DNA of 64,000 bases from Xestospongia muta. Its lineage: Eukaryota; Porifera; Demospongiae; Haplosclerida; Petrosiidae. The notes below the pieces were generated by a model. The model saw only the letters and a program-made list of their open reading frames with translations. It searched no databases and was not told the origin of the DNA. The stretch spans positions 2,552,038 through 2,616,037 of the forward strand of contig OY848923.1 of NCBI GenBank assembly GCA_963693285.1, written 5' to 3'. Position numbers and translations under genes: made by a program. Shown in pieces: positions 1 to 64,000 of this stretch. How positions within the stretch are numbered: the first letter of the stretch is position 1; every line of letters begins with the position of its first letter.

Positions 1-61
1 TTTGTGTGTTAGCTATACCATCTCATAAGATTTACATGATATATTATCTAAACTGAGAAAA

Positions 62-1111
62 ATGTTAAAAATCATCATCTTGGGTTTTGCCATTGGTCTA
101 GTTCATGTCAATGGTGACAGTCATACTGGAGGATGTACAGCTACTTATACAACTACATGTCCAATAACTCCTCCTACATATGGTTCTTGTAGTAATGACA
201 GCAATGCTGTTGAGAAAAAGTTAGTGCAACTCAATACAAAGATGAACCAGATTGAAGCAAAACTTGATCGTTTAATGGCACGTGCAAATATTACTGATCT
301 CTATCCTCCTTCATCTCTACTACACTCCTGTGAGGAGATCAAGATTAACTGGTCTGATAGTCCCTCTGACTATTATGTCATAGCTGATACTAAAGGACAT
401 CCTCGTCATGTCTACTGTCACATGGAATCACTGTGTAACTCTAGTGGAGGATGGATGAGGGTAGCCTACCTCAACATGTCTGACCCTACAGAGGAATGTC
501 CACCTGGATTTAGACTATATAATCAGAATGGAATAAAAGCATGTGGACGACCAGCATCATCACCAGGTGATAGCTGTCAATCAGTCAAGTTCCCCTCCTA
601 CTGTATCAGTTACTCTGAAGTATGTGGTCGAGTTATTGGATATCATTATGGACATCCTGATGCCATTGCTCCTTATCGTTCACAGAAAAATAACCTTAAT
701 GGAGCATATGTTGATGGTGTTAGTCTTACTCGTGGTAATCCTCGTAAACATATATGGACATTCATGGCTGCTCTACAAGAGAACAATTTCTTATCTAATG
801 GTATACACGAGTGTCCCTGTGCTCCTAACAGTCCATTGACTGTCCCATCCTTTATTGGTAATGATTACTTCTGTGAGTCAGCTTGTCCTGGACATTGGTA
901 ATGGAATAAATTCTATTCTGGAGATCCACTCTGGGATGGTAAACAGTGTGGACTGATAGAGAAAGCCTGTTGTCTAGCTCCTGGTATACCATGGTTCCAT
1001 AAGACACTTAACTCTCCCACTACTGACTATATAGAAATGAGAATATGTGGAGATGAAGCTGGCAGTTCAGACGACTCTCCAGTCAATCATTTTGAAATTT
1101 ATGTTAAATAA
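62..1111 (+). pseudogene. FReD-like secreted protein, one nonsense codon
   Basis: This copy would encode 349 residues, but codon 280 is TAA (899-901) where the intact copy at 3025 has CAA in the same 'PGHWQWN' motif. Downstream of the stop the frame stays open to TAA at 1109-1111. The first part shows a signal peptide (about residues 1-19), a Cys-rich segment, a stalk ending 'KLDRLMARANIT', then 'SCEEI', 'VYCHME' and 'GGWMRVAYLNMSD'. The 61 bp before the ATG nearly match the leader of the copy at 7121, while the 3' flank matches the copy at 3025, so the gene is a mosaic. The truncated product would lack the last 70 residues, including the 'DPLWDG' and 'EIYVK' parts. It is either a recent pseudogene or a segregating null allele. 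A likely poly(A) signal, AATAAA, lies at 1291-1296. Confidence 0.85.
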
Positions 1112-2458
1112 TTTAGAGATATTGAAGAGTGAAATAATACCAATAATAATTATTACATGTGATTGTTTAAATGTCTCTTTTAATTCAAATAAACCATTTG
1201 AACTAAAAGTTGAAGTCATTAGAGTACAGTGTGAAGTAGGAACATATAGCAGACAAAGACAACACACTATACCTTTAGTCCAAAATATTCAATAAAGGAG
1301 ATATGTGGGTAACTTTTTACTAGTCAAAGTCATTGTATGTACATGTTCATAGATTACATAGAAGTAATTAATTGTATGGGTACAAGTAGGAACGAAAGTG
1401 TCACAGAGATTATGGCTATTACGACTAATCATTTCAAAACAATGTACTTGTAAAATATGACATACCCAGTTATTACATGATTTTCATGTTTTTCACAGAA
1501 AGAGCTTATCTGCAAAATTAATATATTTTTGGTCAAGGACAAAAATTAAAGTGTAAAATTTGATTTATAGAAATGTACTTTCCATTCACAAAACTTGTAC
1601 TGTGTGATAATAACCAAGTGTACAGTAAGTGATGATTTATTTCTTAAAGTTAAATGTAACACTTAACACAAATATTATTATTATTATCATCATGTATCTG
1701 ATGTTACATGTTAAACACTAAACTAAAAAATGCTATAACATTTTAACAAGACTATAATTGAAAAAGTCATCGTACAATTGTTTTGGAAGACACTGGCTTC
1801 AAAGTAAAACATTAACTATAACTACAAAGATTGTATGATTAGCAGCAGTAGAAGACTAATAGCTATTGAATGCTAGATATATAGAAGAGCAAGTTAGTGA
1901 GAAGCTTCAAGCATTGTCTGTCATACTCATCATTACACAGTTAGGATATATGAAATTTATTGGTTGCTATATGCATTGACAGTTAAAGAATATTGTTTAA
2001 TTTCAGTCGTTGCTCTTGAAAATGAGTCACATGGAACAATATATTAAAATGATAAAAACAGACATAACATTATGTTATATATATATACAAGACATGTAGT
2101 CAAGAAACAATTAGAGGACCAATATATAGTCCAATAATATCAGTCTCCATTATTAAAACAATACTAGCTAATTTAATGTGTAAAGATAACTTTGTAGTAA
2201 CCTTTGAATCATTAGTATTTCTAATGAACATTTTAAAAACTTTTTGTGAAGACAACTTTGTTAGAAGCTACTGATATTTATACAAGGACAAGTTATCAGT
2301 GAACCTATAAATTGAACAAATGATCTTCCATAAACTTTCTCAAACCAATATAGATAACCTCATTATAATAACCAGCTAATTTTGTAAATTATACAAAAGA
2401 AAATAAAAGAATAGGACCTTTAGTTTTATTCTGTAAGAAAAACAGCTATCATCTAGTG
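1112..2458. other. Intergenic, 3' flank plus AT-rich spacer
   Basis: The first 200 bp are the 3' untranslated type shared with the copy at 3025. The remainder is AT-rich spacer without a convincing ORF. Around 2160-2450 it is homologous to the spacer at 5070-5340, which leads into the copy at 5358; this includes a 'taggacctttag' leader just before the fragment at 2459. Confidence 0.6.
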
Positions 2459-2605
2459 ATGAAAATGATGAATCTCTTTGTCTTGGGGCTTGTATTAGAT
2501 CTGGCTCAGACTGGAAGCAGTAGCAGTTGTAAAGCTACTTGTACATCTACATGTCCCTCTACCAGTTCTTCAATACAAAGTTGTAATGACAGTAAAGCCA
2601 AGTAA
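2459..2605 (+). pseudogene. 5' fragment of a FReD-like gene (signal peptide only)
   Basis: This 48-codon ORF is almost identical to the start of the gene at 5358: signal peptide 'MKMMNLFVLGLVLDLAQTG' and a Cys-rich segment. It breaks off after 'CNDSKAK' at a TAA. From about 2602 the DNA is instead the upstream spacer block found before other copies (near 9130 and 22620). The junction therefore looks like a recombination breakpoint that joined the start of one gene to the promoter spacer of another. If translated it would be a short secreted peptide, but no function is implied. Confidence 0.8.
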
Positions 2606-2835
2606 TTTTGGTTAACATTACAAACTAAGACAAATTATTTTCATACATAATTATATCTTAGTACTAGCATTGAAGAATTGACTATACATTTGTATAACAG
2701 AAAACCCTATTTCTAGTGACCTATTACATCCCTCAAGAGATAACACAACCACTAAAACAACATATCTCATGACCTCTTACTCTCTTTAGGAGTTACAATA
2801 ACCACAGTACATTGAGCTATTGTCACAAGGTCAAA
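2602..2835 (+). repeat. Upstream spacer repeat of the array (copy 1)
   Basis: A block that includes 'cctcaagagataacacaac' and 'tatctcatgacctcttac' recurs at about 9115-9345, 20325-20440 and 22620-22840. Each copy sits a few hundred bases or more upstream of a FReD-like gene. It has no ORF. It is either a passive part of the duplicated unit or an upstream control region. Confidence 0.7.
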
Positions 2836-2951
2836 CAGTCAGTAACCTTGATTACTAAATGAATGGGCTTCTACAAACTTTCTCAAACCTGATACCTCTT
2901 TCATAAAGAACTTCACAGTCACAAACTTGTTCGTGACTAAACATCTTAGTG

Positions 2952-2959
2952 TATATAAA
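2952..2959 (+). promoter_or_regulatory. TATA box of the gene at 3025
   Basis: TATATAAA lies 73 bp before the ATG. The other long-stalk genes at 20624 and 26793 have their TATA boxes 74 bp before the ATG, followed by the same leader containing 'cagaagcttcagttctct'. A TACAAACTTTC element lies further upstream at 2872-2882. Confidence 0.75.
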
Positions 2960-3024
2960 GACACTCATAAACAGAAGCTTCAGTTCTCTATCTAGTGAGC
3001 TAAAGAGCCTTTACAGTAATAGAA

Positions 3025-4284
3025 ATGTTAACTGTTCTTATCTTAAAATTTTTGGTCACTCTAGTTTATGCTAATACTGGTAGTAAGTTAGACAACTGTC
3101 CAACTACTACCTCACTACAACAGTCTATAGATAACCTCACTAACTTGGTCAATGACACATTGACCAAGTCTGCTCAGAGTTGTCTAGCTAATACTGATAG
3201 CAGTAGTAATGTTGCTATCTTAGTACAACTAACAATGATGCAACAACTATTTAACCACAACCAAATGAACATGAGAGGTTGCTGTCCAATACAAAACATC
3301 AATAACGATAGTAAGGCTATTACAGAACTAAGTGAAAAGCTAAGTACAAAGATCGAAAAAGCTTCAACTCGTATAGAAGAAAACGTAAAGAAAATGTTTG
3401 ATGCCAAGATAGACAAACTCACAGCTAAAGTAAATCGTTTGATGACATTGACTAATATTACTGAACCCACTGACTATCCTCCTTCTCCTCTCTTACACTC
3501 CTGTGAGGAGATCAAAACTAACTGGCCTGATAGTCCCTCTGACTATTACATCATAGCTGATACTAATGGACATTCTCGTCATGTCTACTGTCATATGGAA
3601 TCACTGTGTAACTCTGGAGGAGGATGGATGAGAATAGCTTACCTAAACATGTCTGACGCTACTGAGGAATGTCCACCTGGATTTAAACTATATAGCCAGA
3701 ATGGAATAAGAGCATGTGGACGACCAACATCGTTACCAATTAATAGTTGTCAATCAGTAAAGTTCTCCACCTACAGTGTCAGCTACTCTCAAGTATGTGG
3801 TCGAATTATTGGATATCAATATGTATCACCTGATGCCATTGCTCCTTATCGCTCACAGAAAAATAACCTCAATGGAGCATATGTTGATGGTGTTAGTCTT
3901 ACTCGTGGTAATCCTCGTAAACATATCTGGACATTTATGGCTGCTCTACAAGAGAACTATTTCCATGGCAATGGTCAACATGAGTGTCCTTGTGCTCCTA
4001 ACAGTCCTGTGACTGTTCCATCATTTATTGGTAATGACTACTTCTGTGAGTCAGGTTGTCCAGGACACTGGCAATGGAATACATTCTATCCTGGGGATCC
4101 ACTCTGGGATGGTAAACAGTGTGGACTGATAGAGAAGGCCTGTTGTCAAGCTCCTGGTCTACCATGGTTCCATAAGACACTTAACTCTCCCTCTACTGAC
4201 TATATAGAAATGAGAATATGTGGAGATGAAATTAGCAATTGGGAAGACTCTCCAGTCAATTATTTTGAAATTTATGTTAAGTAA
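3025..4284 (+). CDS. Secreted FReD-like protein, long-stalk type, 419 aa
   Basis: An intact intronless gene. Residues 1-17 form a signal peptide. Residues 18-150 are an extended stalk with paired Cys ('GCCP'), a Gln/Asn-rich stretch, and heptad-like helices around 'ELSEKLSTKIEKASTRIEEN' that could form a coiled coil. The conserved region follows: 'SCEEIKTNWPDSPSDYY', 'VYCHMESLC', 'GGGWMRIAYLNMSD', 'ECPPGF', then a C-terminal region with 'HIWTFMAALQ', 'CPCAPNS', 'DPLWDGKQCG' and final 'EIYVK'. N-glycosylation sequons (NIT, NMS) are visible. By analogy with fibrinogen-related lectins the protein would be an oligomeric extracellular binding protein; ligand and role are unknown. Long-stalk sisters lie at 20624 and 26793. 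Confidence 0.85.
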   Translation: MLTVLILKFLVTLVYANTGSKLDNCPTTTSLQQSIDNLTNLVNDTLTKSAQSCLANTDSSSNVAILVQLTMMQQLFNHNQMNMRGCCPIQNINNDSKAITELSEKLSTKIEKASTRIEENVKKMFDAKIDKLTAKVNRLMTLTNITEPTDYPPSPLLHSCEEIKTNWPDSPSDYYIIADTNGHSRHVYCHMESLCNSGGGWMRIAYLNMSDATEECPPGFKLYSQNGIRACGRPTSLPINSCQSVKFSTYSVSYSQVCGRIIGYQYVSPDAIAPYRSQKNNLNGAYVDGVSLTRGNPRKHIWTFMAALQENYFHGNGQHECPCAPNSPVTVPSFIGNDYFCESGCPGHWQWNTFYPGDPLWDGKQCGLIEKACCQAPGLPWFHKTLNSPSTDYIEMRICGDEISNWEDSPVNYFEIYVK

Positions 4285-5292
4285 TTTAGAAACATTGAAA
4301 AGTGAAATAATACCAATAATAATTATTATATGTGATTGTTTAAATGTCTCTTTTAATTCAAATAAACCATTTAAAATAAAAGCTGAGGTCACTGATGTAC
4401 AGGGTGAACTGGGTACATTATTTAAGATGACACACAAATACTAAATAAAGTATGTACGTGTACAGGTAATTAATGGCATAGGTACGAGCAGGATTGTAAG
4501 GCAGTGCAGATCAGAAGTGTCTCACAGATTATGACTAATCATATTTATAACAAAACACTTGTAAAATATGACTACTGTATAACTGATTATTCTTGTACTT
4601 TTCATGACAACATTATCAGTGAAATGTCTTAACATAATATCATAATATTTTATTCATTAGAGGGAACGTCATCCATATATCACAGTTTTAAATTTAAAGA
4701 CAAGTTAAAAAATTTAACACATAAAATGTATGGGTAATAGAAACCTGCCAACCTTCAATCCTAAAAATTATGTTGTGTGAAAACAACCAAGTAAACAGTA
4801 ACTATTTTTAAAGACTAAATGTAACACTTAACACAAACAAATATTTGTTATCATCTAGTGTCTAATGTTACATGTAGCTAATGACATAAATATGAAGTGT
4901 TGCAAAATAAAAAAAAATCTATAACATTAGATAGCAGAACCTTAAACCACTAGCTTTAAAGTTAAACAATGAATTCAAACACTAAAGTGTTATTTTATGG
5001 TCTGTGGTTTTTGTTATATACTTTCAACTATTTATGGAATATCCTCCAATTTCCATTGCTACAATTTACTAGCTAATTTAATATGTAAAGATAACTTTGT
5101 AGTAACCTTTGAATCATTAGTACTTTTATGAACATTTTAAAACTTTTAATGAAAACAACTATGTTAGAAACAACTATATTTTGAACAAGGACAAGCCATT
5201 AGTTAACCTCCAATTAAAACAAATGTCCTTCTATAAATTTTCCCAAACCATTATAGATGACCTCATTATAATAACCAGCTAATTTTGTAAAT
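4285..5292. other. Intergenic spacer
   Basis: A 3' flank (AATAAA at 4444-4449) similar to that after 1111 is followed by AT-rich spacer. Around 5070-5290 the DNA is homologous to 2160-2400, the spacer that leads to the 5' fragment at 2459. No ORF is supported. Confidence 0.6.
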
Positions 5293-5300
5293 TATAAAAA
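5293..5300 (+). promoter_or_regulatory. TATA box of the gene at 5358
   Basis: TATAAAAA lies 65 bp before the first ATG, followed by a 'taggacctttag' leader that is also present before the truncated copy at 2459. Confidence 0.65.
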
Positions 5301-5357
5301 AATAAAAGAATAGGACCTTTAGTTTTATTCTCTAAGTAAAGCAGCTATCCTCTAGTG

Positions 5358-6458
5358 ATGAAAATGATGAATCTCTTTGTCTTGGGGCTTGTATTAGATC
5401 TGGCTCAGACTGGAAGTAGTAGCAGTTGTACAGCTACATGTACATCTACATGTCCCTCTACCAGTTCTTCAATACAATATTGTAATGACAGGAAAGCTAT
5501 AGTAGAGCTGGATGAAAAGCTTAGTGAAAAGATTGACAACATAACTTCAATACTAGACAATAGAATGAATGAAAAGCAACTCAATACAAAGATGAACCAG
5601 ATTGAAGCAAAACTTGATCGTTTAATGGCACGTGCAAATATTACTGATCTCTATCCTCCTTCATCTCTCCTATACTCCTGTGAGGAGATCAACACTAATT
5701 GGCCTGATAGTCCCTCTGACTATTATGTCATAGCTGATAATAATGGACATCCTCGTCATGTCTATTGTCATATGAAATCGTTGTGTAACTCTGAAGAAGG
5801 ATGGATGAGGGTAGCTTATTTCAACATGTCTGACCCTACAGAGGAATGTCCACCTGGATTTAGACTATATAACCAGAGTGGAATAAGAGCATGTGGACGA
5901 CCAGTATCAGCACCAGCTAATAGCTGTCAATCAATCAAGTTTCCCTCCTACAGTATCAGTTACTCTCAAGTATGTGGTCAAGTTATTGGATATCAATATG
6001 CTGCACCTGATGCCATTGAACCTCATAGTGGAAGAAGTAAAAGCATTGATGGAGCATATGTTGATGGTGTTAGTCTTACTCGTGGTAGTCCTCGTAAACA
6101 TATCTGGACATTTATGGCTGCTATACAAGAGAACACCTTCCATGTCAATGGTCAACATGAGTGTCCTTGTGCTCCTAACAATACTGTGACTGTCCCATCC
6201 TTTATTGGTAGTGACTACTTCTGCGAGTCAGGTTGTCCTGGAAACTGGCAACATAACGTCTTCTATACTGATTCACTCTGGGATGGTAAACAGTGTGGAC
6301 TGATAGAGAAAGCCTGTTGTTTAGCTCCTGGTATACCATGGTTTAATAAGACATTGAGCTATCCCACTACAGACTTTATAGAAATGAGAATGTGTGGAGA
6401 TCAACCAGCAACTGATGAAGATTCTCCTGTTGGTTATTATGAGATTTACGTGAAGTAG
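5358..6458 (+). CDS. Secreted FReD-like protein, third stalk type, 366 aa
   Basis: An intact intronless gene. The first ATG is at 5358; an upstream in-frame GTG is not used as a start in animals. The signal peptide 'MKMMNLFVLGLVLDLAQTG' is followed by Ser- and Cys-rich residues and a stalk ('ELDEKLSEKIDNITSILDNR') found in no other open copy. At 'QLNTKMNQIEAKLDRLMARA' the sequence becomes the short-stalk type of the copies at 62 and 7121, so the gene looks like a fusion of two 5' modules. The conserved C-terminal region is complete. Its loop 'EPHSGRSKSID' resembles that of the gene at 10271, and its C-terminal loop 'CGDQPATDEDSP' resembles that at 15546. The 3' flank (AATAAA near 6496) resembles that of 33001. 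Predicted extracellular and glycosylated. Confidence 0.85.
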   Translation: MKMMNLFVLGLVLDLAQTGSSSSCTATCTSTCPSTSSSIQYCNDRKAIVELDEKLSEKIDNITSILDNRMNEKQLNTKMNQIEAKLDRLMARANITDLYPPSSLLYSCEEINTNWPDSPSDYYVIADNNGHPRHVYCHMKSLCNSEEGWMRVAYFNMSDPTEECPPGFRLYNQSGIRACGRPVSAPANSCQSIKFPSYSISYSQVCGQVIGYQYAAPDAIEPHSGRSKSIDGAYVDGVSLTRGSPRKHIWTFMAAIQENTFHVNGQHECPCAPNNTVTVPSFIGSDYFCESGCPGNWQHNVFYTDSLWDGKQCGLIEKACCLAPGIPWFNKTLSYPTTDFIEMRMCGDQPATDEDSPVGYYEIYVK

Positions 6459-7033
6459 TCAAGATTAAAGATAATAATATATTGACTATTGATAAAATAA
6501 AATATTGCATACATGTTGATTAATTATTGTATTTGTCATAACATTGCTGCTACATTTTTAATGAGATTAATAAAATAAAATAAAATTTTGAAATATAATT
6601 TTTCAACCTAAATTGAGGAACCTTAGTCAACATATTTGGAACATTTCAAAATATCCTTACACATCAACTTAGTGACTAATATTGTATCAGCAAGAAACTA
6701 TTATCGTTAATAATAATAGTGATGTGGTCAGCATTGTTAGTTTAACCTTGTAGTATAATAAAGTGAAGATAAAATAGAATTGAGTCTTATACTATTTTTA
6801 TATTTATCAAATTCATAAAAATCAAATTTCTTTTGATACATAATTTACTCCTATCAAAACAAATTACATAAACCTTTAACAAAAGATGAACATGTCTTAT
6901 AGTTCCTGGTAACATTAGGTGAGTACTCTCATTGTTTTAGTTACAATACATTTATGACCTATCATATATTTAGTACATATCTTCTATAAACTTTCATATC
7001 AACAATTTGCTAACATCTGCAATCTTTATAGAT
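6459..7033. other. Intergenic spacer
   Basis: AT-rich spacer without a supported ORF. It contains a variant of the upstream element ('tctataaactttcatatcaa', 6983-7002) shortly before the promoter of the next copy. Confidence 0.6.
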
Positions 7034-7040
7034 TATAAAC
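7034..7040 (+). promoter_or_regulatory. TATA-like box of the copy at 7121
   Basis: TATAAAC lies 87 bp before the ATG. The leader 'tttgtgtgttagctatacc' is shared with the first 20 bases of the window, in front of the copy at 62. Confidence 0.5.
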
Positions 7041-7120
7041 GACACTCATAGCAATTGGATTTGTGTGTTAGCTATACCATCCCATAAGATTTACATGAGA
7101 TATTATCTAAACTGAGAAAA

Positions 7121-8161
7121 ATGCTAAAAGTCATTATCTTAGGTCTTGCTATTAGCTTAGCTCAAGTGGATAGCGACAGTCATACTGGAAGATGTACAGC
7201 TACTTATACAACTACATGTCCAATAACTCCTCCTACACATGGTTCTTGTAGTAATGACAGTAAGGATGTTGAGAAAAAGTTAGTGCAACTCAATACAAAG
7301 ATGAACCAGATTGAAGCAAAACTTGATCGTTTAATGGCACGTGCAAATATTACTGATCTCTATCCTCCTTCTTCTCTCCTATACTCCTGTGAGGAGATCA
7401 TTACTAACTGGCCTGATAGTCCCTCTGATTATTACATCATAGCTGATACTAATGGACATCCTCGTCATGTCTACTGTCATATGGAATCACTGTGTAACTC
7501 TAGTGGAGGATGGATGAGGGTAGCTTACCTTAACATGTCTGACCCCAAAGAGGTATGTCCACCTGGATTTAGACTGTATGAGGAAAATGGAGTAAGAGCA
7601 TGTGGACGACCAGTATCATCGCCAGCTGGTTACTGTCAATCAGTCAAGTTCCCCTCCTACAGTATCAGTTACTCTCAAGTATGTGGTCGAGTAATTGGAT
7701 ATCAATATGGAACACCTAATGCCATTGAGCCTTATGGCGGATACAATATCAATGCAGCATATGTTGATGGCATTAGCATTACCTGTGGTAATCCTCGTAA
7801 ACATATCTGGACATTTATGGCTGCTCTACAATAGAATTATTTCTATTCTAATGGTATATATGAGTGTCCCTGTGCTCCTAACAGTCCTGTGACTGTCCCA
7901 TCCTTTATTGGTAATTGCTACTTCTGTGAGTCAGGTTGTCCAGGACATTTTCAGGTTAATACATTATATACTGATCCACTCTGGGACGGTAAACAGTGTG
8001 GATTGATAGAAAAGCCCTGTTGTCTAGCTCCCAGTCTACCATGGTTCCATAAGACACTTAACTCCCCAACTACTGACTATATAGAAATGAGGGTATGTGG
8101 AGATGAAGGAGTAGGAAATGAAGACTCTCCAGTTGCTTACTATGAGATTTATGTTAAGTGA
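7121..8161 (+). pseudogene. FReD-like secreted protein, one nonsense codon
   Basis: A 346-residue reading frame interrupted once, by TAG at 7832-7834, where intact copies read GAG in 'ALQEN'. The frame stays open afterwards to the normal 'YYEIYVK' end at 8161. The signal peptide, Cys-rich segment and short stalk are those of the copy at 62. Its first variable loop is short ('EPYGGYNIN'), close to the loop of the gene at 24013. A truncated product would stop inside the C-terminal region, losing about 109 residues. The downstream flank ('gatgagcacattgataatt') is the type found after 10271 and 24013. It is a young pseudogene or null allele. Confidence 0.85.
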
Positions 8162-9467
8162 TGAGCACATTGATAATTAAAATATAAACTAATTTATTAA
8201 TTTTTTTGCTAATTTGGTTCCTTTTTGATACAAAAATGATTAAAATTAACTGAAGCCACTAGAGAATAGAGTGCAAGATATCGCTAACTAAACAATATTA
8301 TATATTTTTATTGCATGGCATACTTCAGTACCAGGTAGTCCATAATTGTTTTGGACCATGTAGTATGAATATGGTTATCCACTCGTAATTTAATAAAAAA
8401 ATATAATTTAAAAACACATATTTTAACCACTGACACACATGATAGCATGATGGCATTAGCCTCTACTGTGAACACAACTATCTCCTCTATTCTTTAACTG
8501 TTGTGAAAAGAATTAAGACTAATTAGCCTGATAGTCTCCTTACAAGAGAACTATATTTTCTGCATCAACACTTCATTTATAGTCTATTATTGCAATGTAT
8601 AGACTTGTGGTTTTTTCCTTGGATGTAAGCCATATAAAATAATGTTGATGTGGTTTGATAGACTATCTTGTTGGTTTATATTGTCAAAATAAACAAACCA
8701 CAAATATGTTTAGATAAGAGATAATGTGTCAGTATGTCCCTTCCAGACCACAATTGCTCACATCAGTCATTATAATACAAGTAATTTGACTGTGCTACCT
8801 TTAATATGAAGTACAAACACAATTCCAATAAATGTACATAATGATTCTCACATAAATGTCAACTGACTATTCACAGTTACATACATACAGTGAATTTAAG
8901 AGAGGACATCAAAACCAATTACACAAACCTTCAACAAATATAGAGATATTTAATATATAATTTTTTTGTTTATTTTTGTTTACTTGTTTATTTCTCTATC
9001 AAGTTTAATGCAACATTTGATATAAGCATACAAGGTACATACATGTACAACTTGTTGTGTCTGAAATCCTTTAGAATAAAAAAGAGGGTAAGGAAACCAT
9101 TAAGTTACTATTTTTAGTCACATAATTTTGAAGAAAAGTAATTTTAGCTATATCATTCCAAACTAAAATAAATAATTTTCATACATAATTATAATCTTAG
9201 TACTAGCATTGATGAATTGAATATACACTTGTACTATAGAAAATCCTATTTCTAGTAACCTATTACATCCCTCAAGAGATAACACAACCACTAAAACAAC
9301 ATATCTCATGACCTCTTACTCTCTTTTAGGAGATACGATAACCACAAGAGATTGAACTACTATCACAAGGTCAAGCAGTCATTAATCTTGATTACTAAAT
9401 GAATGGGCTTCAACAAACTTTCCCACCTTCTTCATAGAAAACTACACAGTAACAAACTACTTGTACA
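8162..9467. other. Intergenic spacer with array repeats
   Basis: AT-rich spacer. A short relic of the FReD module ('gaagtaattagcctgatagt'-like text, about 8500-8560) shows an old gene remnant. From about 8960 the DNA is homologous to 22460 onward, and 9115-9345 is another copy of the upstream spacer repeat. No ORF is supported. Confidence 0.55.
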
Positions 9468-9783
9468 TTTTTGACTACTGTAGTAGAAAACGTTTACATT
9501 ACTGAGTGGATCTGTTATTTGTCCATGTACTTCCAACAGTGCTCTCTATTTTGTTTTTATTTGTAAAGATTATTTCTGCAAGTTTGGAAATATACTATCT
9601 GATCATTTTGGGATGGTAAACAGTATGGTCTGATAATAAAGATGGACTGTTGTCTAGTTTCAGGTCTACCATGGTTCTATAAGACACTTGACTAATCTCC
9701 CACTACTGATTATATAGAAATGAGGATATGTGGAAATGAAGACTCTTCAATTGCTTACTATGAACTTTATGTGAGATGGTGAC
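9468..9783 (+). pseudogene. Degraded 3' relic of a FReD-like gene
   Basis: Text resembling 'CPCAPNS' and then 'DPLWDGKQCG', 'LPWF', 'TTDYIEMRICG' and the 'YYE.YV' end can be read, but indels break the frame and about 60 residues between the blocks are missing. The early part ('gtagtagaaaac') resembles the relic at 19715-20150, so both may descend from the same old copy. Confidence 0.7.
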
Positions 9784-10213
9784 AAATAGGATATTGTCAA
9801 TGATTATATGTAACTTTTTTTCAAATTAGCCAATTAAAAAATTAAAACCTACAATGAAGATACTAGTGGGAAAGGAATGTCTAGCAACAAAAGCATTCTT
9901 CAGACAGTCAATAGCTTCCATTACTAAATAAATGTCCACAAACTTTCAAAGAAAGTCTTATCAGTCAGGTGAGGTTAAAGTCAGGTCTTATCAGTTACGC
10001 TCTATAAACTTTCCCAGACATAACACTTCCTCCTAGATCTTATCAGTTACACACAAACACACACAGTAATGATCACTGAAAAAATCAAGCATTAAAGTAT
10101 TTTTTTGTATCTTAGCAAACCACAAACTATTGAGTCAGGCCACAAGTGATTAACCTATGAATTCCCTCTAAAAATTTCACAGACATAATGTCTCCATCAA
10201 AAGAGACTCAGCT

Positions 10214-10221
10214 TATAAAAA
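10214..10221 (+). promoter_or_regulatory. TATA box of the gene at 10271
   Basis: TATAAAAA lies 66 bp before the ATG at 10280. The identical spacing before the ATGs at 24013, 30297 and 33001 indicates that 10280 is the ancestral start and that the ATG at 10271 is a newer upstream start. Confidence 0.75.
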
Positions 10222-10270
10222 GGGACTGTCAAAACATAAAACTTTAGTCTACACTAGTTTGAGCTAAAGA

Positions 10271-11308
10271 ATGTCTGCCATGTACAAAATACTACTCCTT
10301 TTCATATTGGGTCTTTGTATAGAATTACTTCATGGCAATGGTGACAGTCATACTGGAGGATGTACAGCTTCTTGTACATCTACATGTCCTATTACCACTT
10401 CTAAAGAAGGCTGTAATGACTGTAAGGGTATTGAACATAAACTCCAACAACTTGACACTAAACTTGATCGTTTAATGGCACATGCAAATATTACTGATCT
10501 CTATCCTCCTTCTGCTCTCCTACACTCCTGTGAGGAGATCAACACTAATTGGCCTGATAGTCCCTCTGACTATTACATTATAGCTGATACTAATGGACAT
10601 CCTCATCATGTCTACTGTCATATGGAATCATTGTGTAACTCTAGTGGAGGATGGATGAGGGTAGCCTACCTCAACATGTCTGACCCTACAGAGGAATGTC
10701 CACCTGGATTTAGACTGTATAATGAGAGTGGAATAAGAGCATGTGGACGACCAGCATCAGCACCAGTTAATAGCTGTCAATCAGTCAAGTTCCCCTCCTA
10801 CAGTATCAGTTACTCTCAAGTATGTGGTCAAGTTATTGGATATCAATATGGATCACCTGATGGTATTCATCGTCATAGTGGAAGAAGTAAAAGCATTAAT
10901 GGAGCATATGTCGATGGTGTTAGTCTCACTCGTGGTAATCCTCGTCAACATATATGGACATTTATAGCTGGTCTACAAGAGAACTATTTCTCTCAAAATG
11001 GACATCATGAGTGTCCCTGTGCTCCTAACAGTCCTGAGACTGTCCCATCTTTTATCGGTAATGACTACTTTTGTGAGTCAGGTTCTCCTGGACACTGGCA
11101 ACATAACATCTTCTACACTGATCCACTCTGGGATGGTAAACAGTGTGGACTGATAGAGAAACCCTGTTGTTTAGTTCCTGGTCTACCATGGTTTAATAAG
11201 GCACTTAACTCTACCACTACTGACTATATAGAAATGAGAATATGTGGAGATGAAGTTGGAGGAAATGAAGACTCTCCAGTTGCTTACTATGAGATTTATG
11301 TTAAGTGA
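10271..11308 (+). CDS. Secreted FReD-like protein, short-stalk type, 345 aa
   Basis: Intact and intronless. The first ATG gives 'MSAMYKILLL'; sister genes lack it and start at the equivalent of 10280, giving 342 residues. The signal peptide ends near 'ELLHGNG'. A Cys-rich stretch ('GGCTASCTSTCP') and a short helical stalk ('IEHKLQQLDTKLDRLMAHA') precede the conserved region. One otherwise invariant Cys is replaced: 'CESGSPGHW' instead of 'CESGCPG', so one disulfide may be lost. Variable loop 1 reads 'IHRHSGRSKSIN'. The gene lies in the left copy of a segmental duplication whose partner is 24013. Expected to be secreted and to oligomerise through the N-terminal Cys and stalk. Confidence 0.85.
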   Translation: MSAMYKILLLFILGLCIELLHGNGDSHTGGCTASCTSTCPITTSKEGCNDCKGIEHKLQQLDTKLDRLMAHANITDLYPPSALLHSCEEINTNWPDSPSDYYIIADTNGHPHHVYCHMESLCNSSGGWMRVAYLNMSDPTEECPPGFRLYNESGIRACGRPASAPVNSCQSVKFPSYSISYSQVCGQVIGYQYGSPDGIHRHSGRSKSINGAYVDGVSLTRGNPRQHIWTFIAGLQENYFSQNGHHECPCAPNSPETVPSFIGNDYFCESGSPGHWQHNIFYTDPLWDGKQCGLIEKPCCLVPGLPWFNKALNSTTTDYIEMRICGDEVGGNEDSPVAYYEIYVK

Positions 11309-11984
11309 TGAGCACATTGATAATTGAAATATAGTACATAATTATGATAAAATATTTACATAAAATTTTGCTAATATGATTCCTTTTTGAGACAAAAATT
11401 ATAAAAACTTAACTGAAGTCACTAGTATACTGAGTGGAAGGGATGGTTTACTAAACAATAATATTGTATCATATATCAATAGATTATCCAGACAAAAGAC
11501 TAAAATTATATTTTTACTGCATGGCATGCTTCAGTAGTAGCAGTCTTATAAATGTTTTGAACCATGTAGTATGAATACGGCTATCCACCAACAATTAAAG
11601 AAGAAAGCTTCATAACTCAAGCATAGAAAAAGACACAATAAAGTGATAGTTTTCAAGATATGTTATACATGACTGATAAAATGTATAAAGTGTAGAGAAG
11701 ATCTTCTGCAATTATAAAGCTTAAAAGAGTATCGTAGATTGTAGAATTGATAATATTAGTGTTTTCTCTTAAAAGATTTTCCCCTAACACATAGCATGAT
11801 ATTGATGTGGTTTCCTTAATTGTTTGTTATTATAAAAGTGTTAAAATAAACAATCTGTATTATGCTTGGATAATGGATACCATATCAGTATGCTACTTCC
11901 TGTGACAATACTATTTACTACAACACTTAAGACTGTGCCACCATTATGTTAGGTTCAACAAAAAATGAATAAGTCTAATTACAT
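11309..11984. other. Intergenic, duplicated 3' flank
   Basis: Near-identical to 25036-25735, including 'tgagcacattgataattg' and 'gcttcataactcaag'. AT-rich, with no ORF supported. Confidence 0.6.
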
Positions 11985-12600
11985 GTTCTCCTGGAATAAC
12001 AAGATTCAAAGTCAATCGTTTGATGACACTGACTAATATTACAAGTGGAAAAAGATGTAAAAAGAGTAGATACCAGGTGGAAAAAAGTAAGTTTGACTAT
12101 TACATCATAGCTGATACTGATGGACATTCTTGTCATGTTAAATAAAATATAAGTTATTCTCAAGTATGTGGTTGAGTTACTGGATATCAAATATACACAT
12201 ACAGATGCTAATTATCCTCATTCACAGAACAATAACCTCAATGGAGCATATGTTGATGGTATTATAGTATAACTCATGGTAATCCTCATAAACATGCCTG
12301 GACATTTACCAGTGTTCTACAAGAAAACCTTTTTTGCTGTGATGGAGGTTAGCATGAGTGTCTATGTACTTCTAACTGTCATGTGACTATTCCATCTTTA
12401 TTGGTAATGACTACTTCTATGAATCAGATCGTCTTAAACATAATGTTTTATACACGGATTGACTCTGAGATCGTAAACAATATGGACCAATAAAGAAGAC
12501 CTTTTGTCTAGCTATCAGGTCTATCATGACTCCATAAAACACTTAACTCTTTCACTAAAAACTATAAAGAAATGAGAGTGTGGAAGGTGGCATCAGCAAT
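11985..12600 (+). pseudogene. Degraded long-stalk FReD-like relic
   Basis: Stalk text readable as 'VNRLMTLTNIT', then pieces of 'DYYIIADT.GHS', 'YSQVCG', 'NNLNGAYVDG', 'CPC' and 'SFIGNDYF' follow in order, with large internal deletions and many frame breaks. A matching relic occurs at 25735-26335 in the sister duplication. Confidence 0.75.
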
Positions 12601-12609
12601 TTGGAAGAC

Positions 12610-13618
12610 TCAGAACTCGGTAAAAAGGTTAGTACAAAGATTGAGACCACATCAATTCAGTTAGAGACCAAAGTTAATACTAAAATTCATAATATCTCAC
12701 AACTTACTTAGTTAACTTAAAAAATCTGTTTGATGCCAAGATAGACAAACTCACAGCTAAAGTAAATCGTTTGATAACACTGACTAACACTACTGAACCA
12801 ACTGACTATCCTCCTTCTTCTCTCTTACACTCCTGTGAGGAGATCAACACTAATTGGCCTGATAGTCCCTCTGACTATTACATCATAGCTGATACTAATG
12901 GACATTCTCGTCATGTCTACTGTCATATGGAATCACTGTGTAACTCTGGAGGAGGATGGATGAGGGTAGCCTACCTTAACATGTCTGACCCTACAGAAGA
13001 ATGCCCACCTGGATTTAGACTATATAATCAGGAAGGAATAAAAGCATGTGGATGACCAGCATCATCACCAGCTGGTTATTGTCAATCAGTCAAGTTCCCC
13101 TCCTACAGTATCAGTTATTCTCAAGTATGTGGTCAAGTTATTGGATATCAATATGGACATCCTGATGCTACTCAACCTCATAGCAAAAGAAGTAAAAGCA
13201 TCAATGGAACATAATATGTTGATGGCGTTAGCATTACTCATGGTAATCCTTGTAAACATGTATGGACATTTATGGCTGCTCTATAAGAGAACTATTTCTA
13301 TCAAAATGGTCATTACAAGTGTCCCTGTGCTCCTAACAGTTCTGCGACTGTCCCATCTTTTATTGGTAATGACTATTTCTGTGAGTCAGGTTGTCCAGGA
13401 CACTGGCAGACTCGTGTCTTCTATACTAATCCATGTGATCCACTCTGGGATGGTAAACAGTGTGGACTGATAGAGAAGGCCTGTTGTCTAGCTCCTGGTC
13501 TACCATGGTTCCATAAGACACTTAACTCCCCAACTAATGACTATATAGAAATGAGAGTGATGATCCAGGGGGATATGAAGATTCTCCAGTTGCTTACTAC
13601 GAGCTCTATGTTAAGTAA
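12610..13618 (+). pseudogene. FReD-like long-stalk pseudogene, several lesions
   Basis: This begins with stalk text like 'ELGKKVSTKIE' and 'FDAKIDKLTAKVNRLIT', lacks a signal peptide, and then runs through the whole conserved region. Lesions include CGA to TGA at 13053-13055, a small insertion near 13212 inside 'NG.YVDG', CAA to TAA in 'ALQEN' near 13286, and a deletion after 'YIEMR' near 13558. It is too damaged to encode a product, but long stretches keep near-identity with intact copies, so it can still donate sequence by gene conversion. Confidence 0.85.
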
Positions 13619-14844
13619 TGAACACATTACTAAGAATTGAGAAGTGGAATATGTACATGTTAGTTTGCTTGATGCCTTTTGATTAATACAATTTTATATT
13701 TTTAAAAATTGTCCTAACATTACTTTGAGGGAAATTTGTTTAAGTAATATAATATATAGTGGTAAGACCTGCTAAGTGGCCAGAAGCTATGGATATATCA
13801 GCAGAAGGTGTGGGTACTTAGTCTTCTTCAGAATATTGCTATAGAATGCTGGAAACTATGAGAAACTTCAAGTATTATCAGTCATATCCATCATGATAGT
13901 ACTCAGGGTTAGGGTTAGCTTATAGACTAAACACTATACTAGCATAGGTTAGATTAGATTAGAGTATGGTGTAACTAACTGCACACAGTGAGTCGTTTTC
14001 CCATGCTACTTACTTGATGAAACACATTGAAGAAGTGCATCAAGTTACTGTTGGTATGTGAAGTACTTACATTTGCAATGTAATAATGTAAGTGGTCATT
14101 TAATTCTGCAGCTGTCAAAAGGAAGTCATTTTCCAATTGGTCATCCTTTCTTAAACGGAAAGAATCATATGAGGCACTAACATATACCTGCTATGTGCAC
14201 CAAAATAGTACTAAACTCCAAGGAGATCGTGGTAAGTACTGCGGAGTGTCTTATAATATTTAGGAATGTTAACATGCATTGCCTAATGGTCATGTCTCCA
14301 TTAGAAATGAAAGTATAACTGTTTGTGTTGCCGTGACGGAAAGGGCAAAGAGAACTTGAAACCAAGAAAAACAGAAGAGATTTCATAGGAAATGTGGGAG
14401 AACATGTAGCTGACCAGCAAACTGTTCCGCTTGGAAAGACAGCAGATGATGAGCAGCAAACTGTTTCTCCAGGAGAGAAAATAAAACGTATAATGTATAC
14501 AACTATATTATTATTATCGCTCATCCCAAATTTTTCCTGTTATGAAACCAGATTGTGCGAAATATGGTAACTGTAGAGATAAAAAAAAGTTGGCGGACAA
14601 GGTAAACAGAAACAGGCTTGTGAGAAAAGGAGGTGTATCATGTCTCTTAAAGGTATAGTTACTTTATTTATTTTGAAGGTTCAACAAAATCAGAAAATCC
14701 ACACACAGATCAAACTAGTGAACTACAGATCAAAAGTCAATGCCAGTCAAGTATTGCAATAGAGGTTAAGTTTTAGTAGCTATAAGGTACCTAATGAATA
14801 AACTAATGTGCTATATTTTTATAACTATATAGACACAACCTCAA
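13619..14844. other. Unrelated insert in the array, left part
   Basis: From about 13750 the DNA no longer resembles the array. It has lower AT content, a GGGTTAGGGTTAG stretch at 13906-13918, and open but unrecognised frames around 14300-14650 (for example a 'MKPDCAKYGNCRDKK' reading at about 14544). Together with the OTU-like relic that follows it looks like one inserted segment. I could not identify terminal repeats. Confidence 0.45.
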
Positions 14845-15366
14845 GTTGATGCATGTTCTTTGCAATTGTTTTTGAATCATCATGATAGAGCTACTCAAAC
14901 CACACTTGCGGATGGAAACTGCCTATTCTGAAGCCTTTTGTTTTGTTTATTCAATATTGAAGACCACCATCAAAATTTGCTGCTATGATTTGTGATTTTA
15001 AATCAAAATACATTCCAAAATAATTTACCATCTGAGCAAACAATTCAAGACCACATCAAGAAGCTTTCTCATCCATGTTCACAGGGGATAGACTTGGAAA
15101 TGTTAGCAGCAACAATATACTTCCAGATACCAACTTACTATTGTTGCATTGACAGCAAAAAGAAGCAATGGGTGTGGTGCTATGTAAACCCTCTTGTTCC
15201 GCCACCTACACAATTTAGCTATCCAGTTGTTGTGGATAATACTTTTCCAGATCTTGCTGAACCACCACCTAGTCATTTTGAACTAGTGTACTGGAGAAAC
15301 ACACACTATGATAGCATTGTCTCCAAAATGATCGGGATTGTTAGCCAGAGAACCATCAAAGATTGA
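14845..15366 (+). pseudogene. OTU-type cysteine protease relic
   Basis: One frame reads 'TTLADGNCLF', a stop at 14929-14931, 'FNIEDHHQN', another stop near 14986, then an open run of 124 codons containing 'GIDLEMLAATIYF' and 'LVYWRNTHYDSIVS'. This matches the OTU (ovarian tumour) deubiquitinase layout from memory: DGNC(L/F)F carries the catalytic Cys and the terminal HYDSV carries the catalytic His. Both catalytic motifs survive but the frame is broken. OTU domains also occur in transposon-linked ORFs, so the host could be a mobile element. No partner ORF is recognised nearby. Confidence 0.7.
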
Positions 15367-15545
15367 AATTGAACATAGGTTTGTAGAAGAAGTTATTTCA
15401 TGAACTATTTTACGAGCTACCAGCTCATATTATTATTCCAAAAGAGTTTTTTACACTTGATGATATAGAAAAAGCAATGCAGGGTTAAAAAGAGAAAATG
15501 TTTCCCCGCCCACTAATTAGAATGTCTGATTCTCTAAACTGAAAA

Positions 15546-16583
15546 ATGCTAACAGTCATTATCTTTGGTCTTGCTATTGGCTCAATTCTTGTCAACGGTG
15601 ACAGTCATACTGGAGGCTATACAGATACAAGTACATGTCCAATAACTCCTCCTAGACATGGTTCTTGTAGCAATGACAGTTTAACTATTGAAAAAGGATT
15701 CAAGGAACTCGATACAAATATTAACCATATTAACACCAAGCTTAATCATTTAATTCCACATGAAAATATTACCAATCTCTATCCTTCTTCTCTACTACAC
15801 TCCTGTGAGGAGATCAACACTAACTGGCCTGATAATCCCTCTGACTATTACATCATAGCTGATACTAATGGACATCCTCGTCATGTCTACTGTCATATGG
15901 AATCACTGTGTAACTCTGGAGGAGGATGGATGAGGGTAGCCTGCCTTAATATGTCTGACCCTACAGAGGAATGTCCACCTGGATTTAGACTATATAACCA
16001 GAAAGGAGTAAGAGCATGTGGACGACCAGCATCATCACGAGCTGGGTATTGTCAATCAGTCAAGTTCCCCTCCTACAGTATTAGTTACTCTCAAGTATGT
16101 GGTCGAGTTATTGGATATCAATATGGATCACCTGATGCTATTGCTCGAGAACGTCCACATAAAAATCTCAATGGAGAATATGTTGATGGTGTTAGCATAA
16201 CTCGTGGAAATCGTCGTAAACATATCTGGACATTTATGGCTGCTATACAAGAAAATACCATTCTATTTAGAGGTCAAAGTCAATGTCCCTGTGCTCCTAA
16301 CAATCCTATGTCTATTCCATCTTTTATTGGTAATAATTACTTCTGTGAGTCAGGTTGTCCTGGACGCTGGCAACATAATGTGTTATATACTGGAGACCCA
16401 CTCTGGGATGGTAAACAGTGTGGACTGATAGAGGAGGCTTGTTGTCTAGCTCCTGGTCCACCATGGTTTCATAAGACACTTAAGTCTCCCACTACAGACT
16501 ATATAGAAATGAGAATATGTGGAGATCAACCAACAACTGATGAAGACTCTCCCATTGGATTTTATGAGATATATGTGAAATAG
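15546..16583 (+). CDS. Secreted FReD-like protein, short-stalk type, 345 aa
   Basis: Intact and intronless. The signal peptide 'MLTVIIFGLAIGSILVNG' is followed by a Cys segment and a divergent stalk ('INHINTKLNHLIPHENIT'). The conserved region is complete with unusual loops: 'IARERPHKNLN' in loop 1, 'TILFRGQSQCPC' in loop 2, and 'CGDQPTTDEDSP' near the end. No clear TATA box is present; only a TTAAAAAG stretch lies about 60 bp before the ATG. The normal upstream region appears to have been replaced by the OTU-containing insert. The gene may therefore be driven by different sequences from its sisters. Confidence 0.85.
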   Translation: MLTVIIFGLAIGSILVNGDSHTGGYTDTSTCPITPPRHGSCSNDSLTIEKGFKELDTNINHINTKLNHLIPHENITNLYPSSLLHSCEEINTNWPDNPSDYYIIADTNGHPRHVYCHMESLCNSGGGWMRVACLNMSDPTEECPPGFRLYNQKGVRACGRPASSRAGYCQSVKFPSYSISYSQVCGRVIGYQYGSPDAIARERPHKNLNGEYVDGVSITRGNRRKHIWTFMAAIQENTILFRGQSQCPCAPNNPMSIPSFIGNNYFCESGCPGRWQHNVLYTGDPLWDGKQCGLIEEACCLAPGPPWFHKTLKSPTTDYIEMRICGDQPTTDEDSPIGFYEIYVK

Positions 16584-16927
16584 TGAAGATTGTTAGATTT
16601 TAAATAAAACATTTTGACACGCAATAAATGTACTATTTATTATATATACATGTAATTATGTTCCTGCTAAAATTTGGAATTAAAACTTGATATTTTGAAT
16701 TAATTATTTATTTAATAACATTAGATGAGTAAGATGACACACAGTAATTCACTGGCTGTTCTACTTGTTATCTCCTCTACTCCTGGAGTATTATTTAGTC
16801 AAAGGGTTGCCTCAGCCACATATAATTCATAACATAATGCAGTCAAATAATTAGAATATTTAGTTTTGTTGGTTCCTTTCAGTTGTTATGCTAGTTACAT
16901 GTAGAATAGATCTGACCAGAATGTAAA
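16584..16927. other. Intergenic spacer
   Basis: 3' flank and AT-rich spacer. I see nothing gene-like here. Confidence 0.55.
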
Positions 16928-17020
16928 AAAGCATGTGGACATCTGGCATCATCACTAGCTGGTTACTATCAAATCAGACAAGTTCCACTCCTACAGTATT
17001 AGCTACTTTCAAGTATAGCT
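16928..17020 (+). pseudogene. Short FReD-like relic
   Basis: About 90 bp readable as the 'KACG.PAS' to 'YSISY' segment with frame errors ('gcatgtggacatctggcat'). Nothing else of this copy remains nearby. Confidence 0.6.
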
Positions 17021-18204
17021 GTGGCTATTAATAATACTAGCATATCAAACTAGTTTAGTAACATAAGAAACCAATGCTCTAAACAATTGTTGTTATGCAT
17101 ATTTGCCTTGATTCATAGTATAATAACTAATACCATTCCAAATCATAATATTTCCTTCAAAGAAAACAAACTATCAAAAAATCTGATTCTCATTACCAGA
17201 AGACTACAACAAATTATTGAACCATTAACACAAGGTCAAACAGTCATTATCTACCATGATTAAATGAATGCCCCTCCATAAACTTTCCTAGACCTAGATC
17301 ATCTCAGTCACATATAAACACACCTCACTGAAAAAAGTCAAGCTGACAAAATACAGTTTAGTTTCAGAATATTTTGAGTTAAAGGTAACTTTATTGAAGG
17401 GCAGTGGCTACTTCAACACCATATAACATGACATGAAGGGAAAGAAAAATTGCTATTGGAGAGTTGATATTACTGGATAAAATACAAGAAAAAATGATAA
17501 TAGCCATATTGAGAGACAGGATAGAACTACCAATAATCACATGCAATTTGCTTTGATTTCCCTTGATTCAAAAAAACATTATATTCAGTCTCCAATTTAA
17601 AAGAAGAGTGGGAGGAATGTGGTATTAAAATGTGCCATTGTAAGGCTTGCCTTTAATTGTAAACACAACAGACAGACTGTCAGTAATAACATTTACGGAC
17701 CAAATTAAAGGCATATGGATTGTGCTCTGACATTAAAAGTATTGATATTGAAGGCAGCAAATGATAAATTGTTAGGACATGACAAGAAATCTAAGAAATC
17801 AATTGATTGTATACAATGAACCAATGAAGATTCTATGTACATATTATAGCAGTAAAAAAGACTGGAGACTTGGTTAGTATATTGACCTAGTTGTTATAAA
17901 ATATAACAACATTACTAGCTCTAAAAAAGTGATACTAACTTTTCAGTACTAGAAAAGTATTAAACAATTATTTGTATCTTAACAAACCACTATCTCATGA
18001 AGTTACATCCCTCAAGTGAAAATACTACCACAAACTATTGAACTAGACCACAAAGCCAAACTAATTGAATGTTACTCTACAAACTTTCTCAGATCAAATA
18101 CCTCTTTCAGTTCAGCCAAGTTTAAGGAAGGATTCGCAGTAACGAATAACTCGTTTGAGCTGAAATTGTCCCACTTACAAAAGAGAGTGTCTGCCAATTG
18201 GAGA
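17021..18204. other. Intergenic spacer
   Basis: AT-rich spacer with pieces of the upstream element: 'ctccataaactttcctaga' near 17274 and 'ctctacaaactttctcaga' near 18073. A TATA box comparable to the sisters' is not evident before 18205. Confidence 0.5.
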
Positions 18205-19230
18205 ATGTTATTTCTCCTTGTGTTGGGTTTTTGTATGGAATTACTTCATGTCAATGGTGAGAGTGAGAGTCATACTGGAGGATGTACAGCTACTTGTACA
18301 GCTACATGTAATACCTCTTCCAAACAGTGCTGTAATGACTGTAAGGCTATTGATTCTATTGAACATAAACTCCAACAGCTTGATGCTAAACTTGATCGTT
18401 TAATGGTACATGCAAATATTACTGATCTCTATCCTCCTTCTTCTCTACTACACTTCTGTGAGGAGATCAACACTAACTGGCCTGATAGTCCCTCTGACTA
18501 TTACATCATAGCTGATACTAATGGACATCCTCGTCATATCTACTGTCATATGGAATCACTGTGTAACTCTAGTGGAGGATGGATGAGGGTAGCCTACCTC
18601 AACATGTCTGACCCTACAGAGGAATGCCCACCTGGATTTAGACTATATAACCAGAATGGAATAAAAGCATGTGGACGACCAACATCATTACCAGTTAATA
18701 GTTGTCAATCAGTCAAGTTCCTTTCCTACAGTATCAGTTACTCTCAAATTTGTGGTCAAGTTATTGGGTATCAATATGCACATACTGATGCTATAGGTGG
18801 AGGAAGAAACAACCTTAATGAAGCATATGTTGATGGTGTTAGCATAACTCGAGGTAATCCTTGACAACATATCTGGACATTTATGGCTGCTGTACATGAG
18901 AAATATTTTTCTGTTAAAGGTGATAGTTGTTGCCCTTGTGCTCCTAACAGTCCTGTGACTGTCCCATCTTTTATTGGTAATGACTACTTCTGTGAGTCAG
19001 GTTGTCCTGGACAATATCAAAAAAATGTCTTTTATTCTGGAGATCCACTCTGGGATGGTGAACAGTGTGGACAAATAGAGAAAGCATGTTGTCTAGCTCC
19101 TGGTTTACCATGGTTCCATAAGACACTTAACTCTCCCACTACTGACTATCTAGAAATGAGAGTATGTGGAGATGAAGCAGCAGGAAATGAAGACTCTCCA
19201 GTTGCTTACTATGAGATTTATGTTAAGTGA
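18205..19230 (+). pseudogene. FReD-like secreted protein, one nonsense codon
   Basis: A 341-residue frame with one stop, TGA at 18862-18864, where sisters read CGA (or CGT) in 'GNPRQHIW'. The frame continues open to the normal end at 19230. The start is ATG 18205 ('MLFLLVLGFCMELLHVNG'); the ORF extends upstream only through non-ATG codons. The Cys segment carries several TAT/TAC codons ('GGCTATCTATC') and a short stalk. Loop 1 is short ('IGGGRNNLN') and loop 2 ends 'GDSCCPC' with an extra Cys. Truncation would remove the last 122 residues. Young pseudogene or null allele. Confidence 0.85.
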
Positions 19231-19714
19231 TGAACATATTTAGAAATATTGAAGAATAAAACATTATTAATAATTACATTTGGTTTGTTAGATTTCCCTT
19301 TTAATTAAAGAAACCACTTAAATAAAAGCTGAAGTCACTAAAGTACAGTGTGGGGGTGGGAATATAAAGTAGACAAAACAACACACTAAAAGAGAAGCTG
19401 TATTCAAAAAGAGAAGGTCTATAAATATTATTGACCTCACTGTGATTACCACTGATAATATAGTAGTGGATATTTTTTTATATTGTCTTCTTTGCAAACC
19501 AAATTTAGCAAGATACGTTTAAATCTATGTTAGCTATTCTATAATCTTTTCCAATTAGTCATCACCAGATTAAATTTTATAGACACACTGTTAGTGACTT
19601 CATGTGTAGACTAATAGAGGAGCATGTGTTAAAACTGTGAGACTTTTTAATAAGCAGTGCTGTGCTTAATATAAAACTACTAAACTGTGATAAACACATT
19701 CAACTGTATCATAG
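19231..19714. other. Intergenic spacer
   Basis: 3' flank of the type seen after 28043 ('aaagctgaagtcactaaag'), then AT-rich spacer. No ORF is supported. Confidence 0.55.
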
Positions 19715-20150
19715 TAGCCTCTCTAAACATGTCTGACCTCACAGAGGAATGTCCACCTGGATTTAGACTATATTACCAGAAAGGAATAAGAGCATGTGGA
19801 AGACCAGCATCATCATCAGCTGGTTACTGTCAATCAGTCAAGCTCTCTTCCTAATATATCTGTTACTCTCAAGTATGTGAAATAGTTATTGAGTATCAAT
19901 ATGAAACACAAGACACCATTCAGCTTGGACATTCACGAAAGAATAATTAAAACAGAGCATTACATTGATGGGAACACACCATTGCCCTTGTCAACATATC
20001 TGGACATTTATAACTGTTGTAGTAGAAAACCTTTACATTAAATCTGCATCTGATATTTGTCCATGTACTTCCAATAGTATCACAAACTCAATTACTCACA
20101 ATCTACTATTCCACAAGTATAAGGTTACCACAAACCCGTCAACTTATATA
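19715..20150 (+). pseudogene. Degraded FReD-like relic
   Basis: Readable pieces are 'LNMSD.TEECPPGFRLY', 'GIRACGRPASS', 'GYCQSVKLSS', then a stop, 'YSQVCE', and later 'HIWTFI' and a 'CPCTSNS' block. Frame breaks and deletions separate them. The 'agctctcttcctaa' lesion is shared with the relic at 35005, so the two come from one already broken ancestor. Confidence 0.75.
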
Positions 20151-20549
20151 ACCTGAGGTCAAACAGTTATTAACCATGATCACTGAATGAATATCCTTCT
20201 ATAAACTTTCCCAAACCTAATACCACCTTCAAGGAGGACTTCTTAGGTACAAACAACTTGTTGTGTCTGGAATCCTTTAGAATATAAAGAGGGTAAGGAA
20301 ACCATTTTCTAGTGACATATTTCTAGTGACCTATTATATCTACAAAGAAATAACACAACCACTAAAACAACATATCTCATGACCTCTTACTCTCTTTAGG
20401 AGTTACGATAACCACAATACATCACAAGGTCAAGCATTCATTAACCTTGATTATTAAATGAATGGGCTTTTACAAACTTCCCAAACCAAATACCTCCTTC
20501 ACAAAGAACTTCACAGTTACAAACTTGTTTGTGACTAAACATCTTAGTC

Positions 20550-20557
20550 TATATAAA
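20550..20557 (+). promoter_or_regulatory. TATA box of the gene at 20624
   Basis: TATATAAA lies 74 bp before the ATG, in a promoter nearly identical to that of 3025, including 'cagaagcttcagttctct' and 'tgagctaaagagccttta'. A variant of the TACAAACTTTC element is at 20471-20481. Confidence 0.75.
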
Positions 20558-20623
20558 GACACTCATAAAACAGAAGCTTCAGTTCTCTATCTAGTGAGCT
20601 AAAGAGCCTTTAAAACAATAAAA

Positions 20624-21877
20624 ATGCTATCTGTCCTTACTTTGAGTTTTGTTGTCACTCTAGTTTATGCTAATACTGGTAGTAAGTTAGACAACTGTCC
20701 AACTACTACCTCACTACAACAATCTATAGATAACCTCACTAACTTGGTCAATGACACATTGACCAAGTCTGCTCAGAGTTGTCTAGCTAATACTGATAGC
20801 AGTAGTAATGTTGCTATCTTAGTACAATTAACAATGATGCAACAACTATTCAACTACAACCAAATGAACATGAAAGGTTGCTGTCCTGTACAGAACAGCA
20901 ATAACGATAGTAAGGCTATTGTAGAACTAAGTGAAAAGCTAAGTACAAAGATTGAAAAGACTTCAACTCGTATAGAAGAAAACGTAAAGAAAATGTTTGA
21001 TGCCAAGATAGACAAACTCACAGCTAAAGTAAATCATTTGATGACACTAACTAATATTACTGAACCCACTGACTATCCTCCTTCTCCTCTCCTACACTCC
21101 TGTCAAGAGATCAAGACTAACTGGCCTGATAGTCCTTCTGACTATTACATCATAGCTGATACTAATGGACATCCTCGTCATGTCTACTGTCACATGGAAT
21201 CACTGTGTAACTCTAGTGGAGGATGGATGAGGGTAGCCTACCTCAACATGTCTGACCCTACAGAGGAATGTCCACCTGGATTTAGACTATATAGCCAGAA
21301 TGGAATAAGAGCATGTGGACGACCAACATCACTAGGTGGTTACTGTCAATCAGTCAAGTTCCCTTCCTACAGTATTAGCTACTCTCAAGTATGTGGTCAA
21401 GTTATTGGATATCAATATGGACATGTTGATGGTATTGATCCAAGACGTTCACAAAAAAATAACCTCAATGGAGCATATGTTGATGGAGTTAGTATAACTC
21501 GTGGTAATCCTCGACAACATATCTGGACATTTATAGCTGCTCTACAAGAAAATGCTTTTACTGATGGAGGTTGGCATGAGTGTCCCTGTGCTCCTAACAG
21601 CCCTGTGACTACTCCATCTTTTACCGGTAATGACTACTTTTGTGAGTCAGGTTGTCCTGGAAACTATGAACATAATGTCTTCTACACTGATCCACTCTGG
21701 GATGGTAAACAGTGTGGACTGATAGAGAAACCCTGTTGTCTAGCTCCTGGTCTACCATGGTTTAATAAGACACTTAGCTCTCCCACTACTGACTATATAG
21801 AAATGAGAGTATGTGGAGATGAAGGAGCAGGAAATGAAGATTCTCCAGTTGCTTACTATGAGATTTATGTTAAGTGA
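20624..21877 (+). CDS. Secreted FReD-like protein, long-stalk type, 417 aa
   Basis: Intact and intronless. The signal peptide 'MLSVLTLSFVVTLVYANTG' and the 130-residue stalk are nearly identical to those of 3025, including 'GCCPVQN' and the helical 'STKIEKTSTRIEEN' part. In the conserved region the second Glu of 'SCEEI' is Gln-substituted ('SCQEI'). Loop 1 reads 'GIDPRRSQKNNLN', loop 2 'AFTDGGWHECPC', loop 3 'NYEHNVFY'. The C-terminal loop 'GDEGAGNEDSP' matches short-stalk genes rather than 3025 ('GDEISNWEDSP'), which again indicates exchange of 3' modules. Predicted secreted, multimeric and glycosylated. Confidence 0.85.
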   Translation: MLSVLTLSFVVTLVYANTGSKLDNCPTTTSLQQSIDNLTNLVNDTLTKSAQSCLANTDSSSNVAILVQLTMMQQLFNYNQMNMKGCCPVQNSNNDSKAIVELSEKLSTKIEKTSTRIEENVKKMFDAKIDKLTAKVNHLMTLTNITEPTDYPPSPLLHSCQEIKTNWPDSPSDYYIIADTNGHPRHVYCHMESLCNSSGGWMRVAYLNMSDPTEECPPGFRLYSQNGIRACGRPTSLGGYCQSVKFPSYSISYSQVCGQVIGYQYGHVDGIDPRRSQKNNLNGAYVDGVSITRGNPRQHIWTFIAALQENAFTDGGWHECPCAPNSPVTTPSFTGNDYFCESGCPGNYEHNVFYTDPLWDGKQCGLIEKPCCLAPGLPWFNKTLSSPTTDYIEMRVCGDEGAGNEDSPVAYYEIYVK

Positions 21878-23946
21878 TGAACATAATGAGAGATGTTGAG
21901 AGGAATATGTACATTATATGTTTGATATTATTTGATACAATAAAGGAAATATTTAAAGTTAAATTTAAAGAAGGAAAGGGGGAGTGCTAAAATACAATAG
22001 TTGTAGACATTGTTTCCATGGGTGTGGCTTGAATTAATTCCAACTTAATAACATTGGAATGGAAAAAATAATATCGTAGCATCTACAGAAGCCTAGTAGG
22101 ACAAGTCTGAAATTAGTATATCTCAATTCCTGCCTCAAAACATTAAATGTTAAAGTGTGTGGCCCGAGGTTCAAGAACTGCCTCATTGAGCCATACCTGT
22201 AGGTTGAACTGTCTCACTTGACTCCCTATCACTCTGTGTTACAATTTATATTGCATATTAACTCTTATATTGTAATTTACATAACTATTCCACACATTGA
22301 TCATAAAGAAGACAAAAAGACAAGATTTTTTGATTCTCTAGAGGTGGTAGAAAGGAAATAATCTTAGTCCAACTTGTCTATCACTACATTTGACATAAAA
22401 TTTATTGTTTTCTTTTCTTTTTTGTATTATATGTTAACAGAGGTAGAGATATATAATTTAGTGGTCTATTTTTGTTGACTTTATTTATTTCTCTATCATG
22501 TTTAATGCAACATTTGATGTAAACATACAAGTTTTAACTTGTTGTGCTTTAAATCCTTTAGAATAGAAAAGAGGGTAATGAAACCATTAAGTTACTATAT
22601 TTAGTAACATAATTTGAAGCTAAGTAATTTTGGCTAACATTACAAACTAAAACAAATAATTTTCATACATAATTATATCTTAGTACTAATATTGAAGAAT
22701 TGACTATACACTTGTACTATAGAAAATCCTATTTCTAGTGACTTATTACATCCCTCAAGAGATAACACAACCACTAAAGCTACATATCTCATGACCTCTT
22801 GGTCTCTTTAGGAGATATGATAACCACAAGAGATATGTATTTTTTTTCAAATTAGCCAATTAAAAAACAAACCTCCAGTGAAAATACTAGTGGGAAAGGA
22901 ATGACTAGCAAGAAGAACATTCTTCAGATACTACATAGTTGTAAATTAATAAAGACTTCACTTTGGTTACAACTGATAGTATAGATGTATTGTAGAGTAG
23001 GAGAAGCAACTAAAGAGGATTGACATAATTCATAATATCTTATTAACAGAGGAACAGAAATAGTGTTGCTAGGTTACATGATAATTAATGGTTTTATTAG
23101 TTTACTAAGCCATTTAAGCATAGGAAGTACTTTCAAAGTCTCAAAATGATATAAATTGATTAGAACATTATCTACTCTAAAATCAATCAATAAACTTTTA
23201 AGAAGTCAATTTAGTCATTATTAGCAGGTCAATGTCTCATATACTATCATAACCTCAATTCACAAAGAAATATAAGGGTATATTTTGATATTAAAAGTAA
23301 TGAACACATCAAAATATGTATAGTTGGGATATAATAAGAGAACTAAACTACCAATCACTTGAATATACTACATCAGTAAAGCTATTAAGATCACTCACAC
23401 ATTACAGTAGTAAAGATGTCAAGAAGATTAGAAGTGTGGCTATTAATAAAACTAGTATATCAAAGTACTTCAGTTACATCAAAAAATTGTACTAATGAAA
23501 TAAATGTTTGTTTATTCCCTAGTAGCAGCTGTAAAAATATACATATACCATTGCTAATCATATTATCATCCTTCAAGAAAAACAAAACTACTACAAACCT
23601 TTCCTCATGACCGCTTACCTCCTTCAAGAGATAAGATAACCACAAGCTATTGAGCCATTAACACAAGGTTAAAGACTCATTAACCTCAATTACTGAATAA
23701 AATTGCCTCCATAAACTTTCCCAGACATAACATCTCCTCTTAGGTCTTCTCAGTTACACACAAACACACCCAGTAATGGCTCACTGAAAAACATCACCCA
23801 TCACTGACAAGTAAAGCATTAAAATATTTCTTTGTACCAAACCAAAAACTATTGAGTCAACCCACAAGCAATTAACCTTGAAAACTATATGACTTCCCTC
23901 TACAAACTTTCACAGACCTAATGCCTCCATCAAAAGGGACTAAGCT
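21878..23946. other. Long intergenic spacer
   Basis: AT-rich spacer. From 22460 it belongs to the right copy of the segmental duplication, and 22620-22840 is another upstream repeat block. The stretch 23100-23650 has short ORFs without family resemblance. The elements 'ccataaactttcccagac' (23710-23727) and 'tacaaactttcacagacc' (23901-23918) lie just before the next promoter. Confidence 0.6.
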
Positions 23947-23954
23947 TATAAAAA
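23947..23954 (+). promoter_or_regulatory. TATA box of the gene at 24013
   Basis: TATAAAAA lies 66 bp before the ATG, followed by the leader 'caaaacataaaactttag' that is also present before 10271. Confidence 0.75.
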
Positions 23955-24012
23955 GAGACTTTCAAAACATAAAACTTTAGTTTACACTAGTCTGAGATAT
24001 AGAGTGTCTGCC

Positions 24013-25035
24013 ATGTACAAAATACTACTCCTTTTCATATTGGGTCTTTGTATAGAATTACTTCATGGCAATGGTGACAGTCATACTGGAGGATGTACAG
24101 CTTCTTGTACAGCTACATGTCCTATTACCACTTCTAAAGAAGGCTGTAATGACTGTAAGGGTATTGAACATAAACTCCAACAACTTGAAGCTAAACTTGA
24201 TCATTTAATGGCACGTGCAAATATTACTGATGTCTATCCTCCTTCTTCTTTACTACACTCCTGTGAGGAGATCAAGACTAACTGGCCTGATAGTCCCTCT
24301 GACTATTACATTATAGCTGATACTAATAGACATCCTCGTCATGTCTACTGTCATATGGAATCACTGTGTAACTCTAGTGGAGGATGGATGAGGGTAGCTT
24401 ATCTCAACATGTCTGACCCTACAGAGGAATGTCCATCTGGATTTAGACTATATAACCAGAATGGAATAAGAGCATGTGGACGACCAGCATCATCACCAGC
24501 TGGTTACTGTCAATCAGTCAAGTTCCCCTCCTACAGTATGAGCTACTCTCAAGTATGTGGTCAAGTTATTGGATATCAATATGGATCACCTGATGCCATT
24601 GACCATTATGGAGGATATGACATCAATGGAGCATATGTTGATGGTGTTAGTCTCACTTTTGGTAATCCTCGTCAACATATCTGGACATTTATAGCTGCTT
24701 TACAAGAGAATTATTTCCATTATGATGGTCGTCATGAGTGTCCCTGTGCTCCTAACAGTACTGTGACTGTTCCATCTTTTATTGATAGTGACTACTTTTG
24801 TGAGTCAGGTTGCCCTGGAGACTGGAAACTTAATGTCTTCTGCAATGATCCACTCTGGGATGGCCAACAATGTGGACTGATAGAGAAGGCCTGTTGTCAA
24901 GCTCCTGATCTACCATGGTTTAATAAGACACTTAACTCTACCACTACTGACAACATAGAGATGAGGGTATGTGGAGATGAAGCAACAGGAAATGAAGACT
25001 CTCCAGTTGCTTACTATGAGATTTATGTTAAGTGA
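24013..25035 (+). CDS. Secreted FReD-like protein, short-stalk type, 340 aa
   Basis: Intact and intronless. The upstream in-frame codon at 24004 is GTG, so the first ATG is 24013 ('MYKILLLFILGLC'). The signal peptide, Cys segment and stalk are almost the same as in 10271, its partner in the segmental duplication. The two proteins differ mainly in the loops: loop 1 'IDHYGGYDIN' (shorter), loop 2 'YFHYDGRHECPC', loop 3 'DWKLNVFCNDPLW' with an extra Cys. The first module has 'TNRHPRH' instead of 'TNGHPRH', and 'ECPSGF' instead of 'ECPPGF'. Predicted secreted oligomer; ligand unknown. Confidence 0.85.
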   Translation: MYKILLLFILGLCIELLHGNGDSHTGGCTASCTATCPITTSKEGCNDCKGIEHKLQQLEAKLDHLMARANITDVYPPSSLLHSCEEIKTNWPDSPSDYYIIADTNRHPRHVYCHMESLCNSSGGWMRVAYLNMSDPTEECPSGFRLYNQNGIRACGRPASSPAGYCQSVKFPSYSMSYSQVCGQVIGYQYGSPDAIDHYGGYDINGAYVDGVSLTFGNPRQHIWTFIAALQENYFHYDGRHECPCAPNSTVTVPSFIDSDYFCESGCPGDWKLNVFCNDPLWDGQQCGLIEKACCQAPDLPWFNKTLNSTTTDNIEMRVCGDEATGNEDSPVAYYEIYVK

Positions 25036-25734
25036 TGAGCACATTGATAATTGAAATATAGTACATAATTATAATAAAATATTTACATAAAATTTTGCTA
25101 ATATGATTCCTTTTTGAGACAAAAATTATAAAAACTTAACTGAAGTCACTAGTATACAGAGTGGAAGGGATGGTTTACTAAACAATAATATTGTATCATA
25201 TATCAATAGATTATCCAGACAAAAGACTAAAATTATATTTTTATTGCATGGCGTGCTTCAGTACTAGCAGTCTTATAAATGTTTTGAACCATGTAGTATG
25301 AATACGGTTATCCACCAACAATTAAAGAAGAAAGCTTCATAACTCAAGAAAAAGACACAATAAAGTGATAGCTTTCAAGATATATTATACATGACTGATA
25401 AAATGTATAAAAGTGTAGAGAAGACCCTCTGCAATAATAAAGCTTAAAAGAGTATCGTAGATTGTAGAATTGATAATATTAGTGTTTTCTCTTAAAAGGT
25501 TCTTCCCCTAATACATAATATGATATTGATGTGGTTTTCTTAATTATTAGTCATTATAAAAGTGTTAAAATAAACAATCAGTATTATGTTTGGATAATGG
25601 ATACCATATCAGTATGCTACTTCCTATGACAATACTATTTACTACAACACTTAAGACTGTGCCATCATTAAGTTAGGTTTTACAAAAAATGAATAAGTCT
25701 AATTACATGTTCTCCTGGAATAACAAGATTCAAA
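25036..25734. other. Intergenic, duplicated 3' flank
   Basis: Near-identical partner of 11309-11984. No ORF is supported. Confidence 0.6.
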
Positions 25735-26335
25735 GTTAATTGTTTGATGACACTGACTAATGTTACAAGTGGAAAAAGATGGAAAAAGAGGTGGCAATCG
25801 AAAAAAAAGTAAGTTTGACTATTACATCATAGCTGATACAAATGGACATTCTTGTTATGTCAAGTAAAATATAAGTTATTCTCAAGTATGTGGTTGAGTT
25901 ACTGGATATCAATATGAACATACAGATGCTAATTATCCTCATTCACAGAAAAAAAAAACTCAATAGAGCATATGTTAATGGTATTATATAACTCGTGGTA
26001 ATCCTCATAAACATGCCCAGACATTTATCATTGTTCTACAAGAAAACTTTTTTTGCTGTGAAGGAGGTTAGTATGAGTGCCTATGTAGTCCTAACTGTCA
26101 TGTGACTATTCCATCTTTATTGGTAATAACTACTTCTGTGAATCAGGTTGTCTTAAACATAATGTTTTGTACATGGTTAACTCTGGGATGGTAAACAATA
26201 TGGACTGATAAAGAAGACCTTTTGTCTAGCTTCAGGTCTATCATGGCTCCATAAAACACTTAACTCTTCCACTAGAGACTATAAAGAAACGAGAGTGTGG
26301 AAGATGATATCAGCAATTTGGAAGACTTCACATGA
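25735..26335 (+). pseudogene. Degraded long-stalk FReD-like relic
   Basis: Partner of the relic at 11985. Stalk text 'LMTLTNVT', then 'DYYIIADTNGHS', 'YSQVCG', 'YVNG' and 'SLIGN' pieces can be read with many indels. The 'tcaggttgtcttaaacata' stretch shows the same deletion in both relics. Confidence 0.75.
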
Positions 26336-26718
26336 TACAATTAGCCACAAATATTCAATAAAGGATCAAGGATGAGCATCCTTTTACATGGATATGTATA
26401 GATACAAGCAGGATTAATAACTAGTTCAACTAAATATTTTATAGATTGCTTATTTAAATAAGAAGTGCTGTGCTTAATACAAAACCACTAACCACTTTCT
26501 CAAGACAAGTTACACCTGTCAAGTGAGAACACTACCACAAACTCTTTTATCACGGTTTATCACATTAACATAAATTAAGTTTCTAGCCCAAGATCACACA
26601 ATCATTGCCCAACCAACAAGTAAATGAGTGTTCTTCTACAAACTTTCCCAAACCTAAAACCTCCTTCAAGGAGGATTTCTCAGTTGTTCTCAGTTTGTTG
26701 TGCCTAAAATCCTTAACT
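26336..26718. other. Intergenic spacer and upstream element
   Basis: AT-rich spacer with 'tctacaaactttcccaaacc' at 26635-26654, followed by 'cctccttcaaggagga', a short palindrome-like stretch that is also present near 20230. Confidence 0.55.
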
Positions 26719-26726
26719 TATAAAAA
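26719..26726 (+). promoter_or_regulatory. TATA box of the gene at 26793
   Basis: TATAAAAA lies 74 bp before the ATG, the spacing of the long-stalk class, followed by 'cagaagcttcagttctct'. Confidence 0.75.
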
Positions 26727-26792
26727 GACACTCACAAAACAGAAGCTTCAGTTCTCTATCTAGTCATCTAAAGAACCTTTACAGAGATAAAA

Positions 26793-28043
26793 ATGCTAAC
26801 AGTCCTTGTCTCCAGCTTTATTGTCACTCTAGTTTATGCTAATACTGGTAGTAAGTTAGACAACTGTCCAACTACTACCTCACTACAACAGTCTATAGCT
26901 AATCTCACTAACCTGGTCAATGACGCATTGTCCAAGTCTGCTCAGAGTTGTCTAGCTAATGCTGATAGTAGTAGTAATGTTGCTATCTTAGTACAATTAA
27001 CAATGATGCAACAACTATTTAACGTCAACCAAATGAATATGAGAGGTTGCTGTCCTGTACAGAACAGTAATAACGATAGTAAGGCTATTGTAGAACTCGG
27101 TGAAAAGCTAAGTACAAAAATCGAAAAGGCTTCAACACGAATAGAAGAAAACTTGAAGAAAATATTTGATGCCAAAATAGACAAACTCACAGCTAAAGTA
27201 AATCATTTGATGACATTGACTAATATTACTGAACCCACTGACTATCCTCCTTCTCCTCTCCTTAACTCCTGCGAGGAGATCAAAACTAACTGGCCTGATA
27301 GTCCCTCTGACTATTACATCATAGCTGATACTAATGGACATTCTCGTCATGTCTACTGTCATATGGAAACACTGTGTAACTCTGGAGGAGAATGGATGAG
27401 GGTAGCCTACCTTAATATGTTCGACCTTACAGAGGAATGTCCACCTGGATTTAAACTATATAACAAGAGTGGAATAAGAGCATGTGGACGACCAACATCA
27501 CTAGGTGGTTACTGTCAATCAGTCAAGTTCCCCTCCTACAGTATCAGCTACTCTCAAGTTTGTGGTCGAGTTATTGGATATCAATATGGATCACCTGATG
27601 CTATCCATCCTCATTCACAGACAAATAACCTCAATGGAGTATATGTTGATGGTGTTAGTCTTACTCATGGTAATCCTCGTCAACATATCTGGACATTTAT
27701 GGCTGCTCTACAACAGAATTCTTTTGCTAATGACGGTTTGAATGAGTGTCCCTGTGCTCCTAACAGTCTTGTGACTGTTCCATCTTTTATCAGTAATGAT
27801 TATTTCTGTGAGTCAGGCTGTCCTGGACAATTTCAAACAAATGTCTTCTACACTGATCCACTCTGGGATGGCCAACAGTGTGGACTAATAGAGAAGGCCT
27901 GTTGTCAAGATCCTGGTCTACCATGGTTCCATAAGACACTTGACTCTCCCACTACTGACTATCTAGAAATGAGAGTGTGTGGAGATGAAGTTAGCAGTTC
28001 GGAAGACTCTCCAGTCGGTTATTATGAAATTTATGTTAAATAA
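26793..28043 (+). CDS. Secreted FReD-like protein, long-stalk type, 416 aa
   Basis: Intact and intronless. Signal peptide 'MLTVLVSSFIVTLVYANTG' and the long stalk as in 3025 and 20624, with a few changes ('ANLTNLVNDALSKSAQ', 'ELGEKLSTKIEK'). 'LLNSCEEI' replaces 'LLHSCEEI', and 'LNMFDLTEEC' replaces 'LNMSDPTEEC', which removes one conserved N-glycosylation sequon. Loop 1 'IHPHSQTNNLN', loop 2 'SFANDGLNECPC', loop 3 'QFQTNVFY'; 'CCQDPGLPW' replaces 'CCQAPGLPW'. The 3' flank resembles that after 19230. Predicted secreted and multimeric. Confidence 0.85.
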   Translation: MLTVLVSSFIVTLVYANTGSKLDNCPTTTSLQQSIANLTNLVNDALSKSAQSCLANADSSSNVAILVQLTMMQQLFNVNQMNMRGCCPVQNSNNDSKAIVELGEKLSTKIEKASTRIEENLKKIFDAKIDKLTAKVNHLMTLTNITEPTDYPPSPLLNSCEEIKTNWPDSPSDYYIIADTNGHSRHVYCHMETLCNSGGEWMRVAYLNMFDLTEECPPGFKLYNKSGIRACGRPTSLGGYCQSVKFPSYSISYSQVCGRVIGYQYGSPDAIHPHSQTNNLNGVYVDGVSLTHGNPRQHIWTFMAALQQNSFANDGLNECPCAPNSLVTVPSFISNDYFCESGCPGQFQTNVFYTDPLWDGQQCGLIEKACCQDPGLPWFHKTLDSPTTDYLEMRVCGDEVSSSEDSPVGYYEIYVK

Positions 28044-28311
28044 TGAACATATTTAGAGACATTGAAGAATAAATATTACTAAAAATTTCATGTGATTTGT
28101 AAGATTTCCTTTTTAATTAAAGAAACCATTTCAATAAAAGCTGAAGTCACTAAAGTACAGTGTGGAGGTGTATAAAGCAGACAAAGACATACTGTACAAT
28201 TAATCAATAAAGTACAAGAATTTCAATCTTCCTTTTACAAGCATATGTACATATATATGTACAGGTAATTAATTGTAAGGGAACAAGCACAATCAAAATG
28301 CACTAAAGCAC

Positions 28312-28639
28312 TTAACCTCGCTGCAGTGCGCAGTGTAGATCTATACTGCAGAGTGCATATACATGTACATTTAACGTTCCACAAGGTGTGGTCAAATTAT
28401 TGATAGATCACGTGATGCACATTGCAAAGTGTTGTCAAAGCAAGTTTGCCTGTTTTTCAAAGGTTTTTCAGAGCAGTATTCTTAAGAAGTACAGAAGTTT
28501 TGCTACCGTCCACTATAGTTTAGTGACTATCAGTGCTGTGTTTGCTGAGTTAAAGCAGTTCAAAGCCATTTGTGCAGTAACAGACACACACTAACAGACT
28601 ACAGTACCCTTGCTATGTGCCCACGCACAGCGAGGTTAA
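28312..28639. mobile_element. Short inverted-repeat element with TTAA ends (MITE-like)
   Basis: The ends read 'TTAACCTCGCTG' (28312-28323) and 'CAGCGAGGTTAA' (28628-28639), perfect inverted repeats with TTAA at both extremities, the target duplication typical of piggyBac-type transposition. The corresponding 3' flank of the gene at 3025 (4470-4505, 'gtaaggcagtgcag') has no such insert, while here 'aaggcagtgcag' resumes right after the element. The inside is less AT-rich than its surroundings. It has a short ORF but no transposase. Confidence 0.65.
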
Positions 28640-29486
28640 TTAAAAGGCAGTGCAGCTTAATATTTTATAGACTGTCAGTGTTGATTTTATGTACAGACCA
28701 ATATGAGAACATGTGTTAAATCAGTAATACATTTAATAAGGAGTGTTAAATATGAACATGAAATGATAGCTATCACTATCACTATTTATCTTTGGCAACC
28801 ATGTCTATTAATTTTCTGTTACATAAAAATATCTTAAAGAAAGGTATAAGGATGGTTATAATACTCAAGGGACTATAATTTTGTTAGTCTTGATTGATTA
28901 GGATTTCTGATTTTCTTGATATTGTAATCTTTCCCTCAAGACATAAGCTTAACGCTACAGTTACAAAATTAGTAATTTGACACATCGTAACTTATAAACC
29001 AGACATTTAACACAAACCTTTACAGTGTAATCAAAATGTACTGCTATGCAGGAATAATATTGACATGATTGCTTTATGTCAGTGCAATCCTTCCAGAAAT
29101 TAATGAAATACCCACTTCATACTTTTTTATATTTCACTTCAATACAGTAGTTCAATAAAATTGACAGTTTGTTAGGACATACTATACAACATACTCACAA
29201 CTGTCTACAGTATACATAAATGACTTCATTAATGACATGACAACAGCCAAGTATTATAGTATTACAGCTATGCCCTTTATTATGCGAGTACCCTCATTGT
29301 TCTAGTCACAACTCATTTATGACCTTACATCCAAGTCTTCTACAAACTTTCCTAAACACTTCACTTACCTAAAGTCAATAATTTGCTAGAATCTGCAACT
29401 TTTAAAGCTTATAAATTACACTTGAAACAATTAAGCTTGCACAGTAGCTATTAGATGATATACATAGAGTTATCTGAACTGAAAAA
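28640..29486. other. Intergenic spacer
   Basis: AT-rich, no gene-like content. 'cttctacaaactttcctaaa' at 29338-29357 and 'ttataaattac' near 29410 look like the promoter of the broken copy that follows. Confidence 0.5.
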
Positions 29487-29604
29487 ATGATGATGGTCGC
29501 TATCTTTGGTCTTGCCATATTGCCTTAGTTCCTGTCAACAATTAAGCTTGCACAGTAGCTATTAAATGATATACATGATGTAGTGTTATCTAAACTGAGA
29601 AAAA
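29430..29604 (+). repeat. Tandem duplication of a promoter-leader segment
   Basis: 'attaagcttgcacagtagct' occurs at 29430-29449 and again at 29539-29558, each time followed by a leader and an ATG (29487 and 29604). The first ATG opens only a broken signal-peptide sequence ('gtcttgccatattgcctta'). Confidence 0.7.
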
Positions 29605-29900
29605 TGCTGCCTGTCATTATCTTAGGTCTTGCCATTGCCTTAGTTAATGTCAATGGTGACAAACATACTGGAGGATGTACAGCTACTTATACAACTACAT
29701 GTCCTATTAATCCTCCAATACCTACTTCTTGTAGTTGTAACAGTTTAGTTATTGAAAAAAGATTCAAACAACTTGATACAAAGATGAACCAGATTGAAGC
29801 AAAACTTGATCATTTAATGGCACATGTAAATATTACTGAGGAGATCAAGACTAACTGGCCTGATAGTCTGACTATTACATCATAGCTGATACTAATGGAC
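29604..29900 (+). pseudogene. FReD-like 5' fragment with deletions
   Basis: Good start ('MLPVIILGLAIALVNVNG'), Cys segment ('CTATYTTTCP') and short stalk. Then 36 bp are missing between 'NIT' and 'EEI' (in frame, losing the conserved Cys of 'SCEEI'), and a 4-bp deletion in 'DSPSDYY' shifts the frame to a stop at 29883-29885. After about 29900 the sequence changes to the promoter spacer of the next gene. The gene is therefore a truncated remnant made by the same kind of junction as at 2602. Confidence 0.8.
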
Positions 29901-30230
29901 ATACATTAGTGTAAACAGAAAAAGTCAAGTATTAAAGTATTACTTTGTACCTTAGAAAAACAAAAACTATTGAGCCAAGCCCCAAGTGATTAACCTTGAA
30001 ATATACATGAGAGTCCCTTTACAAACGTTTCATGTATACTGAAACCTGTTACCTCTCACCAGTATAGCAGTAGTCAACAAGGTTGTGACCCTATCTGTGA
30101 AAACATCATATTATCTAAACTTTCCCAAACCTAATACCTCCTTTCAAAAAGGAACTTTTGGTACCAAACAACATGAAAGTCCCTTTACAAACTTTCCCAG
30201 ACTTAATACCTCCCTAACAAGAACTCAGCT

Positions 30231-30238
30231 CATAAAAA
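30231..30238 (+). promoter_or_regulatory. TATA-like box of the gene at 30297
   Basis: CATAAAAA lies 66 bp before the ATG, the spacing of the short-stalk class, with 'caaaacataagactttag' after it and 'tacaaactttcccagac' at 30186-30202. Confidence 0.65.
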
Positions 30239-30296
30239 GAGATTTTCAAAACATAAGACTTTAGTTGATAATCTTTTGACTTAAATAGTATCTACC

Positions 30297-31337
30297 ATGT
30301 ACAAAATACTAATCTTGATATTGGGTCTTTGTATAGAATTACTTCATGGCAACGGTGACAGTCATACTGGAGGATGTACAGCTACTTGTACATCTACATG
30401 TCCAATAACTCCTCCTACATATGGTTCTTGTAGTAATGACAGTATAGCTATTGAAAAAAGATTCAAGCAACTCAATAAAAAAATGAGCCAGATTGAAGCC
30501 AAGCTTGATCGTTTAATAGCACATGCGAATATTACTGATCTCTATCCTCCTTCTTCTCTCCTCCACTCCTGTGAAGAGATCAACACTAACTGGCCTGATA
30601 GTCCCTCTGACTATTACATCATAGCTGATACTAAAGGACATCCTCGTCATGTCTACTGTCATATGGAATCACTGTGTAACTCTGGAGGAGGATGGATGAG
30701 GGTAGCCTACCTCAACATGTCTGACCCTACAGAGGAATGTCCACCTGGATTTAGACTATATAATCAGAATGGAATAAGAGCATGTGGACGACCAGCATCA
30801 TCACCAGCTGATTATTGTCAATCAATCAAGTTTTGCACATATGGTATCAGCTATTCTCAAGTATGTGGTCAACTTATTGGATATCAATATGGACATACGG
30901 ACTCTCTTTATCCTGGGCGTAATATTAATCAAGCTTATGTTGATGGTGTTAGTCTTACCCGTGGTAATCCTCGTAAACATATCTGGACATTTATGGCTGC
31001 TCTACAAGAGAACTATTTCTATAAGAATGGTATAAGTGAATGTCCCTGTGCTCCTAACAGTCCTGTGACTGTACCATCTTTTATTGGTAATGACTACTTC
31101 TGTGAGTCAGGTTGTCCAGGAGATTATGAAAGTAACGTCTTCTATACTGATCCACTCTGGGATGGTAAACAGTGTGGACTGATAGAGAAAGCCTGTTGTC
31201 TAGCTCCTGGGCTACCATGGTTTAATAAGACACTTAGCTCTCCCACTACTGACTACATAGAAATGAGAATATGTGGAGATGAAATAGGGACACCTGAAGA
31301 CTCTCCAGTAGCCTACTATGAAATCTATGTTAAGTGA
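30297..31337 (+). CDS. Secreted FReD-like protein, short-stalk type, 346 aa
   Basis: Intact and intronless. The promoter and signal peptide ('MYKILILILGLCIELLHG') are those of 10271/24013, but the Cys segment and stalk ('PITPPTYGSCSNDS', 'IEKRFKQLNKKMSQIEAKL') are of the kind seen at 62 and 15546, so the gene joins two 5' modules. It has the shortest loop 1 of the open copies ('SLYPGRNIN'). Loop 2 is 'YFYKNGISECPC', loop 3 'DYESNVFY', and the C-terminal loop 'GDEIGTPEDSP'. 'KFCTYGISY' replaces 'KFPSYSISY', adding a Cys. The 3' flank resembles that after 21877. Predicted secreted. Confidence 0.85.
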   Translation: MYKILILILGLCIELLHGNGDSHTGGCTATCTSTCPITPPTYGSCSNDSIAIEKRFKQLNKKMSQIEAKLDRLIAHANITDLYPPSSLLHSCEEINTNWPDSPSDYYIIADTKGHPRHVYCHMESLCNSGGGWMRVAYLNMSDPTEECPPGFRLYNQNGIRACGRPASSPADYCQSIKFCTYGISYSQVCGQLIGYQYGHTDSLYPGRNINQAYVDGVSLTRGNPRKHIWTFMAALQENYFYKNGISECPCAPNSPVTVPSFIGNDYFCESGCPGDYESNVFYTDPLWDGKQCGLIEKACCLAPGLPWFNKTLSSPTTDYIEMRICGDEIGTPEDSPVAYYEIYVK

Positions 31338-32934
31338 TGAACATAATGAAAGACATTGAACAAAAATGTACTAATTATGTTTGATTTTTTTGATTCAATA
31401 AAGGAAAGATTTAAAGCTAAATTTGAAAGAAGGAGGGCGGGAATACAATGATCAGGCATTGCCTCCATTTGCCAACCCAATGATGTTTTTATAGATTGAT
31501 TCTGAGATTTGATAGCACCATTTTAAAATCTTAGTCGAAGACTCCAAGTTGTCGTCTGTCACCACTCTATTGAAACAAAATTAGTGTATTAAGTTTGTTC
31601 TCATTTAAATCTCAATTATTAGTTGCTTTGTAAGCTATTTCACCCTGGAAACCAATGTTGTCATTATAGTCATCAAATTATACTACCTCAGACATAGTTT
31701 AATAAATTAACTAACTCATCAACTTTATTTGCTTGCAAATCCTAATAATTTAAATGCTTTTGCCACCAAATACCAATAAACAATATCTTGTTTAAAAAAT
31801 ACCAGTTATAACTGTGTCAGATACACATGCGTGTATCATAGAAAGATATTTTTTTAGTTATTTCTCAACTCTTAATTCAATACCAATAGCCAGTACTAGG
31901 GGGAGATGTTAAATCCTCCATCACCTGTGGTTTATGCTATAGATTCGTAAGCTAAACATATACATTTTGATGGTCAATGTTAACAAAATGTTTTGCCTGC
32001 TTTTAATAATAACATTGAACAATAGAATCAAGTGTATTCGCTAGAATAAGTGTACATAACTGTCACACATATATGTATGTGTTCACACTGTAAAGCAACC
32101 ACGTGAGCATCATTGTGCACATTCTAAATGAAGGTAAATTAGAATATTCATTTTTTTCAAAACAATTACTTAAATTAAACAATTGCCACTTCAAAAAGTG
32201 CTCATTTCTAATGTTGCAAAGACTATGTTTGAAGAAATTAATTTTATTAACATAAAATTGGAAGCTTCAGATCTGAAAAAGACCTGAGTAAACTTGAAAA
32301 CAGGATTCAGAGGGATTTACTGAAATAAGAATAGTATCATACAATTATTCGATTTAAACCAAAAAACAAAGAGAATAGTGACTGACAGTCATTTTGAAGC
32401 ATCTATGAAGTCAAAATTCTTTCTAGCTTAGTGTGTAGAAACACTCACATTATTAGGGCATACATTTATACTATTGCCAATCATAATATCACCCTTCAAG
32501 AATAACAAATCTACCACAAACATTTGTTTTTCATAACCCCTTAATTCCTTCAAGAGAGAAGATCACTAAAGCTATCAAGCCATTAAAACAAGGTCAGTCG
32601 TTAACATCAATGATTGAAAATTGTCCCACTGCAAACACTCTCAGACATAATATCTCCTTCTAGGTCTTCTCAACACACCCAATAATGATTACTGAAAAAC
32701 ATCTAGCATTAAAGTATTAATTTGTACTTCATAATAAATCATATTCTAAAGACAACTATCTCTCCCTCAAGAAATAAGACAACCAAAAACTATTGAGTCA
32801 GACCACAAGTGGTTAACATTGAAAACTATCTGAAATGTCCCTCTACAAACTTTCCACCCTAATACCTCCTCCAATAGGGATTTCTAAGTAATTCATGACT
32901 TATTTGTGCCTGACATCCTCAGCTTATAAAAGAG
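31338..32934. other. Intergenic spacer, duplicated after 34370
   Basis: The stretch 31470-32110 is homologous to 34480-35390 ('aatcctccatcacctgtgg' and 'ttttgcctgcttttaata' against 'aatcctccactatatag' and 'attttgcctgctttataa'). No ORF is supported. The end carries 'ctacaaactttccacccta' (32843-32861) before the next promoter. Confidence 0.6.
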
Positions 32935-32942
32935 TCGTTCAA
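32935..32942 (+). promoter_or_regulatory. TATA box of the gene at 33001
   Basis: TATAAAAG lies 66 bp before the ATG. Confidence 0.7.
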
Positions 32943-33000
32943 AATATAACATTTTACTTGAGTGGTTTTTTATAATAGTCTGAGCTATAGAGTGTCTGCC

Positions 33001-34038
33001 ATGTACAAAATGTTACTCCTCTTCATATTGGGTTTTTGTATAGAATTACTTCATGGCAATGGTGACAGTCATACTGGAGGATGTACAGCTACTTGTACAT
33101 CTACATGTCCTAATAATCCTCTAACATCTACTTCTTGTAGTAATGACAGTTTAGTTATCGAAAAAAGACTTGAGCAACTCAACGTAAAAATAAGGGAGAT
33201 TGAAGCCAAACTCGATCATTTAATGGCACATGCAAATATTACTGATCTCTATCCTCCTTCTCCTCTCCTACACTCCTGTGAGGAGATCAACACTAACTGG
33301 CCTGACAGTTCCTCTGACTATTACATCATAGCTGATACTAATGGACATCCTCGTCATGTCTACTGTCATATGGAATCACTGTGTAACTCTGGAGGAGGAT
33401 GGATGAGGGTAGCCTACTTCAACATGTCTGACCCTACAGAGGAATGTCCACCTGGATTTAGACTATATAACCAGAGTGGAATAAGATCATGTGGACGACC
33501 AGCATCAACACCAGCTGGTTATTGTCAATCAGTCAAGTTCCACTCCTACAACATTACTTATTCTCAAGTATGTGGTCGAATTACTGGATATCAATGTGGA
33601 TCACTTGACAATATTTATTCATGTTGTCTACATAACAAAAACATCAATCAAGCATATGTTGATGGTGTTAGTATAACTCGTGGTAATCCTCGTAATCATA
33701 TCTGGACATTTATGACTTGTCTACAAAAAAATTACTTCCAAAAAGGTGGGCAATGTGTGTGTCCCTGTGCTCCTAACAGTCCTGTGACTGTCCCATCCTT
33801 TATCGGGAATGACTACTTCTGCGAGTCAGGTTGTCCTGGAAACTGGCAATATAACCTCTTCTGTACTAATCCACTCTGGGATGGTAAACAGTGTGGACTG
33901 ATAGAGAAGGCCTGTTGTCTAGCTCCTGGTCTACCATGGTTCCATAAGACACTTAACACTTCCACTACTGACTATCTTGAAATTAGATTATGTGCTCCTT
34001 GGTTATCAGTTGGTTATTATGAGATTTATGTGAAGTAG
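33001..34038 (+). CDS. Secreted FReD-like protein, divergent Cys-rich loops, 345 aa
   Basis: Intact and intronless. The start is ATG 33001 ('MYKMLLLFILGFC'); the longer frame upstream has no ATG in the leader shared with its sisters. This is the most divergent open copy. Loop 1 contains two adjacent Cys ('NIYSCCLHNKNIN') after 'GYQCGS'. Loop 2 reads 'YFQKGGQCVCPC'. 'MTCLQKN' replaces 'MAALQEN', and 'LFCTNPLW' replaces 'VFYTDPLW'. The usual 'CGDE...EDSP' acidic loop near the end is replaced by 'CAPWLSVG'. The added Cys suggest extra disulfides in the variable face. The 3' flank resembles that after 6458. Predicted secreted; possibly a new binding specificity. Confidence 0.85.
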   Translation: MYKMLLLFILGFCIELLHGNGDSHTGGCTATCTSTCPNNPLTSTSCSNDSLVIEKRLEQLNVKIREIEAKLDHLMAHANITDLYPPSPLLHSCEEINTNWPDSSSDYYIIADTNGHPRHVYCHMESLCNSGGGWMRVAYFNMSDPTEECPPGFRLYNQSGIRSCGRPASTPAGYCQSVKFHSYNITYSQVCGRITGYQCGSLDNIYSCCLHNKNINQAYVDGVSITRGNPRNHIWTFMTCLQKNYFQKGGQCVCPCAPNSPVTVPSFIGNDYFCESGCPGNWQYNLFCTNPLWDGKQCGLIEKACCLAPGLPWFHKTLNTSTTDYLEIRLCAPWLSVGYYEIYVK

Positions 34039-34221
34039 TCAAGATTGAATACACTGATATATTAACTACTGACAGGCTAAAAACTTTGCATATGTGTTGA
34101 TTTATTTTGGTATTTTTTAACATTACTGCTAATGTTTTACAGCCATGTTGTAATGAGTTTAAGAAAAAAAAATTAAATTTCACAATATAATTATTCCAAA
34201 TATATCATCTTTAAATCTAGA

Positions 34222-34373
34222 TTTATGTGAAGTAGTCAAGATTGAAGACAATAATGTGTTAATTACAGATAAGCAAAATTTTTGCATACATGTTGATTAA
34301 TTACTGAATTTGTTGTAACATTGCTGCTATAAAGACACACAAGTTGCTTATTATGAGCTCTATGTTAAATAAT
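34222..34373 (+). pseudogene. 3'-end relics of FReD-like genes
   Basis: Two C-terminal scraps: 'tttatgtgaagtagtcaaga' (end codons and 3' flank as at 34030), and 'gttgcttattatgagctcta', which reads VAYYELYVK and a stop at about 34342-34373. Nothing upstream of either survives. Confidence 0.65.
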
Positions 34374-35004
34374 AAACAGAGATTAAAGATGTTGAGTGGG
34401 GCATTTACATATATATATATATATATATAGTTTGTTTCATTTTTTGATTCAAAATAGAAATATTTACACTAATGGGGAGGGTGATAGTGCCTCCGATTAC
34501 CAACCTTAGAAAATTTATTAGACTGATTTTGAGATTTGTCAGCACCATTTTAACCTTAGTCCAACTTGTCTATTATTACATTTGACAGTTTATCGTTTCC
34601 TTTTAACATCAATTAATAATTGCTAAACACAATTTACAAACCCATCAATCTTGTTTGCTTACAAAATACTAATATTAAAAGTTATTTCCAACTAGATATC
34701 AATAAACACAGCGACCATATTTTGCTTAAAAAAACACCAGTTATATTTGTGTCTGATGTACATACATACAAAAAAGAGAAATTAATTCCATTTTAGTTAT
34801 CCATATTTCTTTCTCTTAATTCCCTACCAATAGCCAGAAGTAAGGGAAAACATTAAATCCTCCACTATATAGTTGTAAGCTATACATTTAAGTCATTTTA
34901 GAAGGTCAACATTAACACATTTATTTTGCCTGCTTTATAATAGCATAGAACAATAGAGTCAGGGGTATTAGCTTAGAGAGATTAGATTATTAGAGAGAGA
35001 GAGA

Positions 35005-35121
35005 GCATGTGGAAGACCAGCACATCACCACCTTGTTACTGTCAGTCAGTCAAGCTCTCTTCCTAATGTACCTGCTACTCTCAAGTATGTGAAATAGTTA
35101 TTGAGTATCAATATGAAACAC
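35005..35121 (+). pseudogene. FReD-like relic
   Basis: Readable as 'ACGRPA.SPPCYCQSVKLSS', a stop, 'YSQVCE' and 'IEYQYET', with the same lesions as the relic at 19790-19915. It is the last trace of the array before the INPP4-type gene. Confidence 0.65.
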
Positions 35122-35253
35122 TGAACGTTTTGTCAACATTAACACGATTATTTTGCCTGCTCTATAATAGCATAGAACAACAGAGTCAAGAGTATTAGCT
35201 TGAATAAGTGATTGTAGCCATTGCATATGGGGTATATAGCCATTGCATATATA

Positions 35254-35341
35254 CAGTAGAACCTCCATTATCCACGTAATACACGTGGGTAATTTTCTTT
35301 TATACTGGATAAACGAGGTCCGGATAATCGAGGTTCTACTG
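35254..35341. mobile_element. 88-bp Tc1/mariner-type MITE
   Basis: Terminal inverted repeats 'CAGTAGAACCTCCATTATCC' and 'GGATAATCGAGGTTCTACTG' are flanked by TA on both sides, the target duplication of Tc1/mariner (pogo/Tigger-like) elements. The related spacer at 32068-32090 lacks it, which supports insertion into the duplicated spacer. It has no coding capacity. Confidence 0.8.
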
Positions 35342-35441
35342 TATATGTATCTGTTCACACTGCAAAGTATCCACGTGAGCAATTAAAATTTAAATATGCG
35401 CTCAAAAGCTATTATGAAATATAAGTACAGTAAGGACTCAC

Positions 35442-43798
<8,357 letters not shown>

Positions 43799-43951
43799 GA
43801 ATTGTAGGCCAGTACGATACAATACTCATTCATATGGGCGGGCAATAGTATAATTAGCCACGCCTCTAAAAATTTTTTTTAAAAGGTCTAAATTTTAAGG
43901 GAAAACAATTAAAATTTTTCAAAAATTATTTACTATTATCTACACAATGCT
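43799..43951. promoter_or_regulatory. Compact promoter of the INPP4-type gene
   Basis: Only 153 bp separate the RIMOC1 stop codon from the INPP4 ATG on the same strand. They contain a GC box (GGGCGGGC, 43836-43843) and a 'gccacgcctc' KLF-type box (43857-43866). No TATA box is visible. Confidence 0.5.
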
Positions 43952-46900
43952 TCAAGTAAATTTCTTCAATTCTATCAGGAGTTCATCTGGTCGTTCACAT
44001 CGCCAAGACTGCAGTCGTAAAGCACCTCGAGCAGCTTCAACATATTGTGTCAAAAACATAGTACCAACAGACACAGCATCAAAATTTTCACGCCCACAAT
44101 GACTCGGACAATCTATACCATAAATAGACTCCATAACTTTGTATAATTCAGGATATTTGCATTCACTGCTTGAAAGTTTATGTGTGGGTGTGGCCTCCGC
44201 TTGTGTGGGTGTGGCTGTGTTTTGAGGGGTATTTTTCATGTACCAATAACACATTTCTCCACCATATGCTAATGCCAGCATGTGTGTGTCACTACGAATA
44301 CCTGGATGGATAGATAAATGGAAGTTAAGTGGATGTTATGTAATAAACTTGATTAATAACTTCCTAAATTTACAATTAGTGTTACCATTTTTCAATAAAT
44401 CATGTAGTCTTTTGTCATTAGCAGCGTTCTCTTCCTCCACTTGAGATGTAGCACGAAGTTGAAATATCTCCTTCATATGAATTATACCTAATCTACAACA
44501 CTAGATCAAGAAATGATAGTAATTACAACTGTTAATCCCTCTTTATCCTTTAATCTTCACTTATCCATCAATTCATCTATCTATCTATCCATCAATTCAT
44601 TCATCTATCTATCCATCCATCAATTCAACTATCCATCCATTCATCTATCTATCTATCCATCAATCCATTCATCTATCTATCTATCCATCAATTCAACTAT
44701 CCATCCATTCATCTATCTATCTATCCATCAATTCAACTATCCATTCATTCATCTATCTATCTATCCATCAATTCAACTATCCATTCATCTATCTATCTAT
44801 CCATCAATTCAACTATCCATTCATCTATCTATCTATCCATCAATTCAACTATCCATTCATCTATCTATCTATCCATCAATTCAACTATCCATCCATCTAT
44901 CTATCTATCTATCCATCAATTCAACTATCCATTCATCCATTCATCTATCTATCTATCTATCCATCAATTCATCCGTCCATCTTACTTCCTGTAGCCAGCT
45001 ACAATCAGCACTTTTAATTCTCTTATCATTATTCATTACAGTACTTGTAAACATATACATTAACGCTCCTACTCTCCAATGCAAACACTCCAATATATCA
45101 ACACCTAATATCCCTAAAACCTGTAAAACAAGTTAAACCAGTAATCTCTAGTAATACAACACCAAGGTCATATGTACAATCAAGAAACAATGAATACTTT
45201 CAGTAGCAAACATGAAGGAGATTAAAGGTCACCTTACATATTACTTATATACGTGTACACGTAAGATTTCTCAGTTATTTTGTATAAATACACACTACAT
45301 ATTATTCTATACACAATTATAATATCTTAATACATAATACATGTACGTATCATTAAAATAACACTCTCAAAGAGTACATGTGTTAGTATTATACTGTCAC
45401 TATGTTGATGCATCAACTGTTGTATATGCAAATAAACCTGTCTAATTATAACACATGTACTTTCAAAGTTTTCTTTCAATATGAATTCACTAACAATCAG
45501 TGCAGGGATTATCCCAGCATATTACATGATAGTATATATTAGGACTATATTGATATCACTTTATATATACCTCAGAGTGCTTGTTTCCACAAAGTTTAAT
45601 TCCATTAGAAAATTGATCTGATAAGAAATAGGAAACATCAAATATAGTATTAGTGCAAATAAATATAGCATATCACAATTCATATTCTAACCAAGATGAT
45701 AATAATTGTGCTTTAATAATTAATAATTACTAGTATTTAAAAATTTTTTTCAATTATAGTCATTTAATGAACCGTGCTTAATCCACCATTTATTAACAAT
45801 ATTAATTGTTAATACATGTAATTTCACTACACATACCATAGTTACAAAATCCAATAACTTATGAGTACATGTAATTATGTTAATAGACTTTAATTATACC
45901 TAATATCTCTTGTATAGATTGAGGAGCAGTACTCTCGGGAAAGTCTTCGTCAACCAGTAAACATTCTTTATAATATGTAACATCTAAAATAGACTGAAAA
46001 GAACAAATGATATTGTTTCAATTGTTTTAAAATAACACAATGATACAGTAATAACTAGTAGTTTATTAATATATTGCAATTAATAACTAGTAGTTTATTA
46101 ATATATTACAATTAATATCTAGTAGTTTATTAATATATTATAATTAATAACAATATATTACAGTTAATAATTAGTAGCTTATTAATACATTACAGTTAAT
46201 AACTAGCAGTTTATTAATTTATTACAGTTAATAACTAGTAGTTTATTAATAATAATTATGTTTAAGTAGCATTGCAATCCATGTAAAGTATAAAATGAGT
46301 CCTTCTTCATTTATATTCCAAATACTAGGCAACAAGTAAATTGTGATTTTAGTTATCAGATAAGGAGAGAGGTACAATCTATTCATTTAACATTCCTTTG
46401 GACATGTGTACCTGAATATATTTCTGTAATGCTTGATGTAAGGACTTAGTTCTGTCTACTTCTCTCATTTGGAGTAGACCCACAGATAGTTCAGCTGAAA
46501 GCAATGCTTTACGTAACAACTCTACATGTCGGGAACCTAAATTATAGAATTAAACTTAGTAAATGAACAGTATCAATGAGTATTAACAGAGCTAAAAAGT
46601 AACTATGAAAGAATTCTAAGCATCTATCACCTTGGATGAGCTATATAGTATAGTAGGTAAAATTACTCTACCATCTGTGTCATCTTAAATATTCGAATAC
46701 TCTAATATCTATGGTCTCATTCCCAGACTCCTATCAGAGGAATCTGTGAATGAAGCTAGAGCTACCAAATATGTCATAGTAATACATTAATACTGTACCC
46801 AATACTATATGGCACTCTAATCTAGATAAGTTAAATTACATTCTTGAAGAACAATCATTTATGGTTATATAACTATAGTAGATACACATTCAATAAGAAC

Positions 46901-47023
46901 TATTATGTTATGATACGTGCCTTCAATTTGACCAGCAGCTGTAAGCATCTGTTGGCATTGGTCCTTCTGTTTTTGACACAGCTCCAACACTTCAGCTCGA
47001 CTATAAGTTTGTTTAGTAGACAT
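43952..47023 (-). CDS. RIMOC1: RIMOC1 (C5orf51) homologue, 322 aa
   Basis: Seven exons in phase: 46921-47023, 46412-46536, 45900-45993, 45571-45617, 44986-45120, 44386-44500, 43952-44301. Human RIMOC1 (294 aa) binds the Mon1-Ccz1 Rab7 exchange factor and acts in Rab7 recruitment during mitophagy. Matches from memory are 'ILDVTYYKECLLVDEDFPES' against human 'ILDMTYFEENKLVDEDFPED', 'DILECLHWRVGALMYM' against 'ELLECLSWRRGALLYM', and 'SDTHMLALAYGGEMCYW' against 'SDIHLLAMMYSGEMCYW'. The start 'MSTKQTYSRAEVLELCQ' is helical, as expected. The first intron needs a GC donor (GAAG then GCACGT) to keep the frame. An insertion rich in Thr/Pro/Ala follows 'CYWYMKN'. Intron 5 consists largely of ATCT/ATCC repeats. 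Confidence 0.88.
44555..44975. repeat. Tandem repeat of 'atctatctatccatcaattc'
   Basis: Roughly ten units of 36-44 bp built from ATCT/ATCC tetranucleotides plus 'caattcaactatccattc'. They fill most of RIMOC1 intron 5, up to the donor of the exon at 44986. Confidence 0.95.
46050..46255. repeat. AT-rich tandem repeat 'taataactagtagtttatta'
   Basis: About six imperfect copies of a unit of some 35 bp in the RIMOC1 intron between the exons at 46412 and 45993. Confidence 0.85.
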
Positions 47024-47414
47024 GACCAATTAAGCACGATCAGCCACACCCTCGAGTCTCCCAAGTAAAATATTAGTTATTAATTATTTTAAATCGTACG
47101 TGCCCACCCACACATATCCTAAGAATCAAGTCGCTGTGTGTGCTTCTGTTTCTCTTGACGTCTTCTGTAGGTCAGTGGTCTATAATCTTATCAGTATCGT
47201 TACTTTCGTTTACTTTGTATCAAATATATATGTGCAATGTAAATATTGACAATGTTACTGTTGCTCGTTTACATTATAAGCATCTGTACTTTTGCTTGTT
47301 GGTCGGTGCTTCAAGTTTAGTGTAGAATGCTTTGTGTTTGCTGTTTCCATTTTGTTCATCTTTCTCTCTCTCTCTCTCACATACACACACATACACAAAT
47401 AGCTCACTCTTCAA
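47024..47414. promoter_or_regulatory. Divergent promoter, RIMOC1 / adaptor
   Basis: 391 bp between two divergent ATGs. CACCC-type boxes (CCACACCC at 47044-47051; 'gcccacccacac' near 47102) lie close to the RIMOC1 side. A 'ctttctctctctctctctca' stretch precedes the adaptor ATG. No TATA box is evident. Confidence 0.5.
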
Positions 47415-55545
<8,131 letters not shown>

Positions 55546-55976
55546 AAAGATTTTATTTCATTATAATTTCAGTGAATAATTTCACAATTTTTACTAATAT
55601 TTTAACTATTCAAAGTGACACATCTACTTTAATAGCCTATTTATGTATTGACTTTATGTTTTTTTTAACGGTTTTTGTTGTTTTAGCTGTTATATTTCTG
55701 TGAAAAATTGCAAATAGAATATCTTATATTTTGGTACATTGATGTCTCTTAATAATTTTGTACAAATGAGAGCTAGAGAATTTGGTTTAATCAAAGATTT
55801 TAGATATTTTAATTTGAGAATAACGTTGTAAGACATATATATATATTTATATATACACACCTATAGGTCTGATTCCCAAACTAAATTTGAGAATGAGGAT
55901 AATATTATAATGAGCTGAGCTAGCATAAATAATAGAGTAACAGATGTGATTTGTAACGTATAATGACGTATATATT
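55546..55976. other. Convergent 3' ends, adaptor / SIRT6
   Basis: 431 bp between the adaptor stop codon and the SIRT6 stop codon on the other strand. AT-rich, with TA-rich runs near 55840. No ORF is supported. Confidence 0.6.
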
Positions 55977-58900
55977 TTATGTGGTCTCAGTCTGAGTCTT
56001 TGAAAGATGGCTTGGAGGTGAAGGTAAAGAAACTCCTAGCTGTTTCATGAGGCGTATAATGATTTCATCCACATAATAATGTATTACTAAATCAGCTTGT
56101 TTGTCCTGTTAAAAAGAAAGATCTGTTCGTGCAGTTCAACTCTACAATTTTTACACTAATAATTTCAAATATACACTAAGTAATAGGATAGTTGCAATGC
56201 CAGAATGCTTTCTTAAGCATTAAAAATAATAACTTAATTTGTATTCTAAATTAATATCAACACTCTTATCTCTGCTTCAAAAATTAATGAAAAAAGGGTC
56301 AAAGTTATTGGGCTAAAATGAAGACAAACAGCTTGGCTAGAACACCATCAATAAGCTCAAAGAGGATGAATTCCAATTCAATTATAATAATACATTTACA
56401 TACTTGCTATATAACAATGATATATTGATAATGTTACTATATCTTGTGTTTCCTCATTATAAGGATATAACTAAAGTGTTATAATTTGAGAGTACGTACA
56501 TATTTTGTTGGTTGAAGATTACAAATGACTAATCGTCCTTTGTTTCTTTTTGCACGTAAAGGTAGTTTACCAGCTGGTACTATTTGTAAAGAAGTACCAA
56601 GACATAGTGATAGGTCAGCCTTTGATGAGTGTTGTTCAGCTCTTTGCATATCTTCAAGAGGTAATTCATCTTCCCAGTCCAAAATAGTGTCTCGTAGTTT
56701 ACCCCTAAGGAGGGAGAGAGAAAAAAAGAGTGAAAAGAAATAAAAAGGCAACGACAGTGACATACAAACCTGCATCTACCTCTTGCTCCACCTCCAGTAC
56801 ATCTGTTACCAGTCAATTTCAGTCCCAGTGTAGGTACTACGTGATCTCTAATGTACTCTCTATAACATGACTGTTAATTGATATACAACAACTCATGCTT
56901 ACTTTCCACATTTCTCGCATTTTTCTACAAACATATTCCCGTGTAGTTCTGATAAATGATCCCTAGAGAAAACAGCAACCAATAATGGTATTAAAGATAA
57001 CATTAGTATGTATAACATGTACTTGTAAATATTTTACACCAAAATACTCACTTTTTCAAAGTTTATATATACCTTGTACCCTGAATACTCTTTGCATGCC
57101 AGGTGGCTGTAAGATAATTTTGAGTCACATGCTTATAATACATGTGCGTATGTGATTTGTACTCATCGTAATCAGTGACCACACCTACAGTGAGTGCTTT
57201 GCCGTTGTAAATGACCGAGTATGTTTAAAAACACTTCTTAGCATGCATGATCATAGCATCTGAAACTTAACTCTGTACTATACTGGTATAGCTTAGCCAG
57301 ATTCTCACACTAAATGAGAGAGGATATGGTCTACAATGCTATGTAATAATCATTATTGTGGCAAAATTTGTGTAACATTCCATTTTCACACAAGTCCTTA
57401 ATGTAAAGCAGACCAGACCCTCTCCAATTTACTGTGAGGGTCTGGCTATACCAGAATAGTACTCTACATTGAAACCAGGACATAATATAATCTTAGAATA
57501 ATTCTTCCTAAATCATGATCTTTTATTTGGTTATATAAAACATCAGATTCAATTCAATTATATTCAACACTACAAATATATAATTAAATTATTCTCATAT
57601 TGTAAAAGAAAACTCTATACACACCTGTCTAAGCCAGACTTTAAGTGAAGACCATCAACATTTTGACTAATAATGTATTTGACAAGGCCTGCCTCAACCA
57701 GTCCCACGAGTGCTAGATGAGTGATAGTAGGTAGAGCATCATCAAATTTGATATCTGCTTCCAATTTTCGACCCTCTTTTTCAAGCGTCCATACTCCTTT
57801 TGGTCCACGAAAATCAGGAATACCTACAACATTAAAAAATGAACAATAAATAAGAACACAAATATAAAAATCGTCCTAAGATTATTTTGTTGGTACTGCA
57901 TGTTGCTGCTGTAAGGAACTTAATTATCATTATTTTTAAAGACTGGAGAGTTTGCAAAACCTATGGAACTGCTATAGAACATTTTCAGAACTAAGAAGCT
58001 TCAATCAGTCATACCCAATTGAAAAGGCTCTCTGTGAAAGTAACAATGTTCATTTTTTTATTATGTGCGTCAGCTATTACCATACATGGAATTGTGGATT
58101 AATTGCATTCATTGCTCTCAAAAGTCTCATCACAACAACACAATAAATTATGAAAACAAACCTACCCCATTTCAATTATAAATATAGTTAACACGTGTTC
58201 AAAAACAATTTTAGGACCACCTGACACACTGCACATGCCAGGCACATGCCAAGAAGAAAACAAAGTTAAAACCCTTCAATATAACAAAAATTGCATTGAT
58301 TTCAAGTGCAAATAAACCTAGTGATAAATAATAAGCACTAAGTGAAAATTCAGACATTATTTATCATATGCCATTCCATCGGTTGACATTTTAAAACTTG
58401 ATAGAAACATGACCGCTACATCAATGCTCTCTAACAATGTAACAATGAAAAACAGCAATAATCTTAATATTTAAATTGGTATATATTACTTACCAGCTGA
58501 TGTACTAACACCAGCTCCAGTATGGACAACAACATGAGATGAGTAGCGTATCCATTCAGCAAGTGTCTTTACTTTTTGTTCCACTTCCTCTAATGAATCA
58601 CATATCTATAATTATATAATAGGCAATAAATCATAGTGACGTTTATAATTGATTACTATATCCAAAAAAATGTTCTTAACTCAAATGACATCCCAAATAT
58701 GAGAACATTGCTTTACTGTGTGTATAGTTAATGTTAAAGATTAAAGGATGAAATAAATTCAGAACTTAAGACTGTATCTTGTAGTCTGACTGTCCATGTT
58801 TGTGTAATAAATGTAGACTGTATCTAGTAGTCTGACTGTCCATGTTTGTTGTAATAAATGTAGACTGTATCTAGTAGTCTGACTGTCCATGTTTGTGTAA

Positions 58901-60002
58901 TAAATGTAGACTGTATCTAGTAGTCTGACTGTCCATGTTTGTGTAATAAATGTAGACTGTATCTAGTAGTCTGACTGTCCATGTTTGTTGTAATAAATGT
59001 AGACTGTATCTAGTAGTCTGACTGTCCATGTTTGTTGTAATAAATGTAGACTGTATCTAGTAGTCTGACTGTCCATGTTTGTGTAATAAATGTAGACTGT
59101 ATCTAGTAGTCTGACTGTCCATGTTTGTGTAATAAATGTAGACTGTATCTAGTAGTCTGACTGTCCATGTTTGTTGTAATAAATGTAGACTGTATCTAGT
59201 AGTCTGACTGTCCATGTTTGTTGTAATAAATGTAGACTGTATCTAGTAGTCTGACTGTCCATGTTTGTTGTAATAAATGTAGACTGTATCTAGTAGTCTG
59301 ACTGTCCATGTTTGTTGTAATAAATGTAGACTGTATCTAGTAGTCTAAATGTCCATGTTTGTTGTAATAAATGTAGACTGTATCTAGTAGTCTAAATGTC
59401 CATGTTTGTTGTAATAAATGTAGATTGTATCTAGTAGTCTAAATGTCCATGTTTGTTGTAATAAATGTAGATTGTATCTAGTAGTCTAAATGTCCATGTT
59501 TGTTGATATTCATTGTATGTCTTCAATGTGTTGTTCATTATTCACTTGTACAAATTATGTCAGGCCTGAATCTCTTTCCTATATAAGCTTAGTACTTACT
59601 CAGCCAATACAGTTCAGTCCATCACTCTTCAGTTACCACAAAAGGTTAAATATAAATAACAAATGGGAATAGATCTAGACACTTCATCAATATCCTCAGA
59701 TACAATATATAAGTGTGGACTACATATAATAAATCACCTGAGAGTAACCAGTAGGGAATGGTATTAATAAGTTGACCATCTAGGGACAACTAGTCTGGCT
59801 GACAAGACCATAACACTTAATTAATAATATCCTATGTGGACTTATCAAATTAGCTTCTATTTATGAGTATAGATCAGCCCCTGTGTTCATTAACTATTTA
59901 AAAATAATGAAAATAGAAGTATCGTATCTTACTCACTTCTGGAATACCACACACACCTTTATCTTCATAGTTAGATAATCTAGAAGCATAATCAACTGCC
60001 AT
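55977..60002 (-). CDS. SIRT6: SIRT6-type NAD-dependent protein deacylase, 286 aa
   Basis: Seven exons in phase: 59937-60002, 58494-58605, 57625-57823, 56903-56962, 56770-56859, 56500-56704, 55977-56105. The N-terminus '[19 protein letters not shown]' aligns with human SIRT6, so the start is secure. The NAD-binding '[17 protein letters not shown]' is split by intron 2, followed by 'SQNVDGLH' and catalytic His in 'ELHGN' (residue 133, as in human). Zinc ligands are C141, C144, C166 and C175; the last loop is two residues shorter than in human. '[10 protein letters not shown]', 'LGTSLQI' and 'VICNLQPTK' complete the fold. Nuclear SIRT6 removes acyl groups from histone H3 and acts in DNA repair and metabolism. 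The long C-terminal tail of vertebrates is absent. It shares a 71-bp promoter region with the UNC93-type gene. Confidence 0.95.
57271..57470. mobile_element. Imperfect long inverted repeat in SIRT6 intron 3 (MITE-like)
   Basis: 'actggtatagcttagccaga' with 'ttctcacactaaatgagag' on the left (57281-57320) is mirrored by 'ctctccaatttactgtgagg' with 'gtctggctataccagaatag' on the right (57420-57460). Arms are about 50 bp with mismatches and a central loop of about 95 bp. It has no ORF. Probably an old MITE, or an RNA hairpin when transcribed. Confidence 0.6.
58765..59505. repeat. 46/47-bp minisatellite in SIRT6 intron 1
   Basis: About sixteen tandem units around 'gtagactgtatctagtagtc' and 'tgactgtccatgtttgttgt'. 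Two length variants (TTTGTTGTAA and TTTGTGTAA) are interspersed. The last few units share a 'tctaaatgtcc' variant and two of them also carry 'gtagattgta', indicating stepwise expansion. Confidence 0.95.
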
Positions 60003-60073
60003 TTTGAAGTAGGGTGGGGCTTTAGGGCAGAGTGAAGGGTGGGGCTCTCAGAGCAGAGCACCGGAGGTCAAGA
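60003..60073. promoter_or_regulatory. 71-bp bidirectional promoter, SIRT6 / UNC93-type
   Basis: The entire distance between the SIRT6 ATG (minus, 60002) and the first ATG of the UNC93-type frame (plus, 60074). GC-rich compared with its surroundings, it has two AGGGTGGGGCT boxes (60011-60021 and 60036-60046), Sp/KLF-type sites 25 bp apart. No TATA box. Transcripts of the two genes may overlap at their 5' ends. Confidence 0.65.
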
Positions 60074-61844
60074 ATGAACCCTTTAGCAGCTTCAAGTAGT
60101 CTCTATGACCTAAGGAGGCAGAGTGAGCTTCCATCTCCTCATGATCTGAAAGACTATCTCCAGAACATTAATAGGAGACCATCATGGCTGGAAAAAGAGA
60201 AGGAGACATGTCGATGTTGTACATGGTCACCAAGATCTAAGGTCTACAAGAATGTACTAGGAGCTGGACTATCCTTTATGTGTCTTACAAGTGCAATGGT
60301 ATCACTAGTTAGTCTACAAAGTAGTCTTAATGATGAAGAAGGTTTGGGTTTGGCTACATTAGCTATAATAAACTTTACATTCTTGATATCTGGTTTATTT
60401 GTCTCTACAATCATTCGTATTTTAGGAACAAAATTTACAGCTATGCTATCATATGCTTTATCTGGACTTTACATCATAGCAAACTTTTACCCCCGATGGT
60501 ATACATTTGTTCCTTGTGCTATATGTATAGGTATAGGACTGGGTCTGCAATTTGCCTCACTCAATGTTCATATTACAACTATTGCTATACGTTATGCTCC
60601 AGCTCTTAAAGAGAATCCTGACTACTTGGTTTCTCTATTCACTGGTATTCACACGATGTTCTTTAAATTGTCGTATATTCCTGGTAACTTGGCAACCACT
60701 ATTATCTTATTTAGTGAGCGAGCTCAAGTATCAAATAGTAGCAATGATGCTGGAATAATTGATACATCACTAGGTAGTGTATGTAATAATACTGAAGCTG
60801 CTACTCTCAATCCTTTGTATGTTTATATCTTGCTATCATTTTTTGTCTTTCTTGATGTACTGGCTATTATCATATGTCTGACCTTAATGGATCATCTTGG
60901 AACAGAGACTAGGTTTCAATCATTTGGAAACGCTGTTAAAATTTACTTAAAGAAACCTATTGTTGCTACATTTAAAATGTTTGTAGACTGGAAGATTTAT
61001 ATGATAATACCTATGATGATATTGGATGGATATTTAACATCATTTGTGCTTGGACATTTTGCCAAGGTAATGAATGAAGTGTATATAGCTTCATACAATG
61101 TACCAATCTTTCTATATAGGCATACGTATCAGACTGTATTGGTGTTCATTGGATTGGTTTGTTTGCTATGACCTATGGAACATGCAGTGGTCTGGCTGCT
61201 GTAATTGGTGGTCGTCTAGTAAAATGTGTTCCTCAATTCATTATTGTGTACTTTTTAACAGCTATACTTTTGTCTGATGTTTTTTTCTTGCTGTTTTGGG
61301 AGAAAAGTCCAAGCTATATTGTGTCATTTGTTCCCACTGCTTTGATAGGAATTGGTGAAGGGACGTGGCACTCAGTTCCTCCAAGTAAATAAATCATCAT
61401 ATTGTAATACTGTCTAAAGCATGTCCATACAAAACCAACCTAAATATATTACTTATATAACAGTGCCTACATAGCTGTCCTTTCTTATACTATTAATACT
61501 TATATAAGGCTAATAATTTTGTTGATTATGATTTCTATTGTTTGTATATAGGTCTAGTTGGTATTTTGTTTCCAACCAAACAAGAACCAGCCTATAGTGT
61601 TATTCGTATGGGTCTTTCTACTGGATACTTAACAGGTTTTCTTTTGGCTCTGTTTTTCACAACTCCAATTCTTTTATGGATAGCATTTTCTTTGATTATG
61701 ATATCTCTAACAACATATTCCATACTTGTATTTAAGACACATACTAAAGAACAACTCTTTCCTTGTTGTGTTAAGCGCGAGGAAGAACATAATAATAATG
61801 ATGACATTGAATTTAATGTGAAAAGTGAAACAAACATAAAATAA
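60074..61844 (+). CDS. UNC93A: UNC93-type multipass membrane protein, 516 aa
   Basis: Three exons: 60074-61066, 61120-61384, 61552-61844, with a 53-bp first intron; phases agree. The open frame extends upstream to 60032, but only with GTG, so ATG 60074 is chosen. Residues 1-55 are a cytosolic tail with Ser/Arg/Pro. About eleven or twelve hydrophobic segments follow, with MFS-like features: 'SFMCLTSAMVSLVSLQSSLN', 'GLGLATLAIINFTF', 'GIGLGLQFASLNVHI', and 'AYVSDCIGVHWIGLFAM' spanning the first junction. NSS/NNT sequons lie in a large extracellular loop. The cytosolic C-tail is charged. UNC93A relatives are MFS-fold proteins of poorly known function: worm UNC-93 regulates a potassium channel, and UNC93B1 traffics Toll-like receptors. 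A paralogue lies in inverted orientation at 63240. Confidence 0.92.
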
Positions 61845-62734
61845 TAATTGTATTATAATTGTATTATAAGATCTCTTAATAATCTGTTATAAGATCTTGT
61901 TAATAAAATATAACATAAACTGAATTGTGAAAATATATTACAGAGTTGTTTTAAGTGGAAAATAAGATGCCATTCAAACAGACTGAGACAACAATGAAAA
62001 TACATTGTTTAAATTGACTATTGTTTTAGCTGATTCAAAGTCACTTAGGATTGCATGCATTAACAAAAATACACTGACAACATGAACTGGATGTGTTATA
62101 TATATATATATATATATATATAATTATATATGTATGTATATATATATGTATTATTGTGTAACTCAAAGTCGACAATCAGTTTATATTCCTGTTCTCTTGA
62201 TTAAGCATCATAAGTAGCAGTTACTGGATCTTCAAATCTATTAACACAAGTTACTTTAAAATCAGCTTTACATATATATATGTGTGTATCTCTGTCTTCA
62301 AACATTACTGGTCCATTGTTATTGTTCAATTAGTTTCAGATCCAGTATCATCAGTGGAGGAAATGTTTATATCTTGTAGTAAATATATATCTATAGTGTT
62401 CCATTTCACTATCTTAATTGTTGATGTGACAATCAATCTCTGCACTACTATTACAGTACAAATAATAGTAAGGTTTTGATCTACTTTAGTACGTAGAGAC
62501 CCCACAGTATTGATATTTTGCAGATAACATTAAAAAACTAAAGTTACCACTTAAAACTAATATATATAGTGGATTAATGGAAGTAGAAAATGATTTTATT
62601 GATGTATCTGTTCTTAGAGTACAAGTATATTCACTAGTTTTTCTTTTCCTTATAGTTGCAATCACTGCTATAGGATCAGTAGATATATCAGGGAGACAAT
62701 ATAAATCTTTCTCAGTATAATTATTATTAAAAAA
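61845..62734. other. 3' intergenic region
   Basis: AT-rich, with a (TA)n run near 62096-62130. No convincing ORF. Short ORFs at 62282 and similar positions lack any recognisable family. Confidence 0.55.
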
Positions 62735-63019
62735 TTAAGTATCAGTACACTATATATATAATCAGCAATAAGTACCAGACATCTATCATACTCTCATTAA
62801 GAGCACTAAGACACTATATGCCATCGTTTCTTTTGACCATCACCATTGGCATTGTGTTCAAATGCATTAAATTAAATTCAATTTACTACTGTTATCAAAA
62901 GTATTATTTCCATATACAGCTGCTACATATAGTGTCTGATTTATATACTTTCTCTTCATTGGGGATAATACAAGAGTATAAAAAAATAGTGATTATATAT
63001 ATAGTGTACTGATACTTAA
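62735..63019. mobile_element. 285-bp inverted-repeat element with TTAA ends (MITE-like)
   Basis: Perfect 30-bp terminal inverted repeats: TTAAGTATCAGTACACTA and on to 62764, mirrored by the segment 62990-63019 ending TAGTGTACTGATACTTAA. TTAA is at both extremities, as in piggyBac-type target duplications. The interior is AT-rich and has no transposase. It lies between the two convergent UNC93-type genes. Confidence 0.8.
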
Positions 63020-63239
63020 GCTTTTCCTTATCCAAGAATGAACAGTCATTCTTACTTGATTTATAGTCAATCTGCAGTAAACGGTGCATATATGAGATCT
63101 TCCCTCACGTCAGACCCCTCAAGTTATTAAACATAATGAAATATTCATTTTAATAAAGGTCAAAGATAAGATGATATAGTTGATTACAGAAATATTCAAT
63201 TATAACACAAGTTGATTCGTGTCTGTTCTACAGAAAATA

Positions 63240-64000
63240 TTATTCACTAATCTTTGAGGTGTGGTTTTCATTTATTTCAGCTCTACCTTTTTCAATTTTA
63301 TAACAGTAAGGAAAGAGTTGTTCTTTACTGAGCGTCTTGAAAACTAGTATTGAATAAGTTATTAATGATAATATAACCAGAGAGAATGCTATCCAAAGCA
63401 GAGCTTGAGTTTTCAAAAAGAGAGATAATGAAAATCCTACTAAATAACCTGTGGCCAGTCCCATACGAATAATACTGAATGCAGGCTCTTTCTTCATTGG
63501 AAATAAGATACCTACAAGACCTGATATAAGATAAAAGAAATGTGATTATAGTTATTTCAGTGTTTGTCCTTATCATTATAATAAAAAATCGTATATAATC
63601 AGGACTTCTAGGACAACCATTTCAATCCCATATGGTATTATGTTAGTAAACAGAGGACAGTTATATTACATATAAAAGCATAGTCCTATAATAGTTGTCT
63701 GGCTCTCCAGATATACTTACAGACTATCCATTAATATATTTTTCTAGCCTACATCCTAAATTTTAACCTGACATATTTAAAAAAAGGGATGCCACATGTT
63801 ATACTAATTATAAATTCTTATACCACAGATTCTTGGCTTACTTGGTGGAATTGAGTGCCATATGCCTTCAGTCATTCCTAATATAGGAATAGTTATAAAT
63901 GGCACAAAATAGCTAGGTTCTCTCTTCCAAAGCAACATAAAGAGGATTACAGAAAACGATAATATTCCATTGACATAAACAATAACAAATTGAGGGATAC
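63240..64000 (-). CDS. Second UNC93-type gene, last two exons (partial)
   Basis: Exons 63240-63520 and 63842 to the window edge on the minus strand. The split codon is in the same place as in the plus-strand paralogue ('PPS' then 'LVGILFP'). The visible part reads 'IPQFVIVYVNGILSFSVILF', 'LLWKREPSYFVPFI', 'EGIWHSIPPS', 'PAFSIIRMGLATGYLVGFSL' and a C-tail 'LSKEQLFPYCYKIEK'. Each block has a clear counterpart in 61231-61800 ('VPQFIIVYFLTAILL', 'LFWEKSPSYIVSF', 'EGTWHSVPPS', 'PAYSVIRMGLSTGYLTGFLL', 'HTKEQLFPCC'). The rest lies beyond 64000. Confidence 0.88.

Follow-up and report, generated by a model that had tools for sequence, protein, structure and literature searches.

Ficolins and FREPs are secreted proteins laid out as a stalk and a head. 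Intelectins reach 9-22 genes in teleosts and tunicates by one account (PMC6321704), and placozoan proteins of similar style have been reported to be secreted intelectins with expression in secretory cells (PMC6321704, PMC12013895). The sponge recognition literature, in the portion sampled here, is concerned mainly with NLRs, SRCR proteins, canonical fibrinogen genes and aggregation factors; in Dysidea avara, genes with a Fibrinogen_C domain are reported to shift expression in response to microbial patterns, some up and some down (PMC6208332). To the question of how sponges recognize microbes and one another, the tandem array described below brings a concrete candidate family; no description of this sponge protein family was found in the parts of the literature that were searched.

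The window (the whole 64-kb stretch of Xestospongia muta DNA analysed, starting at position 2,552,038 of contig 7) forms the right end of an array of ~80 kb. Copies continue leftwards on contig 7 to at least ~2,505,900, beyond the span from 62 to 34373 within which the sequence-only reading had placed them. Within the window, 12 copies, all on the + strand, run from an ATG to a shared C-terminus, each in a single frame. The proposed tandem array on one strand is thereby established, "at least twelve full-length copies" is accurate as to extent although only nine of the 12 are open throughout, and "intronless" describes the coding part. Six open copies encode proteins of 340 to 366 amino acids (copy 3, 5358-6458, 366 aa; copy 5, 10271-11308, 345 aa; copy 7, 15546-16583, 345 aa; copy 10, 24013-25035, 340 aa; copy 12, 30297-31337, 346 aa, the reference copy for models; copy 13, 33001-34038, 345 aa), and three are of a long-stalk type (copy 2, 3025-4284, 419 aa; copy 9, 20624-21877, 417 aa; copy 11, 26793-28043, 416 aa). 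Copies 1 (62-1111), 4 (7121-8161) and 8 (18205-19230) are full length, each with one in-frame stop (TAA at 899-901, TAG at 7832-7834 and TGA at 18862-18864, respectively). A broken thirteenth (copy 6, 12714-13640) has three in-frame stops, no start that could be found and a lost C-terminal end. Five fragments, likewise on the + strand, complete the inventory: one C-terminal (9606-9776), one N-terminal (29595-29902) and three degenerate (approximately 12008-12580, 19714-20111 and 25868-26297). TATA-type promoter motifs are present upstream of copies, TATAAA preceding nine of the 12 versus 1.7 expected.

On contig 7 as a whole, 27 near-full copies were counted, broken ones included, in the ~80 kb minus 5,477 bases. 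Other arrays lie on contigs 2 and 11, where 70 and 38 places were found, respectively, and 20 fetched from each. Genome-wide the family has at least 145 copies, intact or not; this is a lower bound, for a match was counted only where it extended to the query's C-terminal end, and the searches scored 117 of 867, 95 of 847 and 123 of 865 candidates.

The protein plan comprises a signal-like start (judged by eye), a cysteine-rich segment, a heptad helix and a head of ~260 amino acids. The stalk helix of the reference copy (residues 49-76, 30441-30524) is predicted by an AlphaFold2 model and carries hydrophobic heptads, their spacing read without a chance control. Fourteen head cysteines are kept in 24 of 24 contig-7 copies and a fifteenth in 22; disulfides would presumably form among them. 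Secretion and oligomerization, both part of the sequence-only reading, are consistent with this stalked architecture as judged from sequence and model; the likeness that it drew to ficolins and FREPs is one of layout. The stalk is a predicted heptad helix; inspection of the translations by eye showed no collagen repeat, as a ficolin would have, and Pfam lists no IgSF domain, as a FREP would have, in three scanned family proteins or among 96 members.

"FReD-like" fits only the N-terminal part of the head, which by sequence is not a whole FReD: resemblance to fibrinogen and intelectin is restricted to its first ~45-85 residues. Pfam Fibrinogen_C (PF00147) is listed at E<=0.01 for none of 96 family members; at 12.5 bits in two of three window copies scanned (the third unlisted), it falls below the gathering cut-off of 22 bits. 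Surveys relying on that Pfam domain are therefore expected to overlook the family. NF040941 matches residues 91-136 of the reference copy (30567-30704), a fibrinogen-like YCD..GGGW motif, with 29.8 bits (E 4.5e-7), just missing its cut-off of 30, and the family profile matches the fibrinogen beta chain at E 2.4e-4, partly via the stalk. The match to intelectin-1, obtained with the copy at 20624 and with the family profile, falls on the same part; intelectin 4wmq matches the N-terminal ~85 residues of the head at E 5.4e-5 with a single sequence and 2.2e-6 with the profile, and the nearest solved relatives by sequence are intelectin lectins. The C-terminal half of the head has no sequence match to vertebrate intelectins, so that no residue-level alignment exists there, and Foldseek comparison with vertebrate intelectins gives TM scores of 0.20-0.26. 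The sequence match spans the N-terminal part only and does not locate the intelectin Ca/glycan site. The best reading of the cysteine-rich head is an N-terminal fibrinogen/intelectin-like piece joined to a modelled beta-sandwich.

That change clusters in a few loops, rather than being spread uniformly, is confirmed by column entropy. Four inter-strand loops of the head are hypervariable; in the reference copy these are V1 (residues 199-213, 30891-30935), V2 (236-248, 31002-31040), V3 (274-284, 31116-31148) and V4 (327-333, 31275-31295). In the secondary structure of the model, V1 and V2 sit together at one end of a single hairpin; it does not give the placement of V3 and V4. Loop boundaries were set with 24 contig-7 copies (of the 27, the broken g2538, g2545 and w12729 were left out; stops masked in four of the 24), for which mean column entropy is 1.28 bits in loops versus 0.37 in the scaffold. 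Applied unchanged to 19 copies of contig 2 (interrupted L051 left out of 20; six, L041-L046, several of them near-identical, read only from an internal Met), the same boundaries give 1.24 versus 0.48, and for 20 copies of contig 11 they give 1.48 versus 0.67; column entropies correlate between arrays with Spearman coefficients of 0.42-0.55. V1 and V2 are each distinct in all 24 contig-7 copies, and the loops keep their length and framing residues, V2 being 13 amino acids long in every one. The N-terminus and stalk diverge as well (dN 0.39 and 0.33), the stalk as had been noted from the sequence. In six Amphimedon queenslandica proteins (P0162, with its head before its stalk, left out of seven named rows), mean pairwise difference is 0.27-0.72 per loop versus 0.098 for the scaffold. 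These patterns bear on the notion that the family supplies matrix, mucus or particle-capture proteins, the loops tuning adhesion to food particles or matrix partners with no immune role. Secreted coiled-coil proteins with cysteine-rich necks would suit mucus or matrix, and mucocytes and secretory epithelial cells are described as the sites of placozoan intelectin expression (PMC12013895); a structural role, however, needs no four hypervariable loops on a scaffold that is constant across arrays and in a second genus, and we regard it as doubtful.

A role in allorecognition or cell-cell recognition, in which loops would label individuals or cell types and engage the sponge's own partner proteins, would draw on at least 145 diverse, secreted-looking proteins and on database contigs whose copies have similar scaffolds but unrelated loops; sponge self/nonself discrimination is, moreover, described as remarkably specific (PMC5450542). 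High allelic polymorphism is what such a role predicts, and the closest, allele-like pairs tend to the reverse: differences are not loop-concentrated in P0015 (2 of 51 loop and 10 of 218 scaffold positions), P0026 (0 of 51 and 2 of 218) or P0029 (2 of 49 and 15 of 218), which are near-identical in their loops, and are moderately so in P0024 and P0031 (7 of 51 and 12 of 218 each). This distribution also counts against the preferred reading given below. The words "fibrinogen", "lectin" and "FReD" have no occurrence in the main text of an Amphimedon grafting study, a weak point since the genes may go unnamed there. Allorecognition is, on balance, decidedly improbable.

Comparison of substitution rates, the check proposed with the sequence-only reading, gives a divided answer: pairwise dN/dS of the loops exceeds that of the scaffold (0.55 versus 0.28) but on average stays below 1, because synonymous divergence also rises in loops (pS 0.47 versus 0.22; loop boundaries in these pooled figures differ by about one residue from those of the per-array entropy analysis). 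A site model favours a class with dN/dS >1 on contigs 7 and 2 and is not significant on contig 11, on trees distorted by recombination; the hint of positive selection is confined to two of the three arrays. Of the claim of duplication with conversion, duplication and recombination are supported. The PHI test with 100-bp windows is exceeded in none of 1000 permutations, although with 200-bp windows over the whole head it is not significant (182/1000). Across 66 pairs, the median aligned length of flanks is 0 bp upstream and 12 bp downstream, of 800, with nine pairs aligning over >=200 bp upstream and five downstream. In a simulation test, linkage is clearly below what a single tree permits in only nine of 55 segment pairs, and these include no pair of loops, of which there are six. 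Raised synonymous divergence in loops, mostly unalignable flanks and the recombination signal of the PHI test together indicate that gene conversion probably homogenizes the scaffold, whose near-constancy is partly homogenization and not constraint alone; conversion would be the cause of that homogeneity.

The same figures are what one might expect if the loops were merely unconstrained, with duplicates drifting, conversion homogenizing the rest and loop diversity functionless: loop dN/dS lies below 1 in ten of 12 loop/array combinations (0.31-0.75), with dS raised, and a stop interrupts three of the 12 full-length copies in the window. Relaxation alone sits poorly, however, with the retained length and framing residues, with the class above 1 favoured on contigs 7 and 2 (contig 11 gives no such support), and with variation of the same loops in another genus; conversion alone, for its part, would make the loops uniform too. 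We consider this explanation improbable.

The preferred reading, to which a probability of about one half is assigned, is that the array belongs to the sponge's germline repertoire of lectin-like recognition proteins, secreted and stalked, whose loops bind distinct targets, probably microbial. Each protein would be exported and held together as an oligomer by its cysteine-rich segment and heptad helix; the four inter-strand loops, different in nearly every copy, would form the binding surface, so that each copy may address a different glycan or surface target. Tandem duplication would provide copies, gene conversion would keep much of the scaffold uniform while reshuffling segments, and stops and fragmentation would take copies out. 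Microbial targets are likelier than allorecognition. Of the recognition repertoire in the sequence-only reading, the architecture stands, as do duplication with recombination and a diversity focused on the loops, here as in the other arrays and Amphimedon; the function of the repertoire continues to be proposed by analogy of form. A broader proposal is put forward tentatively: demosponges may possess an undescribed recognition system of well above 100 secreted oligomeric proteins, with an unusual head, in which a fibrinogen-like N-terminal piece adjoins a beta-sandwich, and four CDR-like loops. Germline duplication, and conversion from whose homogenizing effect the loops alone are spared, would have diversified it, and separate expansions would have taken place in more than one lineage of sponges. 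The family is large, variable in the right way, and offers fixed loop boundaries that are open to cloning, swapping and assay; the pattern also bears on the way in which diversity of a recognition surface can go together with a uniform scaffold.

Among known systems, the intelectin-like proteins of Trichoplax H2, compared by their description in PMC6321704, come close: they are secreted, encoded in gene clusters, FReD-like only N-terminally, with conserved cysteines and a remainder that is alike within the family and unlike vertebrate intelectins. They number 31 genes in clusters of 2-9, as against at least 145 places here, and are said to be without coiled coils, whereas a heptad stalk is present here; hypervariable loops are not mentioned in the portion of that account drawn upon. 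The six Amphimedon queenslandica proteins, which are uncharacterised, show homology along 99-100% of a contig-2 copy, with 47-51% identity and the same architecture and variable loops. LOC109582604, LOC109582605, LOC109583425 and LOC109584387 go by the names Fibrinogen C-terminal domain-containing or uncharacterized; the first of these names shows that the domain is taken as fibrinogen-like by some annotation pipeline. Vertebrate intelectins (X-type lectins; 4wmq, 6usc, 5zc0) are alike in the N-terminal ~85 head residues only, and vertebrates are without an intelectin repertoire this large. With ficolins, FREPs and whole FReD proteins the family shares its putative secretion and the stalk-and-head layout, but Fibrinogen_C is listed for none of the 96 members. 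The sea urchin SpTransformer (185/333) proteins, as far as the sources drawn upon describe them, are likewise a large, highly diverse germline family in an invertebrate; they are unrelated, and their diversity lies in element patterns, whereas here it lies in the loops of a cysteine-rich head.

The window lies at 2,552,038-2,616,037 of contig 7 in a genome of 158 Mb and 28 contigs. Twelve copies of the gene for a stalked, probably secreted protein run from ATG to the common C-terminus between window positions 62 and 34,038, each in a single frame and all on the + strand. Nine are open (3025, 5358, 10271, 15546, 20624, 24013, 26793, 30297 and 33001, named by window start); the other three (62, 7121 and 18205) each contain a single in-frame stop. 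A broken thirteenth copy and five interspersed fragments are also present. The sequence-only reading had counted at least twelve full-length copies on one strand, which stands, though three carry a stop, and had placed the array at 62-34,373; the copies do occupy that stretch, but the array continues ~46 kb to the left, with 27 near-full copies (broken ones included) over ~80 kb. TATAAA occurs within 150 bp upstream of 9 of the 12 window copies (1.7 expected by resampling) and AATAAA within 150 bp past the stop of nine (4.4 expected); on the strength of this enrichment the copies resemble ordinary genes whose leaders are short. The window also contains a 47-bp tandem repeat (58769-59505; 15.8 copies, 98% matches), two extended (GA)n/(CT)n tracts, each ~100 units in length (42845-43047 and 50153-50359), a proline-rich open frame of 517 aa (47415-48968; no Pfam match at E<=1, no NCBIfam match at E<=0.01) and a 365-aa frame with many hydrophobic segments, by eye a multi-pass membrane protein (60074-61171; no Pfam match above cut-off, no NCBIfam match).

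The bulk of change in the head is confined to four stretches between strands: V1 (residues 199-213 of copy 30297), V2 (236-248), V3 (274-284) and V4 (327-333). V1 and V2 differ among all 24 aligned contig-7 copies, V3 has 23 distinct DNA versions and V4 has 22. Mean entropy on contig 7 is 1.28 bits in these loops and 0.37 bits in the scaffold (the remaining head), and the N-terminus and stalk are also divergent (dN 0.39 and 0.33), which bears out the earlier claim that changes cluster in a few loops and the stalk. The loop boundaries were set on contig-7 copies, so the arrays on contigs 2 and 11 serve as a test of them: with the same boundaries, loops and scaffold have 1.24 and 0.48 bits on contig 2 (19 copies) and 1.48 and 0.67 bits on contig 11 (20 copies), and column entropies correlate between arrays (Spearman 0.42, 0.51 and 0.55). 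Six Amphimedon queenslandica proteins, homologous to a contig-2 copy at 47-51% identity, show mutual pairwise differences of 0.39, 0.72, 0.50 and 0.27 in V1 to V4 and 0.098 in the scaffold. In the AlphaFold2 model of copy 30297, strands 217-222 and 227-234 form a hairpin with a short and largely conserved turn between them. V1 lies before the first of these strands and V2 after the second; this predicted arrangement places V1 and V2 at the same end of the hairpin.

Both dN and dS are raised in the loops (pN/pS 0.316/0.474, dN/dS 0.55) relative to the scaffold (0.071/0.222, dN/dS 0.28). Of the 12 combinations of loop and array, 10 have dN/dS below 1 (0.31-0.75); the two above it are contig-7 V4 (1.37) and contig-2 V2 (1.17). 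Site-class fits, which use one tree per array and are only suggestive, favour a group of codons in the loops at dN/dS >1 on contigs 7 (2dlnL 29.0) and 2 (14.1) but not on contig 11 (0.5). The dN/dS check proposed in the sequence-only reading divides: the loop average falls below 1, while a class above 1 is favoured on two arrays. That the loops merely drift, unconstrained, is improbable. Synonymous divergence is low (pS ~0.05-0.17) in windows that begin at residues 97-127, and high (~0.6) at the extreme C-terminus, where dN is low; homogenisation therefore seems to account largely for the uniformity of the head's first part, and the tail looks to be maintained by purifying selection.

PHI with 100-bp windows (0 of 1000 permutations for the whole head and for the scaffold alone) indicates short-range recombination; with 200-bp windows the counts are 182 and 18 of 1000. 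Relative to a single-tree simulation, linkage is clearly too weak in nine of 55 segment pairs, none of them a loop-loop pair. Shared tracts exceed the permutation threshold in 3 of 276 pairs, and one long tract, 240 bp across V3 and V4, is shared by two neighbours left of the window. Similarity barely depends on adjacency (r 0.00-0.23 by segment, neighbours against distant copies). Flanks of most of the 66 window pairs are unalignable. Upstream, the median aligned length is 0 of 800 bp and nine pairs align over >=200 bp; downstream, the median is 12 of 800 bp and five pairs reach >=200 bp.

Close relatives are present on database contigs. Three similar in scaffold have unrelated loops (P0010, P0016 and P0017, differing at 26/51, 28/53 and 31/51 loop positions), which fits conversion and repertoire turnover. 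Three others are near-same genes: P0015 against g2547, a copy left of the window (loop 2/51, scaffold 10/218), P0026 against 3025 (0/51, 2/218) and P0029 against g2505, also to the left (2/49, 15/218). P0024 against 3025 and P0031 against g2511, another left-hand copy, are slightly more distant (each 7/51, 12/218). Over eight pairs picked on non-loop similarity the loop-to-scaffold ratio is 3.6, equal to that of paralogs. Allorecognition is quite improbable: the near-same pairs, nearly loop-identical to contig-7 copies, speak against loops as the most polymorphic part between alleles and so weigh against it.

Searching the genome at the protein level with queries taken from contigs 7, 2 and 11 gives at least 145 distinct C-terminal ends, tallied by hand and with broken copies included (28, 70 and 38 on these contigs and 9 elsewhere), a lower bound because just 117/867, 95/847 and 123/865 candidates were scored. 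The genome's canonical Fibrinogen_C set is a distinct family, with at least 151 matches in a separate search (150/292 candidates scored), many on contigs 9, 15 and 2. Five of its matches on the - strand of contig 9 (4448831-4459439), with equal scores and 2515-2516 bp spacing, are due either to tandem amplification in the very recent past or to an assembly repeat. On contig 11 (5163711-5173700), two pairs of copies of the present family, with equal scores and 7,239 bp apart, suggest a recently duplicated 7.2-kb unit, and two copies on contig 2 (9837917 and 9878252), with equal scores and 40 kb apart, are probably a recent segmental duplication. Contig 11 also carries a papain-family exon cluster (4506853-4521119); the six exons fetched (five from it and one at 2459280) keep the expected active-site Cys, and YAF replaces WAF or WSF in three.

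A fixed body with many loop sets, probably secreted and oligomeric, fits a germline repertoire of many-headed recognition proteins, to which we give a probability of about one half. A capture or matrix role for such proteins is possible, though unlikely. For a recognition repertoire, microbial surfaces would be the likelier target, because intelectins, reported to be lectins recognising bacterial glycans, are the closest relatives by sequence whose activity is known, and because placozoan proteins of similar style are reportedly expressed in epithelial and mucus cells (PMC6321704, PMC12013895). Exposure to microbial patterns is reported to shift the expression of Fibrinogen_C-domain genes in the sponge Dysidea avara (PMC6208332). 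All three are neighbours of the family, not members. The earlier FReD-like label needs narrowing to the N-terminal part of the head; taken whole, the head is by sequence not a standard FReD. Among the matches listed for sponge/Amphimedon, intelectin and FREP literature (titles and abstract starts, few subscription papers), the family and its loops are not described. The nearest described system is that of the placozoan intelectins, likened by description and not by sequence: 31 genes, with FReD in the N-terminal portion only and 10 cysteines kept in most, reportedly without coiled coils (PMC6321704). The Xestospongia system would be a germline recognition repertoire of an invertebrate, built on a head other than the standard FReD.
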